This document shows, in pieces, positions 1 through 64,000 of a stretch of 64,000 nucleotides of DNA; positions within the stretch are counted from its first letter, which is position 1; every line of letters starts with the position of its first letter. The stretch spans positions 62,001-126,000 of the forward strand of contig NZ_PDOA01000002.1 in the NCBI RefSeq assembly GCF_003116135.1. The letters run 5' to 3'. The notes under the pieces were generated by a model, which was given only the letters and a program-made list of their open reading frames with translations, made no database searches and was not told the origin of the DNA. The position numbers were made by a program, and so were the translations under genes. The DNA comes from Teichococcus aestuarii. GTDB taxonomy: Bacteria; Pseudomonadota; Alphaproteobacteria; Acetobacterales; Acetobacteraceae.

Positions 1-123
1 CTCGGTGGGGTAGCCCCGCACCTCGTCCAGCTTGCGCCAGTACTCGCCGGGGAAGCGGGCGCACAGCTTGGCCACCTCCTCGCGGATCTCGGCATGCGGG
101 TCATTCGGCGTGGTCTGCAGCAT
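1..123 (-). CDS. Acyl-CoA dehydrogenase, N-terminal fragment (cut by window edge)
   Basis: The first 41 codons read from ATG at 123 toward the window edge. The segment containing ARFPGEYWRKLDEVRGYPTE resembles the N-terminus of FAD-dependent acyl-CoA dehydrogenases that oxidise acyl-CoA to enoyl-CoA. It starts 10 bases downstream of the MmgE/PrpD stop, so it is probably the next gene of the same minus-strand catabolic operon. The catalytic region lies outside the window. The family call rests on N-terminal similarity recalled from memory, so confidence is moderate. Confidence 0.6.
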   Translation of the reverse strand, partial: MLQTTPNDPHAEIREEVAKLCARFPGEYWRKLDEVRGYPTE

Positions 124-132
124 GGTTGTCCT

Positions 133-1518
133 TCAGGCCGCCTCGGCCGGGCTGCGCAACAGGGAGGAGATGTCGTTCAGGCGGTCCATGCGGCCGATCG
201 TCTCGGCCAGCGCCGTGGCCCGCTCCGGCCCGAGCACCGCATCGGCGAGGCCGCTGAACTTGGCGCGCAGCTCGGCCTCGGTCAGGAAGTTGTCCGGCTC
301 GCCCTTCGGCACGATCACGGTGCGGACGAAGTCCTGGCCGCGCGCGCGCACCGTCAGCTTGCCGGACATGTTGGCCGGGAACTCGGCCTCGATCTCCGGG
401 TCGTTCTCGCAGCGCACGCGCTGCATCATGGCGCGGATCCCGTCATCCTTCAGCAGCGCGTAGCTGTCCCAGCCCATCTGCCCGGTGGACAGCGCCGTGG
501 CGATGACGAAGGGGCCGCTGAACTGGCCATCGACGATGTTCTGCGGGTTGGCCTTGCGCTCGGCCGGCTCGCCCACGAGCAGCATGCCGGCGCGGGAGAT
601 GCCGAGCGTCACGGCCTCGATCTCCTCGGCCTTGAAGCCATGCTCGGCGCGCAGCGCCAGCGCGGCGTCGATGCCCGCATGGCCCCAGCGGCAGGAGGGA
701 TAGGGCTTCACCCCCGTCGCCATCAGCTCCCAGACCTGGCCGAGATCCTGGCAGACGCGCTCGGGCTTCGGCTCCGGCGCGTAGGCGCGGAGGAAGCCCT
801 GCTTCCCCTCGATGGCCTCCGCGGCACCCTTGAAGCCCTCCCGCGCCAGCGTCGCGGCGGCGAGGCCGGACATGCCCGCCCAGCCCACCTGGAAGCGCTT
901 GGTCCAGGCGCCGTTGGCCAGGAATTGCAGGCTGCCCGCGCACTGGCTGAGGGCAATGCCGAGCGCCGATTCCATCCGCGCCGCATCCAGCCCGAAGACG
1001 CGGGCCGCCGCCGCCGCCGCGCCGAAGGCGCCGCAGGTGGCGGAAGGGTGGAAGCCGCGGTCGTAATGCGCGCCGGCCGGCAGGGCCAGCGCCAGCCGCA
1101 GCGCCACCTCGTAGCCGGCGACGATGCCAGCCAATACCTCGGCTCCCGAGGCACCCACCATCTCGCCCGCCGTGATGGCGGCCGGGATCACCGGCGCGCC
1201 GGGATGCACCACGGCCACCGCATGGGTGTCGTCGAAATCGAGCGAGTGGGCGAGGGTGGCATTGATCAGCACGGCGCCGGCCGGGCTGTAGGTGGCATCA
1301 TCGGCGAAGACGCGGCTCTCGCCCTTGTCCAGCCCCAGCGCCTTCACCGCCGCCAGCAGCGCGGGCGTGCTCTCCGCCTCGCCCCGCGCGCGCACGATGT
1401 TGCCGACGAGGTCGAGCACCAGGGCCTGGGCCCGGGCCATCACCTCCGGCGGCAGCGCCTCCGGCCGCAGCCCGGCGGCGAAGGCGGAAATCTCCTGCGT
1501 GATACCCATGCCCGGCAT
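133..1518 (-). CDS. MmgE/PrpD family protein
   Basis: A 461-residue cytoplasmic protein of the MmgE/PrpD family, whose characterised members include 2-methylcitrate dehydratase and cis-aconitate decarboxylase. The length fits the family. The N-terminal helical part carries typical family signatures (LDFDDTHAVAVVHPGAPVIP near residue 95; GFHPSATCGAFGAAAAAARV near 150). The substrate cannot be read from the sequence. In this operon it may hydrate or dehydrate a branched or dicarboxylic intermediate. The first ATG sits only 2 bases after an AAGGA; a second in-frame ATG four codons later, at 1509, has better spacing and may be the true start. A hairpin with a plus-strand T-run lies just upstream. 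Confidence 0.85.
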   Translation of the reverse strand: MPGMGITQEISAFAAGLRPEALPPEVMARAQALVLDLVGNIVRARGEAESTPALLAAVKALGLDKGESRVFADDATYSPAGAVLINATLAHSLDFDDTHAVAVVHPGAPVIPAAITAGEMVGASGAEVLAGIVAGYEVALRLALALPAGAHYDRGFHPSATCGAFGAAAAAARVFGLDAARMESALGIALSQCAGSLQFLANGAWTKRFQVGWAGMSGLAAATLAREGFKGAAEAIEGKQGFLRAYAPEPKPERVCQDLGQVWELMATGVKPYPSCRWGHAGIDAALALRAEHGFKAEEIEAVTLGISRAGMLLVGEPAERKANPQNIVDGQFSGPFVIATALSTGQMGWDSYALLKDDGIRAMMQRVRCENDPEIEAEFPANMSGKLTVRARGQDFVRTVIVPKGEPDNFLTEAELRAKFSGLADAVLGPERATALAETIGRMDRLNDISSLLRSPAEAA

Positions 1519-1531
1519 ATCCTTCCCCTGT

Positions 1532-1559
1532 GCCGGGGGCGCGCGGCCCCCGGCTTTTT
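1532..1559 (+). terminator. Rho-independent terminator-like hairpin reading on the plus strand
   Basis: Perfect 9-bp stem GCCGGGGGC / GCCCCCGGC (1532-1540 and 1546-1554) with loop GCGCG, followed by TTTTT at 1555-1559. The T-run is on the plus strand, yet both flanking genes are on the minus strand. It would therefore stop antisense transcription rather than the operon message; on the minus strand the hairpin is preceded by A residues and has no U-tract. Confidence 0.6.
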
Positions 1560-1566
1560 CCTTGGC

Positions 1567-1593
1567 CCAGTCTAGCTCGGGCCAGTCTAGCTC
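1567..1593. repeat. Short tandem duplication after the SDR stop codon
   Basis: CCAGTCTAGCTC occurs twice (1567-1578 and 1582-1593) with a 15-base period. It overlaps the stop codon of the SDR gene (1592-1594). This looks like a simple local duplication with no evident function. Confidence 0.6.
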
Positions 1594-2503
1594 AGACCGG
1601 GTCCCAGGCGAACACGTCGGCGCTGCGGTCGAGCGGCATGAACTGCGCCTTGAGCGCGGGCAGCGCGTGCTCGGCGATCAGCTCCGGCGTCCAGCCTTCC
1701 GAGCGGTGCGCGCTGCGCACCGGGCGCGGCTGGTTGAACAGGAAGAGCTCGTTGTTGCGCGCGGCGAAGATCTGCCCCGTCACGTCCTTGGCGGCGTCGC
1801 TGGCGAGGAACACGGCGAGCGGCGCGTTCTTCTCCGGCGTCATGCGCTTCAGCTTCTCGACCCGCGCCTTCTGCTCCGGCGTCTCGGCCGGGATGGAGCT
1901 GGTCATGCGGCTCCAGGCGAAGGGGGCGATGCAGTTGGAGCGCACTCCGAAGCGCTGCATGTCGAGCGCGATGGACTTCGACAGCGCGGCGATGCCGAGC
2001 TTGGCCGCCGAGTAGTTGGCCTGGCCGAAATTGCCGATCAGCCCGGAGGTCGAGGTCATGTGCACATAGGCGCCAGAGCCCTGGGCGCGGAAATGCTCGG
2101 CCGCGGCGCGGGAGACGAAGAAGCTGCCGTTCAGGTGGACGTTGATGACGGCCAGCCACTCCTCCGGCGAGGTCTTGTGGAAGATCTGGTCGCGCAGGAT
2201 GCCGGCATTGTTGACGACGATATCCACCTTGCCGAAGGCGTCCACCGCGGTCTTGACGATGCGCTTGGCGCTCTCCCAGTCGGAGACGCTGTCGGTGTTC
2301 ACCACCGCCTGGCCGCCGCGCTGCTCGATGATCGCCTGGGTCTGCTGGCCGGGCGTGGCCGAAGTCTCGCCCTCGCCGGTGAGCGAGGCGCCGATGTCGT
2401 TCACCACCACCTTGGCGCCGGCCAGCGCCATGGCCAGCGCGATCTCGCGCCCGATGCCGCCACCGGCGCCCGTGACGATCGCGACCTTGCCTTCAAGCAT
2501 CAT
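1592..2503 (-). CDS. Short-chain dehydrogenase/reductase, beta-oxidation (HSD17B4-like) type
   Basis: A 303-residue SDR. It has the Rossmann motif TGAGGGIGRE near residue 12, the NNAG motif, and the catalytic Ser...YSAAK (Tyr/Lys) site. The extended N-terminal loop after VVVNDIG and the C-terminal extension resemble the 3-hydroxyacyl-CoA dehydrogenase domain of peroxisomal multifunctional enzyme 2. With the MaoC hydratase, thiolase-like and dehydrogenase genes it would supply the third step of a beta-oxidation cycle. The start is at the first of two adjacent ATGs, with AAGGA 9 bases upstream; the same frame stays open further upstream but that part shadows the OB-fold gene. Confidence 0.88.
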   Translation of the reverse strand: MMLEGKVAIVTGAGGGIGREIALAMALAGAKVVVNDIGASLTGEGETSATPGQQTQAIIEQRGGQAVVNTDSVSDWESAKRIVKTAVDAFGKVDIVVNNAGILRDQIFHKTSPEEWLAVINVHLNGSFFVSRAAAEHFRAQGSGAYVHMTSTSGLIGNFGQANYSAAKLGIAALSKSIALDMQRFGVRSNCIAPFAWSRMTSSIPAETPEQKARVEKLKRMTPEKNAPLAVFLASDAAKDVTGQIFAARNNELFLFNQPRPVRSAHRSEGWTPELIAEHALPALKAQFMPLDRSADVFAWDPV

Positions 2504-2574
2504 GCGTTTGCTTCCTTGTCCGTCATGGGCCGGGGAGCCGTGCCCCCCGGCATTCTCGTTCAGGCCATTCCTGC

Positions 2575-2961
2575 TCAGGCGGGCGTGAACATCGGCACGG
2601 GGTAGCCATCGCCCTCGGTGGGCTGGAACTTCAGCGTGACGGGCTGGCCGATGCGGATGGCGGCGAAGTCGGCGCCGATGATGTTGGTCATCATGCGCGG
2701 GCCTTCCTCCAGCTCCACATAGGCGATGGCGTAGGGCACCTTCGCGCGCATGATGCTGAAGCTGTAGATGGTGCCGCGGCCGCTGGCCTCCACCATCTCC
2801 ACCTCGCCCTCGTCGTCGAAGGGGCAGATGGGGCGCGGCGGGTAGTGCGTCTTGCCGGTCTTGCTGTTGCGGCCGATCAGCAGCTTGCCCTCGCGCGCGG
2901 CGTCCCAGAAGCGCTGGGTGGAGGGATCGGGCGTGGGCGAGGGGGGGATACGGTCGGTCAT
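2575..2961 (-). CDS. Zn-ribbon/OB-fold (DUF35) partner of thiolase-like protein
   Basis: A 128-residue protein of the DUF35/OB-fold family, which pairs with thiolase-like lipid-transfer proteins, for example as the acceptor subunit of steroid side-chain aldolases. The FWDAAREGKLLIGR start and the PPRPICPFD segment match the usual rubredoxin-like N-terminus. However, the first CxxC is replaced (GRNSK) and only one Cys remains, so the zinc site is degenerate. The C-terminal half (YSFSIMR...GPRMMTNIIG...) is the OB-fold. The ATG is 2 bases after the thiolase stop, which supports a two-subunit complex. Confidence 0.85.
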   Translation of the reverse strand: MTDRIPPSPTPDPSTQRFWDAAREGKLLIGRNSKTGKTHYPPRPICPFDDEGEVEMVEASGRGTIYSFSIMRAKVPYAIAYVELEEGPRMMTNIIGADFAAIRIGQPVTLKFQPTEGDGYPVPMFTPA

Positions 2962-2963
2962 GC

Positions 2964-4136
2964 TCACAGCCTCTCCAGCACCAGGGTCGCGCTGCCATGG
3001 CGGGTGCCGAGCGAGCCGCCCGTGCCATGCGCCAGCGCCAGGTCGCAATTCTTCACCTGCACGGCGGGGTGCGCCTCGCCGCGCAGCTGCCGCACCGCCT
3101 CGATCACCTTGGTGATGCCGCCGCGGTTGGCCGGATGGTTGTTGCAGAGCCCGCCGCCATCCGTGTTGAAGGGCAGGCGGCCGACGCCGGAGATCAGGTT
3201 GCCGTCGGACACGAACTTGCCGCCCTGGCCCTTCTCGCAGAAGCCGAGGTCTTCCAGCTGCATCAGCACCGTGATGGTGAAGCTGTCATAGATGCTGGCA
3301 TACTTCATGTCGGCGGGCTTCACCCCCGCCATCTCGAAGGCGCGCGCCCCGGCGTAGCGGGCGCCGGTGTAGCTCAGGTCGATGCGCCCGCCATCGACAT
3401 GCTTGATCGCCTCGCCGGCGCCGCGGATGGAGACGAGGGGGCGCTTCAGCGTGCGGGCGATCTCGGGGCTGGTCACCACCAGCGCGCCGCCGCCATCGCT
3501 GATGACGCAGCAATCGAGCCGGTGCAGCGGGTCCGCCACCAGCGGCGAGTTCACCACGTCCTCGACGGTGACCACCTTGCGCAGCATGGCATGCTCGTTG
3601 TGCTGCGCGTGGTGGCTGGCGGCGACCTTGATCCAGGCCAGCTGCTCCGAGGTGGTGCCGTACTCGTACATGTGGCGCTGCGCGCACATCGCGTACATGT
3701 TCGCGATCGCCGGGCCGAAGGGGTACTCGAACTGCACGTCCGGCTGGCGCGGGTCGCCCGGGCGCGGCGCGGTGCCGGTGGCAACGCCTTCCGAGCGCGG
3801 CCGGCCGGCGAGGGTGATCAGCGCCACCTTGCACTTGCCCATGGCGATGGCCTCGGCCGCGTGCGCCACATGCACCAGGTAGGAGCAGCCGCCGACATCG
3901 GTGGAGTCGTAGTGCGTCAGGCGGTTCAGGCCCAGATAGTCGGCCATGCTCAGCGGGCCCATGCCGGGCGCGTCGCCGGCGCAGAAATAGCCGTCCACGT
4001 CGGCGCGCGTCAGCCCCGCGTCGCGCAGCGCGCCCAGCGCCACCTCGGCGTGCAGCTGCGCCACGCTCTTGTCCTCGGCCTTGCGTGTCGGGTGCTCATA
4101 GGCGCCCACGATGCAGGCCTTGCCTCGGATGCTCAC
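2964..4136 (-). CDS. Thiolase-like (SCP2/lipid-transfer type) acyl-CoA thiolase or aldolase
   Basis: A 390-residue thiolase-superfamily protein of the non-decarboxylating SCP2/Ltp branch. It shows GGCSYLVHVAHAAEAI near residue 95, ASIYDSFTITVLMQLEDLGF near 285, NNHPANRGG near 330 and AHGTGGSLGTRHGSATLVLE at the C-terminus. In family members these regions form the active-site pocket. The tyrosine in IYDSFT and the adjacent DUF35 gene resemble the Ltp2-type retro-aldolases that release short acyl-CoA from steroid side chains, so either thiolysis or aldol cleavage is possible. Its stop lies 2 bases before the DUF35 start codon. Confidence 0.85.
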   Translation of the reverse strand: MSIRGKACIVGAYEHPTRKAEDKSVAQLHAEVALGALRDAGLTRADVDGYFCAGDAPGMGPLSMADYLGLNRLTHYDSTDVGGCSYLVHVAHAAEAIAMGKCKVALITLAGRPRSEGVATGTAPRPGDPRQPDVQFEYPFGPAIANMYAMCAQRHMYEYGTTSEQLAWIKVAASHHAQHNEHAMLRKVVTVEDVVNSPLVADPLHRLDCCVISDGGGALVVTSPEIARTLKRPLVSIRGAGEAIKHVDGGRIDLSYTGARYAGARAFEMAGVKPADMKYASIYDSFTITVLMQLEDLGFCEKGQGGKFVSDGNLISGVGRLPFNTDGGGLCNNHPANRGGITKVIEAVRQLRGEAHPAVQVKNCDLALAHGTGGSLGTRHGSATLVLERL

Positions 4137-4163
4137 CGGCTCTTCCTTCTGCCGTTGCGGAAA

Positions 4164-5162
4164 TTACTGGACACTGATGTTGCCCGCCTTCGCCACCTCG
4201 GCCCAGCGGGTGATCTCCTGCGCGATGAAGGCGGCGAAGGCCTCGGGCGTGGTGCCGCCCTGCGGCGTCAGCCCCGGCGGCTGGGCGGCGAAGGCGCCGA
4301 TGCGCTCGGCCCAGTCCGGCGTGCGCACCACCGCGTCCATGGCCGCGCCGAGCTTCTCGATGACCGGCGCGGGCGTCGCCGCCGGCGCCTGCACGCCGAA
4401 CCAGGCCGTGGCGTCGAAATCGGCGAGGCCGCACTCGATCAGCGTCGGCACCTCGGGCAGCAGCGCCACGCGCTCGCGGCTGGTCACCGCCAGCGCCCGG
4501 ATCTGCCCCTCCCGCACGAAGTTCAGCGCGGAGGGGATGTTGTCCATCGCCGTCTGGATGCGGCCCGCCACCAGCTCGGTCAGCATCGGGCCGGAGCCGC
4601 GATAGGGGACATGGGTGATGTCGATGCCCGTGCGCGCCTTCACCAGCTCCATGCAGGCATGCGGGCTGCCGCCGATGCCGGAGGTGCCGTAGTTGAGCCG
4701 CCCCGGCGCCTTGCGCGCCGCCGCGAGCAGCGCATCGAAGCTGGCGATGCCGGACTCCCTCGAAGCCAGCACGAGGTTCGGCACCCGCACCGCCAGCCCG
4801 ACCGCCGCGAGGTCCTGCGGTTTGTAGGGCATGGTGGCGCCATAGGCGGCGTAGTTGATGGCCGCCGTGCCGATGGAGCACATCACCAGCGTGTAGCCAT
4901 CGGGCGCCGATTTCGCCACCGCGTCGGCGCCGATATTGCCGCCGGCGCCGCCACGGTTCTCCACCACCACGGGCTGGCCGAGGCGCGCCGAGAGCCGCTC
5001 CGCCAGCAGCCGCCCCATCAGGTCGGTGGTGCCGCCGGGGGGGAAGGGAATGATCAGCCGAATGGGCCGCGCGGGCCAGGCTTCCGCCGCCGCGCGTGCC
5101 GTGGCGGGCAGCAGCGCCGCCGCCGCCAGCCCCATGGCCTGCCGTCTGTTCCAGTTGCTCAT
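4164..5162 (-). CDS. Bug/TctC family tripartite tricarboxylate transport substrate-binding protein
   Basis: A 332-residue periplasmic binding protein of the Bug family. The N-terminus carries an export signal with NRRQAMGL, a Tat-like twin arginine, then an Ala-rich core ending near ARA at residue 25. The mature protein begins WPARPIRLIIPFPPGGTTD, the Bug signature that contacts carboxylates. The IGTAAINYAAYG and PYRGSGPMLTELVAGRI segments are also typical. It presumably binds the carboxylate degraded by the surrounding enzymes, but no TctA/TctB membrane genes are next to it. It lies 27 bases upstream of the thiolase-like gene. Confidence 0.92.
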   Translation of the reverse strand: MSNWNRRQAMGLAAAALLPATARAAAEAWPARPIRLIIPFPPGGTTDLMGRLLAERLSARLGQPVVVENRGGAGGNIGADAVAKSAPDGYTLVMCSIGTAAINYAAYGATMPYKPQDLAAVGLAVRVPNLVLASRESGIASFDALLAAARKAPGRLNYGTSGIGGSPHACMELVKARTGIDITHVPYRGSGPMLTELVAGRIQTAMDNIPSALNFVREGQIRALAVTSRERVALLPEVPTLIECGLADFDATAWFGVQAPAATPAPVIEKLGAAMDAVVRTPDWAERIGAFAAQPPGLTPQGGTTPEAFAAFIAQEITRWAEVAKAGNISVQ

Positions 5163-5215
5163 GCCGCTTCCTCCTCCTGCCGGGGCCGCCTTGTCGCCGG
5201 CGGCCTCCCATGGGC

Positions 5216-6361
5216 TCAGCCTGGCAGCTCCAGCACCGCCTTGGCCAGGATGCCGCGCTGGATCTCGGAGCTGCCGCCATAGATCGTGGTCGGCCGCGCC
5301 TCGATGAACTGGCCCGAGGGGTGCAGGTCGCGGTTGCCTTCCATCGGCTTCAGCAGCCCGGCATTCTCGCCGCCGATCTCCAGCATCAGCTCGGTGATGC
5401 GCTGGAACAGGTCGGACTGGTGCAGCTTCAGCATGGAGACATCGGCGCCGAGCGGCTCGCCCCGCCGCAGCACGGCGACGAAGGTCTCGTAGAGCGCCTT
5501 GTGGTCCTCCAGGTCGCAGCGCAGCTTCGTGTAGCGCTCCTGGAACTCCGGCTCGTCATACACCCCCATCCGCTCGGCCAGCATGCGCAGCCGGGAGAGC
5601 GCGTAGGCGGATTGCCGCGGCGAGCCGAGGAAGATGCGCTCGAAGCCGAGCAGGGCCTTGGCCATGCTCCAGCCCTTGTTCGGCTCGCCCACGAGGTTCT
5701 CGCGCGGCACCTGGACGTTGTCGAAGAACACCTCGCAGAACTCGTCATGCAGGCCGAGATTGATGATCGGCCGCACCGTCACGCCGGGGCTCTTCATGTC
5801 GATCAGCAGGAAGGAGATGCCCTCCTGCTTCTTGCCGCTCTTGTCGGTGCGGACGAGGCAGAAGATCCAGTTGGCGTCGGTCGCCAGCGTGGTCCAGATC
5901 TTCTGGCCGTTGACGACGTAGTGGTCGCCCTCCAGCACCGCCTCGGTGCGCAGCGAGGCGAGGTCGGAGCCGGCGCCGGGCTCGGAATAGCCCTGGCACC
6001 AGATATCCTCGCCGGCCAGGATGCGCGGCAGGAAGCGGGCGCGCTGCGCCTCGGTGCCGAAGCGGATCAGCAAGGGGCCGAGCATGATCACGCCATGGTC
6101 GGGCAGCCGCGCCACGCCGTAGCGCTCGTATTCCTCGATCAGGATGATCTGCTTCGAGGCGTCGAGCCCCATGCCGCCGAGCTCCTGCGGCCAGCCCGGC
6201 GCCACCCAGCCCTTCTTCTGGACGATGCGGAACCACTCCTCCCCCTCCTGCCAGTGCAGGCGGTGCGGCGGGTTGCGCAGATGGGCGGGGTATTCGCTCT
6301 CGACGAAGCGGCGCACCTCGGCGCGGAAATCCTCGTCGGTCATCGCGTTGTAGTCGGTCAT
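5216..6361 (-). CDS. Acyl-CoA dehydrogenase (381 aa, larger subunit of a likely pair)
   Basis: FAD-dependent acyl-CoA dehydrogenase. It has the central FAD/acyl binding segment YSEPGAGSDLASLRTEA, the NGQKIWTT loop, and a C-terminal YGGSSEIQRGILAKAVLELP. The catalytic Glu of the MCAD-type YEGT motif is Gly here. A Glu in GFERIFLGSP aligns with the base used by isovaleryl-CoA-type enzymes (alignment from memory). The start at 6361 overlaps the stop of the upstream dehydrogenase by 4 bases (ATGA), so the two are translationally coupled. This resembles the heteromeric FadE pairs of sterol side-chain degradation. Confidence 0.9.
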   Translation of the reverse strand: MTDYNAMTDEDFRAEVRRFVESEYPAHLRNPPHRLHWQEGEEWFRIVQKKGWVAPGWPQELGGMGLDASKQIILIEEYERYGVARLPDHGVIMLGPLLIRFGTEAQRARFLPRILAGEDIWCQGYSEPGAGSDLASLRTEAVLEGDHYVVNGQKIWTTLATDANWIFCLVRTDKSGKKQEGISFLLIDMKSPGVTVRPIINLGLHDEFCEVFFDNVQVPRENLVGEPNKGWSMAKALLGFERIFLGSPRQSAYALSRLRMLAERMGVYDEPEFQERYTKLRCDLEDHKALYETFVAVLRRGEPLGADVSMLKLHQSDLFQRITELMLEIGGENAGLLKPMEGNRDLHPSGQFIEARPTTIYGGSSEIQRGILAKAVLELPG

Positions 6362-7428
6362 GCCTCGACCTCCGGCTGGGCGGCGGCGAACCGGCGGCGG
6401 TGCAGCGCGGCCGTGCCGAACTGGTTGGCCAGCACCATCGCGCGCCGCAGGTAGAGGCCGATATCGGCCTCGTCGGTGTAGCCGATGCCGCCATGCAGCT
6501 GGATCGCCTGGCGCGTCACCAGCAGCGCGGCATCGGCGGCGCGCGCCTTGGCGCGGGCGATGGCGGCGCGGCGCTGGGCGGCCGGCGCATCGGCGCGGTC
6601 GCACAGCATGGCCGCGGATTCCACGCTGGCGCGGCCGAGGGCGATCTGCACCTTCAGGTCCGCCGCGCGGTGCTGCAGCGCCTGGAAGCTGCCGATCGGC
6701 TTGCCGAATTGCTGGCGGGTGCGGAGATAGTCCAGCGTCATGGCGAAGGCCTGGTCCATCACGCCGAGCAGCAGCGCGGCGGTGCCGAGCGCGGCCTCCT
6801 CCAGCGCCGCCTCCATCTGCGCGGCGGAGAGGGTGCCGACCGTCTCGCCGCCCCGGGGCCGCAGCGTGCCGAAGCTGCCGCCATCCTGCGTCGGCTCCAG
6901 CGTCAGGTCGGCGCCCTCCGCCGGCTGCAGAATCAGAGAAAAACCCTCGCCCTGGCGCAGCGGCACCAGGAAGGATTGCGCGCCATCGGCCATGGGCAGG
7001 AACAGGCGCGGCGCCTCCGGCGTGCCGGGCACGTCGAAGCTGCCGGCGCGTTCCTGCCAGGCGGTCAGCACCAGCGCCTCGCCGGCCACCAGGCGCTCCA
7101 GCGGCCCGGTGGCGCCGGCCTCGGCCAGCAGCCGGGCGGAGAGCGCGCCATGCACCAGCGGCTCCGGCGCCAGCGCCGCGCCCAGCTCCTCGGCCAGCGC
7201 GCAGAAGGCGCCCATGCCGAGGCCGGCGCCGCCCTGCTCCTCCGGCACGCGCAGGCCGATCCAGCCCTGCTCGCCCATCTGCCGCCACACGGCCGGGTCG
7301 AAGCCGGGGGACTGGAAGCGCAGCGCACGGATGCGCTTGCGGTCGCCACCACGCGGCGCGATGCCCGCCGCGCTGTCGCGGATCATGCGGATGGCGTCGT
7401 CGCGCTCATCCTCGAGCATCGCGCTCAT
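6358..7428 (-). CDS. Acyl-CoA dehydrogenase (356 aa, smaller subunit of a likely pair)
   Basis: A second acyl-CoA dehydrogenase. It has the family C-terminal helix motifs RTRQQFGKPIGSFQALQHRAAD and HGGIGYTDEADIGLYLRRA, but a short and divergent middle domain. The region equivalent to the YEGT active-site motif reads QFGTAALHRR. Its stop overlaps the next gene by 4 bases, and its ATG at 7428 overlaps the upstream MaoC stop. This gene order suggests an alpha2beta2 enzyme in which this subunit may be structural, but that is inference. Confidence 0.88.
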   Translation of the reverse strand: MSAMLEDERDDAIRMIRDSAAGIAPRGGDRKRIRALRFQSPGFDPAVWRQMGEQGWIGLRVPEEQGGAGLGMGAFCALAEELGAALAPEPLVHGALSARLLAEAGATGPLERLVAGEALVLTAWQERAGSFDVPGTPEAPRLFLPMADGAQSFLVPLRQGEGFSLILQPAEGADLTLEPTQDGGSFGTLRPRGGETVGTLSAAQMEAALEEAALGTAALLLGVMDQAFAMTLDYLRTRQQFGKPIGSFQALQHRAADLKVQIALGRASVESAAMLCDRADAPAAQRRAAIARAKARAADAALLVTRQAIQLHGGIGYTDEADIGLYLRRAMVLANQFGTAALHRRRFAAAQPEVEA

Positions 7429-8273
7429 GCCAGCACCGCCAGGCCGTTGTTCACCACCACCACATCGCGCTCCACCACGCGGGCGCGGAAGGCGCCGCCC
7501 CGCCACATCTCCACCCGGATGGTCTCGCCGGGATAGACCGGCGCGGAGAAGCGCAGCGAGAGGCCCTTCAGCGCCTCGGCGCGGTAGCCGCACAGCTCGC
7601 GCAGGATCGCGTGCGTCACCACGCCCAGCGTGCACAGCCCGTGCAGGATGGGGCGCGGGAAGCCGGCGCGGGAGGCCACCTCGGGGTCGGTGTGCAGCGG
7701 GTTGTCGTCGCCGTTGAGGCGGTAATAGAAGGCCTGCTCGGGCCGCGTCGGCAGGTCGAGCACGATATCGGGCGCGCCCTCCGGCATCGGGTTGGGCGGG
7801 ATGACGGGGCCGGAGGGGCCGCCGAAGCCGCCATCGGCGCGCAGGAAGGTGGTGCTGCCGGTCACCGCCAGCAGCTCGCCTGTGGCGGCGTCGGTGATCT
7901 CCTTCTCGGAGTAGAGCAGCGCGCCCTTGCCCTCGCCCTTGTCGACGATGCCGGTGACGCGGGTGCGGCCGATCACCTCGCCCTCGGCCGGCAGCGGCCG
8001 GTGCAGGGTGATGCGCTGCTCGCCATGCACCAGCCGCACCGCGTCCACCCCCGTCTCCGGGTTGCCCAGCCAGAAGCCGGGGTGGCCCAGCACCACCGCC
8101 ATGGCCGGCATCACCACCGGGCCCTTCTGGGTGGTGATGTAGGGGAGCTGGCGGGTGTCCATCGGGTCCTGCCCCATGCCGACGGACAGGGCGTAGAACA
8201 CCGCATCCTGCGCGCGGACGCGCTGGCGCACCTCGGGGATGGGGAAGTTCAGCAGCTTCTCGTAGTCGATCAC
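7425..8273 (-). CDS. MaoC-like (R)-specific enoyl-CoA hydratase, double hotdog
   Basis: A 282-residue two-hotdog protein with an N-terminal MaoC_N-like half (DAVFYALSVGMGQDPMDTRQ) and a catalytic second half. The second half has the hydratase-2 motif RLNGDDNPLHTDPEVASRAG, with the Asp/His pair, followed by RPILHG. It would hydrate the enoyl-CoA made by the paired dehydrogenases. The start is GTG at 8273, sharing GTGA with the stop of the upstream synthetase. An ATG seven bases upstream is in another frame. Such proteins are often annotated as MaoC dehydratase or the multifunctional enzyme type 2 hydratase domain. Confidence 0.9.
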   Translation of the reverse strand: MIDYEKLLNFPIPEVRQRVRAQDAVFYALSVGMGQDPMDTRQLPYITTQKGPVVMPAMAVVLGHPGFWLGNPETGVDAVRLVHGEQRITLHRPLPAEGEVIGRTRVTGIVDKGEGKGALLYSEKEITDAATGELLAVTGSTTFLRADGGFGGPSGPVIPPNPMPEGAPDIVLDLPTRPEQAFYYRLNGDDNPLHTDPEVASRAGFPRPILHGLCTLGVVTHAILRELCGYRAEALKGLSLRFSAPVYPGETIRVEMWRGGAFRARVVERDVVVVNNGLAVLA

Positions 8274-10366
8274 GCGTCATTCTCCGCGATGTCGATCACC
8301 GCGTCGGCGGCGAAGGCGCCCTGCCCCGCGGGCATGGCGAAGACGGGGTTGAGGTCGATGCCCGAGAGGCGCGGCCCGGCCTGATGGGCGAAGGCGGAAA
8401 GGCGCGAGAGCATCCGCGCCAGCGCCGGGATGTCGGCCGGCGGGCGGCCGCGCGCGCCCAGCAGCAGCGGCGCGCCCTTGATCGAGCGGATCATCCGCTC
8501 CGCCTCCGCCTCGCCGAAGGGGCAGCGGCGGAACGAGACGTCCTTCAGGATCTCGACGAAGATGCCGCCCAGCCCGAACATCGCCACCGGCCCGAAGACC
8601 GGGTCGCGGTGCACGCCGAGGATGCACTCGACGCCGCCCGAGAGCTGCTTCGCCACCAGCACGCCCTCGATGCGCGCATCCGGCGCCGCCTTCGCCGCTC
8701 GCTGCATCAGCAGGGCGAAGCCTTCGCGCACCGCCGCCGCATCGGCCACGTTCAGCAGCACGCCGCCGATCTCCGACTTGTGCAGGATGTCGGGCGACAG
8801 GATCTTCAGCACCACGGGGAAGCCGATGGCCTCGGCCGCCGCCACGGCGCTCTCCACCTCGGCGCAGGCGCGCTCCGGCGCCGCCTCGATGCCGGCCCGG
8901 CCCAGGATGCGCTTGGCCTCGGCCTCGCTCGGCGTGGTGGCGGGCAGCGCCACGGCGGCCCCGGCGACAGGGGTTTCGCGCGGCGGCACGGCGAAGGCAT
9001 CCCCGAAGCGGCCCATGGCGTGGATCGCCACCACCGCGCGCGAGGGGTCCTCGAAGACGGTGAAGCCATCCGCCTCGAACTGTTCCACCAGATGGGGGTC
9101 GGCCAGCACGGAGAGGACGAACAACCGGTCGGGGTGCGCGTCGCGCACCGCCTTCAGCTCGGCGCGCAGGCGCGGCGCCACGGAGGCGGCGCCGCCCGCA
9201 TGGGTGAAGAAGGCGAGGATGGACTGGTAGCCGCCATCCTGCACCAGCGCGTCGGCGAAGCGGCCCACCAGGGAGAGGTCGTTCAGCGCCTGGGCGGTGC
9301 AGTCCACCGGGTTCTGCGGCGCGCAGAAGGGCAGCGCCTCGCGCAGCGCCGCCTGCGCCGCCTCCGGCATCTCCGGCATGGGCAGGCCGATGGCATCCGC
9401 CGCGTCCGAGATCAGCACGCCGGCGCCGCCGCTGATGGTCAGCACGCCCAGCGAATTGCCGGCCGGGTAGATGCGCCGCGTGGCCAGGCGGGCGATGTCC
9501 AGCATCTCCTCCGTCGTGCGGGCGCGCACCACGCCGTATTCGGCGAGCACCGCATCCGTCACCGCGTCGTCGCCGGCGATGGAGGCGGTGTGGGAGCGCG
9601 CGGCGGCGCTGCCCACGGCGCTGCGGCCCACCTTCATCATCACCACCGGCTTGCGGTTGCGCCGCGCCAGCTCCAGCGCGGCGAGGAAGCTCTCCGCGTC
9701 GCGGATGCCCTCGGCATAGGCGGCGATCACCTCGGTGCCGGGGTCCTGCGCCATCCAGCCGATCATGTGGCCGATGTTGAGGTCCGCCTCATTGCCGGTG
9801 GTCACCACGCAGGAAAGGCCGAGCCGGTGGTCGCGCGCCAGGCCGAACAGGTGCATGCCATAGGCGCCGGACTGACTGGCGATGCCGATGGGGCCCGGCA
9901 CCGGCGGGCCGCGCTCCAGGCTGGTGGTGAAGGTGCCGAAGAAGCCGCTGCGGACGTTGAACAGGCCCAGGCAGTTGGGGCCGAGCAGGCGCATGCCGTG
10001 GCGGCGGGCGCTGGCCAGCATGGCCTCCTGCGCCGCCACCCCCTCCCCGCCCATCTCGGCGAAGCCGGCGCTGAACATGATGGCAGCCTTGGTGCCGCGC
10101 TCCGCCAGCTGCTCCACCGCCTGCGCCGCCGCGCTGGCCGGCACCGCGATGATGGCGACATCCGGCGTCTCCGGCAGGGCGGCGACGCTCTCATAGGCCG
10201 TCAGCCCCTGCACCACCTTGCGCTTCGGGTTCACCGGCAGGATGCGCCCCTGGAAGCCCAGCCGCGTCATGTAGTCGATCGGCCGGCCGCCGATGCGCGC
10301 CGCCTCGTCGGAGGCGCCGATGACCGCCACCGTGCGCGGGTCCAGCAGCGCCGAGAGCGTCTCCAT
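8270..10366 (-). CDS. NDP-forming acyl-CoA synthetase (acetate-CoA ligase family)
   Basis: About 698 residues. The N-terminal CoA-binding Rossmann domain (LLDPRTVAVIGASDE) is followed by succinyl-CoA-synthetase-like flavodoxin domains. These include SHTASIAGDD with the phosphorylated-His region near residue 275. A C-terminal ATP-grasp domain (FPVVLKILSPDILHKSEIGG) completes the fused alpha-beta layout. It activates a carboxylic acid to its CoA thioester and is the first gene of the catabolic operon. The ATG at 10366 gives the usual family N-terminus. An in-frame TTG at 10408 with AGAAGGGA 9 bases upstream is a serious alternative start that adds 14 residues. Confidence 0.9.
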   Translation of the reverse strand: METLSALLDPRTVAVIGASDEAARIGGRPIDYMTRLGFQGRILPVNPKRKVVQGLTAYESVAALPETPDVAIIAVPASAAAQAVEQLAERGTKAAIMFSAGFAEMGGEGVAAQEAMLASARRHGMRLLGPNCLGLFNVRSGFFGTFTTSLERGPPVPGPIGIASQSGAYGMHLFGLARDHRLGLSCVVTTGNEADLNIGHMIGWMAQDPGTEVIAAYAEGIRDAESFLAALELARRNRKPVVMMKVGRSAVGSAAARSHTASIAGDDAVTDAVLAEYGVVRARTTEEMLDIARLATRRIYPAGNSLGVLTISGGAGVLISDAADAIGLPMPEMPEAAQAALREALPFCAPQNPVDCTAQALNDLSLVGRFADALVQDGGYQSILAFFTHAGGAASVAPRLRAELKAVRDAHPDRLFVLSVLADPHLVEQFEADGFTVFEDPSRAVVAIHAMGRFGDAFAVPPRETPVAGAAVALPATTPSEAEAKRILGRAGIEAAPERACAEVESAVAAAEAIGFPVVLKILSPDILHKSEIGGVLLNVADAAAVREGFALLMQRAAKAAPDARIEGVLVAKQLSGGVECILGVHRDPVFGPVAMFGLGGIFVEILKDVSFRRCPFGEAEAERMIRSIKGAPLLLGARGRPPADIPALARMLSRLSAFAHQAGPRLSGIDLNPVFAMPAGQGAFAADAVIDIAENDA

Positions 10367-10696
10367 GGGCAGAACCTGGCCCGGTGGCGTGGCGGTGGTG
10401 TCCGGCAATGGCGTCGTTCCCTTCTGACGGAGGCTTTTCCCACGGGAGCCGGAGGGCGCTCCGCCCGGCTGCCGGCGGCCCTGCTGGCCGCGGCGGCGCG
10501 GGGCATTCCGCCACCTTCGCCCGTTTCCTTCCCCCGTTCTTTCCATGGCCTTTCCGGCCTGCGCGGAGGCTAGACCCCTCCGCCGATGCATTCAATATGG
10601 AGAATGGTATTCCGCGCCCGGAAAAGAGGTACCCTTCTCGACGCCCGTGCCGCCCCGCCGCAGGATCGGCACCCGAGGCAATGCGGAGGCGGCGGC
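10367..10696. promoter_or_regulatory. Divergent promoter region with IclR-like palindrome (about 10590-10613)
   Basis: About 330 bases between the catabolic operon (minus) and the serine hydrolase gene (plus). An A/T-richer patch at 10590-10613 contains ATTC, GAAT and ATTC half-sites (ATTCAATATGGAGAAT, then GGTATTCC), including the short inverted repeat GAAT-GGT-ATTC. Such ATTC/GAAT arrangements resemble operators of IclR-type regulators of aromatic or acyl catabolism, but no regulator gene is in the window. The assignment is tentative. Confidence 0.3.
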
Positions 10697-11911
10697 ATGA
10701 TCGTGGAGAATCCGAGAGCGGTGGGGCTCTGCCCGGAACGGCTGGGCCGGGTCGGGCACTGGGCGGAGGCGCTGGTGGCGTCGGGCCGGCTGGCGGGGAT
10801 GACGACGCTGGTGGCGCGGCGCGGCCAGGTGGCCTGGCTGCACAGCACCGGCATGGCCGACCGCGAGCGGGCCGTGCCGATGACGCCCGAGACCATCGTC
10901 CGCATCTATTCGATGACCAAGCCGCTCACCAGCCTGGCCATCCTGATGCTCTACGAGGAGGGCCGCTTCCAGCTCGACGACCCGATCACCCGCTTCCTGC
11001 CCGGCTTCGCCAACATGCGCGTGGCGGTGGGCGGCGGGCGCGGCAAGATCGACACCGTGCCGGCGGAGCGGGACATCACCTTCCGCGACCTGCTGACCCA
11101 CACCTCGGGCCTGACCTACGGCTTCATGCAGGCCACGCTGGTCGATGCGCTCTACCGCGAGCAGGGCGTGGACTTCCAGACGGCCGAGACCAGCCTGGAG
11201 GATGTGGTGGCGCGCGCCGCCGCCCTGCCGCTGATCGCCCAGCCAGGGCGGGAATGGAACTACAGCATCGCCACCGACGTGCTGGGGCATTTGGTCGCCG
11301 TCATCTCCGGCCAGCCCTTCGAGGATTTCCTGCGGCAGCGCGTGCTTCAGCCGCTGAAGCTGGTGGACACCGACTTCCACGTGCCGGAAGCCAAGCACCC
11401 CCGCCTCGCCGCCAACTACGCGCGCGGCGCGGGCGACAGCCTCGCCCTGATCGACGACCCCGCCACCAGCCGCTACCTGCGGCCGCGCACCGTCTGCTCC
11501 GGCGGCGGCGGGCTGGTCTCCACGGCGGCGGATTACTGGCGCTTCTGCCGCTTCATGCTGAACAAGGGGGAGCTGGAGGGGGTGCGCCTGCTCGGCCGCA
11601 AGACGGTGGAACTGATGACCGCCAACCACCTGCGCGGCGACATGGCGGCGATGGGCCAGCCGCGCTGGTCGGAAAGCACCGCCGAAGGCATCGGCTTCGG
11701 CCTCGGCTTCTCCGTCACGCTGGACCCGGCGCGGGCACAGATCCTCGGCACGCCGGGGGAATATGCCTGGGGCGGCGCCGCCTCCACCGCCTTCTGGGTC
11801 GACCCGGCCGAGGAGATGGCGGTCATCCTGCTCACCCAGCTCATGCCGTCCTCGGCCTATCCCATCCGGCGGGAGCTGCGGGTGCTGACCTATCAGGCCA
11901 TCATCGACTGA
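10697..11911 (+). CDS. Serine hydrolase, beta-lactamase/esterase class C family
   Basis: A 404-residue serine hydrolase of the class C beta-lactamase/EstB fold. The nucleophile motif SMTK (SxxK) is near residue 75, in RIYSMTKPLTSLAILML, and WNYSIATDVLGH holds the conserved Tyr. There is no clear signal peptide, so it is probably a cytoplasmic esterase rather than a resistance enzyme. The ATG at 10697 is chosen because GGAGG lies 7 bases upstream. It diverges from the acyl-CoA operon and could release the operon's acid substrate from an ester, but that is speculation. A family B repeat follows its stop. Confidence 0.88.
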   Translation: MIVENPRAVGLCPERLGRVGHWAEALVASGRLAGMTTLVARRGQVAWLHSTGMADRERAVPMTPETIVRIYSMTKPLTSLAILMLYEEGRFQLDDPITRFLPGFANMRVAVGGGRGKIDTVPAERDITFRDLLTHTSGLTYGFMQATLVDALYREQGVDFQTAETSLEDVVARAAALPLIAQPGREWNYSIATDVLGHLVAVISGQPFEDFLRQRVLQPLKLVDTDFHVPEAKHPRLAANYARGAGDSLALIDDPATSRYLRPRTVCSGGGGLVSTAADYWRFCRFMLNKGELEGVRLLGRKTVELMTANHLRGDMAAMGQPRWSESTAEGIGFGLGFSVTLDPARAQILGTPGEYAWGGAASTAFWVDPAEEMAVILLTQLMPSSAYPIRRELRVLTYQAIID

Positions 11912-11922
11912 GCGGGAGAAGG

Positions 11923-11962
11923 CCGGGGGAAGGAATTCCCCCGGACCCCCATCTTCTTTCTG
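11923..11962 (+). repeat. Family B palindromic repeat, copy B1 (likely terminator between convergent genes)
   Basis: Arms CCGGGGGAA and TTCCCCCGG with loop GGAA (11923-11944), followed by a pyrimidine tail ACCCCCATCTTCTTTCTG. It fills the gap between the serine hydrolase stop and the mntR stop. Three related copies occur at 30.9, 32.4 and 37.9 kb. A role as a bidirectional or plus-strand terminator is inferred from position and structure. Confidence 0.7.
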
Positions 11963-12421
11963 TCAGCCGGGGGTGCGCGGGCGGCCGAGAAAGCGCTCGA
12001 AGGCCGCCAGCGTCGCCTCGCTGACATGGTGCTCGATGCCCTCGGCATCCATCTCCGCCACCTCCGCCGGCACGCCGAGCGCCAGCAGCACATCCACCAC
12101 CACGCGGTGCCGGGCCTTCACCTCGGCCGCCAGCGCCTGCCCCTCGGCGGTGAGGAACACGCCGCGATAGGGCTTGGAATGCGCCAGCCCCTCCCGCTTC
12201 AGCCGGGCGATGGCCTTGATGGCGGTGGCATGGGAGACGCCGAGGCGCCGGGCGATGTCGGTCGGGCGGGCCTCGCCCGTGCCCTCCAGCAGGTCGGCGA
12301 TCAGCTCCACATAGTCGTGCAGCAGGGCGCTGGCGCGGGCCGAGCGGGCCGAGGCGTGGCGCGCCGCCTCCCGCATCGCGTCGCCGGCCGGGGGGGCCGC
12401 CTTGTCATCCTCCATCGCCAC
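11963..12421 (-). CDS. mntR: MntR-type manganese-responsive transcriptional regulator (DtxR family)
   Basis: A 152-residue DtxR/MntR family protein. It has an N-terminal winged helix-turn-helix (PTDIARRLGVSHATAIKAIARLKREGLA near residues 52-80) and a C-terminal metal-binding dimerisation domain with EGIEHHVSEATLAAF. There is no SH3-like third domain, which matches MntR rather than DtxR/IdeR. It is divergent from mntABCD and expected to repress it when Mn(II) is abundant. The start may be GTG at 12421 or the ATG two codons later at 12415; neither has a clear ribosome binding site. Confidence 0.9.
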   Translation of the reverse strand: MAMEDDKAAPPAGDAMREAARHASARSARASALLHDYVELIADLLEGTGEARPTDIARRLGVSHATAIKAIARLKREGLAHSKPYRGVFLTAEGQALAAEVKARHRVVVDVLLALGVPAEVAEMDAEGIEHHVSEATLAAFERFLGRPRTPG

Positions 12422-12485
12422 CCTGCGCCATGCCTGTGAAGTTGCCGTGATGGGGGGCCTCTAGCAGCCAGGGAAGCCCTTGCGC

Positions 12486-12534
12486 AAAATGTAGCCTTGG
12501 CTTCAACATGGCGCCATCGCTTGAAGATGGCGCC
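12486..12534. promoter_or_regulatory. Candidate MntR operator plus a 19-bp-spaced direct repeat upstream of mntA
   Basis: The sequence at 12486-12510 forms an imperfect inverted repeat of AATGTAGCC and GGCTTCAACAT, similar in form to the MntR box of enterobacteria (AACATAGC/GCTATGTT halves). It overlaps the first of two direct repeats, CTTCAACATGGCGCC (12501-12515) and CTTGAAGATGGCGCC (12520-12534). Its place between mntR and mntA supports a regulatory role. The exact alphaproteobacterial consensus was not checked. Confidence 0.45.
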
Positions 12535-12583
12535 GCTGGTTCCAGATGAAGACACTGTCACGAGAAGCCGGGAGACCGTCAGA

Positions 12584-13609
12584 ATGACCGAGGCCCGCAT
12601 GCCGCCTTCCCCTTCCCTCCTCCCCCCGCGCCCCGCCCGGCCGGGGCGGCGCGCCCTGCTGGCGGCCCTGGCCGGGCTGGTGGCGGCGCCGGCCCTGCCC
12701 GGCGTGGCGCCCGCCCAGCCGGCGGCGCCCCCGGTGCTCGCCACCACCGCCATGATCGGCGACCTGGCGCGCCGCATCGGCGGCGGACGAATCGCGCTCG
12801 ACGTGCTGATGGGCGAGGGGGTGGACCCGCATCTCTACAAGCCGACGCGCGGCGACATCGCCCGGCTGCTGAAGGCCGAGCTGGTGCTCACCAACGGGCT
12901 GCTGCTGGAAGGGCAGATGACCGGCGCCTTCGAGCGTGTGGCGCGCGCCGGCAAGCCGGTGGTGGCGGTGGCCGAGTCGCTGCCGCCGGAGTTCCTGCTC
13001 TCCCCCGAGGGCGCGGCCGGGCACCACGACCCGCATGTGTGGATGGACCCGCAGGCCTGGTCGCGCGCGGCGGCGCTCATCGCGCAGCACCTCACCACGC
13101 TGGAGCCGGCGGGCGCGGCGGCGTTCGCGCGCAACCTCGCCGACCTCCAGGCCGAGCTGGTGGCGCTCGATGCCTGGGCGGAGCAGGCCATCGCCTCCAT
13201 CCCGGCGCGGCAGCGGGTGCTGGTCACGGCGCATGACGCCTTCAACTACTTCTCGCGCCGCTACGGGCTGGAGGTGATGGGCATCCAGGGCCTCTCCACC
13301 GAATCCGAGGCCGGTCTGCGCCGCATGGAGGAGCTGGTGGCGCTGCTGGTGGAGCGCGGCATCCCCGCCGTCTTCGTCGAGAGCTCCGTCTCGGACCGCA
13401 ACGTGCGGGCGCTGGTGGAGGGCGCGGCGGCGCGCGGCCACCGCGTCGTCATCGGCGGCTCGCTGTTCTCGGACGCGATGGGCGCGCCCGGCACCTATGA
13501 AGGCACCTATCCCGGCATGATCGACCACAACGTGACGACCATGGTGCGGGCGCTGGGCGGCGAGGCGCCGCCGCGCGGCTTCGCCGACCGGCTGGCGGAG
13601 GCCCGGTGA
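12584..13609 (+). CDS. mntA: Manganese (zinc) ABC transporter periplasmic binding protein
   Basis: A 341-residue cluster 9 metal-binding protein. An N-terminal signal segment with RRALLAALAGLVAAPALPG ends near APAQP. Metal ligands typical of the family are visible: His in DPHLYKP, His in DPHVWMDP, Glu in FVESSVSDRNV, and Asp in LFSDAMG. There is no His-rich loop, which favours Mn/Fe over Zn, as does the adjacent mntR. The ATG at 12584 has GGAG 9 bases upstream; longer in-frame starts lie inside the operator. Its stop overlaps the ATPase gene by 4 bases. Confidence 0.92.
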   Translation: MTEARMPPSPSLLPPRPARPGRRALLAALAGLVAAPALPGVAPAQPAAPPVLATTAMIGDLARRIGGGRIALDVLMGEGVDPHLYKPTRGDIARLLKAELVLTNGLLLEGQMTGAFERVARAGKPVVAVAESLPPEFLLSPEGAAGHHDPHVWMDPQAWSRAAALIAQHLTTLEPAGAAAFARNLADLQAELVALDAWAEQAIASIPARQRVLVTAHDAFNYFSRRYGLEVMGIQGLSTESEAGLRRMEELVALLVERGIPAVFVESSVSDRNVRALVEGAAARGHRVVIGGSLFSDAMGAPGTYEGTYPGMIDHNVTTMVRALGGEAPPRGFADRLAEAR

Positions 13610-14400
13610 GCATCGCCCCGCCCGCCCTCGAGGTGCGCAACCTCTCCGTGGCCTACCGGGAGGCGCCGGTGCTGCGCGGCGTCAACTGGCGCGCGCCTGC
13701 CAGCGGCCTCACCGCCATCGTCGGGCCGAACGGCGCCGGCAAGTCCACCCTGCTGAAGGCGGCGCTGGGGCTGGTGCCGCGCCTCGCCGGCGAGGTGCGC
13801 TTCTTCGGCCAGGAGCTGCGGCAGGCGCGCCGGCGCATCGGCTACCTGCCGCAGCGCGCCAGCGTGGACTGGGACTTCCCCGCCACCGCCCTGCAGGTGG
13901 CGGCCATGGGCCGCTACCCGCGCGTCGGCTGGTTCCTGCCGCTGCCGCGCGCCGAGCGGGAGCGCGCCCGCGCCGCCCTGGCCGAGGTGGGCATGGCCGA
14001 TTTCGCCGGGCGGCAGATCGGCCAGCTCTCGGGCGGGCAGCAGCAGCGCGTCTTCCTCGCCCGCGCCCTGGCGCTGGAGGCCGATCTCTACCTGATGGAC
14101 GAGCCCTTCGCCGGGGTGGACGCCGCCACCGAGCGGGCCATCATCGACGTGCTGCACCGGCTGGGGCGGGAGGGGCGTGCGGTGATCGCGGTGCATCACG
14201 ACCTCGCCACGGCGCCGCAATACTTCCAGCATGTCTGCCTGCTGAATGGCGGGGTGGTCGCCGCCGGGCCGATGGAGACGACCTTCACGGCCGAGAACCT
14301 CTCGCGCACCTATGGCGGGCGGCTCAGCCTGCTGGACGAGGCGGCGCTGCGCCCGGCCGCCGCCCCGCCGGCCGGCCGGCCGCTGCGGGCCGTGCCATGA
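13606..14400 (+). CDS. mntB: Manganese ABC transporter ATP-binding protein
   Basis: A 264-residue ABC ATPase with Walker A GPNGAGKST near residue 43, signature LSGGQQQR, Walker B LYLMDEPFAG and the H-loop AVHHD. It energises Mn(II) import through the two downstream permeases. The start is GTG inside the mntA stop (GTGA). An ATGA overlap joins it to the first permease. Subunit letters differ between species for this operon. Confidence 0.92.
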   Translation: MSIAPPALEVRNLSVAYREAPVLRGVNWRAPASGLTAIVGPNGAGKSTLLKAALGLVPRLAGEVRFFGQELRQARRRIGYLPQRASVDWDFPATALQVAAMGRYPRVGWFLPLPRAERERARAALAEVGMADFAGRQIGQLSGGQQQRVFLARALALEADLYLMDEPFAGVDAATERAIIDVLHRLGREGRAVIAVHHDLATAPQYFQHVCLLNGGVVAAGPMETTFTAENLSRTYGGRLSLLDEAALRPAAAPPAGRPLRAVP

Positions 14401-15332
14401 TGGAGGCGCTGTTCCAGGCGCTGACGCTCAGCGGCGGCTACAATGCGCGGGTGGTGGCGCTGGGCTGCGCCGCCTTCGGGCTGGCGGCCGGGGCGCTGGG
14501 CTGCTTCGTGCTGCTGCGCGGCCGCGCGCTGATCGCCGATGCCGCCGCGCACGCCACCCTGCCGGGCCTCTGCCTCGCCTTCATCCTCGCCGCCGGCATG
14601 GGCTGGAACCCGCGCAGCCTGCCGCTGCTGATGGGCGGCGCGGCGGCCACGGCGGCGCTCGGCGTGCTGGCCGCCGGCGCGCTGGCCCGCGGCGGCCGGC
14701 TGCGGGACGACGCGGCGATGGCGCTGGTCATCTCCATCGGCTTCGGCATCGGCGTGGCGCTGCTCTCGGTGGTGCAGTCGCTGCCGGTGGGCGGGCAGGC
14801 GGGGCTGTCCAGCTTCATCCTCGGCCAGGCGGCGGGGATGAGCGCGGCCGATGCCTGGCTGATCTTCTGGCTGGCCCTGGCGGCGCTGGCGGCGGTGGCG
14901 GTGCTGTTCCGCCCCCTCGCCGTGCTCTGCTTCGACGCCGATTTCGCCGCCGCGGCCGGGCTGCCGGTGCGCTGGCTCGACCTCGCCCTGCTGGGGCTGA
15001 TGCTGGCCGTCACCGTGGCGGGGCTGCGCGCGGTGGGGCTGATCCTGGTGGTGGCGCTGATGGTGGTGCCCGCCGCCACCGCCCGGCTGAGCACCGAGCG
15101 CCTCTCGGTGATGGTGCCGCTGGCCGGGCTGCTCGGCGCCTTCGCGGCCTGGATGGGGGCGGGGCTTTCCGCCGCCGCGCCATCGCTGCCCACGGGCGCC
15201 ACCATCGCCCTGGTGGCCTGCGCGCTGTTCCTGCTGGCGCTGCTCTTCGCCCCGGCGCGCGGGGTGGTGGCCTTCGCGCTGCGCCAGCGCCGGCTGCGCC
15301 AGGAAGCGGCGATGGAGGCACGATCGGCATGA
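14397..15332 (+). CDS. mntC: Manganese ABC transporter permease, first copy
   Basis: A 311-residue ABC-3 family membrane protein with about eight hydrophobic segments. It carries the family signatures ALIADAAAHATLPG near residue 45 and VGLILVVALMVVPAATARL near 210. It starts at ATG 14397, overlapping the ATPase stop, and is followed with a 4-base overlap by a second ABC-3 permease. The two probably form a heterodimeric channel, as in SitCD or MntCD systems. Confidence 0.92.
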   Translation: MMEALFQALTLSGGYNARVVALGCAAFGLAAGALGCFVLLRGRALIADAAAHATLPGLCLAFILAAGMGWNPRSLPLLMGGAAATAALGVLAAGALARGGRLRDDAAMALVISIGFGIGVALLSVVQSLPVGGQAGLSSFILGQAAGMSAADAWLIFWLALAALAAVAVLFRPLAVLCFDADFAAAAGLPVRWLDLALLGLMLAVTVAGLRAVGLILVVALMVVPAATARLSTERLSVMVPLAGLLGAFAAWMGAGLSAAAPSLPTGATIALVACALFLLALLFAPARGVVAFALRQRRLRQEAAMEARSA

Positions 15333-16249
15333 CGCTGTTCCTGCAACTCGATTTCGCGGCGCTCTCGGCGGCGGTGCTGGCCTGCCTGGCCTGTGGCCTG
15401 CTCGGCAACCTGCTGCTGCTGACGCGGCAGAGCCTGCTGGGCGATGCCATCAGCCATTCCGTGCTGCCGGGGCTGGTGATGGGCTTCATCGTCACCGGCA
15501 CGCGCGCCACCCTGCCGATGGTGCTGGGCGCCATGGCCGCCGCCGTGCTGGCCGCGCTGCTGATCTCCCTGATCCGCCGTCTGGCGCGGCTGGAGGCGGG
15601 GGCCGCCATGGGCGTGGTGTTCTCCGGCATGTTCGCGCTGGGGCTGGTGCTGATCGAGGTGAGCGGCGCCCGCTCCGTCGATCTCGACGTGGACTGCGTG
15701 CTCTACGGCCAGCTGGAGGCGCTGATCTGGCCAGCCGCCACCGGCCTTTCCTCGCTGTGGGACCCGGTGGCGCTGGCCGACATGCCGCAGGAGACGCGCA
15801 CCCTGGCCGGCGTGCTGGCGCTGACGCTGGCCGGCCTCGCCCTGCTGTGGAAGGAGCTGCGGCTGGCGGCCTTCGACCCGGACTTCGCCGCCAGCATCGG
15901 CTTCGCGCCGCGCGGCCTGTCGCTGGTGGTGCTGGTGCTGGTCTCGGTGGCCTGCGTGGCGGCCTTCTGGGCGGTGGGGTCGATCCTGGTGATCGCCGCC
16001 CTGGTGGCGCCCGCCGCCATCGCCCGCCTGCTGACCGACGACTACCGCCGCCAGTTCCTGCTCTCGGCCGCGGCGGCGGTGCTGATGGGGGCGGGTGGCT
16101 ATGGCGCCGCCATCCTGGTGCCCTGGCTGCTGGGCCTGGGCCACGGGCTGAACGCCGCCGGCATGATGGCCGTGGTGGCCGGCCTGCTGCTCGCGCTGGC
16201 CTGGGCCTTCGGGCCCTATGGGCGGGTGCGGCGCGTCAGTGTGGCTTGA
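15329..16249 (+). CDS. mntD: Manganese ABC transporter permease, second copy
   Basis: A 306-residue ABC-3 family permease with QSLLGDAISHSVLPGLVMGF near residue 35 and AVGSILVIAALVAPAAIARLL near 210. A longer hydrophilic insert (DVDCVLYGQLEALIW...) is typical of the second SitD-like permease. It starts at ATG 15329, 4 bases inside the previous gene, and is the last gene of the operon. A family A repeat follows 8 bases after its stop. Confidence 0.92.
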   Translation: MTLFLQLDFAALSAAVLACLACGLLGNLLLLTRQSLLGDAISHSVLPGLVMGFIVTGTRATLPMVLGAMAAAVLAALLISLIRRLARLEAGAAMGVVFSGMFALGLVLIEVSGARSVDLDVDCVLYGQLEALIWPAATGLSSLWDPVALADMPQETRTLAGVLALTLAGLALLWKELRLAAFDPDFAASIGFAPRGLSLVVLVLVSVACVAAFWAVGSILVIAALVAPAAIARLLTDDYRRQFLLSAAAAVLMGAGGYGAAILVPWLLGLGHGLNAAGMMAVVAGLLLALAWAFGPYGRVRRVSVA

Positions 16250-16257
16250 GGAAGAAC

Positions 16258-16371
16258 CTTCTTTTTCTGAAGAAAAAGAAGCAAAAAGACTTTGTCAGTT
16301 TGGCGCCGCGCCCAACGTCAGCGCGGCGCCAACTGATGGAAGTTTTTTGGTCCTTTTTTCCAAAAAAGGAC
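16258..16371 (+). repeat. Family A triple-hairpin repeat, copy A1
   Basis: A 114-bp structured element between convergent genes. The left hairpin is CTTCTTTTTC-tgaa-GAAAAAGAAG (16258-16281). A central GC-rich stem has arms 16296-16311 and 16321-16335 (CAGTTTGGCGCCGCGC paired with GCGCGGCGCCAACTG, one bulged T). The right hairpin is GTCCTTTTTT-cc-AAAAAAGGAC (16350-16371). CAAAAAGACTT and AAGTTTTTTG extend the central stem. The hairpin T-runs make it a plausible two-way terminator for mntD and the helicase gene. Three relatives lie at 42.4, 48.4 and 52.4 kb. Confidence 0.85.
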
Positions 16372-16378
16372 GTCTTCC

Positions 16379-18814
16379 TTACGCTGCCTTCCTCCGGCTG
16401 CTGACGCGCGCCTTCTCCGGCGCGTTCTCCACGCGCCCGCGCCGCTGCTGCTTCAGCACGTCCTCGATCCAGGCATCCAGCCGCGCCGTCTCGGCCTCGG
16501 CCTCGGCGCGGTCGGGGTAGGCGCCCTCGAAGCGCAGCGAGAGCCAGCGCCAGGCGACGAGGCGCTTGTGCACCTTCTCCGCCCGCTGGAGTTCCTCGCC
16601 CGAGGCGCGCTCAGGCGCCGGCAGCCGGCCGGCGAGCGGCGGCATCACCGGCCGCCCCGCGCCGTGGTCCACCGCCCAGCGCGCGAGGCGGGTGATGCCG
16701 TTGTCCCGCTCGTCCACCGGGCACATGGCGTAGGTCCAGCGGTCCAGCAGCGAGAGGTTCGCCACGCCGTCGATGGCGGAGGCGATGGCCATCTGCTGGG
16801 TCAGCTCGGCCAGGCGGTAGTTCGGGTCGTCCTTGCGCAGCACGGCGCGCTGGATGCGGGCGAGCACGCCGAACAGGCTGTCCGTGCCGATCTCCTTGGC
16901 CACGGCGGCGATGATGTCGGCATCCGGCTGCACCTGCGGGCGCAGCTCGGGGGGCGGCGCGTGCGGCGCATCCAGCAGGGCGCGCATCGCCTCCGGGTTG
17001 CCGGCGCCGGCCAGCACGGCGACGACGCCGCCCTCATGGTGGCCGTAGCGCCCGGCGCGCCCGCCGATCTGCTTGATCTCCTGGCTGTTCAGGTCGCGGC
17101 GCTCCTCGCCGTCGAACTTCTTCAGCGTGGAGAAGATGACGCGGCGGATCGGCAGGTTCAGCCCCATGCCGATGGCGTCGGTCGCCACCAGGATATCGGC
17201 CTCGCCGGAGCGGAAGCGGGCGGCCTCGGCGCGGCGCACCTCAGGGGAGAGCGCGCCATAGACCACCGCCACCTTGCGGCCGCGCTTCACCAGCTCCTCG
17301 CGCAGCCCCATCACGTCGCGGCGGGAGAAGGCCACCAGCGCGTCGCCCTCCTTCAGCCCGCCGAGCGGGACGGGGGTGGTGGAGGCGTGCAGCGGGCCCT
17401 TGCGCTGCAGCGAGATCTCCTCGACCTCGTCGCCGCACAGCTCGGCGATGCGCTTGACCATCGGCACGCATTCCGGCGCGCCGAGCACGAAGACCTCGCG
17501 CGCCGGCACGCCCATCAGCGCCGCCGTCCAGGCCGCACCGCGGTCGCGGTCGTGCAGCAGCTGCGCCTCGTCGATGATGGCGACATCCACCGGCGTGTGG
17601 AACGGGCACATCTCCACCGTGGCGGCCAGATGCTTGCTGCCGGGGGCCAGGATGCGCTCCTCGCCGGTGGAGAGCGCCGCCTCGACGCCGCGCGCGGCCA
17701 GCGCCTCGCGGAACTCGTGCGCCAGCAGGCGCAGCGGCGCCAGGGCCAGCCCGCTCTCGGCCCGGGCCAGGCGGTCGAGCGCCGTGTGGCTCTTGCCGCT
17801 GTTGGTCGGGCCGGTGACGATGACGATGCGGCGGATCATCGCCCGCGCCGTGGCGAAGTGGGCGGCGTAGCGGTCGAGCGCCGCGGCGCGGGCCACGGCG
17901 GCGTTGGCCACCTTGCCGCCACGCCCGGCCAGGGCCGCGGCACGCGCCAGCCCCTGCTCGGTGCCGCCGCGCTGCGGCGCGCGGCCGGAGCGGTCGCCCT
18001 GGCGGCTGTCATTCTGGGCGCGCTCGGCCTCGCGCCAGCCGGCCACCTCGGCGCGCAGCGGCTTCAGCTCGGCGGGGTCGAACTCCCAGCGCTCGCGGCC
18101 GCCGGATTTCGGCAGGCGCAGCTTGCGCGCCACCGGCAGCAGCCCGGCGGCCACCCAGCGCAGCGCCTCGCGCTCCGTGCAGCCGAGCAGGCCGGGCAGC
18201 GCCTCGATGCCGACGAGGCTGCGCTCCCACTCGCGCAGGCGCTTCACCTCCTCGCGGCGCTTCTCGCGCGCATTGGCCTCGGCGGCGCGCAGCTCCTGGC
18301 GGCGGCGCTCCTCGACATGCGCGGCGGCGCGGGAGAAGCGGGCGCTCTCGCTCTCGTCCAGCCCGTGCGCCTCGGCCACGGCGCGGGCCAGGGCGGCGTG
18401 CCGCTCGGGCGAGAGGGCGGTGCCGGTGACATCCACCAGCTCGGCCTCCACCGCCTCCAGCGCGGCGCCGGGGCGCGGCGCGGCGTTGCGCAGCCGGGTG
18501 CGGATGGCCGCGTCCAGCGCCGCGCGCAGCCGGTCCTCGGAGGGCTCCGGCTCGTCGATCGTGGCGGCGGCGGCCTCGGCCTCGGCGCGGCGGGCCCAGA
18601 CCTCGCCGGCGCGGTTAGCCATGGCCACCATCGCCGAGGCCCAACCCTTGCGGCGCACTTGGCACAGCGCCTCACGCACCGCTTCGGCATCGGCCGGCAG
18701 GCGGCGGGCGACAAGGCGGATGAGCTGCGGCATCTCGCGCTGCTCCACCCTCAGGCCCGCCGCCAGGATGGCCGCTTCCGCCGGGTTGGCGGGGGGCAGG
18801 GTGTCGTCATGCAT
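16379..18814 (-). CDS. SUV3-like DEAD/DExH-box RNA helicase
   Basis: An 811-residue protein. A long, charged, helical N-terminal region (residues 1-300, partly coiled-coil, Arg/Glu/Ala-rich) precedes a helicase core like mitochondrial SUV3. Walker A is GPTNSGKSHTA near residue 335, the Walker B box is DEAQ, and the motif VI-like segment is QIGGRAGRYG. The C-terminal part resembles the SUV3 C-domain. SUV3 works with RNA-degrading enzymes, and alphaproteobacterial relatives are usually annotated only as helicases. The ATG at 18814 has AGAGGA about 11 bases upstream; the first 58 codons of the longer open frame are probably untranslated. Confidence 0.85.
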   Translation of the reverse strand: MHDDTLPPANPAEAAILAAGLRVEQREMPQLIRLVARRLPADAEAVREALCQVRRKGWASAMVAMANRAGEVWARRAEAEAAAATIDEPEPSEDRLRAALDAAIRTRLRNAAPRPGAALEAVEAELVDVTGTALSPERHAALARAVAEAHGLDESESARFSRAAAHVEERRRQELRAAEANAREKRREEVKRLREWERSLVGIEALPGLLGCTEREALRWVAAGLLPVARKLRLPKSGGRERWEFDPAELKPLRAEVAGWREAERAQNDSRQGDRSGRAPQRGGTEQGLARAAALAGRGGKVANAAVARAAALDRYAAHFATARAMIRRIVIVTGPTNSGKSHTALDRLARAESGLALAPLRLLAHEFREALAARGVEAALSTGEERILAPGSKHLAATVEMCPFHTPVDVAIIDEAQLLHDRDRGAAWTAALMGVPAREVFVLGAPECVPMVKRIAELCGDEVEEISLQRKGPLHASTTPVPLGGLKEGDALVAFSRRDVMGLREELVKRGRKVAVVYGALSPEVRRAEAARFRSGEADILVATDAIGMGLNLPIRRVIFSTLKKFDGEERRDLNSQEIKQIGGRAGRYGHHEGGVVAVLAGAGNPEAMRALLDAPHAPPPELRPQVQPDADIIAAVAKEIGTDSLFGVLARIQRAVLRKDDPNYRLAELTQQMAIASAIDGVANLSLLDRWTYAMCPVDERDNGITRLARWAVDHGAGRPVMPPLAGRLPAPERASGEELQRAEKVHKRLVAWRWLSLRFEGAYPDRAEAEAETARLDAWIEDVLKQQRRGRVENAPEKARVSSRRKAA

Positions 18815-19055
18815 GCGCGGTGAAATCCTCTCGAAGCGGCCCCGAACAGGGCAAGGTGCCTGACATATCGGAAACGGAACCCTCAATGCCAATGCCTGTC
18901 CTGCGTGCAAGCTCCTGGCCAGGGGCATGGCACATATCAGGCCAGGGCGGGACAGGTTACGAATTTTCAACAGCAATTCCGCGTGCAAGGGCCGCGCAAC
19001 CCTGCCGGGCAGGGGGTGTTCACCGCTTCGGGACCGGCAGAAAGGGGCGAGGACG

Positions 19056-19781
19056 GTGTGGAACGCGATTCCCTATTGCGGCGCGGGGCCTGTGCCGGAC
19101 GCGCTGTGGAGCCGCTGGAACCTTGACCCCATCCTGCTGAGCGCCCTGGCGCTGCTGCTGGGCTGGGCCGTGCTGCGCCCGCCGGGGCGCCCCCGGCGGG
19201 CGGCGCTGGCGGGCTGGGCGGTGCTGGTGCTGGCCTTCGTCTCGCCGCTCTGCGCGCTCAGTTCCGCGCTGTTCTCGGCGCGGGTGGTGCACCACGTGCT
19301 GCTGGTGGCCGTGGCGGCGCCGCTGCTGGCGCTGGCGCTGCCTTCTCCGCGCCGCAACCTCTCCCTCGGCCTGGCGGTGCCGGCGCACATCCTGGCGCTG
19401 TGGCTGTGGCACGCGCCGCCACTCTACGCCGCCGCCCTCTCCTCGCATGCGCTCTACTGGGCCATGCAGGCCAGCCTGCTCGGCACCGGGCTGTGGTTCT
19501 GGGCCGCGGCCCTGGCGCGGCGCGAGACACCCCTGCCCTATCTGGCCGCGCTGCTGACAATGATGGCACAGATGGGCCTGCTCGGCGCGCTCATCACCTT
19601 CGCTCCCGGCGCGCTCTACCTGCCCCACCTGGAGACGACGCAGCCCTGGGGCCTCTCGCCGCTGCAGGACCAGCAGCTTGGTGGCCTGATCATGTGGGTG
19701 CCGGCCAGCCTGGCCTATCTCGGCGCCGCCCTGCTGCGCGCAGCGGAAGAGCTGCGCGAGCCGCGCCGGGGCGCAGCCTGA
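19056..19781 (+). CDS. ctaG: CtaG-type cytochrome c oxidase assembly protein (caa3_CtaG family)
   Basis: A 241-residue membrane protein with six to seven hydrophobic segments. Family-type motifs are RVVHHVLLVAVAAPLLAL near residue 70, HILALWLWHAPPLYAAAL near 110, and LQDQQLGGLIMWVPA near the C-terminus. This DUF1404-like CtaG family is linked to assembly of caa3 oxidases and copper centres. It is unrelated to the COX11-type CtaG. The GTG at 19056 is preferred because AAAGGGG lies 8 bases upstream and the product starts MWNAIPYCG. It overlaps the next gene by one base (TGATG). Confidence 0.85.
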   Translation: MWNAIPYCGAGPVPDALWSRWNLDPILLSALALLLGWAVLRPPGRPRRAALAGWAVLVLAFVSPLCALSSALFSARVVHHVLLVAVAAPLLALALPSPRRNLSLGLAVPAHILALWLWHAPPLYAAALSSHALYWAMQASLLGTGLWFWAAALARRETPLPYLAALLTMMAQMGLLGALITFAPGALYLPHLETTQPWGLSPLQDQQLGGLIMWVPASLAYLGAALLRAAEELREPRRGAA

Positions 19782-20299
19782 TGCCGGCGCCCGAGGCCGC
19801 CTGGCTGAAGGCCGCCCATATCGCCTTCCTCTGCGTCTGGTGCGCCGGGCTGGTCTTCCTGCCCGGCCTCTTCGCCGGGCGCGCCCGCCAGCCCGACCAG
19901 CCGACGCTGATGCTGCTGTGGCGCTTCACCTGGGTGGGCTACCGCGTGGTGCTCTCGCCCGCCGCCGTGCTGGCCATCGCCACCGGCACCGGGCTGATCT
20001 TCGCCTACCAGGTCTTCGTGCCGTGGCTGTTCCTGAAGCTCCTCGTCGTCGGCGCCATGGTGGCGCTGCACATGTACTACGGCCTGGTGCTGGCGGAGCT
20101 GGCCGAGCCGGAGCATTGCTATCCGCGCTGGCGCTCGGCGGCGCTGGCCGTCGCCGCCAACCTCCTCATCCTCGGCGTGCTGCTGCTGGTGCTGGGCAAG
20201 CCCGAGATCGGCCCCGATGTCTTCCCGGACTGGCTGCTGCAACCCGGGAAGGGACAGGAGCTGTTTCAGTCGTCGCTCGAGAGCATGAGGCCGATCTGA
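19781..20299 (+). CDS. CopD/HemJ-like membrane protein
   Basis: A 172-residue membrane protein with four or five hydrophobic segments. It has WLKAAHIAFLCVWCAGLVFLPGLF at the N-terminus and LFLKLLVVGAMVALHMYYG in the middle. Conserved His residues in the first and third helices resemble CopD-family and HemJ-like haem or copper proteins. Coupling to ctaG and the oxidase genes suggests a role in oxidase cofactor supply, probably copper, but the precise function is unknown. Its last 34 bases overlap the end of the convergent DUF2231 gene. Confidence 0.7.
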   Translation: MPAPEAAWLKAAHIAFLCVWCAGLVFLPGLFAGRARQPDQPTLMLLWRFTWVGYRVVLSPAAVLAIATGTGLIFAYQVFVPWLFLKLLVVGAMVALHMYYGLVLAELAEPEHCYPRWRSAALAVAANLLILGVLLLVLGKPEIGPDVFPDWLLQPGKGQELFQSSLESMRPI

Positions 20300-20748
20300 T
20301 GCTCGAACACCAGCTTGCCGCCATGCCAGCCCGCCAGCCCGACGAAGAAGGCCGCCAGCAGCGAGAGGAACAGCCCCCAGGGCAGCGGCGTGATGTCGGC
20401 CCCCGCCAGGCGCAGGCCCCAATTGGCGCCGGCGATGGAGAGCAGCATCACGGCGGCGACGAAATGCGTCCAGCCCGCGCTGTGGCGGCGGATGCCGCGC
20501 ACCAGCAGCAGCTCCGCCGTGCCGGAGAGCCCGGCCAGCAGGCCGAGCCAGAAGGCGAAGCCGCTGGCCCACAGCCCGGCCCGCACCCAGAAGGGGTCGG
20601 CGGTCCACCAGTAGAACACGTCGCAGCCGAGGGTGGCCATGATCAGCGCGATGGGGAAGGCCACCAGCATGGCATGGATCGGGTGGCCGGCGACGGCCAC
20701 CTTCGAGCTGACGCCCTCGCTGGTCAGCTCGGGGATCGGGTCGGCCAT
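20266..20748 (-). CDS. DUF2231 membrane protein
   Basis: A 160-residue protein with four hydrophobic segments and the DUF2231 signature GHPIHAMLVAFPIALIMAT near residue 22. A second conserved stretch is HFVAAVMLLSIAGANWGLRL. The family is common near cytochrome oxidase and cytochrome c genes, and its role is unknown. It is the only minus-strand gene in the oxidase locus, convergent with the CopD-like gene and divergent from coxB. The start at ATG 20748 gives MADPIPELTSEGVSSKV. Confidence 0.85.
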   Translation of the reverse strand: MADPIPELTSEGVSSKVAVAGHPIHAMLVAFPIALIMATLGCDVFYWWTADPFWVRAGLWASGFAFWLGLLAGLSGTAELLLVRGIRRHSAGWTHFVAAVMLLSIAGANWGLRLAGADITPLPWGLFLSLLAAFFVGLAGWHGGKLVFEHQIGLMLSSDD

Positions 20749-20778
20749 GCGGTGCGCGCTCCTCTGGCGGGGTATGGC

Positions 20779-21855
20779 GTGAGCCGTGGTCGGGTCGCTG
20801 CTGTAAGCGATGGCGGGCGGCGGGAGTTCCAGCGCGCGGCGCCGGAATGGTTTCGTCGGGCGGCGCCCTCTCTGCTTGGGCGCGCCGCGCCGGCTCTCTC
20901 TCGGCGCGCCGCGCCGGGTGCAGCCCTCCTCCTGGCCGGCTGCTCCGGCCCGCTTTCCACGCTGGACCCGGCGGGGCCGGGAGCGGCCTCGGTGGCGGCG
21001 CTGTGGTGGGTGATGTTCTTCATGGCCACCGCCATCCTGCTCGGCGTCTGCGCCGTGGCGCTCTACACGCTGCGGCGGGAGCGGCGGGGGCGCGGGCTGC
21101 ATGTCGGCCGCTTCGTCGCCGGCTGGGGCGTGGCCTTCCCTGTCACGGCGCTGGCGGTGCTGCTGGTCATAGCGCTGCGCACCGGCGAGGGCATGCTGCC
21201 GAAGCCGGGGCCGGAGGGCGCGCTGCGCGTCGCGGCGCGCGGCCAGCAATGGTGGTGGTCCTTCACCCAGTGGGACGCGGCGGGCAACCCGGTGCACAGC
21301 GCGGGCGAGCTGCACATCCCGGCCGGGCGCGCGGTGGATGTGCACATCACGGCGGCCGACGTCATCCACAGCTTCTGGGTGCCGCGCCTGACCGGCAAGC
21401 TGGACGCCATCCCCGGCCATGAGAACGTGCTGCGCCTGCGCGCCGACACGCCCGGAATCTACGAGGGGCAATGCGCCGAGTTCTGCGGATTGCAGCATGC
21501 CCAGATGGATTTCCGCGTCATCGCCCACCCGCCCGAGGCCTACGCGGCCGCGCTGGCGGCGCTGGCCACGGCGCGGCCGGACCCGGCGCATCCCGGCGCC
21601 GCCGACTTCGCCGCCAACTGCGCCAGCTGCCACGGCACCGACGCCCGGGCGAAGAGCGCCGCGCCCAACCTCGCCGGCCTCGCGCAACGCGGGCGCATCG
21701 GCGGCGGAACGCTGCGGAACGAGGGCCAGGAGAGCGTCCTGCTCTGGCTGCGCCGGCACGAGACGCTGAAGCCCGGCAGCCGGGAGCCCTCCCACGCCGC
21801 GCTCGACGACGCGACGCTTGCCCGCATCGCCGGCTACCTGGAGACCGCCCGATGA
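20779..21855 (+). CDS. coxB: Cytochrome c oxidase subunit II with C-terminal cytochrome c domain (caa3 type)
   Basis: About 358 residues. A lipobox-like LLLAGCSG lies near residue 52, two membrane helices follow (ALWWVMFFMATAILLGV; VAFPVTALAVLLVIAL), then the cupredoxin domain. CuA ligands are visible in VIHSFWVPRL and in CAEFCGLQHAQM. A class I cytochrome c domain with CASCH is near residue 282. The only usable start in frame is GTG 20779. It yields an unusually long pre-lipobox leader with four RAAP repeats (QRAAP, RRAAP, GRAAP, RRAAP). The stop overlaps ctaD by 4 bases. Confidence 0.92.
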   Translation: MSRGRVAAVSDGGRREFQRAAPEWFRRAAPSLLGRAAPALSRRAAPGAALLLAGCSGPLSTLDPAGPGAASVAALWWVMFFMATAILLGVCAVALYTLRRERRGRGLHVGRFVAGWGVAFPVTALAVLLVIALRTGEGMLPKPGPEGALRVAARGQQWWWSFTQWDAAGNPVHSAGELHIPAGRAVDVHITAADVIHSFWVPRLTGKLDAIPGHENVLRLRADTPGIYEGQCAEFCGLQHAQMDFRVIAHPPEAYAAALAALATARPDPAHPGAADFAANCASCHGTDARAKSAAPNLAGLAQRGRIGGGTLRNEGQESVLLWLRRHETLKPGSREPSHAALDDATLARIAGYLETAR

Positions 21856-24374
21856 GCATGACGCCGCCGACGCCGATCCGCCGGCACCGCCTGCTGGAGG
21901 CGATCTGGGGCACGCAGCCCGGCCTCGGGCGGCTGGCGGCGGTGAACCATAACATCGTCGGCAAGCGGTTCATGATGACCGCCTTCGTCTTCTTCGCCAT
22001 CGGCGGCATCCTGGCGATGCTGATCCGCGCGCAGCTGGCGCGGCCGGGGCATGTCTTCATGCCGCCCGAGCAGTACAACCAGGTCTTCACCATGCACGGC
22101 ACGGTGATGATGTTCCTCTTCGCCATCCCGATGTTCGAGGGGCTGGCGCTCTACCTGCTGCCGAAGATGCTGGGCGCGCGCGACCTGGCTTTCCCGCGCC
22201 TCTCCGCCTTCGGCTACTGGTGCTACCTGCTGGGCGGCAGCTTCATCATCGGCGCCATGCTGGCGGGCGTCGCGCCGGATGGCGGCTGGTTCATGTACAC
22301 GCCGCTCTCCTCCTCCACCTATTCGCCGGGCATCAACGCCGATGTCTGGCTGCTCGGCATCACCTTCGTCGAGATCTCGGCGATCAGCGCGGCGGTGGAG
22401 TTCACCGCCACCATCCTGAAGCTGCGCGGCGCCGGCATGGCGCTGCGGCGCATGCCGATCATCGCCTGGTACTTCCTCGTCACCGCCGTGATGATGCTGG
22501 TGGGCTTCCCGCCGCTGATCCTGGGCAGCATCCTGCTCGAGATCGAGCGCACCTTCGGCCTGCCCTTCTTCGACCCGGCGCGCGGCGGCGACCCGCTGCT
22601 GTGGCAGCATCTGTTCTGGCTGTTCGGCCACCCGGAGGTCTACATCATCTTCCTGCCGGCGGCGGGGGTCATCTCCACCGTGCTGCCCGTTTTCGCGCGG
22701 CACCGGCTGGTGGGCTACAACGCCATCGTGCTGGCGCTCATCGCCATGGGCTTCCTCAGCTTCGGGCTGTGGGTGCACCACATGTTCGCGGTGGGCATCC
22801 CGCACATGGCGGTGGGCTTCTTCTCGGCCGCCAGCATGGCGGTGGCGATCCCGACGGCGGTGCAGATCTTCGCCTGGCTCGCCACGCTGCTGAAGGGCCG
22901 GCCACGCCTTGACCTGCCGATGCTCTATCTGCTCGGCTTCTTCTTCATCTTCGTCAATGGCGGCCTCACCGGCGTCATGGTGGCCGTGGTGCCGTTCGAC
23001 TGGCAGGTGCATGACAGCTACTTCGTCGTGGCGCACCTGCACTACGTGCTGGTCGGCGGCTTCGTCTTCCCGCTGATGGCCGGCGCCTACTACTGGATGC
23101 CGCTGGTGACGGGGCGGATGCCGATCTACCACCTCGGCCGCGCCGCCTTCTGGCTGATCTTCGTGGGCTTCAACCTCACCTTCCTGCTGATGCACCTGAC
23201 CGGCCTGCTCGGCATGCCGCGCCGCGTCTATACCTACCCCGCCGGCATCGGCTGGGACTGGCTGAACCTGCTCTCCTCGGTGGGCGGCTTCCTGACGGCG
23301 ATCGGCTTCGCGCTGTTCGCGGTGGACATGCTGATGCAGCGCCGCTTCGGCCAGCACGCGCCGCGCAATCCCTGGGGGGCGGAGAGCCTGGAATGGTCCC
23401 TCCCCCTGCCGCCGCCGAGCTACAACGCCGCCAGCCTCGGCCCCGTGGAGAGCCGCGACCCGCTGGCGGACCGCCCCGATCTGGGCCGCGAGCAGGCCGC
23501 CGGGCAGCACTACCTCGCCACGCCGCGGCATGGCTGGATGGAGACGCTGGGCGTCGAGGCCGTCAGCGGCCGCCCGGACCAGCTCATCCTGCTGCCGCAG
23601 CCCAGCCTCGTGCCGCTCTGGACCAGCCTCGCCACCGCGCTGTGCTTCCTCGCCGTGCTGCTGAAGCAGTACTGGCTGGTGGGGGTGGGCGTGCCGCTGG
23701 TGCTGGGCTGCGCCCTGGCCTGGCTGTGGTCGATGGGCCTGCGCGAGGACCCGGCGCCGGTGCCGATCGGCCATGGCGAGAGCGCCCTGCCGCATCCCGG
23801 CGTGGCCTCGCAGCCCGGCTGGTGGGGCATGGCGCTGCTGCTGCTGGCCGATGCGGCGCTCTACGCCTCGCTGCTGTTCGGCGCGCTGTTCCTGTGGGTG
23901 GTGGCGCCGGGCTGGCCGCCGCCGGCGCTGCTCGGCTTCTCGCCCTCGCTGATCCTGCTGGCGCTGGCGGGGCTGCTGGGGGCGCCGCTGGCGGGCGCGC
24001 TGGGGCTGGCGGCGCTGCGGCGCGGGCGCGTGGGCGCCTGCGCGCTGCTCTCGCTGCTGGGCGCCGGGGCGGGGCTGCTGGCGGCGGCGGCCGTGGCGGC
24101 GCTGCCGCTGTGGCATGGCGCGCCGCCCGCCAGCCACGCCTATGCCGCCACCGCCCTGGTGCTGGCGCTCTATGTGGCGCTGCACGCGGCGCTGGGCACG
24201 ATCATGGCGCTCTACACCGCCGCCCGCTGCCAGGCCGGCTATGTCTCGGCGATGCGCGACCTGGCGCCGCGCAACACCCTGATGTGGCAGGGCTACACCG
24301 CGCTCTGCGGCCTGGCCGCGCTGCTTCTGCTGCAACTCTGGCCCTGGATGGCCGGGGCGGGGACGACGCCATGA
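21852..24374 (+). CDS. ctaD: Cytochrome c oxidase subunit I fused to subunit III
   Basis: An 840-residue fusion. Residues 1 to about 560 are haem-copper oxidase subunit I. They include FGHPEVYIIFLPAAG (cross-linked His-Tyr and CuB ligand), HHMF (further CuB His residues), and HDSYFVVAHLHYVLVGG with the haem a3 and a ligands. From about residue 650 the protein is subunit III-like: GWWGMALLLLADAALYASLLFGALFLW, then several helices and a C-terminal DLAPRNTLMWQGYTALCG. Such I-III fusions are typical of caa3 enzymes. The start ATG 21852 lies inside the coxB stop, and the stop overlaps the next small gene. Confidence 0.93.
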   Translation: MSMTPPTPIRRHRLLEAIWGTQPGLGRLAAVNHNIVGKRFMMTAFVFFAIGGILAMLIRAQLARPGHVFMPPEQYNQVFTMHGTVMMFLFAIPMFEGLALYLLPKMLGARDLAFPRLSAFGYWCYLLGGSFIIGAMLAGVAPDGGWFMYTPLSSSTYSPGINADVWLLGITFVEISAISAAVEFTATILKLRGAGMALRRMPIIAWYFLVTAVMMLVGFPPLILGSILLEIERTFGLPFFDPARGGDPLLWQHLFWLFGHPEVYIIFLPAAGVISTVLPVFARHRLVGYNAIVLALIAMGFLSFGLWVHHMFAVGIPHMAVGFFSAASMAVAIPTAVQIFAWLATLLKGRPRLDLPMLYLLGFFFIFVNGGLTGVMVAVVPFDWQVHDSYFVVAHLHYVLVGGFVFPLMAGAYYWMPLVTGRMPIYHLGRAAFWLIFVGFNLTFLLMHLTGLLGMPRRVYTYPAGIGWDWLNLLSSVGGFLTAIGFALFAVDMLMQRRFGQHAPRNPWGAESLEWSLPLPPPSYNAASLGPVESRDPLADRPDLGREQAAGQHYLATPRHGWMETLGVEAVSGRPDQLILLPQPSLVPLWTSLATALCFLAVLLKQYWLVGVGVPLVLGCALAWLWSMGLREDPAPVPIGHGESALPHPGVASQPGWWGMALLLLADAALYASLLFGALFLWVVAPGWPPPALLGFSPSLILLALAGLLGAPLAGALGLAALRRGRVGACALLSLLGAGAGLLAAAAVAALPLWHGAPPASHAYAATALVLALYVALHAALGTIMALYTAARCQAGYVSAMRDLAPRNTLMWQGYTALCGLAALLLLQLWPWMAGAGTTP

Positions 24375-24718
24375 CCCTGCTCCGGCGCCTGCCGGGGGTG
24401 GCGGTGGCCACCCTCGCCTTCCTCCTCTGGAGCTCGGCCTTCCTGCTGCTCTACGTCGCCGTCTCGCTCGGCTGCGCCTGGGGGTGGGACCAGCCGGCGG
24501 CGCTCGGCCTCAGCCTGCAGCGCTGGGTGCTGCTGGGCGTCTGGGCGGTGCATCTGGCGCTCCTCGGCACGCTGCTCGCCTGGAGCTGGCGCGGCACGCG
24601 CTGGGGCAGCGCGGAGGACGCCTTCCGCCCCGTGCTGGCCACCGGCGGCCTCGGCCTGGCGCTGGCGGCCACGCTCTGGTGCGGCCTGCCGGTGCTGCTG
24701 GCCTCCGCCTGCCAGTGA
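24371..24718 (+). CDS. Small membrane protein at the end of the oxidase operon
   Basis: A 115-residue protein with about three hydrophobic helices (VAVATLAFLLWSSAFLLLYV; WVLLGVWAVHLALLGTLLAW; LATGGLGLALAATLWCGLPVL). I do not recognise a family. It starts with ATGA inside the ctaD stop, so it is translated together with the oxidase. It may be an extra oxidase subunit or an assembly factor. Cys residues are few, and no metal motif is evident. A short palindrome, TGAGGCGGCGCCTCA, covers its stop and the convergent small gene's end. Confidence 0.7.
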   Translation: MTLLRRLPGVAVATLAFLLWSSAFLLLYVAVSLGCAWGWDQPAALGLSLQRWVLLGVWAVHLALLGTLLAWSWRGTRWGSAEDAFRPVLATGGLGLALAATLWCGLPVLLASACQ

Positions 24719-24727
24719 GGCGGCGCC

Positions 24728-24946
24728 TCAGTTGCGGGCCGCCGCCCGGCGCGGCGTGGCATCGGGGTGCCAGGCCGGCTCCGGACCGGGGGTGGCGAGC
24801 AGCGCCTCGGTCAGCCGGGTGATGTCCTGCTGGCGCAGCACGGCCGCAGTGTCGCCGCCCGGCAGGCCGCCGGCCTGATGCGCGGCGCGGTGCGCGGCCA
24901 TCAGCGCGACCAGCTGGGTGGTGCCGCAGGAACGGTGATGGAACAT
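24728..24946 (-). CDS. Small uncharacterised protein behind an iron-box-like operator
   Basis: A 72-residue hydrophilic protein rich in Ala, His and Arg, beginning MFHHRSCGTTQLVALMAAHR. I do not recognise it. Support for reality comes from a good ribosome binding site (AGGGGGAAA about 7 bases before the ATG) and from a Fur/Irr-like palindrome 46 bases upstream. It has one Cys and six His residues, so metal binding is conceivable. It is convergent with the oxidase operon and downstream of cobC on the same strand. Confidence 0.5.
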   Translation of the reverse strand: MFHHRSCGTTQLVALMAAHRAAHQAGGLPGGDTAAVLRQQDITRLTEALLATPGPEPAWHPDATPRRAAARN

Positions 24947-24991
24947 GGCGGGCTTTCCCCCTCTCCGACGCGATGCCCCATCCTAGACGCG

Positions 24992-25010
24992 ATTAAGAAT
25001 GATTCTCAAC
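24992..25010 (-). promoter_or_regulatory. Fur/Irr-like operator
   Basis: The 17-bp near-palindrome TTAAGAATGATTCTCAA (24993-25009) has one mismatch between half-sites. Its core, AGAAT-G-ATTCT, resembles Fur boxes (GAGAATNATTCTC) and also Irr control elements. It lies between the cobC stop and the start of the 72-residue minus-strand gene. The local A/T richness stands out from the surroundings. Iron regulation of the small gene is inferred. Confidence 0.55.
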
Positions 25011-25026
25011 ATGATTCCGGCTTGGC

Positions 25027-26019
25027 TCAGCCGCCCAGCGCCGCCGCCAGCCGCGCCCAGGCCGCCGCGTCGCCCGGCAGGCCGAAGCGCAGCCAGCGTG
25101 GCTGGCCGGAGAAGCGCCGCACCAGGATGCCCGCCCGGCCCAGCCGCGCATGCCACGCCGCCGCGTCGCCCTCGGCCAGCCGGAACAGCCTCGTGCCGCC
25201 CCGCACGCGCAGCCCGGCGCCCGCCAGCAGCGCGTCGAGCCGCGCCGAATCGGCGGCGAGCCGCGCCGCGGCGGCCTCGCGCCAGGCCGTGTCGGCCAGG
25301 GCGGCGCGGCCGATGGCGAGCGCCGGGCCGGACACCGCCCAGGGCCCCAGCGCCGCGCGGATCGCCGCCGCCCGCTCCGGCGAGGCCAGCGCGAAGCCCA
25401 GCCGCACCCCCGCCAGGCCGTGGCTCTTGCCGAAGGAGCGCAGCAGGATCAGCGCCGGGTGCGGCAGCAGGGCGGCGGCGCCGGGCGTGTCCGGCTCCAG
25501 CTCGGCGAAGGCCTCGTCCACCACCAGCAGGCCGCCGCGCGCCGCCATGCGGTCGGCCAGGGCGCGCAGCTCCTCGGGCGCATAGCGGCGGCCATCCGGG
25601 TTGTTGGGGTTGCAGAGCAGCGCGGCACCAGGGCCGTCCGCTGGGCCGTCCAGCGCGGCGAAGCTCGCCACCTCCGCCACCGCCGTGCCGGCGGCGCGCC
25701 AGCAGGCGGCGTGTTCGGCATAGGTGGGCGAGAGCACGCGCAGCGCCGGCTGCGGGAACAGGCGCGGCAGCAGCTGGATGAGCAGCTGCGTGCCCGGCGC
25801 GGCCGCCACCATCGCCGGGTCGGCGGCGCCATAGGCCGCGGCGGCCACGGCGCGCAGCGCCGCCTCGGCCTCCGGCTCGGGCAGGCGGGTGAAGGCCTCG
25901 GGCGGCAGCGGCGGCACCGGCCAAGGGATGGGGTTGATGCCGGTGGAGAGGTCGAGGAACGGCTCCGGCGCACCGGGGAATTGCCGCCGCGCCGCGCCGA
26001 GCCGCCCGCCATGCTCCAT
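25027..26019 (-). CDS. cobC: Threonine-phosphate decarboxylase / cobalamin aminotransferase CobC
   Basis: A 330-residue PLP-dependent fold I enzyme that makes (R)-1-amino-2-propanol phosphate for the nucleotide loop of cobalamin. Visible motifs are LDLSTGINPIPWPVP at the N-terminus, CNPNNPDGRR (Asn contact to PLP), VDEAFAELEP (Asp), and the Schiff-base Lys in LRSFGKSHGLAGVRLGF. The ATG at 26019 has GGAAGG 7 bases upstream; the longer open frame is a shadow of the tandem repeat and cobD. Salmonella nomenclature calls this enzyme CobD. It is divergent from cobD. Confidence 0.92.
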   Translation of the reverse strand: MEHGGRLGAARRQFPGAPEPFLDLSTGINPIPWPVPPLPPEAFTRLPEPEAEAALRAVAAAAYGAADPAMVAAAPGTQLLIQLLPRLFPQPALRVLSPTYAEHAACWRAAGTAVAEVASFAALDGPADGPGAALLCNPNNPDGRRYAPEELRALADRMAARGGLLVVDEAFAELEPDTPGAAALLPHPALILLRSFGKSHGLAGVRLGFALASPERAAAIRAALGPWAVSGPALAIGRAALADTAWREAAAARLAADSARLDALLAGAGLRVRGGTRLFRLAEGDAAAWHARLGRAGILVRRFSGQPRWLRFGLPGDAAAWARLAAALGG

Positions 26020-26028
26020 CAGGCGGCC

Positions 26029-26103
26029 TTCCGCCCCGCCCTGTTCCGCCCCGCCCTGTTCCGCCCCGCCCAATCCCGCCCCGCTCTGTTCCGCCCCAAC
26101 TGC
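26029..26103. repeat. Tandem repeat, five 15-bp units, in the cobC-cobD divergent promoter
   Basis: Units 1 and 2 are identical (TTCCGCCCCGCCCTG). Units 3 to 5 are one- to several-base variants, spanning 26029-26103. The array occupies most of the 126 bases between the divergent cobC and cobD starts. Unit number could change by slippage. It is not a CRISPR array: there are no spacers. Confidence 0.85.
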
Positions 26104-26145
26104 CGCCATGCTAGCCCCTCCGCCGCTCTTCCCGGACACCGCGCC

Positions 26146-27138
26146 ATGGCCCCGCTGCACACCACCCTGTTGATCCTCGCCGGGGCGCTGCTGCTCGAAG
26201 CCGCTCTCGGCTACCCCAGGCCGCTCTATTCCGCCATCCGCCACCCGGTGGTGTGGATGGGCGCGCTGATCGCCCGGCTCGACCGCGCGCTGAACCGCGA
26301 CACGCTGCCCTTCGCGCGGCGCAAGGCGCGCGGCGTGCTGGCGCTGGCGCTGCTGCTGCTGGCCTGCGGCGTGCCCGCGGCGCTGGCCCAGGCGGCGCTG
26401 CTGGCGGCGCTGCCGCTGGCGCTGGCGGTGCCGCTGCTGACCGTGCTGGCCGCCACCCTGCCGGCCCAGCGCAGCCTGCACGAGCACGTGGCCGCCGTGG
26501 CCGAGGGTCTGGAGCGCGACGGTCTGGAAGGCGGCCGCGCCGCCGTGGCGATGATCGTCGGCCGCAACCCGGCCACGCTGGACGAGGCGGGCGTCGCCCG
26601 TGCCGCCATCGAGAGCCTGGCCGAGAACTTCTCCGATGGCGTGGTGGCGCCTGCCTTCTGGTGCGGCGTGCTCGGCCTGCCGGGGGCGGTGCTCTACAAG
26701 GCCATCAACACCGCCGACAGCATGATCGGCCACCGCACGCCGCGCCACGCGGCCTTCGGCTGGGCCGCCGCCCGGCTGGATGACGGGGTGAACCTGCCCG
26801 CCTCGCGACTCGCCGCGCTGTGGCTGATCCTGGCGGCGGCGGCGACGCGCGGCGCCGATGCGCGCGGCGCCTGGCGTGCGGTGCGGCGGGATGCGCGGCA
26901 CCACCGCTCGCCCAATGCCGGCTGGCCGGAGGCGGCGATGGCCGGCGCCCTCGGGCTGCGCCTGGCCGGGCCGCGCGTCTATGGCACCACCCGTGTCGAG
27001 GATGGCTGGATGGGTGATGGCCGCGCCGGGGCCGGCCCGGCCGACCTGCGCCGCGCCCTGGCACTCTACCGCCATGCCTGCCTCCTGCAGGGCGGGGCGG
27101 TGGCGGCGCTGGCGGCGCTGGTCCTGGGCCTCGCCTGA
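26146..27138 (+). CDS. cobD: Adenosylcobinamide-phosphate synthase
   Basis: A 330-residue membrane protein (CbiB in Salmonella naming) that joins adenosylcobyric acid to the aminopropanol moiety. Family motifs are RHPVVWMGALIARLDRALNR near residue 30, ESLAENFSDGVVAPAFW near 155, YKAINTADSMIGH near 185, and SPNAGWPEAAMAGALG near 265. Four or five hydrophobic segments fit an inner-membrane enzyme. It is divergent from cobC, which supplies its substrate. A hairpin (27165-27187) follows the stop. Confidence 0.93.
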   Translation: MAPLHTTLLILAGALLLEAALGYPRPLYSAIRHPVVWMGALIARLDRALNRDTLPFARRKARGVLALALLLLACGVPAALAQAALLAALPLALAVPLLTVLAATLPAQRSLHEHVAAVAEGLERDGLEGGRAAVAMIVGRNPATLDEAGVARAAIESLAENFSDGVVAPAFWCGVLGLPGAVLYKAINTADSMIGHRTPRHAAFGWAAARLDDGVNLPASRLAALWLILAAAATRGADARGAWRAVRRDARHHRSPNAGWPEAAMAGALGLRLAGPRVYGTTRVEDGWMGDGRAGAGPADLRRALALYRHACLLQGGAVAALAALVLGLA

Positions 27139-27523
27139 ACCGGCGAACATCCGCAACGGGAAGTCCGCCCAAGTCATTCCTGGGCGGTCATCCAAAATGC
27201 AGAAAATAGAAACTTACGATAAGGACATGAAGCCGACTTGCACGGCACGCGATGGGTTCATGCCGGTTACATGAGGCATCGGAATCCAAAGTAACGATCA
27301 AATTAACTTTCAGATCTCCCCGCGATTTCCAAGCCGCCCGAAATTTGCCTCAATCTGGACTTGATTTTTGCGGCGCAGCACAGCAGGTTAGTGCCTCCAC
27401 AACTTCGTGAGACGCATCCATCAGCGGCTGACGCCGTACCTGATCTGTCCCCTCGCGGCCCCTTCCGGCACACCGCCTCGCGCACCGTGTCCCGGGCCGC
27501 CCAAGAATGCGGAGGGCCTTCCG
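27139..27523. other. Intergenic region with hairpin and probable promoter of the gpsA operon
   Basis: A 385-base stretch with no supported gene. It is clearly A/T-richer than its neighbours from about 27190 to 27400. CCGCCCA (27165-27171) and TGGGCGG (27181-27187) form a 7-bp stem that may terminate cobD, although no T-run follows. The remainder presumably holds the promoter of gpsA-ggpP-ggpS. I could not assign -35/-10 boxes confidently (a TTGATT lies at 27361). No tRNA or ncRNA fold was recognised. Confidence 0.5.
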
Positions 27524-28654
27524 TTGCCGAACACCGGACACGCCACCCAGACCACCGATCTTCACGACCCCACCCCCTTCGGCCGCGTCGCCGTCATCGG
27601 GGGTGGCGCCTGGGGCACCGCCCTGGCCCTGACCGCGCACCGTGCCGGCCGGCAGACCCGCCTCTGGATCCGCGAGGAGAGCGCGGTGGCCGAGATCAAC
27701 AGCACCGGCCGCAACCCCTTCCTGCCCGCGCATGAAATCCCCCGCCCCATCGCCGTCACCGCCGATTTGGAGGCCGCGCTGCGCGGTGCCGAACTGGCCG
27801 TGCTGGTGATCCCGTCGCAGCACCTGCGCGCCGTGGCGGCGCGGGTCGAGGCGCTGCTGCCGCCGGGCGTGCCCGTCGTGCTCTGCTCCAAGGGCGTCGA
27901 GGCCGACAGCGGCGCGCTGATGACGCAGGTGGTGGCCGAGGAGATGCCGGACCGGCCGCAGGCCGTGCTCTCCGGCCCGAGCTTCGCCGCCGAGGTGGCG
28001 GAGGACCAGCCGACCGCCGTGACCATCGCCGCCCCCGCCGGCGCGCAGGGCCTGTTCGGCCCCGACCACCTCGCCGGGCGCATCGCCGTGACGCTGGCCA
28101 GCGAGACCTTCCGCCCCTACCTCTCGGACGACCCGGTGGGCGTCGAGGTCAGCGGCGCGGTGAAGAACGTGCTGGCCGTGGCCTCCGGCATCATCGCCGG
28201 GCGCGGCATGGGCTCCAACCCGCGCGCCGCGCTGCTCGCCCGCGGCCTGGCCGAGATCAGCCGCCTGAGCGTGGCGCTCGGCGGCCGGGCGGAGACGGTG
28301 CTGGGCCTCTCCGGCGCCGGCGACGTGATGCTCACCTGCTCCTCCGAGCAGTCGCGCAACTTCTCCTACGGCCAGGCGCTGGGCGCCGGCCGCAAGCCGG
28401 ACACGGCGAAGGGCGCCGTGGTCGAGGGCGTGGCCAATGCCCGCTCCGTGCTGGCCCTCGCCCAGCGCCTCGGCGTGCAGATGCCGATCTGCGAGGCGGT
28501 GGACCGCATCGTCCACCGTGGCCTGTCGATCGACCGCGCCATCGCCGCGCTGCTGACCGGCCCGCTGCGCGCCGAGCCGCGCGCGCTGGAGCACCGCGCC
28601 AGCATCGCCCACCCGGCCCTCTCCACGCCGCAGGCGAAGCGGGTGTTCGCATGA
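27524..28654 (+). CDS. gpsA: NAD(P)-dependent glycerol-3-phosphate dehydrogenase
   Basis: A 376-residue GpsA that reduces dihydroxyacetone phosphate to sn-glycerol 3-phosphate. The Rossmann motif VAVIGGGAWGTALAL is near residue 25, with VLCSKGVE, the catalytic Lys region VSGAVKNVLAVASGI and LGLSGAGDVMLTC also present. The start is TTG 27524 with GGAGGG 7 bases upstream; the longer open frame upstream is unlikely to be translated. It overlaps the HAD phosphatase by 4 bases. The G3P it makes is the acceptor for the GgpS-like transferase two genes downstream. Confidence 0.9.
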   Translation: MPNTGHATQTTDLHDPTPFGRVAVIGGGAWGTALALTAHRAGRQTRLWIREESAVAEINSTGRNPFLPAHEIPRPIAVTADLEAALRGAELAVLVIPSQHLRAVAARVEALLPPGVPVVLCSKGVEADSGALMTQVVAEEMPDRPQAVLSGPSFAAEVAEDQPTAVTIAAPAGAQGLFGPDHLAGRIAVTLASETFRPYLSDDPVGVEVSGAVKNVLAVASGIIAGRGMGSNPRAALLARGLAEISRLSVALGGRAETVLGLSGAGDVMLTCSSEQSRNFSYGQALGAGRKPDTAKGAVVEGVANARSVLALAQRLGVQMPICEAVDRIVHRGLSIDRAIAALLTGPLRAEPRALEHRASIAHPALSTPQAKRVFA

Positions 28655-29403
28655 ACGCCCCGCGCATGAGCCATCTCGGCCTGGTGCTCGCCACCGACCT
28701 CGACGGCACCTTCCTCGGCGGCTCCGAATCGCAGCGCCGCGCCCTCTATGAGGAGCTGACGGCGCGCGACGACGTGCTGCTGGTCTTCGTCACCGGGCGC
28801 GACATCGGCTTCATCCGCGACCTGGTGGCGCAGCCCGGCATGCCGCGGCCGCACTACATCATCGGCGATGTCGGCACCTCGGTGTTCGACGGCGCCACCT
28901 TCGCGCCGATCCCGACGCTGGAGGCCGAGATCGTGGCGCGCTGGGACGATGCCGGCGACCGCGTGCGCGCGATGCTGGAAGGCGAGCCCGGGCTGCGCCC
29001 GCAGCCCACCGCCTTCCGCCACCGCGTCAGCTACTACTACGACCCGGCCACGCTGCGGCCCGGGACGGTGCGCAAGGTGGAGGAGGCGGGCTTCGACTGC
29101 ATCCTCTCCGCCGACACCTTTTTCGACGTGCTGCCGCGCGGCATCGCCAAGGGGCCGACGCTGCTGCGGCTGGTGCAGGCGCTCGGCCTGCCGGCGCAGC
29201 GCGTGCTGACGGCGGGCGACACGATGAACGACCTCTCGCTGTTCCAGACGGGGCTGAAGGGCGTCGCCGTCGGCAATTCCGAGCCGCGCCTGGTCGAGGC
29301 GCTGCGCGGGGTGGAGGGCATCTTCCGGTCTTCCGCGCCGGGCGCGGCGGGCATCGCCGAGGCCATCCGCCATTTCAACCTGCTGCCGGAGGCCGTGGCA
29401 TGA
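28651..29403 (+). CDS. HAD-IIB phosphatase, probable glucosylglycerol-phosphate phosphatase
   Basis: A 250-residue HAD superfamily enzyme, type IIB cap. The nucleophile motif is TDLDGTFLGG near residue 15, followed by VTGRD (motif II) and GDTMNDLSLF (motif IV). It resembles sucrose- and trehalose-phosphatases. Its place between gpsA and the GgpS-like gene, with ATGA overlaps on both sides, suggests it dephosphorylates glucosylglycerol phosphate. That would match the phosphatase domain fused to GgpS in some pseudomonads. The substrate is inferred from context only. Confidence 0.75.
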   Translation: MNAPRMSHLGLVLATDLDGTFLGGSESQRRALYEELTARDDVLLVFVTGRDIGFIRDLVAQPGMPRPHYIIGDVGTSVFDGATFAPIPTLEAEIVARWDDAGDRVRAMLEGEPGLRPQPTAFRHRVSYYYDPATLRPGTVRKVEEAGFDCILSADTFFDVLPRGIAKGPTLLRLVQALGLPAQRVLTAGDTMNDLSLFQTGLKGVAVGNSEPRLVEALRGVEGIFRSSAPGAAGIAEAIRHFNLLPEAVA

Positions 29404-30914
29404 GCACGAAGAAGTCTTCCCTCGTCATCGTCTACCACCGGCAGCCCTATGAGGAGGCGGTGGAGGACGGCAAGGTGGTGTTCCGCCCCAACCGCAGCCC
29501 GAACGGCATCGTGCCGACGCTGAAATCCTTCTTTCAGCGCACCGAGCCGGGTGCGGGCGCCTGGGTCGCCTGGAAGCACGCGCAGCCGGGCGAGGCGTTC
29601 GAGCGCGTCGTGCACATCGACGACGTCAATGGCGGCTACACCGTCTCGCGCCTGCCGCTGACGCCGGAGGAGGTGGAGAGCTTCTACCACGTCACCTCCA
29701 AGGAGGCGCTGTGGCCGGTGCTGCACTCCTTCCCCTGGCTGTTCAGCTACGACAACGTGGACTGGGACACCTTCCGCTCGGTGAACCGCAAGTTCGCCGA
29801 GGCCGCCGCCGCGCAGGCGGAGGATGACGCCGTCATCTGGATCCACGACTACAATCTCTGGCTGGTGCCGGCCTATCTGCGGCAGCTGAAGCCGAAGGCG
29901 AAGATCGCCTTCTTCCACCACACGCCCTTCCCGGCGGCGGATGTGTTCAACATCCTGCCCTGGCGCCAGGAGATTCTGGAGAGCCTGCTGGCCTGCGACC
30001 TGGTGGGCTTCCACATCCCGCGCTACGCCCGCAACTTCGCCGAGCTGGCGCGCGCCCTGGGCGGCGCCGAGATCGCCGAGACCGTGCCGGTGGACGCTGG
30101 CTTCGGCGCCATGGGCCAGGCGCTGTCGGAGCCGGACATGCCGGTGAAGCTGCGCGTCGGCGGCCGCACCGTGGCGCTGGACAGCGCCCCCGTGGGCACC
30201 GACGCGGCGCTGATCCGCAGCGTGGTGGAGAAGCCCGCCAGCCGCGCCATCCAGCGCGAGATCCGCGAGGGGCTGGGTGACCGCCGCCTGATCATGGCCG
30301 TCGGCCGCACCGACTACACCAAGGGCATGATCGAGGCGATGGAAGGCTTCGAGCGGCTGCTGGAGCGGCGGCCGGAGCTGATCGGGCAGGTGAAGCTGGT
30401 CGTCACCTCGGTGCGCGCCGCCGCCTCGATGAAGGTGTATGACGACACCCAGCGCAACATCGAGGCGACGGTGGGCCGCATCAACGGCCGCTTCTCCAAG
30501 CTGGACTGGACGCCGGTGGTGCTGTTCAGCAACTCGACGCCCTTCGAGACGCTGCTCTCCTACTACCACGCCGCCGATATCTGCCTGACCACGCCGCTGC
30601 GCGACGGGCTGAACCTGGTGGCGAAAGAATACGTGGCGGCCAAGGCCGGCACGCCCGGCGCGCTGGTGCTCTCCGAGTTCGCCGGCTGCGCGGTGGAGCT
30701 GCCGGATGCGCTGCTGACCAACCCCTACTCCAAGCGCAACCTCGACCGCGCGCTGGACGAGGCGCTGGACATGCCGGCAGCCGAGGCCGCCGAGCGGATG
30801 CGCCGCATGGAAGCCGCCGTGCAGCGCTGCGACATCGCCTGCTGGGCGGACCATGTCTTCGCCGAGTTCGGCAAGATCGGCTTCGGCACCACCGAGAACC
30901 GCGCCGCCGCCTAA
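29400..30914 (+). CDS. ggpS: Glucosylglycerol-phosphate synthase-like GT20 glycosyltransferase
   Basis: A 504-residue GT20 enzyme. The N-terminus ([32 protein letters not shown]) matches cyanobacterial GgpS as I remember it, more than OtsA. Conserved GT20 features follow: [46 protein letters not shown] and [14 protein letters not shown]. GgpS transfers glucose from ADP-glucose to glycerol 3-phosphate. The operon partner gpsA supports this reading, though a general annotation would be trehalose-6-phosphate synthase. Its stop overlaps the cobQ stop on the other strand. Confidence 0.8.
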
Positions 30915-32410
30915 AACTCGCAGAAAGAAGAAGGGGGTTCGGGGGAATTCATTCCCCCGACCTTCAGCAGCCCTTCGATATCGACGTGCCGTTCCAGATG
31001 CGCCGCCAGCGCATCGAGCGCCCTTTCGATCCCCGCCTCATGATCCCGCGGCGCCGCGACGGCGCCGATCCGTGCCAGCCACGCCGCGCGCTGCGCATCG
31101 GCCGCGAAGAGCCCGTGCACATAGGTGCCGGCCACGCGCCCATCGGCCGAGACGGCGCCCTCCACCCGCCCCGGGCCATCCAGCGCCAGCAGCGGCCGCG
31201 CCGTGTCCGCGCCCGTGCTGCGGCCGATATGCATCTCGTAGCCCTCGAAGGGCAGGCCATCGGCGAGCGTCGTGCCGTGGACGCGCTCCAGCCGCTTGTC
31301 CCCCGCCAGCACCGTCTCCACCGCCAGCAGGCCGAGGCCGGGCACGTGGCCGGGCGGGCCTTCCACGCCGCCCGGGTCGTCGAGCCGGGTGCCCAGCATC
31401 TGGTAGCCGCCGCACAGCCCCAGCACATGCCCGCCGCGCCGGTGATGCGCGCGTATGTCCACATCCCACCCCTCGGCGCGCAGCGCGGCGAGATCGGCGA
31501 TGGTGGCCTTGGAGCCGGGCAGGATGACGAGGTCCACGTCCCCCGGCAGCGGCATGCCAGGGCGCAGCAGGATGAGGTCCACCGAGGGCTCGGCGGCGAG
31601 CGGGTCGAGGTCGTCGAAATTGGCGATGCGCGGCAGCACCGGCACGGCGATGCGGCAGCGCGCGCCAGGGCGGCGCGGCAGGTGGTCCATCAGGTCCTGC
31701 GCGTCCTCGGCCGGCAGGTGGCGCGCGGCGTCGAGGAACGGCACCAGGCCGAGCGGCGCCCAGCCGGTGCGGGCCGCGATCTGCGCCATGCCCTCGTCGA
31801 ACAGCGAGAGGTCGCCGCGCATGCGGTTGACGATGAAGCCGCGGATCAGCGCGCGGTCCTCCGGCTCCAGCACCGTGTGGGTGCCGACCAGGGCGGCGAT
31901 GACGCCGCCGCGGTCGATATCGCCCACCAGCACCACGGGCGTGCCCGTCGCGCGGGCGAAGCCCATATTGGCGATGTCGCCCCGGCGCAGGTTGACCTCG
32001 GAGGCGCTGCCGGCGCCCTCCACCAGCACGATGTCGGCCTCGCCGCGCAGGCGGGCGAAGCTGTCCAGCACGAAGGGCAGCAAGGCGGGCTTCATCGCCT
32101 GGTAGTCGCGCGCGCGGGCGGTGGCATGCACGCGGCCCTGCACCACCACCTGCGCGCCGATCTCGCTCTGCGGCTTCAGCAGCACGGGGTTCATGTGCAC
32201 GCTGGGCGGCACGAAGGCGGCGCGCGCCTGCAAGGCCTGGGCGCGGCCGATCTCGCCGCCCTCGGCCGTCACCGCCGCGTTGTTGGACATGTTCTGCGGC
32301 TTGAAGGGGCGCACGCGCAGGCCGCGCCGCGCCAGCGCCCGCGCGAGGCCGGCCACCAGGAGGGACTTGCCGACGGAGGAGCCGGTGCCCTGGAACATCA
32401 GCGCCTTCAT
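30911..32410 (-). CDS. cobQ: Cobyric acid synthase
   Basis: A 499-residue CobQ that amidates adenosylcobyrinic acid a,c-diamide at four positions. The N-terminal ATPase domain starts [20 protein letters not shown], with the family segment [15 protein letters not shown]. The C-terminal glutaminase-like domain has the Cys nucleophile in [13 protein letters not shown]. The last 15 or so residues ([15 protein letters not shown]) are encoded by family B repeat B2, so the native end was probably replaced. The ATG at 32410 has GGAG 8 bases upstream. First-identified cobalamin gene of the cobQ-cobO-cobP block. Confidence 0.94.
30918..30960 (-). repeat. Family B palindromic repeat, copy B2, inside the cobQ 3' end
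   Basis: Palindrome arms TCGGGGGAAT and ATTCCCCCGA (30939-30960), with the pyrimidine tail reading on the minus strand (CCCCCTTCTTCTTTCTG). It lies between ggpS and cobQ, which converge, but is part of the cobQ reading frame. Its orientation would terminate minus-strand transcription at the cobQ stop. Confidence 0.7.
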
Positions 32411-32430
32411 AAAAGAAACTCCAAAAGAAT

Positions 32431-32474
32431 CCGGGGGAATGAATTCCCCCGGACCCCCTTCTTCTTTCTGTCAG
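32431..32474 (+). repeat. Family B palindromic repeat, copy B3, between cobO and cobQ
   Basis: Arms CCGGGGGAAT and ATTCCCCCGG (32431-32452) separated by GA. The tail ACCCCCTTCTTCTTTCTG on the plus strand is followed by TCAGTTTTTC. The element fills the 68-base gap between cobO and cobQ in antisense orientation to both. In the minus-strand message it would form a hairpin 21 bases upstream of the cobQ start codon. Confidence 0.7.
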
Positions 32475-32478
32475 TTTT

Positions 32479-33084
32479 TCAGAACTCGATGCCTTCCTGG
32501 GCTTTCACCCCGGCGGCGAAATGATGCTTCACCGGCTTCATCTCGGTCACCATGTCGGCGGCCTCCAGCAGGGCCTGCGGCGCGTTGCGGCCGGTGACCA
32601 CCACATGCAGCCCGTGCGGGCGGGCGGCGAGGCCGGCCAGCACCTCGTCCAGCGGCAGGTAGTCGTAGCGCAGCGCGATGCACAGCTCGTCCAGCACCAG
32701 CAGGCCCAGCTCCGCCTCGGCCGTCATGCGCTTCGCCTGATCCCAGGCGCGGCGGCAGGCGGCGATGTCGCGCGCGCGGTCCTGCGTCTCCCAGGTGAAG
32801 CCCTCGCCCATGCTGTGCCATTCCAGCATGGCGTAGGCTTCCAGCAGGCCACGCTCGCCGGTGCTCCAGGCACCCTTGATGAACTGCACCACGCCGACGC
32901 GACGGCCGCGCCCCAGCATCCGCATCGCCAGCCCGAAGGCGGCGGTGGACTTTCCCTTGCCGGCGCCGGTGTGGACCATCAGCAGGCCCTTCTCCACCGT
33001 CTTGCCGGCCACCTCGGCATCCTGCACGGCCTTGCGCTTCGCCATCTTCTCGCGGTGGCGGGCGGCGTCCTCGTCTTCGGTCAT
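32479..33084 (-). CDS. cobO: Cob(I)yrinic acid a,c-diamide adenosyltransferase
   Basis: A 201-residue CobA/CobO-type ATP:corrinoid adenosyltransferase that adds the upper adenosyl ligand. The nucleotide loop VHTGAGKGKSTAAFGLAMR is near residue 37, and LLVLDELCIALRYDYL and HVVVTGRNAP are typical. The N-terminal extension rich in Lys/Arg is usual. Its ATG overlaps the cobP stop by 4 bases, and cobQ follows after a family B repeat. Confidence 0.95.
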   Translation of the reverse strand: MTEDEDAARHREKMAKRKAVQDAEVAGKTVEKGLLMVHTGAGKGKSTAAFGLAMRMLGRGRRVGVVQFIKGAWSTGERGLLEAYAMLEWHSMGEGFTWETQDRARDIAACRRAWDQAKRMTAEAELGLLVLDELCIALRYDYLPLDEVLAGLAARPHGLHVVVTGRNAPQALLEAADMVTEMKPVKHHFAAGVKAQEGIEF

Positions 33085-33590
33085 GGCTCCCCCTTCAGCA
33101 CCAGCGGCAGGCCGGCGGCGATGAAATGCACCGAGGCGGCGCGCGCCGCCAGATCCTGATTCAGCCGCCCCGCCGCATCGCGAAAGCGGCGGGCCAGGGC
33201 GTTCTCCGGCACGATGCCGAGCCCCACCTCATTGGCCACCAGCACGGTGGGCGCGGCGCGGGCGTCCAGCGCCGCCTGCAGCGCGACCGTGGCGGCGGGG
33301 ATGTCGTGCCCGCCCAGCATCAGGTTGGTCAGCCACAGCGTCAGGCAATCGACCAGCGCGGGGCGGGAGCCGGCGGCGGCGAGGGCGGCGGGCAGATCGA
33401 GCGGCGCATCCAGCGTCTCCCAGCGCGCATCGCGCCGCGCCCGGTGCTCGGCAATGCGGGCGCGCATCTCGTCATCCCACGCCTCGGCCGTGGCGAGATA
33501 GGCCCAGGGGGCGGGGTGGCGGGCGGTCAGCGCCTCCGCGTGGCGGGACTTGCCGGAGCGGGCACCGCCCAGGACGAGGATAAAGCTCAT
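33081..33590 (-). CDS. cobP: Bifunctional adenosylcobinamide kinase / guanylyltransferase
   Basis: A 169-residue CobP (CobU in Salmonella) that phosphorylates adenosylcobinamide and transfers GMP to it. The P-loop is VLGGARSGKSRHAE at the N-terminus. RRDARWETLDAP and LVDCLTLWLTNLML follow, as does VLVANEVGLGIVPENALARRFRDA further on. The length matches the family. It is the first gene of the minus-strand cobP-cobO-cobQ block and is preceded by the 3' end of the polysaccharide synthase gene, 54 bases away. Confidence 0.95.
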   Translation of the reverse strand: MSFILVLGGARSGKSRHAEALTARHPAPWAYLATAEAWDDEMRARIAEHRARRDARWETLDAPLDLPAALAAAGSRPALVDCLTLWLTNLMLGGHDIPAATVALQAALDARAAPTVLVANEVGLGIVPENALARRFRDAAGRLNQDLAARAASVHFIAAGLPLVLKGEP

Positions 33591-33644
33591 GCGGCGGAAA
33601 CTGGGCCAATCCGGCGCGCCGCACCAGCGGGGAAGCGTGCCCCC

Positions 33645-35609
33645 TCAGCCGAAGGCGCGGCGCGCCAGGATGCGCAGCAGCTGCCAGGGGCTGAGCCGCG
33701 TGACGGAGCGGACATAGACGCCCGAGAAGATCTTGCGCACCAGCGCCGCCTGGGTGGCGGGCGAGAGGACGAAGGCGACATGGCCATGCCCCTGGCTGAC
33801 GCGCCGCACCTCCCCCTCCACTGGGCCGGCCCCGGCCAGCTCCACCACCACCTGCGCGCCGCGCGAGAGGCCGCAGCCCGGCGGCAGGGCCAGGCGGCAG
33901 CCGATGGCCGAGATGTCCGTCACCCGCACGGGCCAGCGCGCGCCCTCCACCACCAGGGTGGCGGCCTCGTCGGCGCCGAAGCGCTCCTCCCGCCGGAAGC
34001 GCGGGCGTTCGACGCACATCAGCGCCGCCACGAGCAGGGTGGCGATGTTGTAGAGGCTCCAGAACAGGTTCATCGCCTCCACCTGCGGCGGCGTGCCGCT
34101 GATGGGGCCGGCCAGCACGCGCATCAGGATGCCGCCCAGGGTCAGCCCCGCCGGCACCAGGAACCAGGCCATCAGCGACCACTGCACCACCACCCGGTCG
34201 CGCATCGCGCCCTTGGCGGTCACCTTGAACTTCTGGTTGCGGGAGCCGAACAGCCCCACCGCGCTGGCGCGCAGCGATTCGCGCGCCACCAGCAGCGCCA
34301 TCGCCTCCGCCATCAGCGGCACGTTGGTGCCGCGGCTGACCCAGCCCAGGAACAGCACGCAGCATACCCAGTAGGGGCCGAGATGCTCCAGGATGGAGGG
34401 CAGATCCGTCTCCATCACCACCAGCCCCACCCACCAGTAGAGGATGGGCACCAGCAGGCTGAGCACGCGGATCAGCGCGCCGACGGTCCAGAACAGCACG
34501 GTGTCGAGCGTGTGCAGCCGCATCAGCCAGGGCACCGGCCCGCGCGAGAGCGGCCCCCAGGGCGTGCGGACGATCTGCATGGTGCCGAGGCACCAGCGGC
34601 CGCGCTGCGTCAGGTATTCCTGCAGACCCTCCGGCGCCAGCCCCGCCGTCAGCGGCTCGTTCAGGTAGGCGGTGCGCAGGCCCATGCCGGTCATCTTGAG
34701 GGAGAGCAGCAGGTCCTCCGTCACGCTCTCGGTCGGGAAGCCGCCGATGGCGCGCAGCGCGGAGGCGCGCACCAGCGCCGAGGTGCCGCAGGAGAAGGCG
34801 GTGCCGTGCGCGTCCTTCGAGGCCAGGATGACGTCGAAGAAGAAGCGCTGCTCGTCGGGGATGAGGCTGGCGGCGCCGAGGTTGAGCTGCACCGGGTCGG
34901 GGTTGAAGAAATATTGCGGCGTCTGCACCACCGCCACCTTCGGGTCGTGCAGCAGGGCGGCGGCGCGGCGCAGGAAGAGGGGCGTCGCCACGAAATCGGC
35001 GTCCAGCACGGCCACGGCGTCGGGCGGCTCCGGCAGGGCCAGCAGGTGCTCCAGCGCGGCGTTCATGTTGCCGGCCTTGCCGTGGCTGTTGTCGCCGCGC
35101 GTGCGGTAGTGGGCGCCGAGGCCCTCGGCCATCTCGGCCAGCCAGGGGCGCCGGCCATCGTCCAGCACCCAGACGCGGAAGCGCGGATAGTCCTGCGCCA
35201 TGGCGCCGATGATGGTGCGGTAGAGGATCTCGCGCTGCTCGTTGTAGGTCGGGATCAGCACGTCGATCAGCGGCGGGCCGCCGGGGAAGCCCTCCACCGG
35301 GTGGGCGCTCGCCTCCGCGCTGCGGTCGCGCGTGCGGGAGAGGACGTGCAGCAGCAGCAGCCCGGCCAGGGAGCTGAGCGCCTCCACCGTGAAGAAGCCC
35401 CAGGCGGCCAGGCTCTGCCACTCCGGCGCCAGGGGCGGCAGCGTGCCGGTCAGGCGCCAGTGCAGGTAGCGGAGCAGCAGCGCGGCGGTCAGCCCCGCAC
35501 CCACCATCCGCGCCACCTTGTTGTCGGGCCGCAGGCCGGGCAGCACCAGGATGCCGAGGCCCAGCACCAGCAGCAGCGGCACGAAGGATTGCGCGAGGTC
35601 CGGGCCCAT
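33645..35609 (-). CDS. Cellulose-synthase-like family 2 glycosyltransferase with PilZ domain
   Basis: A 654-residue membrane glycosyltransferase of the BcsA type, with two N-terminal helices and then the GT2 core: DVLIPTYNEQREIL near residue 110, VLDADFVATP, TED in SVTEDLLLSLK, and QRGRWCLGTMQ. Four or more helices follow. A PilZ domain near residue 550 has the c-di-GMP motif RxxxR in RPRFRREERF and TDISAIGCRL. It probably makes and secretes an exopolysaccharide under c-di-GMP control. No BcsB, BcsZ or BcsC gene is adjacent; the only partner is the HlyD-like gene. Product identity, cellulose or otherwise, is uncertain. Confidence 0.85.
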   Translation of the reverse strand: MGPDLAQSFVPLLLVLGLGILVLPGLRPDNKVARMVGAGLTAALLLRYLHWRLTGTLPPLAPEWQSLAAWGFFTVEALSSLAGLLLLHVLSRTRDRSAEASAHPVEGFPGGPPLIDVLIPTYNEQREILYRTIIGAMAQDYPRFRVWVLDDGRRPWLAEMAEGLGAHYRTRGDNSHGKAGNMNAALEHLLALPEPPDAVAVLDADFVATPLFLRRAAALLHDPKVAVVQTPQYFFNPDPVQLNLGAASLIPDEQRFFFDVILASKDAHGTAFSCGTSALVRASALRAIGGFPTESVTEDLLLSLKMTGMGLRTAYLNEPLTAGLAPEGLQEYLTQRGRWCLGTMQIVRTPWGPLSRGPVPWLMRLHTLDTVLFWTVGALIRVLSLLVPILYWWVGLVVMETDLPSILEHLGPYWVCCVLFLGWVSRGTNVPLMAEAMALLVARESLRASAVGLFGSRNQKFKVTAKGAMRDRVVVQWSLMAWFLVPAGLTLGGILMRVLAGPISGTPPQVEAMNLFWSLYNIATLLVAALMCVERPRFRREERFGADEAATLVVEGARWPVRVTDISAIGCRLALPPGCGLSRGAQVVVELAGAGPVEGEVRRVSQGHGHVAFVLSPATQAALVRKIFSGVYVRSVTRLSPWQLLRILARRAFG

Positions 35610-35619
35610 GGCGGCGCCC

Positions 35620-36852
35620 TCAGCCGAAGCGCACGCTGCCGATCCGGCCCACCTCGCAACCCCGGCTCAACCGGTCGGACGCGACCTGGACCACGGCGAG
35701 GAAGGTCTCGCGCCCCTCGGGGCCGGCGAGCATGGGCGGCAGCAGCTGCACCACCCGCCCCTCATGCTCCTCGCGCTCGCCGGCCATCACGAAGCGGGCG
35801 CGCATGCCGAGGCGCAGGGCGCGGAAGCCGCGCTCATCCATCTCCGCCCGCACCAGGGGGCGGGTGCAATCGACGAAGCCGGCGATCTCCTGTCCCTGCC
35901 GGACATACTCGCCGGGCTGCGCCGCGAGGCTGACCAGCCGCGCCTCGGCGGGCACCATCAGCGTGGCCTCGCGCAGCCGGGTGATGCGCGCCGCCTCGTG
36001 CTCCAGCCGCCCGCGCATCGCGGCGAGGCGGGCATGGCGCTCGGCCAGGCTGGCCTCCAGCTCCAGCTCCGCCAGCTGCAGCCGGTCCTGGCTCTGCTGG
36101 GAGGCGGAGCGGTCGGTCCCGGCCTCGGCCGCGAAGATGCCGCCCTCGGCCCCCGCCTGCTCCGCCAGCAGGGCGGCGCGGCGCTGGGCGGCGGCACGGT
36201 GCTCGCCGCTCGCCACATCCCGCTCGCGCCGCAGGGCGTCCAGCGCGGCGGCGGCGATGTAGCCGCCCCGGCGCAGCGCCTCGCCGCGGGCCAGCCCCGC
36301 CTCGGCCGCGCGCAGCCGCGCCGCAGCGGCGGAAAGCTGCGCCTCGGCCTCGGCCCGGCGCGCCGCGATCTGCTCCAGCCGGGTCTGGCGGAAGGCGCCG
36401 GCCGCCTCGCCCGCCGCGCCGGCCCGCGCCGCGGTGCCACGCAGGCGGCGCTCGATGGCGGCGATCTCCGCCTCCAGCACCCGCACCCCCGCCCCGAGCT
36501 CCGTCAGCCGGCCATCGTCGATCCGCTCGTTCTGGATCTGGCCGAAGCGCGCCCCCCGCTCCAGCAGGCTGCCCGGCAACCGCGGCTCGGCCTGCAGGAT
36601 ACCCTCGACGGGCGCGCGCAGGGCGAAGGGCGCGGCGCTGAGCACGGCCCGGGTGCTGGAGAAGGTGAAGAAGCGGTCCCACAGGAAGAGCAGGGCAGTG
36701 CCCAGGATCAGCGCGCCGAGGCCTATCCGCAGAAGGCGCCCGACATTCCAGGAGGTGGCCGCGCGCGATCCGCTCTGGGCCGGAGCGGCCCCGGAACCCG
36801 TGAAGGCCGCGCCCTGCGCCTCACCCTCCTGGAAGCTGACACTGTGAGACAT
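35620..36852 (-). CDS. HlyD-like periplasmic adaptor of the polysaccharide synthase
   Basis: A 410-residue protein with one N-terminal membrane helix (IGLGALILGTALLFLWDRFF near residue 45). A biotinyl/lipoyl-like segment (LRAPVEGILQAEPRLPGSLLERGARFGQI) follows, then a long Ala/Arg/Glu-rich coiled coil (about residues 100-280). A beta-barrel part has MVPAEARLVSLAAQPGEYVRQGQEI. It resembles membrane fusion proteins and the Alg44 periplasmic region. It sits 10 bases upstream of the glycosyltransferase gene, so it probably links the synthase to export across the envelope. The short gap suggests co-transcription. Confidence 0.82.
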   Translation of the reverse strand: MSHSVSFQEGEAQGAAFTGSGAAPAQSGSRAATSWNVGRLLRIGLGALILGTALLFLWDRFFTFSSTRAVLSAAPFALRAPVEGILQAEPRLPGSLLERGARFGQIQNERIDDGRLTELGAGVRVLEAEIAAIERRLRGTAARAGAAGEAAGAFRQTRLEQIAARRAEAEAQLSAAAARLRAAEAGLARGEALRRGGYIAAAALDALRRERDVASGEHRAAAQRRAALLAEQAGAEGGIFAAEAGTDRSASQQSQDRLQLAELELEASLAERHARLAAMRGRLEHEAARITRLREATLMVPAEARLVSLAAQPGEYVRQGQEIAGFVDCTRPLVRAEMDERGFRALRLGMRARFVMAGEREEHEGRVVQLLPPMLAGPEGRETFLAVVQVASDRLSRGCEVGRIGSVRFG

Positions 36853-36965
36853 AGCAGATCACTTCGTTGTGACCATCGCCTTGTCTCACGGGTACGTGAT
36901 GGAGTAAAGAAATACTGAATAAACACAGGCTTGGCGTTTTCTCGGCATTTCTGGCGCCGGGAGCA

Positions 36966-36993
36966 GGCCGGCCGGGCGATACCCCGGCCGGCC
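36966..36993 (-). terminator. GC-rich hairpin after the betaine transporter operon
   Basis: A perfect 11-bp stem GGCCGGCCGGG / CCCGGCCGGCC with a 6-base loop (36977-36982), 7 bases past the stop of the binding-protein gene. No U-tract follows on the minus strand. It may act as a terminator or as a 3' stabilising structure. Confidence 0.5.
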
Positions 36994-36999
36994 TTGCCG

Positions 37000-37881
37000 T
37001 CAGGCTGCCTCCAGCCAGTCGTCCACGCGCTCGGCATTGGTCTCGATGTAGGAGGCCACCGCCTGGTCGTAGGACTTCTCCTGCGCCACCAGCATGGCGC
37101 TCTCCAGCTCGTCGAGCGGCATGTTGAGGCGGGAGAGGAAGCCGGCCACCTTCGGGTTGGCCTCGCGCAGGCCCTGGCGGCCCAGCGCCAGCACCTCCTC
37201 GGCGGCGCCCAGCGCGCCCTTCGGGTCGGCCAGGTAGCGCAGGTCGTACTTGCCGAACATCCAGTGCGGGCTCCAGGCGGTGGCCACCACCCAGCGCTCG
37301 CTGCGCATGGCGCGGTCCACGACGCTGAGCATGGCCGCCTCGCTGGCCTCCTGCAGGGTGTAGTCCTTCAGCCCATAGGTGCCGACGGCCTCCTTGGAGA
37401 GGCGGGTCAGGCCGGCGCCGGGCTCGATGCCCTGGATGCGGCCGCGGAACTTCTCCTGCACCCCCGGCTTGGCCAGGTCGGCGATCGAGGCGACCTCCGC
37501 CTCCGGCACGTAGGACGGCACCACCCAGCCCAGCTTGGCGCCGCTGTAGAGCGTGCCGAGGCGCTCGACCTTGCCTTCCACGCGCTTCCAGTAGTCGGCA
37601 TGGGTCTGCGGCAGCCAGCACATCAGCATGGCGTCCACGTCGCCGCGGGTCAGGCCCTGGTAGAGCGGCGCCACGTCGGTCTGGATCAGCTCGACCTTGG
37701 TCTCCAGCCGGTCCTCGATCAGCTTGGCGGCGAGGCGGGTGATGAACTCGGCATCGGCCCAGGGGGCGAAGCCGAGCTTGATGCTGCCGGCCGGCTGCGC
37801 CCGCAGCAAGCCCGGAGACGCCAGGGGAGCGGCGAGGAGGCCGGCGGAGAGGCCGAGGAAGGTGCGCTTGTTGAGAAGCAT
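37000..37881 (-). CDS. proX: Glycine betaine/proline ABC transporter substrate-binding protein
   Basis: A 293-residue periplasmic protein of the OpuAC/ProX family. A signal peptide (KRTFLGLSAGLLAAPLASPG, cleaved near LLRA) is followed by IKLGFAPWADAEF. GDVDAMLMCWLPQTHADYW and RWVVATAWSPHWMF contribute the aromatic cage that binds quaternary amines. It is the last gene of proV-proW-proX and is separated from proW by a family B repeat. The start at ATG 37881 precedes the signal peptide directly. Confidence 0.93.
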   Translation of the reverse strand: MLLNKRTFLGLSAGLLAAPLASPGLLRAQPAGSIKLGFAPWADAEFITRLAAKLIEDRLETKVELIQTDVAPLYQGLTRGDVDAMLMCWLPQTHADYWKRVEGKVERLGTLYSGAKLGWVVPSYVPEAEVASIADLAKPGVQEKFRGRIQGIEPGAGLTRLSKEAVGTYGLKDYTLQEASEAAMLSVVDRAMRSERWVVATAWSPHWMFGKYDLRYLADPKGALGAAEEVLALGRQGLREANPKVAGFLSRLNMPLDELESAMLVAQEKSYDQAVASYIETNAERVDDWLEAA

Positions 37882-37926
37882 GCGTGTCTCCTGTTGTTGG
37901 GGCGTGGCCGCAGGCCCGCCCGGGAA

Positions 37927-37972
37927 CTTGCAGAAGGAAAAGAAGGGGGCCCGGGGGAATTCCTTCCCCCGG
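37927..37972 (-). repeat. Family B palindromic repeat, copy B4, between proW and proX
   Basis: Arms CCGGGGGAA and TTCCCCCGG with loop TTCC (37951-37972). On the minus strand they are followed by a tail of C and T residues (GCCCCCTTCTTTTCCTTCTG). It lies in the same direction as the operon, so it could attenuate or process the message between permease and binding-protein genes. Confidence 0.7.
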
Positions 37973-37982
37973 CTACGGCTTG

Positions 37983-38849
37983 TCACCCGCGCCCCGCGAA
38001 AAGCTGGCGGAACCGGAAGCCGTGCCCGGCCTGCCCGAAGCTCTGCGTGATCCGGTCGAGCAGCACGGCCAGCACCACGACGGCGAGCCCGCCCTCGAAG
38101 CCGGTGCCGACATCGAGCCGCTGGATGCCGGTGAGCACGGTGTTGCCGAGCCCCCCCGCGCCGATCATCGAGGCGATGACCACCATGGAGAGGGAGAGCA
38201 TGATGGTCTGGTTGATGCCGGCCATGATCGAGGGCAGGGCGTTCGGGATCTGCACCTTCAGCAGCAGCTGCGTGGGCGTGCAGCCGAAGGCGAGCCCGGC
38301 CTCGATGAACTCGGCATGCACCTGGCGGATGCCGAGGTTGGTGAGCCGCACCACCGGCGGCATGGCGAAGATGACGGTGGCGATGGTGCCCGGCACGGCA
38401 CCGAGGCCGAAGAACATGGCGGCCGGGATCAGGTAGACGAAGGCCGGCATGGTCTGCATCAGGTCGAGCGCCGGGCGCGCCACCATCTGCACCGCATTGC
38501 TGCGCGCCATGGCGATGCCGAGCGGCACGCCGAGCGCGATGGCGATGAGCGTGGCGGCGAGGACGAGGGAGAGCGTCTCCATCATCCGCTCCCACAGCCC
38601 CATGCCGCCGATCAGCAGCAGGGCCGCGATGGCGAAGAGGGCGAACTTCCAGCCCACCCGCCACAGCGCCAGCAGCGCGATGGCGATGACGGCCACCGGC
38701 AGCGGCAGGCCGGTCAACCCGTCGCGGATGCCGTCGGTGACGAAGCCGATGCCGGTGGCGATGCCGTCCAGCGCCGGCGTGAAATGGTCGAGCACGTAGT
38801 TGACGACGGCATCGGCGCCGTCACCGATGCCCAGGTCGAGATCCTGCAT
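37983..38849 (-). CDS. proW: Glycine betaine/proline ABC transporter permease
   Basis: A 288-residue permease with about six helices and the binding-protein-dependent transport loop ALGVPLGIAMARSNAVQMVARP near residue 110. AGLAFGCTPTQLLLKVQIPNALPSIMAG is the EAA-like region near 195. It pairs with the ATPase gene 11 bases upstream. Import of betaine-type osmolytes fits the neighbouring glucosylglycerol genes. Confidence 0.93.
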   Translation of the reverse strand: MQDLDLGIGDGADAVVNYVLDHFTPALDGIATGIGFVTDGIRDGLTGLPLPVAVIAIALLALWRVGWKFALFAIAALLLIGGMGLWERMMETLSLVLAATLIAIALGVPLGIAMARSNAVQMVARPALDLMQTMPAFVYLIPAAMFFGLGAVPGTIATVIFAMPPVVRLTNLGIRQVHAEFIEAGLAFGCTPTQLLLKVQIPNALPSIMAGINQTIMLSLSMVVIASMIGAGGLGNTVLTGIQRLDVGTGFEGGLAVVVLAVLLDRITQSFGQAGHGFRFRQLFAGRG

Positions 38850-38860
38850 GGGTACGGTCC

Positions 38861-40099
38861 TCAGTTGCCGGAGCGGTCGAGCGACATCAGCAGGGCGGAC
38901 TTGCTGATCGAGCCGACATAGCGGCGCTCGGCATCCACCACCGGCACGGGGTGCGGGCTCTGCGCCACGCGGCCCATCACGTCGGAGAGGGTGTCGGCGG
39001 CGTCGATCGGCTGCACATCGGCCAGGAAGGCGCGGTGGTAGGGGTCCGCCTCGCCGCTGCGCGCGGCGCGGGAGAGAGATTCGGCGCTGACCATGCCGTG
39101 GTACTTCTTGTCCCGCCCGACGACGATGGCGAAGTCCCGGTCGTGCCGGCGCATCCGCTCCAGCGCGGCGGGGATGGCCATGCCGCGGCGCTCGATCAGC
39201 GTCACCTGCGTCTCGCGGGCAATGTCGCCGGCGCGGAACACCTGGCTGACATCGACGTTGCGGAAGAAGGAGCGGACATAGTCGTTGGCCGGCTTCGTCA
39301 CGATCTCGTCCGGCGTGCCGACCTGCACCACCACGCCGTGCTGCATGATGGCGATGCGGTCGCCGATGCGCATGGCCTCGTCGAGGTCGTGGCTGACGAA
39401 GATGATGGTGCGGCTCTGCTCGGATTGCAGGCGCAGCAGCTCGTCCTGCATCTCGGTGCGGATCAGCGGGTCGAGGGCGGAGAAGGCCTCGTCCATCAGC
39501 AGCACGGTGGGCTCGCTCGCCAGGGCTCGGGCGAGGCCGACGCGCTGCTTCATGCCGCCAGAGAGCTGGTCCGGCCGGCTCTGCGCATAGGCGTCGAGGC
39601 CCACGCCGCGCAGCGCGGCCATCGCCTTGGCATGGCGCTCGGCCTCGGCCACGCCGGCCACTTCCAGGCCGAAGGCGGCGTTGTCCAGCACGGTGCGGTT
39701 GGGCAGCAGGGCGAAGGACTGGAACACCATGCTCATGTCGCGCCGGCGCAGCTCGATCAGCTCGCGCTTCGACATGCGGGTGATGTCCTGGCCCTCGACC
39801 AGGATCGCGCCGGCGGAGGGCTCGATCAGCCGGTTGATCAGCCGCAGCAGGGTGGACTTGCCGGAGCCCGAGAGGCCCATGATGACGAAGATCTCGCCGG
39901 CATGGATGTCGAAGCTGGCATCGTTGACGCCGACCGTGCAGCCGGTCTCGGCGTGGATCTCATCCTTCGTGCGGCCCTCGCGGACCATCCGGATGGCGTC
40001 GTCCGGCTGGTCGCCGAACACCTTGAAGACGTTGCGAAGCGCGATCTTCACCGGCGGCGGGGCGTCGTCGCCCGGCCGGGTGGGGGTTTCTGGTTCCAT
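38861..40099 (-). CDS. proV: Glycine betaine/proline ABC transporter ATP-binding protein
   Basis: A 412-residue ProV/OpuAA ATPase. Walker A is GLSGSGKST near residue 75, the signature is LSGGMKQR, and Walker B is VLLMDEAFSALDPL with VSHDLDEA. The C-terminal part (from about residue 290) is a tandem CBS module, which in OpuA-type transporters senses ionic strength. The N-terminal VFKVFGDQPDDAIRMVREGRT is family-typical. ATG 40099 is chosen with GAGG 4 bases upstream; the longer open frame extends into unrelated sequence. Confidence 0.94.
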   Translation of the reverse strand: MEPETPTRPGDDAPPPVKIALRNVFKVFGDQPDDAIRMVREGRTKDEIHAETGCTVGVNDASFDIHAGEIFVIMGLSGSGKSTLLRLINRLIEPSAGAILVEGQDITRMSKRELIELRRRDMSMVFQSFALLPNRTVLDNAAFGLEVAGVAEAERHAKAMAALRGVGLDAYAQSRPDQLSGGMKQRVGLARALASEPTVLLMDEAFSALDPLIRTEMQDELLRLQSEQSRTIIFVSHDLDEAMRIGDRIAIMQHGVVVQVGTPDEIVTKPANDYVRSFFRNVDVSQVFRAGDIARETQVTLIERRGMAIPAALERMRRHDRDFAIVVGRDKKYHGMVSAESLSRAARSGEADPYHRAFLADVQPIDAADTLSDVMGRVAQSPHPVPVVDAERRYVGSISKSALLMSLDRSGN

Positions 40100-40574
40100 G
40101 CGTCCTCGTGGTCTGCCGTCCGCCGGGCGGTCGGCATCACCTCCATGGGGTGGGTCGGAAGGCGGGGCCTGAACGGACCGGCAGCCCGAACAGGCCGAAA
40201 GGGGTCCAAGGCCATCCGGCCCGCCCCAAAAAAGACACATTGCTGTGCCGCCGCCTCATAGGTTGCAGAGGCTTTAGACGAGCCGGCTGAAATTGTCCAG
40301 CCCAAAGGCAAAATCATCCTGCCCGCGGCCTTCCCCTGGAACAATCAAGAGACCGGGAGCCACGAGAATATGCCGGCAGGAGGCACGGATATTTCATGAA
40401 AAAATAAAACAACGTGCTTTCTATTGCTCCCTTCGATGCGAGCCCGGACTCATATTGTATTCACCGCGCCCACCCGTATGGTTCAAAGAACCGAAAACAT
40501 TCCGGCAAGTAGCCTGCAAGCTGCGGCGGGAGCGAGAGAGGGTTTGACTCCCGGCCCCGCCGCCGCCTACCAAC
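40100..40574. other. Intergenic region: promoters of proV (minus) and of the riboswitch-led cob operon (plus)
   Basis: About 475 bases without a supported gene. From about 40260 to 40510 the sequence is A/T-rich compared with the rest of the window (for example around ATGAAAAAATAAAAC at 40395-40409), as expected for divergent promoters. No clear repeat or regulator box was recognised. Short open frames here run into the riboswitch and are not credible genes. Confidence 0.5.
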
Positions 40575-40765
40575 CCGGCGATGGTCCTTCCGTCCGCGGA
40601 AGGTGAAAAGGGAATGCGGTGACGGGCGGCAGCGCCCCAGGCCGCGGCTGCCCCCGCAACTGTAGGCGGAGAGCGGATCGCCACCATGCCACTGGCGCCA
40701 CGCGGCGCCGGGAAGGCCGGCGCTCCGTGCCTGATCCGCGAGCCAGGAGACCTGCCATCGCCATC
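40575..40765 (+). ncRNA. Cobalamin (adenosylcobalamin) riboswitch aptamer
   Basis: Conserved elements appear in the right order: GGTCCTTCC...GGAAGGTGAAAAGGGAA, GCGGTGACG, GCTGCCCCCGCAACTGTAGGC, GCCACTGGC, GGGAAGGC, and the B12 box AGCCAGGAGACCTGCC at 40741-40756. It lies about 160 bases upstream of the DUF1636 gene and heads the main cob cluster. It is expected to turn off DUF1636-cobW and genes further on when adenosylcobalamin is plentiful. The exact 5' boundary is approximate. Confidence 0.95.
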
Positions 40766-40867
40766 GGATCGTGCCACCGGGCGGGGTGCCCCGGCGGGCG
40801 GCGATGTGCCCGGGCATCCACCCCCGGGCGCCTCGACCCGGCGCCGGAGACGGCACGGGCGGTCGGC

Positions 40868-40917
40868 ACCTCATGCGCGCCAGGCACCCCCGGGTGCCAC
40901 CTGTTCAGGGCTGAGGT
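40868..40917 (+). promoter_or_regulatory. Probable riboswitch expression platform: Shine-Dalgarno sequestering stem
   Basis: ACCTCA (40868-40873) is complementary to TGAGGT (40912-40917), the ribosome binding site 6 bases before the DUF1636 ATG. The intervening sequence forms a perfect hairpin GGCACCC-CC-GGGTGCC (40883-40898). This nested fold would hide the ribosome binding site. Translational control is therefore likely, though I did not compute the fold or find the alternative pairing. Confidence 0.5.
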
Positions 40918-40922
40918 CACGG

Positions 40923-41330
40923 ATGCCGGATACCCCCCTTCCCGCCAAGCCGGTGCTGCTGGTCTGCACCACCTGCCGCGCCGGGCGCACGCTGGAGGAA
41001 GGCGAGACGCCCCCCGGCCGCCACATGCTCGCGGCGCTGGAACAGGCGCTGGCCGCCCACCCGGCGCCGCCGGTGGAACTGCGGCCCGTCACCTGCCTCT
41101 CCGTCTGCCAGCAGGGCTGCGCCGCCGCGATGACGCAGCCGGGCAAGTGGAGCTACCTGCTCGGCCGCCTCTCCCCCGCCCTGGCCGAAGACCTGCTGGC
41201 CTATGGCGAGACCTATGCGGCGCACGCCACCGGCGCCGTGCTGCCCTCCCGCCGCCCGGATTCGCTGCGCAGCGTGGTGCTGGGCCGCCTCCCCTCTCTG
41301 ACCGAGATCCCGAAGGAGAACGCCGCATGA
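40923..41330 (+). CDS. DUF1636 cysteine-rich metal-binding/ferredoxin-like protein
   Basis: A 135-residue protein of the DUF1636 family, often annotated as a metal-binding or thioredoxin-like [2Fe-2S] ferredoxin-like protein. VCTTCRAGRTLEEGE is near residue 14, and CLSVCQQGCAAAM near 60 supplies three more Cys. It is the first gene behind the cobalamin riboswitch and overlaps cobW by 4 bases. That suggests a role in cobalt handling or as an electron carrier for the pathway; the function is not established. The start is ATG 40923 with TGAGGT 6 bases upstream. Confidence 0.85.
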   Translation: MPDTPLPAKPVLLVCTTCRAGRTLEEGETPPGRHMLAALEQALAAHPAPPVELRPVTCLSVCQQGCAAAMTQPGKWSYLLGRLSPALAEDLLAYGETYAAHATGAVLPSRRPDSLRSVVLGRLPSLTEIPKENAA

Positions 41331-42358
41331 GCGCGCTAGAAAAAGTGCCCGCCACCATCGTCACCGGCTTCCTCGGCGCGGGAAAGACCACGCTGCTGCG
41401 CCACCTGATGCAGCACGCCGATGGGCGCCGCATCGCCATCATCGTCAACGAGTTCGGCAGCCTCGGCGTCGATGGCGAGACGCTGAAGGATTGCGGCATC
41501 CCCGGCTGCGAGGCGGAGAACATCGTCGAGCTCGCCAATGGCTGCCTCTGCTGCACCGTGGCGGACGATTTCATCCCCACCATCGAGGCGCTGCTCGGCC
41601 GCGCCAACCCGCCCGAGCACATCCTGATCGAGACCTCCGGCCTCGCTTTGCCCAAGCCGCTGATCAAGGCGTTCAACTGGCCTGCCATCCGCTCCCGCGT
41701 CACGGTCGATGGCGTGGTGACGGTGGTGGACGGCCCCGCCGCCGCCGAGGGCCGCTTCGCCGACGACCCGGAGGCCGTCGCCGCCCAACGTGCCGCCGAC
41801 CCCTCGCTCGACCACGACAACCCGCTCGCGGAAGTGTTCGAGGACCAGCTCGCGAGCGCCGACATCGTCGTGCTCAACAAGGCCGACCTGCTGGACGAGG
41901 CGGCGCTGGCGAAGCTGCGCGCCGAGATCGCGCCGCACCTGCCCCGCGCGGTGAAGATGGTGCCCGCCCGCGAGGGCGCGCTCCCGCCCGACATCCTGCT
42001 CGGCCTCAAAGCCGCCGCCGAGGACGACCTCGCCGCCCGCCCCTCGCACCACGACGCGGAGGATGGCGCGCATGAGCACGACGATTTCGAGAGTTTTGTT
42101 CTTGTCCTGCCGGAATACGACTCGGCCGACGAACTTCTGCACCGCCTTCCAGAGATTGCCGCGCAGCACGACATCCTGCGCATCAAGGGCTTCGTGCGGC
42201 TGAAGGGCAAGCCGATGCGCCTCGCCGTGCAGGGCGTCGGCCGCCGCTTCCGCCAGCATTTCGACCGGCCCTGGAAGGATGACCGCGACGGGCATCTCGT
42301 TGTCATCGGGCAGGCGGGGATGGATCAGGAGGCCATCGCCAAGGCCATCCTGAAGTAA
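41327..42358 (+). CDS. cobW: CobW GTPase, cobalt chaperone
   Basis: A 343-residue G3E-family GTPase. The P-loop is VTGFLGAGKTTLLRHL near residue 12, the metal motif is CLCC in ELANGCLCCTV near 75, and NKAD is the base-recognition motif. A His/Asp-rich stretch (SHHDAEDGAHEHDDFE) lies before the C-terminal domain. CobW proteins deliver Co(II) for insertion by CobN. It starts with ATG 41327 inside the DUF1636 stop. A family A repeat lies between it and cobN. Confidence 0.95.
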   Translation: MSALEKVPATIVTGFLGAGKTTLLRHLMQHADGRRIAIIVNEFGSLGVDGETLKDCGIPGCEAENIVELANGCLCCTVADDFIPTIEALLGRANPPEHILIETSGLALPKPLIKAFNWPAIRSRVTVDGVVTVVDGPAAAEGRFADDPEAVAAQRAADPSLDHDNPLAEVFEDQLASADIVVLNKADLLDEAALAKLRAEIAPHLPRAVKMVPAREGALPPDILLGLKAAAEDDLAARPSHHDAEDGAHEHDDFESFVLVLPEYDSADELLHRLPEIAAQHDILRIKGFVRLKGKPMRLAVQGVGRRFRQHFDRPWKDDRDGHLVVIGQAGMDQEAIAKAILK

Positions 42359-42362
42359 GAAT

Positions 42363-42458
42363 CTTCTTTTTCTGAAGAAAAAGAAGCAAAAAGACTTTTC
42401 GAGTTTGGCGCGCCGCCAACTGACAAAAGTTTTTTGGTTCTTTTTCCCAAAAAAGAAC
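42363..42458 (+). repeat. Family A triple-hairpin repeat, copy A2, between cobW and cobN
   Basis: The left hairpin CTTCTTTTTC-tgaa-GAAAAAGAAG (42363-42386) is identical to A1. The central stem TTGGCG-cgc-CGCCAA is extended by CAAAAAGACTTTT and CAAAAGTTTTTTG. The right hairpin is GTTCTTTTT-ccc-AAAAAAGAAC (42437-42458). It fills the 107-base gap between same-strand cobW and cobN and ends 7 bases before the cobN ATG. Confidence 0.85.
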
Positions 42459-42465
42459 GGAACTG

Positions 42466-45400
42466 ATGCACCTCCTGGTCCGCGAGACACGCAGCCTGGA
42501 CGAGACGGAGCAGGCCGAGGATCTCGGCCACGCCCCGGCCGACCTCGTGCTGCTCTCCTTCAGCGACAGCGACCTCGGCGCCGCCGCCATGGGCTGGTCG
42601 ATGCTGGCGGAGCCGCGGCCCTCGCTGCGGCTGGCCAATCTCGGGCGGCTGCGCCATCCGCTCTCGGTGGATCTCTACGCGGAGGAGACGCTGGCGCGTT
42701 CGCGGGCCGTCGTCATCCGCCTGCTGGGCGGGCTGGAATACTGGCGCTACGGCGCCGAAGAGGTGGCCGCCCTCTGCCGGCGCGAGGGCATCCCCCTCGC
42801 CCTCCTCCCCGGCTGCGGGCGGGACGACGCGAAGCTCGCCGCCCTCTCCACCATGCCACCCACCCTCCATGCGCGGCTGGATGCGCTGCTGCTGGCCGGC
42901 GGGCCGGAGAACCTCGCCGCCGCGCTGCGCCTCGCGGCCCACGCGGCGGGCCTCGGCGCGGATGACGGCGCCGCCCCGCTTCCCCTGCCGCCGGCCGGCG
43001 AGCACCCGCTCGGCCTGGAAGAGAACGACCCCCAGGCCGTCATCGTCTTCTACCGCTCGCACCTCGTCTCGGGCGACATCGCGCCGATGCTGGCGCTCGC
43101 CGCCGCCCTGCGGGCGCGCGGCCTGCGCGTGCGCGGCCTCTACGCCGCCAGCCTGAAGGAGCCCGCCTCCGCCGCGCTGGTGCGGCAGCGGCTGGCGGCA
43201 TGGCGCCCCGCCGTGGTGCTGAACGCCACCGCCTTCTCCGCCCGGCAGGATGGCGCCTCGCCGCTGGAAGCCGCCGGCGCGCCCGTGCTGCAACTCATCC
43301 TCTCCGGCGCCGCGCGCGATCTCTGGGCCGCATCGTCGCGCGGCCTGTCGCAGAGCGACCTCGCCATGCAGGTGGTGCTGCCGGAGCTGGATGGCCGCCT
43401 GCTCACCGCCGCCATCGGCTTCAAGGCGGAGGCCCCGCCCCTGCCTGGCCTTGAGCAGTCCCGCACCCTGCTAGCGCCGGACGCGGCGGGCATCGCCCTC
43501 GCCGCCGAGCGCGCCCTGAGCTGGTCGCGCCTCGCCGCCACGCCACGCGTGGCGCGCCGCGTGGCGGTGCTGCTCTCGGACTATCCGGCGGTGGGCGGGC
43601 AGGCGGGGCACGCGGTGGGGCTTGATTCCTTCGCCAGCCTCGCCGCTTTGCTCGAGGACCTTTCCGCCTCCGGCTACACGCTGGGCGAGGAACGGCCCGA
43701 TGCCGAAGCCCTGGCGCGGGCGCTCACGCGCGGCGAGGCCGCCCCGCTCGTCACCCTGGCCGAGTATCGCGCCGCCCTCGCAACACTGCCCGCCGAACTC
43801 GCGGAAAAGATTACCGCCGCCTGGGGCGACCCGGCGGCGGACCCCGCCTGCCGGGACGGCGCCTTCCATTTCCGCCATCTCCGCCTCGGCAACCTCCTGC
43901 TGGCGGTACAGCCGGACCGTGGCGGCGCGCTGGACCGTTCCGCCGCCTATCACGACCCGGACACGCCGCCGCGCCACGCCTATGCCGCCTTCTACCTCGC
44001 GCTGCGGGGCCGGGCGGAGGCGCTGGTGCACCTCGGCACGCACGGCACGCTGGAATGGCTGCCGGGCAAGGCCGTGGCGCTCTCCGAGGCTTGCGCCCCC
44101 GCCGCGCTGCTGGGCGGGCTTCCGGTGGTCTATCCCTTCATCGCCAACAATCCGGGCGAGGCCGCCGTGGCGCGCCGCCGCCTCGGCGCCGTGACGATCG
44201 GCCACCTGACGCCGCCGCTGAAATCCGCCACCCAGCACGGCGCCGCCGCCGAGCTCGAGCGGCTGATCGACGAATACGCCGCCGCCGACGGGCTGGACCG
44301 CCGCCGCACCGCCCTGCTCCGCCGCGCCATCCTGGAGCGCGCCGAGGCGGCCGGTCTGCTGGAGGAAGGCCACATCCCGCGCGACATCCCGGAGGAGGAG
44401 GCGCTCTCCCGCCTCGACGCTTGGCTGTGCGACGTGAAGGAACTGCAGATCCGTGACGGGCTGCACGTCTTCGGCCGCGCCCCCGCGCCGGAGCGCCGCG
44501 CCCTGCTGCTGGAGGCGCTCTCCCGCGCCACGCCGGGCTTCGATGCCGCGCGGCTCGATGCCTCCCCCCCCGCCGAGCGGCAGGCGCTGCTCGACGCGCT
44601 CGATGGCCGCTTCATCCCCCCCGGCCCCGCCGGCGCCCCCACCCGCGGCCGCGCCGACGTGCTGCCAACGGGGAGAAACCTCTACAGCATCGACCCGCGC
44701 GGCGTGCCCACCCGCTCCGCCCTAGCCCTGGCCGAGAAGGCCGCCGAGGAGCTGCTGCGCCGCCACCGCCAGGAACAGGGGGACTGGCCCCGCCACCTGA
44801 TGCTGGACCTCTGGGGCAGCGCCACGCTGCGCACCGGCGGCGAGGACCTGGCGCTGGCCCTGCTGCTCCTCGGCGCCCGCCCGGTGTGGGATGAAAGCTC
44901 CGCCCGCGTTACCGGCATCGAGATCACGCCGCTGGCGGTGCTGGACCGGCCGCGCGTCGATGTCACGCTGCGCATCTCCGGCGTGTTCCGCGACGCCTTC
45001 CCGGCCCAGATCGCGCTGTTCGACGCGGCGGTGCGCGCCATCGCGGCGCGCGACGAGGCGCCGGAGTGGAACCCCCTCGCTGCCGCCGCGCGCGGGCTGG
45101 AAGGGGCGGCGCTGCGGCAGGCCACGGCGCGCATCTTCGGCGCCGCCCCCGGCCAGTACGGCACGGGGGTGGAGGAGGTGCTGGCCAAGGGCGCCTGGGA
45201 GCGACGCGAGGATCTCGGCCGCGCCTGGATCGCCGGCGCCGCCGCCGCCTATGGCGAGGGGCTGGACGGCACCGCCGCGCCCGAGGCCCTCCAGGCCCGC
45301 ATCGCCCTCGCCGATGCCTTCCTGCACAGCCAGGACCATGCCGAGACGGACCTGCTGGACAGCCCGGAGGTGGCTTCCCATGCCGGGGGCTTCGCCGCCG

Positions 45401-45789
45401 CCGCCGCGCTGCTCGGCGCCACCCCCGCCCTCTACCACGCCGACACCTCCCGCCCCGGCGCCCCCCGCCTGCGCGGCCTGCCCGAGGAAGTGGCCCGCGT
45501 GCTGCGCGGCCGCGCCGCCAACCCGGAATGGATCGGCGGCATGATGCGCCACGGGCACCAGGGCGCCGCGCACATCGCCCGCGCCATCGAGGCGCTGCAC
45601 GGCTTCGCCGCCACCCTGCCCCACCGCTTCGACCGGCAGTTCGACCTGCTGCACGCCGCCACGCTGGGCGACGAGGCCGTGACCGCCTTCATGGCCGAGC
45701 ACAACCCGGAGGCGCTGGCGGCGCTGCGGGCGCGCTTCCACGAGGCGCGGGAGCGGGGGCTGTGGCATTCCCGGCGCAACGATGTCTGA
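42466..45789 (+). CDS. cobN: Cobaltochelatase subunit CobN
   Basis: A 1107-residue large subunit of the aerobic cobaltochelatase, which inserts Co(II) into hydrogenobyrinic acid a,c-diamide together with CobS and CobT (not in this window). Related to magnesium chelatase BchH. Family segments are HLGTHGTLEWLPGKAVALSE near residue 525, YPFIANNPGEAAVARRR near 555, PTGRNLYSIDPRGVPT near 735, and QYGTGVEEVLAKGAW near 895. The start codon follows repeat A2 directly and has only a weak ribosome binding site (GGAA). It overlaps cobG by 8 bases. Confidence 0.95.
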   Translation: MHLLVRETRSLDETEQAEDLGHAPADLVLLSFSDSDLGAAAMGWSMLAEPRPSLRLANLGRLRHPLSVDLYAEETLARSRAVVIRLLGGLEYWRYGAEEVAALCRREGIPLALLPGCGRDDAKLAALSTMPPTLHARLDALLLAGGPENLAAALRLAAHAAGLGADDGAAPLPLPPAGEHPLGLEENDPQAVIVFYRSHLVSGDIAPMLALAAALRARGLRVRGLYAASLKEPASAALVRQRLAAWRPAVVLNATAFSARQDGASPLEAAGAPVLQLILSGAARDLWAASSRGLSQSDLAMQVVLPELDGRLLTAAIGFKAEAPPLPGLEQSRTLLAPDAAGIALAAERALSWSRLAATPRVARRVAVLLSDYPAVGGQAGHAVGLDSFASLAALLEDLSASGYTLGEERPDAEALARALTRGEAAPLVTLAEYRAALATLPAELAEKITAAWGDPAADPACRDGAFHFRHLRLGNLLLAVQPDRGGALDRSAAYHDPDTPPRHAYAAFYLALRGRAEALVHLGTHGTLEWLPGKAVALSEACAPAALLGGLPVVYPFIANNPGEAAVARRRLGAVTIGHLTPPLKSATQHGAAAELERLIDEYAAADGLDRRRTALLRRAILERAEAAGLLEEGHIPRDIPEEEALSRLDAWLCDVKELQIRDGLHVFGRAPAPERRALLLEALSRATPGFDAARLDASPPAERQALLDALDGRFIPPGPAGAPTRGRADVLPTGRNLYSIDPRGVPTRSALALAEKAAEELLRRHRQEQGDWPRHLMLDLWGSATLRTGGEDLALALLLLGARPVWDESSARVTGIEITPLAVLDRPRVDVTLRISGVFRDAFPAQIALFDAAVRAIAARDEAPEWNPLAAAARGLEGAALRQATARIFGAAPGQYGTGVEEVLAKGAWERREDLGRAWIAGAAAAYGEGLDGTAAPEALQARIALADAFLHSQDHAETDLLDSPEVASHAGGFAAAAALLGATPALYHADTSRPGAPRLRGLPEEVARVLRGRAANPEWIGGMMRHGHQGAAHIARAIEALHGFAATLPHRFDRQFDLLHAATLGDEAVTAFMAEHNPEALAALRARFHEARERGLWHSRRNDV

Positions 45790-46990
45790 CCCCGCCCCGC
45801 CCTCCGTGAAGGGCTGGTGCCCGCACCTCTTCGCGCCGATGGAGACGGGGGACGGGCTGCTGCTGCGGGTCAAGCCCTTCGGCGGCCGGCTCTCGGCGGC
45901 GCAGGCGCGGCGGCTGGCCGCCCTCGCCCCCGGCGCGGTGGAGCTGACCAACCGCGGCAACCTGCAACTGCGCGGCGTCGCCCCTGTACAGGCCGATGCC
46001 CTCGCCCGCGCCGTGGTGGAAGCCGGCCTCGCCGACCCCGATGCGGGGCGGGAGGCGCGGCGCAACCTCATCGGCCCGCCGCTGATGGGGGACGATCCAG
46101 CCCTTTCCCCGGGCCTGGCCGAATGGCACGCGGCGCTCTCCGCCCTGCTCGCGGAGGCCGGGTCCCTCCCGGGAAAGTTCGGCGCGGCGCTGGATGGCGG
46201 CGGCGCGCTGCCGCTGGCCGGGTTGGCGGCCGATCTGCTGCTGCGCCTCGCGCCCACGGGCGAGGCGGCGCTGCACCTGCCCGGCGGCCTGCGCCTTGCC
46301 GGCGCCACCCCCGAGGCCCTGGCCCGGCTGGTGGAGAATTTCCGCGCCACCGGCGCAAGGCGGATGCGCGCGGCGCTGGCCGGGCACGGCGCCGCCGCGC
46401 TGCTGGCGGGCACCGGCCTCTCCCCCCTCCCCGCCGCGCCGGAGCCCCTGGCCCCGGAACCGGTGGGCTTCCGCCCCTATCCCGGCACCGGTCGCGGCGC
46501 CTTCGGCCTCGCCCCGGAATTCGGCGTGCTGGACGGGGCGGGCCTCGCCGCCCTGGCGGATCTGGCAGAAGAATTCGGCGACGGCGCGCTGCGCCTCACC
46601 CCCTGGCGCGCGCTGCTGCTGGCGGGCGTCCGCCGCCCTGCCGCGCTGGCGCGGGCCGCCGCCGGCTGGATCACGGACCCGGCCGATCCGCGCCGCCGCG
46701 TGGTGGCCTGCCCGGGCGCGGCGGGCTGTGCCAGCGGCCAGGCCGACACCCGCGCCGACGCCCGCGCCCTGCTGGCGCGCGGGGCGGTGCTGGCGAAGGG
46801 CTTGCTGCATCTCTCGGGCTGCGCCAAAGGCTGCGCGCATCCCGCGCCGGCGGCGGCGGTGCTGGTGGCGGCGCCCGATGGCTATGCCCTGCTGCGCCAG
46901 GCCCGCGCCGGGGATTCACCGCTCCGCACCGGGCTGACCCTTGCCGAAGCGGCGGCCGAACTGGAACGAGCCGGACTGGAACAGGAATGA
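45782..46990 (+). CDS. cobG: Precorrin-3B synthase
   Basis: A 402-residue CobG, the oxygen-dependent enzyme that converts precorrin-3A to precorrin-3B, and a marker of the aerobic pathway. It is related to sulfite/nitrite reductases. [16 protein letters not shown] near residue 55 is a conserved siroheme-reductase motif. The cysteines of [16 protein letters not shown] and [11 protein letters not shown] would hold the 4Fe-4S cluster. It begins 8 bases before the cobN end and overlaps cobH by 4 bases. Confidence 0.93.
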
Positions 46991-47616
46991 GCGGCTACGA
47001 CTACATCCGCGACGGCGCGGCGATCTACGAGAAATCCTTCGCCACCATCCGGGCGGAGGCGGACCTCGCTGGCTTCACCGCCGCCGAGGCGCGTGTCGCG
47101 GTGCGTGTCATCCATGCCTGCGGGCTGGTGGAGGTGGCGCGGCACATCCGCTTCGCCCCCGGCTTCACCGCCGCCGCCGAGGCCGCGCTGCGCGCCGGGG
47201 CGCCGGTGCTGTGCGACGCCAAGATGGTGGCGCAGGGCATCACCCGCCCGCGCCTGCCCGCCGCCAACGAGATCCTCTGCCTGCTGGACGACCCGCGCGT
47301 GCCGGAGCATGCCCGCGCCATCGGCAACACCCGCTCCGCCGCCGCGCTGGATTTCTGGGGGGAGAGGCTACGCGGCGCGGTGGTGGCCATCGGCAACGCG
47401 CCCACTGCGCTGTTCCACCTGCTGGAGCTGCTCGACGCGGGCGCGCCGCCGCCCGCCGCCATCATCGGCCTGCCGGTGGGCTTCGTCGGCGCCGCCGAGT
47501 CGAAGGCGGCGCTGGCGGCGTGGAACCGCGTGCCCTGGATGATCGTGGAAGGCCGGCAGGGCGGCAGCGCCATGGCGGTCGCCGCCGTCAACGCGCTGGC
47601 GACGGAGCGGGAATGA
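46987..47616 (+). CDS. cobH: Precorrin-8X methylmutase
   Basis: A 209-residue CobH/CbiC that moves a methyl group from C11 to C12 to give hydrogenobyrinic acid. The catalytic His is in [16 protein letters not shown] near residue 43, and [19 protein letters not shown] and [16 protein letters not shown] are family motifs. ATG 46987 lies inside the cobG stop; cobI overlaps the end by 4 bases. Confidence 0.95.
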
Positions 47617-48362
47617 CACCCCCTCCCTCGGACTCCCCAGTGGGCACGCTGCACATCCTGGGCGTCGGCCCTGGCGATCCGGAGCTGGTGACGCTGCGCG
47701 CCGCGCGCATCCTGGGGCAGGCGCCCGCCCATGCCTTCTTCGCCAAGCGCGGGCGGACGGGGCATGCGCGCAGCATCGCGGCGCCGCACCTGAACCCGGC
47801 GGCCGAGGAATTGCGCTTCGAATACCCCTACACCACCGAGCTGTCCGTCGAGGATTCCCGCTACGCCGAGGGCATGGCCGCCTTCTACGATTCGTGCGCC
47901 GCCACGCTGGCCGGCCGCCTCGCCGCCGGGCAGGACGTGGCGCTGCTCTGCGAGGGCGACCCCTTCCTCTACGGCTCGGCCATGTACCTGTTCGACCGTC
48001 TGCGGCCGCGCTTCCCGGTGGAGGTGACGCCAGGCATCACCGCCATGTCCGGCTGCTGGTCCCGCGCCCTGGCGCCGATGGTGCATGGCGACGACATCCT
48101 CTCGGTTCTCCCCGCCACCATGCCGGCGGAGGAACTGGCGGCGGCGCTCGGGCGGTGCGACGCGGCGGTGGTGATGAAGCTCGGCCGCAACCTGCCCAAG
48201 CTGCGCGCCGTGCTGGACGCGCTGGGCCTGACGGCGCGCGCCCTCTATGCCGAGCGCGGCACCATGCCGGGCGAGGTGATCCTGCCGCTCGCCGAGCGCG
48301 ACGACAGCCCGGCGCCCTATTTCTCTCTGGTGCTGGTCCCAGGGCGGCAGGGGGCCCGATGA
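47613..48362 (+). CDS. cobI: Precorrin-2 C20-methyltransferase
   Basis: A 249-residue SAM-dependent methyltransferase that adds the C20 methyl to precorrin-2. Family signatures are [22 protein letters not shown] at the N-terminus (GxGxGDxxxL), [20 protein letters not shown] near residue 110, and [10 protein letters not shown]. It overlaps cobH by 4 bases. A reversed family A repeat separates it from cobJ. Confidence 0.95.
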
Positions 48363-48375
48363 CAAGAAAAGCCAT

Positions 48376-48491
48376 GTTCTTTTTTGAAAAAAAGAACCAA
48401 AAAACTTCTGCCCGTTTGGCGTCCCGCTTCGACGGGGGACCGCGCGCAACTGACAAAAGTCTTTTTGCTTCTTTTTCTTCAGAAAAAGAAG
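48376..48491 (-). repeat. Family A triple-hairpin repeat, copy A3 (reverse orientation), between cobI and cobJ
   Basis: Same plan as A1/A2 but inverted. GTTCTTTTTT/AAAAAAGAAC hairpin (48376-48397) comes first, then a central stem with CAAAAAACTT and CAACTGACAAAAGTC arms around GTCCC...GGGGGAC. Last is CTTCTTTTTC-ttca-GAAAAAGAAG (48468-48491). The purine arm AAAGAAGG at its end lies 6 bases before the cobJ ATG and serves as the ribosome binding site. Confidence 0.85.
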
Positions 48492-48498
48492 GCGCTTC

Positions 48499-49257
48499 AT
48501 GTCCTGGCTGAAGATCATCGGCCTCGGCCCCGGCGCGGATTCCCTCCGCACGCCCGAGGCCAGCGCGGCCCTGGCCGAGGCCACCGACATCATCGGCTAC
48601 GGCCCCTATGTCGCCCGTGTGCCGCACGCCCCCGGCCAGCGCCGCCACGAGACGGACAACCGGCAGGAACTGGAGCGCGCCCGCCACGCCCTCGCTTTGG
48701 CGGCGGAGGGGGCGCGGGTGGCGGTGGTCTCCTCGGGCGATGCGGGGGTGTTCGCCATGGCCAGCGCCGTGTTCGAGGCGCTGGAGGGCGGCCCCGCGGC
48801 CTGGCGCGCGCTGGATGTCGCGGTACTGCCCGGCCTCTCGGCCATGTTCGCCGCCGCCGCCCGGCTCGGCGCGCCGTTGGGGCATGATTTCTGCGCCCTC
48901 TCCCTCTCCGACAACCTCAAGCCCTGGCCGCTGGTCGAGCAGCGGCTGCGGGCGGCGGCGGGGGCGGGCTTCGTCATCGCGCTCTACAACCCCATCTCGC
49001 GCGCGCGTCCCTGGCAGCTGGGCCGCGCCTTCGCGATGCTGCGGGAGATGCTGCCGGGAGACGTGCCCGTGGCCTTCGCCACCGCCGTCAGCCGGCCGGA
49101 GGAGGCCATCGCCATCCAGCCGCTCGCGGAAGCCGACCCGGCGCGGGCGGACATGCGGACCCTGGTGATGATCGGCACGGCGCAGAGCCGGCTGGTCCCG
49201 CGCGGCGCGGGGCAACGCCCCTGGCTCTACGCCCCCCGCTCGGCGCGCAGCCCGTGA
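48499..49257 (+). CDS. cobJ: Precorrin-3B C17-methyltransferase
   Basis: A 252-residue ring-contracting methyltransferase. It has LKIIGLGPGADSLRTPEA at the N-terminus, VVSSGDAGVFAMASAVFEAL near residue 75, FVIALYNPISRARPWQLGRA near 155, and TLVMIGTAQSRL near the end. Its ribosome binding site comes from repeat A3. The last 31 bases overlap the end of cobK on the opposite strand. Confidence 0.95.
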   Translation: MSWLKIIGLGPGADSLRTPEASAALAEATDIIGYGPYVARVPHAPGQRRHETDNRQELERARHALALAAEGARVAVVSSGDAGVFAMASAVFEALEGGPAAWRALDVAVLPGLSAMFAAAARLGAPLGHDFCALSLSDNLKPWPLVEQRLRAAAGAGFVIALYNPISRARPWQLGRAFAMLREMLPGDVPVAFATAVSRPEEAIAIQPLAEADPARADMRTLVMIGTAQSRLVPRGAGQRPWLYAPRSARSP

Positions 49258-49982
49258 AGCCAGGCCAGCGCCGCCTCCGCATCCGGCACGGCGCGCAGCC
49301 CCTCGGGCGCGGGGGGGCGGGCCAGCAGCAGCACCGGCAGCCCGGCCTCGCGCGCCGCCTGGAGCTTGGCCTCGGTGGCGCTGCCGCCCGAGTTCTTGCT
49401 CACCAGCACCCCGATGCGGTGGGCGCGCAGCAGGGCGCGCTCCCCCTCCAGCGTGAAGGGGCCGGTGGCGGCGAGCACGGTGGCGCGCGGCGGCAGGCTC
49501 TCCGGCGCGGGCGGATCGACGCTGCGGATCAGGTAGTCGTGCTGCGGGGCGGCGCGGAAGGGGGCCAGCTCCTTCTGCCCCACCGTCAGCCAGACGCGGC
49601 GCGGCGCCTCCCCCAGCGCGGCGGCGATGGCGGGCATGTCGGGGAATTCGCGCCAGTCGTCACCGGGCCCGGCGCTCCAGGCGGGGCGCTCCACCCGCAG
49701 CAGGGCCACGCCCGCCAGGGCGGCGGCCGCGGCGGCATGGCGCGTCATCTGCGCGGCGAAGGGGTGGGTGGCATCGACCAGCGCCGCGATGCCTTCGGCG
49801 CGCAGGTAGGCCACCAGCCCGGCCACGCCGCCGAAGCCGCCCACCCGCGCCGGCAGCGGCTGCGGCAGCGGCGCCCGCGTGGCGCCGGCGAGCGAGAGGG
49901 TGGCGCGGAAGCGCGCATCCCCGGCGAGCGCCCGCGCCAGCGCCCGTGCCTCGGTCGTCCCTCCCAGCAGCAGAACCCGCAT
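49227..49982 (-). CDS. cobK: Precorrin-6A reductase
   Basis: A 251-residue NADPH-dependent reductase that reduces precorrin-6A to dihydroprecorrin-6. Family features are VLLLGGTTEARALARALA at the N-terminus, LVDATHPFAAQMTRHA near residue 90, RVWLTVGQKELAPF near 148, and LVSKNSGGSATEAKL near 208. It is the only minus-strand gene among cobW-cobM. It is convergent with cobJ and divergent from cobL, whose start is 12 bases away. Confidence 0.94.
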   Translation of the reverse strand: MRVLLLGGTTEARALARALAGDARFRATLSLAGATRAPLPQPLPARVGGFGGVAGLVAYLRAEGIAALVDATHPFAAQMTRHAAAAAALAGVALLRVERPAWSAGPGDDWREFPDMPAIAAALGEAPRRVWLTVGQKELAPFRAAPQHDYLIRSVDPPAPESLPPRATVLAATGPFTLEGERALLRAHRIGVLVSKNSGGSATEAKLQAAREAGLPVLLLARPPAPEGLRAVPDAEAALAWLHGLRAERGA

Positions 49983-49993
49983 CGCACCCCGTC

Positions 49994-51601
49994 ATGAGCA
50001 GCACACCCTGGCTCTCCATCATCGGGCTGGGCGAGGATGGCGTCGAGGGCCTCTCCCCCGCCGCGCGCGCCCTGCTGGAGGGGGCGGAGGCGGTGTTCGG
50101 CGGCGCGCGGCACCTGGCGCTGGCGGCGGGGCATCTGAGCGGCTCGGCGCATCCCTGGCCGAGCCCGATGCTGGCCGGGCTGCCCGCCCTGCTGGCCCGG
50201 CGCGGCCGGCCCACCGCCGTGCTGGCCTCGGGCGACCCGTTCTGCTTCGGCATCGGCGCCACGCTGGCGCGGCATGTGGGGCCCGGGGAGTTCCTGTGCC
50301 TGCCGGCGCCCTCGGCCTTCGCCCTCGCCTGCGCGCGGCTGGGCTGGGCGATGCAGGATTGCGCCACGATCTCCTTCTGCGGCCGCCCGCTGGAGCGGCT
50401 GCTGCCGCTGCTGCAGCCGGGCGCGCGGCTGCTGGCCCTCTCGGCCGATGCCGCCACCCCCGCGCAGGTCGCCGCGCTGCTCTGCCGCCACGGCTTCGGG
50501 CCGACGCGGATGGTGGTGCTGGAGGCGCTGGGCGGCCCGCGCGAGCGCCGCCATGAGACCAAGGCGGAAGCCTTCGCCCATGCGCCGGACCCGCTGAACA
50601 TGCTGGCGCTGGAGGTGGTGGCAGGCCCCGCCGCGCGGGTTCTGCCCTTGGCACCCGGCCTGCCGGAAGCGTTCTTCGAGCAGGAGGGGCAGATCACCAA
50701 GCGCGAGGTGCGCGCGGTGACGCTGGCCATGCTGGCGCCGCGCCAGGGGGAGCTGCTGTGGGACATCGGCTGCGGCAGCGGCTCGGTGGCCATCGAGTGG
50801 CTGCTGCGCCACCCGGCCAACCGCGCCATCGGGCTGGAGCCGCGCCCGGAGCGGGCGGCGGGCGCGGCGCGCAACGCGCTGGCGCTGGGCGTGCCCGGGC
50901 TGCGCCTGGTGCGCGCCGCCGCGCCGGAGGGCCTGGCCGGCCTGCCCGCGCCGGATGCTGTGTTCGTGGGCGGCGGCGGCGGGCAGCCCGGCGTGCTGGA
51001 GGCGGCCTGGCAGGCGCTGCGCCCCGGCGGCCGGCTGGTGGCGAATGCCGTGACCATCGAGACCGAGGCCGTGCTCTACGCCGCCCATGCCCGCTGGGGC
51101 GGCGCGCTGACGCGCCTCGGCGTGGAGCGCCTGGACCGGGTGGGCACGATGCACGGCTTCCGCCCGGCGATGACGGTGACGCAATACGTGGCGGAGAAGC
51201 CATGGGCCGAGGCCGGCGCGGCCGCGGCGATGGCTTCCCCCTTGGCGGTGGCCGGGCTCGGCGCGCGCCCCGGCGTCTCGGCGGCGGCCATCGTCGCCCT
51301 GGTGCGGGAGGCCGAGCGGCGCTCCGGCCTCGCGGTGGGGGCGCTCGCCGCGCCCTGGTTCCGCCGCGAGGTGCCGGCGCTGGCCGAGGCGGCGGCCACG
51401 CTCGGCGTGCCGCTGCACTGGGTCGAGGAGGAGGCGCTGAAGGCCGTGCAGCCGCGATGCCCCACCCCCTCCGAGGCGGCGCGCCGCGCCACCGGCTACG
51501 CCGCCATCGCCGAGGGCTGCGCGCTGGCCCTGGGCGGCCGTCTGGCGCTGCCGCGCATCACGGGTGAGGGCGTGACCTGCGCCCTCTCGCTGGAGGAATG
51601 A
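49994..51601 (+). CDS. cobL: CobL-CobE fusion: precorrin-6Y C5,15-methyltransferase (decarboxylating) with C-terminal CobE/CbiG-C domain
   Basis: A 535-residue three-part protein. Residues 1-200 are the CbiE-type methyltransferase ([35 protein letters not shown]). Residues 205-400 are the CbiT-type methyltransferase/decarboxylase ([30 protein letters not shown]). From about residue 411 a CobE domain follows ([40 protein letters not shown]), which is usually a separate small gene. ATG 49994 is used; a GTG at 49946 would overlap the divergent cobK gene. No strong ribosome binding site was found. Confidence 0.92.
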
Positions 51602-51605
51602 AGCC

Positions 51606-52367
51606 ATGACCGTGCATTTCATCGGCGCCGGCCCCGGCGCGCCGGACCTCATCACGCTGCGGGGCCGGGACCTGCTGGCCGCCTGCCCGGTCTGCCTCTA
51701 TGCCGGCTCCATCGTGCCGCCGGCGCTGCTGGCGCATTGCCCGCCCGGCGCCCGGCTGGTGGACACCGCCCCGCTCGACCTCGACGCCATCGAGGCCGAA
51801 TACCTCCGCGCCCACGCGGCGGGGCAGGATGTGGCGCGGCTGCATTCGGGCGACCTCTCCGTCTGGTCGGCCATGGCGGAGCAGGTGCGGCGGCTGGAGC
51901 GCCACGGCATCCCCTACACCGTGACGCCGGGCGTCCCCGCCTTCGCCGCCGCCGCCGCCGCCCTCGGGCGGGAGCTGACGGTGCCGGAGCTGGCGCAGAG
52001 CGTGGTGCTCACGCGCATCTCCGGCCGCGCCTCCGCCATGCCGCCGCGCGAGACGCTGGAGGCCTTCGGCGCCACCGGCGCCACGCTGGCGCTGCACCTG
52101 GCCATCCACGCGCTGGGGCGGATCGTCGAGACCCTCACCCCGCTTTACGGCGCCGATTGCCCGGTGGCGGTGGTGGTGCGCGCCTCCTGGCCGGATGAGC
52201 GGGTGGTGCGCGGCACACTGGCCGATATCGCGGCGAAGATGGAGCAGGCACCCGCCGAGCGGACGGCGCTGATCCTGGTCGGGCCCGCCCTGGCGCCGGA
52301 GGGCTTCCGCGAGAGCGCGCTCTACAGCACGGATTATCAGCGCCGCTTTCGCGGGCGGGATGATTGA
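51606..52367 (+). CDS. cobM: Precorrin-4 C11-methyltransferase
   Basis: A 253-residue SAM methyltransferase. It has [22 protein letters not shown] at the N-terminus, [36 protein letters not shown] near residue 80, and the late [13 protein letters not shown] typical of CobM/CbiF. It starts 4 bases after the cobL-E stop, with GAGGAA upstream. A truncated family A repeat follows the stop. Confidence 0.95.
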
Positions 52368-52378
52368 AGAAAGGGAAG

Positions 52379-52456
52379 GGTTCTTTTTTGGAAAAAAGAA
52401 CCAAAAAACTTTTGCCAGTTTGGCGTGGCGCCAAACGCGAAATGTCTTTTGCTTCT
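52379..52456 (-). repeat. Family A repeat, truncated copy A4, between convergent cobM and cbiD
   Basis: GGTTCTTTTTT-gg-AAAAAAGAACC (52379-52402) is an 11-bp stem. The central stem TTTGGCG-tgg-CGCCAAA and the tail ATGTCTTTTGCTTCT follow. The second A/T-rich hairpin is missing after CTTCT: at that point the cbiD stop codon (52455-52457) begins. The intact hairpins probably terminate both convergent genes. Confidence 0.8.
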
Positions 52457-53588
52457 AATCTTCGCCGCTCTCCGCCAGCAGCGCCCCGTCCCGCCCGAAC
52501 AGCGCGACACCGACGCGGATCGGCGCCCCCTCCACCACGCACTGCGCCACCCGGCGGGCTTCCTCCGCCACGGCGCGCGGCAGGCCGATGCCCTCGGCGC
52601 CAGCCAGGGTGAAGGCCTCCAGCGCCGTGTTGGCCGTGGCGATGCGCGCGGCCAGTGCCTCCCCCGCCCCCGCGGCGCGGGCCAGTTCCGCCAGCGCCGG
52701 CAGGTCCACCGCGCCGCGCCGCGAATGCAGGTCCAGCCGCCCCTGCGCCAGCTTGGTGAGCTTGGCCAAGCCCCCCGCGATGGTGACGCGCGGCACGGGA
52801 TGCGCCCGCAGGTATTTCAGCATGCCGCCGACGAAATCGCCCATGTCGATCAGCGCCTGCTCGGGCAGGGCGTGGTGGCGGCGGATGGCTTCCTCGCTGG
52901 TGCTGCCGGTGGCGCCCGCCACATGCGCCAGCCCCGCCGCCCGCGCCACGTCGATGCCGCGATGGATGGAATGGATCCAGGCCGCGCAGGAATAGGGCAC
53001 GACGATGCCCGTGGTGCCCAGCACCGACAGCCCGCCCAGGATGCCGAGGCGCGGGTTCATCGTCCGCTCCGCCAGCGCCGCGCCGCCGGGGATGGAGATC
53101 TCCACCCGCGCATCCGCCTCGCCGCCCGCCACCTCGGCCCCCAGAACTTCAGCCAGCGCGGCGCGGATCATGGCGCGCGGCATCGGGTTGATGGCGGGCT
53201 CGCCCGGCGGCAGCGGCAGGCCGGGCAGCGTGACGGTGCCAACCCCCTCGCCGGCGGCGAAGACCACGCCGGAGCCGGGCGGCAGGGCGCGCACCGTGGC
53301 GCGGACCAGCGCGCCATGCGTCACGTCCGGGTCGTCGCCGGCATCCTTCACCACGGCGGCCATGGCGCCGCCATCCGGCAGCAAGGCGTGTTCGGCCAGG
53401 GCGAAGGCGGGGCGCTCGCCACGTGGCAGGGTGATGGTCACCGGGTCGGGGAAGGCGCCGGTCCGCAGCGCGGCGAAGGCGGCCTTGGCCGCCGCCGTGG
53501 CGCAGGCGCCGGTGGTCCAGCCACGGCGCAGCGGGGGGTTCTGCTCGTGCACGGGGCAAGCTGTATCGCCCCGCGCCGCGCCTGTCAT
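52455..53588 (-). CDS. cbiD: Cobalt-precorrin-5B C1-methyltransferase CbiD
   Basis: A 377-residue CbiD, replacing CobF for C1 methylation. Signatures are LRRGWTTGACATAAAKAAF near residue 23, LGILGGLSVLGTTGIVVPYS near 190, and VAGATGSTSEEAIRRHHALP near 230. The start is ATG 53588; the frame stays open upstream into cobS and that portion is a shadow. It begins 7 bases after cobS ends, as part of the minus-strand cobB-cobT-cobS-cbiD run. Confidence 0.94.
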   Translation of the reverse strand: MTGAARGDTACPVHEQNPPLRRGWTTGACATAAAKAAFAALRTGAFPDPVTITLPRGERPAFALAEHALLPDGGAMAAVVKDAGDDPDVTHGALVRATVRALPPGSGVVFAAGEGVGTVTLPGLPLPPGEPAINPMPRAMIRAALAEVLGAEVAGGEADARVEISIPGGAALAERTMNPRLGILGGLSVLGTTGIVVPYSCAAWIHSIHRGIDVARAAGLAHVAGATGSTSEEAIRRHHALPEQALIDMGDFVGGMLKYLRAHPVPRVTIAGGLAKLTKLAQGRLDLHSRRGAVDLPALAELARAAGAGEALAARIATANTALEAFTLAGAEGIGLPRAVAEEARRVAQCVVEGAPIRVGVALFGRDGALLAESGED

Positions 53589-53595
53589 GCGGCGC

Positions 53596-54354
53596 CTACC
53601 GCCCGAGGCTGAGGGCCGAGAGCGCGGCGCATTCGGCCAGCACCGCGCAGGCGCCCAGGATGTCGCCCGTATGGCCGCCCACCTGCCGCCGCGCCAGCCA
53701 GGCCACGCCCAGCCCGGCCAGGGCGGCGGCGAGCGTGGCGGCGAGCGCGGCGCCCGCCGGCAGCAGCAGGAAGGCCAGCCCCGCCCCGAGCGCGAGCCCC
53801 GGCAGCACCCCCGCACGGCCGAGCCCGGCGGCCAGCCCGTCCGCCCGCGCCGGGCGCAGCAGGCCGAGCGGGAGGAGCAGCGCGGCGCGGGAGAGTGCCC
53901 CCGCCGCCACCCAGGCCAGCGGCGAGGCCAGCAGCGCCAGCGCCGCCCCGCGCAGCCCGAGCGAGAGCAGCAGCGCCAGCGCGCCATAGCTGCCGATGCG
54001 GCTGTCGCGCATGATGGCGAGCTTGCGCTCGCGGTCCCGCCCGCCGCCGAAGCCGTCTGCCATGTCGGCCAGCCCGTCCTCGTGCAGGGCGCCGGTCAGC
54101 AGCAGCAGGGCGGCCAGCGCCCAGGCCGTGGCCAGGGCGGGCGGCATCCCGGCCCAGAGCAGCAGCGCCTGCGCTCCCCCCGCCAGCCCCCCCGCCAGCG
54201 CGCCGGCCAGCGGATAGGCCCAGGCGGCGCGGGCGAAGCCCTCCGGCGCCTCCGGCATCGGCCAGCGGCCGAGCGGCAGGCGCGTCATCAGCCCGAGCGC
54301 CGCGCCGAGTTCCGCCCGGCGCGCGGCCAGCCAGCCGATGAGCCAGCCGCTCAT
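53596..54354 (-). CDS. cobS: Adenosylcobinamide-GDP ribazoletransferase (cobalamin synthase)
   Basis: A 252-residue membrane enzyme (CobV in Pseudomonas denitrificans naming) joining adenosylcobinamide-GDP with alpha-ribazole. It has [13 protein letters not shown] near residue 23, [32 protein letters not shown] (split here as [13 protein letters not shown] then [15 protein letters not shown]) near 113, and [15 protein letters not shown] near 225. Acidic motifs bind Mg. It overlaps cobT by 4 bases. Confidence 0.94.
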
Positions 54355-55370
54355 CCGGCCGCGCCCGAGATGCCCGCCTCGTCGAAGGTGGCCATGCCGG
54401 CGTGGCAGGCCAGCGCCGCGCGCAGCAGCGGCACGGCGAGCGCGGCGCCCGAACCCTCGCCCAGCCGCATCCCGAGATCGAGCAGCGGCGCCTGACCAAG
54501 CGCCGCCAGCAGCCTTGCGTGGCCCGCCTCGGCCGAGCGATGCGCCACCCGCGCATGGTCCAGCCCGCCGGGGGCGAGGCGCGCCAGCGGCGCGGCGGCG
54601 GCGGTGCAGACGAAGCCGTCCAGCAGCACCGGCACACCCTTGCGCCGCGCTTCCAGCGTGGCGCCGAGGATCGCCGCCAGCTCCCGCCCGCCGAGGCGGC
54701 GCGCGGCCTCCAGCGGGTCGGCGAGCGCGGGGGCGTGGCAGGCGAGGGCGGCATCCACCGCGGCGCGCTTGCGGGCGAGGCCGGCCTCATCCACGCCTGT
54801 GCCGCGCCCGGCCCAGGCGGCGCCGCCGCCGCCGAACAGTGCGGCGGCCAGCGCCGCGCCGGCGGTGGTGTTGCCGATGCCCATCTCGCCCAGGCAGAGC
54901 AGCCCCGCCCCCGGCTCCAGCGCGGCGGCGCCCTGGTTCACGGCGTCCAGGAACGCCGCCTCGTCCATCGCGGGGGCGGCGGTGAAGTCCTCGGTCGGGG
55001 TGTCGAGCGCCAGCGGCACCACGCGCAGCGCCGCTCCGGCCACCGCCGCGAGCTGGTTGATGGCGGCGCCGCCGGCGGCGAAATTGGCCACCATCTGCGC
55101 CGTCACCGCCGCCGGGTAGGGCGAGACGCCGCGCGCCGCCACGCCGTGGTTGCCGGCGAAGACCAGCACCTGCACCCGCTCCAGCACCGGCAGGGCGCGG
55201 CCCTGCCAGCGCGCCATCCAGGCCGCCAGCTCCTCCAGCCGGCCGAGGCTGCCGGGCGGCTTGGTCAGCCGCGCCTGGCGCGCGGCCACGGCGGCGGCGG
55301 CGGCTTCGTCGCCCGCCGGAAGGGCGGCGCAGGCGGCGCGGAGGGCATCGAGGCTGGGATAGGCGGGCAT
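54351..55370 (-). CDS. cobT: Nicotinate-nucleotide:dimethylbenzimidazole phosphoribosyltransferase
   Basis: A 339-residue CobT (CobU in Pseudomonas denitrificans naming) that makes alpha-ribazole phosphate. Family motifs are [19 protein letters not shown] near residue 35, [17 protein letters not shown] near 70, [17 protein letters not shown] near 160, and the late [20 protein letters not shown]. Start ATG 55370 shares a base with the cobB stop. The frame stays open upstream inside cobB, but that part has no family similarity. Confidence 0.94.
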
Positions 55371-56689
55371 CACGGCTCCTGCGCGGCGATGACGTGGAAG
55401 AAGCTGCCGCTGACCCGGCCGCGCCGCCCGCCGCCGGGGCCGAGATCGGCGCCCGTGGCGTCGCGCAGCGTGGCCAGCGGCGGGTCCCCGCCCGGGGTGG
55501 TGACTGTGGCGTAGTGGAATTCGTGCCCGCGCAGCACCGCGCCGGCCGGGCCGAGCACGCCGCCTTCCAGCAGCCGTGCCTCGCGGTAGCCGAGGTTCAT
55601 CTTCCGCCGCGCGAAGCTGGTGGCGTGGCCGAGCAGCCCGGCCATGGCGTGCCGCTGGCCCTCCGCATCCTCCAGCCCCTCGCCCAGCACCATGTAGCCG
55701 CCGCACTCGCCATGCACGGGGCGGGTGGCGGCGAAGCGGCGCAGGCCGGCCAGGAAGCGCGTGGCGGCGGCCAGCCTTCCGGCGTGCAGCTCGGGGTAGC
55801 CGCCGGGCAGCCAGCAGGCGTCGCAATCCTCGGGCGGCGGCGCGTCCTCCAACGGGGAGAAGGGCACCAGTTCGGCGCCGGCCTGCCGCCAGCCCTCGGC
55901 GATGTGGGGGTAGAGGAAGCTGAAGGCGGCATCCTCCGCCACGGCCACGCGCTGGCCCGGCGGCGGCAGCGGGCGGGCGGCGGCGGCGGGCGGCACGGCC
56001 AGGGGTGCGGCGTCGGCCAGGATCGCCTCCAGGTCGAGATGCGACTCGGCGAGGCCGGCCAGCCGCTCCAGCAGCCCCGGCAGGTGGCCCAGCTCGCGCG
56101 CCTGCACCAGCCCCAGATGCCGCTCCGGCAGGGCGATGGTGTCCTCGCGCGGCAGGGCGCCCAGCACCGGCAGCCCGGCCGCGGCGATGGCCTCGGCCGC
56201 GCCGCGGCGGTGCCGGGGGCTGGCCACGCGGTTCAGCACCACGCCGCCCACCCGCACATCCGGCCGCAGCGTGGCGAAGCCATGCGCCACCGCGGCGGCC
56301 GATTGCGACTGGCCGGAGACGTCGAGCAGCAGCAGCACCGGCAGGCCGAGCCGCGCGGCGAGGTCGGCGGCGCTGCCCTGGCGGCCGGGCGCACCCCCCG
56401 CGCCGTCGAACAGCCCCATGGCCGATTCAATCAGCAGCAGCGAGAGCCCCTCCGCCGCCGCGCGCGCCGTGGCGTCGAGCAGCGGCCCCGGCATGGCCCA
56501 GCTGTCCAGGTTGCGGCTGGGGCGGCCGCAGGCGGCGGCGTGGAAGGCGGGGTCGATGTAGTCGGGGCCGGATTTGGCGGCGCCCACGGCCAGGCCACGC
56601 CGGCGCAGCGCGGCCAGCAGGGCGAGGGTCAGGGTGCTCTTGCCGGCGCCCGAGCGGGGCGCCGCGACGATCCATCCATGCGTGGTCAT
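55370..56689 (-). CDS. cobB: Cobyrinic acid a,c-diamide synthase
   Basis: A 439-residue amidotransferase. The N-terminal ATP-binding P-loop is VAAPRSGAGKSTLTLALLAA near residue 9, and KSGPDYIDPAFHAAACGRPS and IESAMGLFDGAGG follow. The glutaminase domain has the nucleophile Cys in VHGECGGYMVLGEGLEDAEG near residue 330. It glutamine-amidates hydrogenobyrinic acid at a and c. It is the first gene of the minus-strand cobB-cobT-cobS-cbiD group; no riboswitch was found upstream. Confidence 0.94.
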   Translation of the reverse strand: MTTHGWIVAAPRSGAGKSTLTLALLAALRRRGLAVGAAKSGPDYIDPAFHAAACGRPSRNLDSWAMPGPLLDATARAAAEGLSLLLIESAMGLFDGAGGAPGRQGSAADLAARLGLPVLLLLDVSGQSQSAAAVAHGFATLRPDVRVGGVVLNRVASPRHRRGAAEAIAAAGLPVLGALPREDTIALPERHLGLVQARELGHLPGLLERLAGLAESHLDLEAILADAAPLAVPPAAAARPLPPPGQRVAVAEDAAFSFLYPHIAEGWRQAGAELVPFSPLEDAPPPEDCDACWLPGGYPELHAGRLAAATRFLAGLRRFAATRPVHGECGGYMVLGEGLEDAEGQRHAMAGLLGHATSFARRKMNLGYREARLLEGGVLGPAGAVLRGHEFHYATVTTPGGDPPLATLRDATGADLGPGGGRRGRVSGSFFHVIAAQEP

Positions 56690-57154
56690 GCGCCTGCTCC
56701 AGCCCCGCGCCGGGCGCCGGAGGGCCAGGAGGCGGGGTGGCGCGGCTTAGCACGATTCGGCGCCGGTGCCTGCCATCCGGCGGCGCGGCCTGATGCACCG
56801 GGAACACAGTGCAGACGCCAGCGCAGCAATATGGCGTAACAACTTGATTTCGCGAACGCACAATCGGCGGGCCGGGGCGTTCTCTCCCTTGCCCTGGTCC
56901 AGGCCGGCACGGTATTCCAGCGCCGGGCACCACCGCGCCGCAGCCCTGATGCCTTCCGGCCGTTCCGGCCCCGCCGCTCCCCGTTCCGGGCGCGCCCGGG
57001 CGGGGGCCGGAGCCGGCATCCGGTCGCGGTGCCTCCCTGCCCGGGGCGGGAACCGGACCGGGACACGGGCACGGCCACGCCCGCCCGCGCCATTCCAGTT
57101 TTCCGCAGCCAGTCCGCGGCAGTCACCGCGCGCAGTATCAAGAACGGAGAGGAG
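56690..57154. other. Intergenic region between divergent cobB and a secreted-protein gene
   Basis: About 465 bases. I searched the cobB side for cobalamin-riboswitch elements and found no B12 box. A less GC-rich patch lies at about 56820-56870 (GCAATATGGCGTAACAACTTG), which may hold a promoter. The rest is GC-rich without a recognisable gene, repeat or RNA. Open frames across it are shadows. Confidence 0.5.
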
Positions 57155-57739
57155 ATGGGTATGGTTCAGCGCCACCCGCTTCCAGACATGCGCCCGACCA
57201 CCTCCCTCGCCGGGGCGTCGTCCAGCAGGGTCCGCCGTGGCCTGGCGGGGTTGCTCATGCTCAGCACCCTGTTCGCCTCCACCGCCGCGATGGCCGCGCC
57301 CTTCCGCTGCGCCGATCCCGAGGCGCAGGCGATGTTCGAGCTCTCGGCCCTGAAGACGGAGCTGATGGTCGTCGCCACCACCTGCGACACCGAGAAGCCC
57401 TACAACGACTTCATCACCCGCTACCGCTCGACGCTGAGCAGCAACGACATGGCGGTGATCCGGCACTTCACCGGGCGCGACCGCCGCGCCGGGCAGCGGG
57501 CGAACGACACCTTCATCACCAACCTGGCCAATGCCCGCGCCCAGGAAGCCAACCGCATCGGCGCCGATTTCTGCGCCCGCAACGCGCGGCTGTTCGAGGA
57601 AGTGATGGCCCTGCCCTCCGCCACCGAGCTGGCGCCCTACGCCGCCGCCAAGGACCTGCTGCCGGCCACGCTGGGCAGCTGCGTCTCCAGCGCCTCGGCG
57701 CCGGCCGCCCCCGCTCCCACCCGCCGGGCTTCCCGCTGA
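57155..57739 (+). CDS. Uncharacterised secreted protein, four cysteines
   Basis: A 194-residue protein with an N-terminal signal peptide (GLAGLLMLSTLFASTAAMAA, cleaved near residue 49). The mature part is helical and has four Cys (FRCADPEAQ, TTCDTEKPYNDF, ADFCARN, LGSCVSS), suitable for two disulfides. The C-terminus is Ala/Pro-rich. I do not recognise a family. ATG 57155 or the ATG two codons later at 57161 is the start; the second is better spaced from AGGAG. The TGATG junction to the lipoprotein gene suggests they work together. Confidence 0.75.
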   Translation: MGMVQRHPLPDMRPTTSLAGASSSRVRRGLAGLLMLSTLFASTAAMAAPFRCADPEAQAMFELSALKTELMVVATTCDTEKPYNDFITRYRSTLSSNDMAVIRHFTGRDRRAGQRANDTFITNLANARAQEANRIGADFCARNARLFEEVMALPSATELAPYAAAKDLLPATLGSCVSSASAPAAPAPTRRASR

Positions 57740-58314
57740 TGCGCCTTCATGCTGCCTGGGCCGCGCTGGCCCTGCCGGCCCTGCTCGCCGCCTGTGCCCA
57801 GCCCCAGTCCGGCCCGGCCGCCCTGCAATCCAAGCGGCCGATCTTCGCCGCCGACCTGCAGGGCGCCGCGCAGCTCTGCACCGTGCAGGACGAGCCGAAG
57901 CTGGTCGATGCCCAGCAGACCGACGTGCCGATGACGGTGCGCAACGATGGCGGCTGGTGCGCCGTCCGGGTCTCCCGCCCTGGGCCGGAGCCCTTCGATG
58001 CCGGGCTGCTGACCAGCCGCCCGTCACGCGGCCGCGTGCATGTGCACAGCGTGGGCGACTGGACGCGCATCGACTACACGCCGGACCCCGGCTTCTCGGG
58101 CGCCGACAGCTTCGTGGTGCGGCTGCTGCCCGGCTCCACCAGCGTGAAGGTGAACGTGACGGTCGAGCCGGGCGCCGCGGCGGCGACGCCCGCCGCCGTC
58201 ACGCCGCGCGTCACGGCGCCGCCGGCCACCAGCACCGCCCCGGCGCGCAGCACGGCGCCCGCCCGCAGCACCACGCCGGCGCGCAGCACCACGCCCACCC
58301 GCCGCGCGCGCTGA
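57739..58314 (+). CDS. Probable lipoprotein with Ig/cadherin-like fold and repetitive C-terminal tail
   Basis: A 191-residue protein with lipobox LLAACA near residue 19. A beta-rich domain follows. Its DYTPDPGFSGADSFVVRLLP segment resembles the Ig-like and cadherin-like repeats of bacterial surface proteins. Residues after about 150 are a low-complexity tail with four Ala/Thr/Pro-Ala-Arg-Ser-Thr units (TAPARST, TTPARST). It may anchor in the outer membrane. Function is unknown. It starts one base inside the preceding secreted-protein gene, so they are an operon pair. Confidence 0.75.
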   Translation: MRLHAAWAALALPALLAACAQPQSGPAALQSKRPIFAADLQGAAQLCTVQDEPKLVDAQQTDVPMTVRNDGGWCAVRVSRPGPEPFDAGLLTSRPSRGRVHVHSVGDWTRIDYTPDPGFSGADSFVVRLLPGSTSVKVNVTVEPGAAAATPAAVTPRVTAPPATSTAPARSTAPARSTTPARSTTPTRRAR

Positions 58315-58331
58315 CACGGACGCTCTGACAT

Positions 58332-58373
58332 GGACCGGGCCGGGGGAGGGCCGCCCTCCCCCCGGCCCGGTCC
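58332..58373. terminator. Bidirectional GC-rich terminator hairpin
   Basis: A long stem: left arm 58332-58350 (GGACCGGGCCGGGGGAGGG) and right arm 58354-58373, complementary with one bulged C and a three-base loop. It lies between the ends of the lipoprotein gene and the convergent acetyltransferase gene. No U-tract, but the position and stability suggest a terminator for both. Confidence 0.65.
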
Positions 58374-58398
58374 TCTCCCGGCTCAGCCGCCTACGCGC

Positions 58399-58869
58399 CT
58401 ACCCGGCCAGCCGCTCCGCCGGGATGGCCATGTAGACGCGGCGGAACCCCTTCTCCTCGCGCCGCTCCAGCTCGGCGAAGCCCAGCCGGGCGTAGAAGGC
58501 GAGGTTGCGCTCCATCCGCTCATTGGTCAGCAGCCGCACCTCGGGCAGGCCGCGGCGCAGCGCCTCCCCGCCCACGAAGCGCATCAGCGCGCGGCCGAGG
58601 CCAGCCCGCTGCCGCGCCGGATCGACCGCGACGTTCTCCAGCCAGAGATGGCTGCCGGCCACCTCCAGCACCAGCAGCCCGGCCAGTCCGCCATCCTCCG
58701 CCTCCAGCACCCAGGCCTGGCCGGCGGCGATGCGGGCGGCGTAGTCGTCGTCCATCGGCGCCGGGCGGCGGCCGATGACGGGCAGGTAGGCGGCATAGGC
58801 CCGCCCGACCAGGGCGGCGAGGGCCTCCGCCTCCTCCGGCCGGGCAAGCCTGAGGGGCGGGAGGCTCAC
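58399..58869 (-). CDS. GNAT family N-acetyltransferase
   Basis: A 156-residue GNAT protein. The acetyl-CoA pyrophosphate-binding motif A is in NVAVDPARQRAGLGRALMRF near residue 82, preceded by LEAEDGGLAGLLVLEVAG. The substrate cannot be told. It overlaps tldD by 4 bases (ATGA), so they are probably co-transcribed, although no functional tie is obvious. Length fits the family. Confidence 0.88.
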   Translation of the reverse strand: MSLPPLRLARPEEAEALAALVGRAYAAYLPVIGRRPAPMDDDYAARIAAGQAWVLEAEDGGLAGLLVLEVAGSHLWLENVAVDPARQRAGLGRALMRFVGGEALRRGLPEVRLLTNERMERNLAFYARLGFAELERREEKGFRRVYMAIPAERLAG

Positions 58870-60289
58870 ACCGCCGTTCCGCCGATGGTCAGGCCGTTCA
58901 TCTTCAGCGTCGGCTGGCCGACGCCCACCGGCACGCCCTGCCCCTGCTTGCCGCAGGTGCCGATGCCGGGGTCGAGCGCCATGTCGTCGCCGATCATGGA
59001 GACGCGGGTCAGCGCCTCCGGCCCGTTGCCGATCAGCATGGCGCCCTTCACCGGCGCGCCCACCTTGCCGTCCTCGATCAGGTAGGCCTCGGACATCGAG
59101 AAGACGAACTTGCCGCTGGTGATGTCCACCTGCCCGCCACCGAAATTCACCCCCCAGATGCCGCGCTTGACGCTGGCGAGGATCTCCTCCGGCGGCGTGT
59201 TGCCGCCCAGCATGACGGTGTTGGTCATGCGCGGCATCGGCGCGTGGGCATGGCTCTGGCGGCGCCCATTGCCGGTGGCGGCCACGCCCATCAGCCGGGC
59301 GTTCTGCCGGTCCTGCAGGAAGCCGGTCAGGATGCCGTCCTCGATCAGCACGGTGCGGCCGGAGGGGGTGCCCTCGTCATCCACCGTCAGGCTGCCGCGC
59401 CGGTCGGGGATGGTGCCGTCATCGACCACCGTGATGCCGGGCGCGGCGATGCGCTGGCCGAGCAGCCCGGCGAAGGCCGAGGTCTTCTTGCGGTTGAAGT
59501 CGCCCTCCAGCCCGTGGCCGATCGCCTCGTGCAGCAGGATGCCGGGCCAGCCGGGGCCGAGCACCACCTCCATCTCGCCGGCCGGGGCGGGGATGCTGTC
59601 GAGGTTCAGCACCGCCTGGCGCAGCGCCTCGTCCACCGCCGCCTTCCACACCGCCTCGCCCACCACGCGGCTGTAGCCGAAGCGGCCGCCGAGGCCGTGG
59701 CTGCCGGTCTCGCGCCGCCCGCCCTGCTCCACCACCACCGAGACGTTCAGCCGCACCAGCGGGCGGAGGTCGGCCACCCGCTCGCCGCCGGCGCGCAGCA
59801 CCTGCACCGCCTGCCACTCGCCGGTCAGGCTGGCCATCACCTGCGTCACGCGGCTGTCGCGGCCGCGGGCATAGGCGTCGATCTCCGCCAGCAGCGCCGT
59901 CTTGGCCGGGAATTCCAGGGCCGAGAGCGGGTTGGCGTCGTCGTAGAGGCGGGCGTTGGTGGCGCGCGGCGCCACGGCGAGATGGCCGGAATGGCCGGCC
60001 GCCACGGCGCGCACCGTGGCGGCGGCGCGGGCCAGCGCGGCCTCCGAGATCTCGCCGCCATGCGCGTAGCCGGCCGCCTCGCCGGCCACGGCGCGCAGGC
60101 CGAAGCCGCGCGTGGCGTCGAAGCTGGCGGAGCGGATGCGGCCATCGTCGAGGCTGATCGCCTCGCTCTCCACATATTCCAGGAACAGCTCGCCATCCTC
60201 GGCGCCGGCCAGTGCCTCCGCGAGCTGGCGCTCCGCCGCGGTGCGGTCGAGGTCGCGGAAGAACAGCCGGTCGGTGGTCTCGATTGCGC

Positions 60290-60293
<4 letters not shown>
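58866..60293 (-). CDS. tldD: TldD metalloprotease subunit
   Basis: A 475-residue TldD/PmbA family protein, which forms a heterodimeric metalloprotease with TldE (PmbA) acting on unfolded or modified peptides. The metal-binding motif HEAIGHGLEGD (HExxxH) is near residue 258. MLGGNTPPEEILASVKRGIWG and the C-terminal GPEALTRVSMIGDDMALDPG (near residue 430) are family-typical. A tldE partner is not in the window. The gene overlaps both neighbours by 4 bases. Confidence 0.94.
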
Positions 60294-62539
<2,246 letters not shown>

Positions 62540-62561
62540 GGTGGTCGGCTCATGGAGATGC

Positions 62562-63632
62562 TCATCGGGCGGCCATGCGGGGCGGCCGCAGGGCGTGCAG
62601 CGCCACCAGCGCCGCGGTGAGGACGCCGACGGCCACGGTCTGGTGCAGCGTGCCGAGCCAGACCGGCACCACCATCACCAGGGTGGCGACGCCCAGCACG
62701 TATTGCAGCGCCACCACCCCGCCCAGCGCCAGCACGGCGCTGCGGGCGAAGCCGGCCGGCAGGGCGCGCGCCCCCCAGGCGGCGGCGGCCAGCGCCGCCA
62801 CGCCCGCCAGGGTGGCCAGCAGGCGGTGGTTGAACTGCACGGCGGCGATGTTGGTCGTCAGGTTGTGCCAGAAGGGGGAGAGCTGGGCATAGCCCTCGGG
62901 GATGAGCTGGCCGTCCATCAGCGGGAAGGTGTTGTAGGTGAGGCCGGCGCGCAGCCCGGCGACGAAGCCGCCCGCCAGCATGGCCAGCACCACCAGCCCG
63001 GCCGTGGCGTGCACCAGGCGGCGCAGCCCGGCGGGCTGGCGGGGCCCGGTGCGCTCCGGCCGCAGCAGGCCGAGCGCCGTCCAGAGCACCATGCCGTAGA
63101 GCACCAGGGCGAGGCCCAGATGCAGCACCAGCCGGTAGGGGGAGACGGCGGTGCGGTCCGCCTCGAAGCCGGAGGCGACCATGAACCAGCCCACCGCCCC
63201 CTGCAGCCCGCCCAGCGCGAACAGCAGCAGCAGGCGCGGCTTCAGCCCGGCCGGGATGCGCCCGCGCACCCAGAACCAGAGCAGCGGCAGCAGGAAGGCG
63301 AGGCCGATCATCCGCCCCCAGAGGCGGTGCGCCCATTCCAGCCAGAAGATCTGCTTGAAGCCCTCGATCCCGAAGCCGCGGTTGACCAGCTCGTATTGCG
63401 GGATCGTGCGGTAGAGGTCGTAGAGGCGCTGCCACTCGGCCTCGGAGAGCGGCGGCAGGGCACCGGAGAGCGGTGCCCATTCCATGATGGACAGGCCCGA
63501 GCCGGTGAGGCGCGTGGCGCCGCCCAGCGCCACCATGGCCCAGATCAGGCCGGCGACGCCGAGCAGCCACCCGGCGATGGCGCGGCGGCTGTCCTGGCGG
63601 GCGGAATGTGGGGGGTGCGGATCGAAAGGCAT
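62562..63632 (-). CDS. ctaA: Haem A synthase (COX15/CtaA)
   Basis: A 356-residue membrane protein with eight hydrophobic segments. It converts haem O to haem A for aa3/caa3 oxidases such as the one at 19-24.7 kb. LGGATRLTGSGLSIMEW near residue 37, EWAHRLWGRMIG near 95, VLHLGLALVLYG, and FNHRLLATLAGV and LGTLHQTVAVGV supply the conserved Glu and haem-ligand His residues. The ATG at 63632 gives MPFDPHPPHSARQ; the frame is open upstream without a supported start. Confidence 0.95.
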   Translation of the reverse strand: MPFDPHPPHSARQDSRRAIAGWLLGVAGLIWAMVALGGATRLTGSGLSIMEWAPLSGALPPLSEAEWQRLYDLYRTIPQYELVNRGFGIEGFKQIFWLEWAHRLWGRMIGLAFLLPLLWFWVRGRIPAGLKPRLLLLFALGGLQGAVGWFMVASGFEADRTAVSPYRLVLHLGLALVLYGMVLWTALGLLRPERTGPRQPAGLRRLVHATAGLVVLAMLAGGFVAGLRAGLTYNTFPLMDGQLIPEGYAQLSPFWHNLTTNIAAVQFNHRLLATLAGVAALAAAAWGARALPAGFARSAVLALGGVVALQYVLGVATLVMVVPVWLGTLHQTVAVGVLTAALVALHALRPPRMAAR

Positions 63633-63753
63633 GGCGCGCCACTCTAGCATAGGGTTTCTGGCAGAGGTGGTCCGCCAGGACGCATTAGCAATGCAGCGGG
63701 GCGGACCCGCGACGGCTTGTCGGCCCCGCCCATGGCTGCTACCCCGCGCGCCC

Positions 63754-64000
63754 ATGCCGGACCATCCGCGCACCGCCGCAGCCGAAAGCACCGGCATGAG
63801 CCCTGCCGACCCCCTCCTCTCCGTCGTCGTCCCCGTGCGGAACGAGGCGCCCAACATCGCGCCGCTGGTGGCCGAGATCGGTGCCGCCCTCGCCGGCGTG
63901 CCGCACGAGATCATCTATGTGGATGATGGCTCGTCCGACGCCACGGCCGAGGCGCTGGCCGGCCTGCGGGCCACGGTGCCGGCGCTGGTGGTGCTGCGGC
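63754..64000 (+). CDS. Family 2 glycosyltransferase (dolichol-phosphate mannosyltransferase-like), 5' part
   Basis: The open frame runs off the window end. After a short N-terminus it reads LLSVVVPVRNEAPNIAPLVAEI, then HEIIYVDDGSSDATAEAL, the nucleotide-sugar-binding and first Asp motifs of GT2 DPM1-type transferases. Starts at ATG 63754 or ATG 63796 are in frame; neither has a strong ribosome binding site. It is divergent from ctaA. It likely glycosylates a polyprenyl phosphate lipid, but the rest is unseen. Confidence 0.85.
   Translation, partial: MPDHPRTAAAESTGMSPADPLLSVVVPVRNEAPNIAPLVAEIGAALAGVPHEIIYVDDGSSDATAEALAGLRATVPALVVLR

Follow-up and report, generated by a model that had tools for sequence, protein, structure and literature searches.

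What kind of element is the structured repeat that recurs in the window analysed here (a 64,000-nt stretch of the Teichococcus aestuarii genome), and why should it be found both between the ends of genes and inside a run of cobalamin genes? The initial annotation, made from the sequence alone, described four copies and proposed either a MITE/REP-like element or a domesticated terminator or processing signal. All four copies are present, although the start of copy 4 had been placed one base early (it is 52380, not 52379), and three of them do lie in the main cob cluster, at the cobW-cobN, cobI-cobJ and cobM-cbiD junctions. The copies, together with the riboswitch that heads the gene run containing copies 2 and 3, are as follows:

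16258-16371, plus strand: copy 1, full length, between convergent gene ends; hairpin 1 at 16258-16281, centre at 16282-16349, hairpin 3 at 16350-16371; left neighbour a gene resembling metal ABC transporter permeases (stop 16247-16249), right neighbour a minus-strand ORF without family match (stop 16379-16381)
40565-40773, plus strand: cobalamin riboswitch (RF00174, 113.6 bits) upstream of cobW; context, outside the element
42363-42458, plus strand: copy 2, with the complete plan and a short centre; it follows cobW (stop 42356-42358) and precedes cobN (start 42466); hairpin 1 at 42363-42386, centre at 42387-42436, hairpin 3 at 42437-42458
48376-48491, minus strand: copy 3, inverted and full length; it follows cobI (stop 48360-48362) and precedes cobJ (start 48499); hairpin 3 at 48376-48397, centre at 48398-48467, hairpin 1 at 48468-48491
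52380-52456, minus strand: copy 4, inverted and truncated; cobM (stop 52365-52367) and cbiD (stop 52455-52457, within the hairpin 1 remnant) converge on it; hairpin 3 intact at 52380-52401, hairpin 1 a remnant

The repeat unit is a cassette of 96-120 nt, in which an A/T-rich outer hairpin 1, a GC-rich centre and an A/T-rich outer hairpin 3 follow each other, the two outer ends being inverted versions of one another and the most conserved part of the whole. This fixed plan folds as had been claimed on the strand that presents the CTTC hairpin first, with z-scores of -7.1, -3.0, -3.3 and -3.5 for copies 1 to 4 (200 dinucleotide shuffles); the fold of copy 3 was equalled by one of its 200 shuffles, and its opposite strand gave a z-score of -2.1. 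The outer-hairpin pattern has six matches in the window, all within the four copies, and none in 100 shuffles. One G-U pair of the lower stem is invariant (27/27) and turns into a mismatch when the opposite strand is read, which makes the structure of the cassette incompletely symmetric. On direct reading, the central stem is followed by AAAG and then by T6 (plus strand) or TCT5 (minus strand), plus a second T-tract. At the curated threshold, Rfam recognized nothing in the whole window except the cobalamin riboswitch, and all matches from a permissive Rfam search around copy 2 remained under the gathering scores of their families.

The repeat family is larger than the initial annotation reported. 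A model search located 47 credible places in the T. aestuarii genome (5.2 Mb; a 48th, with E 0.35, was excluded), of which 38 (E < 1e-17) are practically complete, one of these having a damaged hairpin 3, and 79 copies in a relative, G015; the prospect, considered at the outset, that neither the genome nor its relatives would hold further copies is thereby dismissed. Family matches occur in 61 of 200 Acetobacteraceae genomes (family assignment by named matches) and were not found in 288 further genomes from the class, while among same-genus relatives 10 of 16 have matches. Gluconacetobacter liquefaciens DSM 5603 is one of the strains with copies. These per-genome copy counts are lower bounds and absence in a genome is not final; the genome searches scored a restricted set of candidates in each genome and used stricter filters once more than 40 genomes were involved. 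In the open-licence PMC literature searched, we found no description of an element of this plan, nor of a terminator family with three hairpins so arranged.

Within the T. aestuarii genome the two outer hairpins are nearly invariant, a conservation which is partly ascertainment, since the search model favours intact ends. Over 135 elements (38 own, 50 of the 79 G015 copies and 47 from other genomes, leaving out two further elements that are empty at contig positions), pairing is kept in 1212/1215 and 1067/1080 cells of the two hairpins, taking in each case the hairpin length with the best pairing. In other genera, the outer hairpins have changed on both sides of pairs, and these compensatory changes dispose of the other prospect envisaged initially, an absence of covariation. 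Copy 1 itself carries a double change from T-A to C-G in hairpin 3; the own-genome double changes counted in pairs 4-7 of hairpin 3 come from damaged hairpins and were excluded as evidence. A comparison with less ascertainment, albeit not free of it (gene conversion between copies may also contribute), is provided by 29 orthologous pairs from the sister species G010 and G015, in which the outer segments differ by 2.9% and 2.1%, the centre by 9.8%, the adjacent 15-nt flanks by 16.8% and 16.3%, and the wider flanks by 5.4% (outer segments versus flanks, Fisher p 8e-36). The outer parts thus change 6-8 times less than the adjacent spacer, and therefore look functional.

In the GC-rich centre, the sequence is free and self-complementarity is usual. 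The claim that the middle varies while its complementarity is kept holds across Acetobacteraceae genomes, but only partly within T. aestuarii. In the family-wide arm swap, which used 94 of 99 collected elements (5 were dropped for centre length), own arms reached -16.95 vs -10.83 for swapped ones (0/10000 permutations); 80/94 centres fold below -10 kcal/mol and 8/94 have next to no central stem, with three elements of genome G033, whose centre is 31 nt, falling outside this test. For the 38 copies of T. aestuarii, own arms gave -21.9 kcal/mol, a value reached by 0/10000 permutations, and swapped arms -19.1 kcal/mol, but the own right arm was the best partner in just 2/38 copies. Between the two sister species, compensation was better in 12, equal in 8 and worse in 9 of the 29 orthologous pairs, i.e. 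there was no excess of central-stem compensation in this set. Consensus folding of a MAFFT alignment, in which the misaligned centre left a single double-change pair, was set aside for these arm-swap tests.

Where the cassettes lie relative to genes was mapped for 190 elements with strict motifs at both ends (single-end pieces excluded) from six locus groups, including 28 elements of T. aestuarii, using a crude, GC3-based gene caller; a separate placement of G015 copies on contig C4 covered 67 and excluded nine short ones. Of the 190 elements, 75 are between convergent genes, 87 between co-directional genes, 7 between divergent genes, 11 inside called genes and 10 at edges, vs 81 convergent, 288 co-directional and 115 divergent among the other neighbouring gene pairs of the same loci (divergent depletion, Fisher p 5e-10). 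Many sites are common to G010 and G015, which makes these counts dependent on each other; without G010 they become 54 convergent, 74 co-directional and 5 divergent. In an earlier pass over all 47 own copies, convergent gene pairs accounted for 24, co-directional pairs for 18 and divergent pairs for none, with 2 copies inside genes and 3 at edges. The NCBI gene annotation around two Pseudoroseomonas plasmid copies agrees, one of them lying at a convergent site, at distances of 2 and 9 nt from the genes, and the other at a co-directional site. Of 237 adjacent stop codons, 196 are no more than 15 nt away from the element, and the distance from the stop codon to the central stem is 24-45 nt in 196/237 (median 31). 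The stop is TAA in 119/237 adjacent genes vs 33/449 others. At co-directional sites the element has no preferred orientation (43 same vs 44 opposite). A test on tRNA 3' ends was unhelpful, the three cases within 250 nt being mixed (one hairpin-1 piece after a 3' end, two elements before a 5' end).

A location just after stop codons, with enrichment at convergent gene pairs and depletion at divergent ones, is what would be expected of a terminator, and our preferred reading, in which we place slightly less than even confidence, is that of a dispersed, Acetobacteraceae-specific gene-end cassette that serves as an intrinsic terminator in both directions, with a strength that varies. The earlier suggestion of a domesticated terminator or processing signal is upheld to the extent that location, two-way layout and conservation in place all fit it. 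In this mechanism, a transcript coming from either side would contain, after the stop codon, an A/U outer hairpin, then the GC-rich stem and then a U-tract in two halves, the later half being formed by the 5' arm of the outer hairpin on the far side. Each outer hairpin would consequently have two jobs: for one direction, a spacer that keeps some 31 nt between stop codon and terminator stem, a distance at which the last ribosome would be unable to block stem folding, and for the other, a T-rich arm supplying the second half of the U-tract. Such a double use would account for the outer hairpins being conserved in sequence and pairing, and the centre in pairing only. For comparison, in E. coli a terminator placed 5 bp after the stop worked at <10%, and one placed 28 bp after it at ~90% (PMC4824070).

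The cob copies speak against this terminator reading. Copies 2 and 3 end 7 nt before the next start codon, in the cob gene run, and relatives lacking the element at these two junctions mostly have short gaps instead. Strong termination at such places would be expected to silence cobN and cobJ, which are both intact in T. aestuarii; the cassette might in this operon be a leaky attenuator, tuning the ratio of upstream to downstream product. Many further co-directional sites also leave scant room for a promoter behind the element. A terminator scan of positions 40000-54000 found 6 sites, not above chance (shuffles, 4.4 +/- 2.4); within the copies it flagged only an outer hairpin of copy 2 and one of copy 4, never the central stem. 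With tens of copies (47 here, 79 in G015), moreover, the cassette is too rare to be the general terminator of these genomes.

The dispersal of the family raises the possibility of a non-autonomous mobile element of REP/BIME or MITE type, whose outer hairpins would be acted upon by a transposase or recombinase; copies would be tolerated behind stops and the ends conserved through enzyme recognition. We regard this as unlikely, if still deserving of attention. The copies are indeed dispersed, extragenic, in both orientations and patchy among species, their mutually inverted ends are the most conserved part, and nearly all sites differ between species: only 4/79 G015 copies have both flanks in common with T. 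aestuarii (three of these four sites being cob copies) and 3 more have one. Sites without the element also exist. At the cobW-cobN junction of 14 same-genus genomes, the element is found in 4, a gap of 4-16 nt in 6 and 50-152 nt of other sequence in 4, and relatives lacking the element at cobI-cobJ have gaps of 0-50 nt in nine cases; the cobM-cbiD junction of G010 and G015 carries a full copy in the orientation opposite to that of copy 4. A clean empty site in a sister species was sought at one site, where G015 has, in place of the element, ~450 nt of different sequence containing a small ORF, which leaves the inserted ends undefined. Speaking against mobility, direct repeats at the ends, measured in 38 T. 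aestuarii and 71 G015 copies, do not exceed the length obtained with shuffled partners, hence no target-site duplication was detected, and a search restricted to the Y1 family (PF01797, RAYT-type) found no transposase in this genome, with one borderline match (G006) in 17 genus genomes and 5/14 control genomes positive; on this result, membership in the RAYT-associated REPs was rejected. The best pair of own copies is 96.5% identical and no centres are identical in the 703 pairs of the 38 copies, which argues against a recent burst here. The ends also remain conserved in place, and at least one flank is shared with G015 by 35 of the 41 G010 copies examined (the listed copies are more numerous; both flanks, 29), indicating slow turnover. 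The MITE/REP-like proposal thus keeps its dispersed, extragenic palindromes, a REP/BIME trait, and loses the duplication, the Y1 enzyme, the sequence tags and the identical centres. A BIME consists of an inverted hairpin pair around a variable centre, and the cassette resembles it in this and in lying at gene ends, but this genome has no RAYT and the majority flank consensus, which is A-rich (AAGAAT ahead of hairpin 1, AAGG ahead of hairpin 3), has no GTAG or CGTC tag; in the relevant part of a survey, CGTC repeats are reported missing in Acetobacteraceae (PMC3733652). More speculatively still, and at a probability that we consider low, dispersal might proceed without RAYT and without a classical transposon: a protein of the Acetobacteraceae, or host replication/recombination, could recognize the folded outer hairpins and copy the cassette behind stops, the centre changing freely, thereby delivering a two-way terminator and often a TAA, with the cob genes keeping cassettes as attenuators.

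Two further explanations seem to us improbable. The cassette could be a DNA-level site, a cruciform or A-tract putatively bound by a nucleoid protein or topoisomerase, which would absorb supercoiling where transcription units meet; enrichment between convergent genes, unbiased orientation, palindromes with compensatory changes and the copies inside gene runs, which a pure terminator leaves unexplained, are consistent with it, but the invariant G-U pair suits RNA better than DNA and the tight adjacency to stop codons would be unnecessary. Slightly more doubtful again is an RNA acting on the upstream message, as a 3'-end stabiliser or processing signal or as a modulator of translation termination. 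Its position directly after the stop codon, the excess of TAA and its harmlessness within operons would suit such a role, but A/U-rich outer hairpins would probably be weak exonuclease blocks, both orientations are equally frequent, and the TAA may merely derive from the A-rich end of the element.

Returning to the terminator reading, the cassette resembles known bidirectional intrinsic terminators in having, as far as the sequence is read by eye, a stem with A-tract and U-tract sides, and in being placed after stops with enrichment at convergent gene pairs (parts of PMC7566282 and PMC1590033; in the former, convergent gene pairs have more than their share of the mapped Zymomonas terminators). 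It differs from them in forming one repeat family whose A/T outer hairpins, one on either side, are near-invariant, which extends through a bacterial family and which has some copies inside gene runs. It is also similar to termination hairpin clusters in having several adjacent hairpins close after the stop, but those, as presented in part of PMC8355165, are predicted in inter-operon regions generally, whereas the cassette is one conserved repeat family. The outcome matters since this gene-end element extends across much of a bacterial family, including industrially used species. If the terminator reading is true, two-way terminators would be available for these hosts, annotators would be alerted that a repeated structure interrupts cob and other gene runs, and the cassettes would offer a natural experiment on whether cells keep terminators at a distance from stops, escaping ribosome interference.

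DNA uptake signals are ~10 nt long and present in very high copy number. In Neisseria and Haemophilus, their close inverted repeats form terminator-like hairpins (part of PMC2267715), a likeness to the cassette, which in contrast is a 96-120 nt unit with copies in the tens and, given these numbers, is unlikely to be an uptake signal. An outer closing stem between the flanks (a cloverleaf) was dropped, being weak in T. aestuarii (own -8.92 vs swapped -7.97, matched by 75/5000 permutations) and absent in G015 (4516/5000 permutations match the own value). Compared with composition shuffles, the flanks of both species pair slightly better, which purine-rich left and pyrimidine-rich right flanks would lead one to expect.

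In the window the element is present as four copies, all found where the initial annotation had placed four copies of one element:

Copies of the element and the cobalamin riboswitch (window coordinates)
16258-16371, forward strand: copy 1, outside the main cob cluster
42363-42458, forward strand: copy 2, cobW-cobN junction
48376-48491, inverted: copy 3, cobI-cobJ junction
52380-52456, inverted and truncated: copy 4, cobM-cbiD junction
40565-40773: cobalamin riboswitch, at the head of the cob gene run holding copies 2 and 3

A full copy consists of outer hairpin 1 (24 nt), a centre whose stem stands between an initial A-tract (CAAAAAGACTTT) and a final T-tract (AAAGTTTTTTG), and outer hairpin 3 (22 nt). 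The outer-hairpin pattern matches the window six times, always within the four copies, and not once in 100 shuffles. Folded on the strand where hairpin 1 comes first, copies 1-4 were all better than their dinucleotide shuffles (z of -7.1, -3.0, -3.3 and -3.5, respectively), while copy 3 gave -2.1 on the opposite strand. No Rfam family fits the element at the Rfam thresholds, in the window or around copy 2. The cbiD stop codon (52455-52457) lies inside the remnant of outer hairpin 1 in copy 4, and therefore element sequence seems to form the end of this gene.

A covariance-model search of the genome and its relatives, as the initial annotation had proposed, was performed with a model trained on 27 copies. 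The genome (5.2 Mb) has 47 credible places, of which 38 are essentially full length, and 17 of 77 relatives have matches: 10/16 of the same genus, 7/29 of other genera of the family and 0/32 of the other families searched. A wider draw within the family gave matches in 61 of 200 genomes (this one counted) and 35 of 102 genera; a class-wide draw of 289 genomes, with at least three others listed as the same family, gave none but this genome. Taxon names were taken from an exact scan with the 35-nt left end, which matches at least 112 stretches; among the 80 matches listed are Roseomonas sp. GC11, Rhodovarius, Rhodovastum, Gluconacetobacter, Asaia and Neokomagataea, together with many Acetobacteraceae, Rhodospirillales and other alphaproteobacterial or proteobacterial MAGs. 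Copies are also present on two Pseudoroseomonas cervicalis plasmids; the phage records searched with copy 1 gave no match. Same-strand pairs at close spacing were seen at locus L316 and, in a relative's genome, at G345:C37:16913-17198. As for the spread of the element, there is no target duplication at 38 copies of this genome and 71 of the relative G015, and no Y1 transposase in this genome (one borderline match among 17 genus genomes); CGTC-tagged repeats are missing in Acetobacteraceae, according to the available text of a survey (PMC3733652).

Hairpin 1 has the exact consensus in 37 of the 38 full copies of this genome. Averaged over pairs of these copies, identity reaches 99.6% in hairpin 1, against 92.5% in hairpin 3, 67.2% in the centre (identical in 0 of 703 pairs) and 51% in the left flank of 20 nt. 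Since the search model favours intact ends, we compared orthologous copies in G010 and G015, two sister species that are 95% identical in the cob region. When 41 G010 copies were examined against 79 G015 copies, at least one flank was common in 35 and both in 29. Over the 29 orthologous pairs, mismatches amount to 2.9% for hairpin 1 plus A-tract (three pairs that carry a deletion of 7-8 nt included), 2.1% for hairpin 3 plus T-tract and 9.8% for the centre; the 15 nt next to the element differ by 16.8% and 16.3% on the two sides, and the wider flanks by 5.4%. The low mismatch at the ends, against that of the adjacent 15 nt, argues that selection, or else conversion among copies, preserves them within a spacer that otherwise changes fast. 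Ten G015 copies (L229-L232, L234-L238 and L240) have lost the A-tract beside hairpin 1 by a short deletion; in one of the two directions, but not in the other, this would leave a shorter T-tract. At one shared site (L185 in G010, L163 in G015) the centre types differ, which suggests that the centre was replaced or converted between intact ends.

Outer-hairpin pairing was followed in 135 elements (38 here, 50 from G015 and 47 from other genomes), using a script that chooses the hairpin length with the best pairing; 1212/1215 cells are paired in hairpin 1 and 1067/1080 in hairpin 3. Other genera have both-side changes in hairpin 1 (pairs 1, 2 and 9) and in hairpin 3 (pairs 1, 2, 3 and 8), and copy 1 has a double change of the same sort. 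In the central stem of 94 elements, complementarity is retained although the centre sequences are nearly unrelated (own arms -16.95 versus swapped arms -10.83 kcal/mol; 0/10000 permutations), the stem being almost absent in eight. Within this genome the values are -21.9 and -19.1, and no compensation is visible in the G010/G015 orthologous pairs (12 better, 8 equal, 9 worse). The covariation that the initial annotation had claimed thus holds across genera and is weak inside one genome.

Gene context was analysed for 190 elements whose two ends are intact: 28 come from this genome, 55 from G015, 41 from G010, 10 from other same-genus genomes, 4 from other genera and 52 from named records. They lie between convergent (75), co-directional (87) or divergent (7) genes, inside a called gene (11) or at edges (10), versus 81 convergent, 288 co-directional and 115 divergent among the other gene pairs of the same loci. 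In an earlier pass, which took in all 47 places of this genome, 24 were convergent, 18 co-directional, 0 divergent, 2 inside and 3 at edges, and the NCBI annotation of the two plasmid copies (one convergent site, one co-directional) agrees with this picture. Of 237 adjacent stop codons, 196 lie no more than 15 nt from the element, and the distance from stop codon to central stem has a median of 31 nt (24-45 nt in 196/237); both stops are at most 20 nt away at 50/75 convergent sites. Orientation in co-directional pairs is even (43 versus 44). TAA stops end 119/237 adjoining genes versus 33/449 others (Fisher p 1e-36), or 87/182 versus 31/405 with G010 left out. The A-rich flank consensus (taAgAAT ahead of hairpin 1 in G010 and G015; AAGG ahead of hairpin 3) suggests that the element end often supplies the stop codon.

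We favour the reading of the element as a putative two-way terminator of variable strength, its layout being nearly the same from either side: A-tract, stem, U-tract and a second U-tract in the outer-hairpin arm. The available text of an E. coli study (PMC4824070) gives terminator efficiencies of <10% at 5 bp behind the stop codon and ~90% at 28 bp, because near the stop the last ribosome prevents folding. The outer hairpin sets the central stem ~31 nt from the stop in both directions, and keeping that distance may be its function. The copies within gene runs are the main difficulty for a terminator. The start codon of cobN follows copy 2, and that of cobJ copy 3, after 7 nt, with similar short gaps at other sites, so that at least these copies must let the polymerase through; given the riboswitch at the head of the run, copies 2 and 3 are probably within a regulated transcription unit. 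Moreover, a terminator scan (window 40000-54000) was not above chance and did not single out the central stem, and tRNA neighbours were uninformative on termination. The element may therefore have a REP-like role, or one at the DNA level.

At the cobW-cobN junction, same-genus genomes have a 4-16 nt gap (six), 50-152 nt of other sequence (four) or an element with a different centre (four: G005, G006, G010 and G015). At cobI-cobJ, nine are without the element and two with it; one has a single end next to a run of N and two lack the flanks. The copies that G010 and G015 have at cobM-cbiD are in the opposite orientation to copy 4, and G003 and G013 have another palindromic repeat there. Only 4 of 79 G015 copies have both flanks in common with copies here (one flank in 3 more), and three of these four are cob copies, which indicates that between species most sites turn over, with the cob sites persisting or being refilled. 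On the main G015 contig, 6 of 67 placed copies lie within one 18-kb cob stretch, matched in 2/2000 random placements; this count was made post hoc and omits nine short copies. The six copies around the G015 cob genes (L166, L204, L209, L212, L228 and L231) have the rarer centre type, five by a motif found in 15/79 copies and the sixth as a close variant, as if homogenised or locally spread.

No description was found in the open literature, searched for the element sequences and for repeats and terminators in these bacteria, or in the available text of a review on acetic acid bacteria (PMC8102297). We file the element with known kinds, namely gene-end palindromic repeats and two-way terminators; its conservation pattern should be unusual to specialists. 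The window also holds a second palindromic repeat family:

Repeats with core GGGGGAATNNATTCCCCC (window coordinates)
11925-11942: palindromic repeat
30941-30958: palindromic repeat
32433-32450: palindromic repeat
37953-37970: palindromic repeat

These four matches (≤2 mismatches) compare with 0.03 expected, and three have a T/C-rich tail. The palindrome at the cobM-cbiD junction of G003 and G013 resembles this family, and gene ends in this group may therefore carry alternative repeat families.
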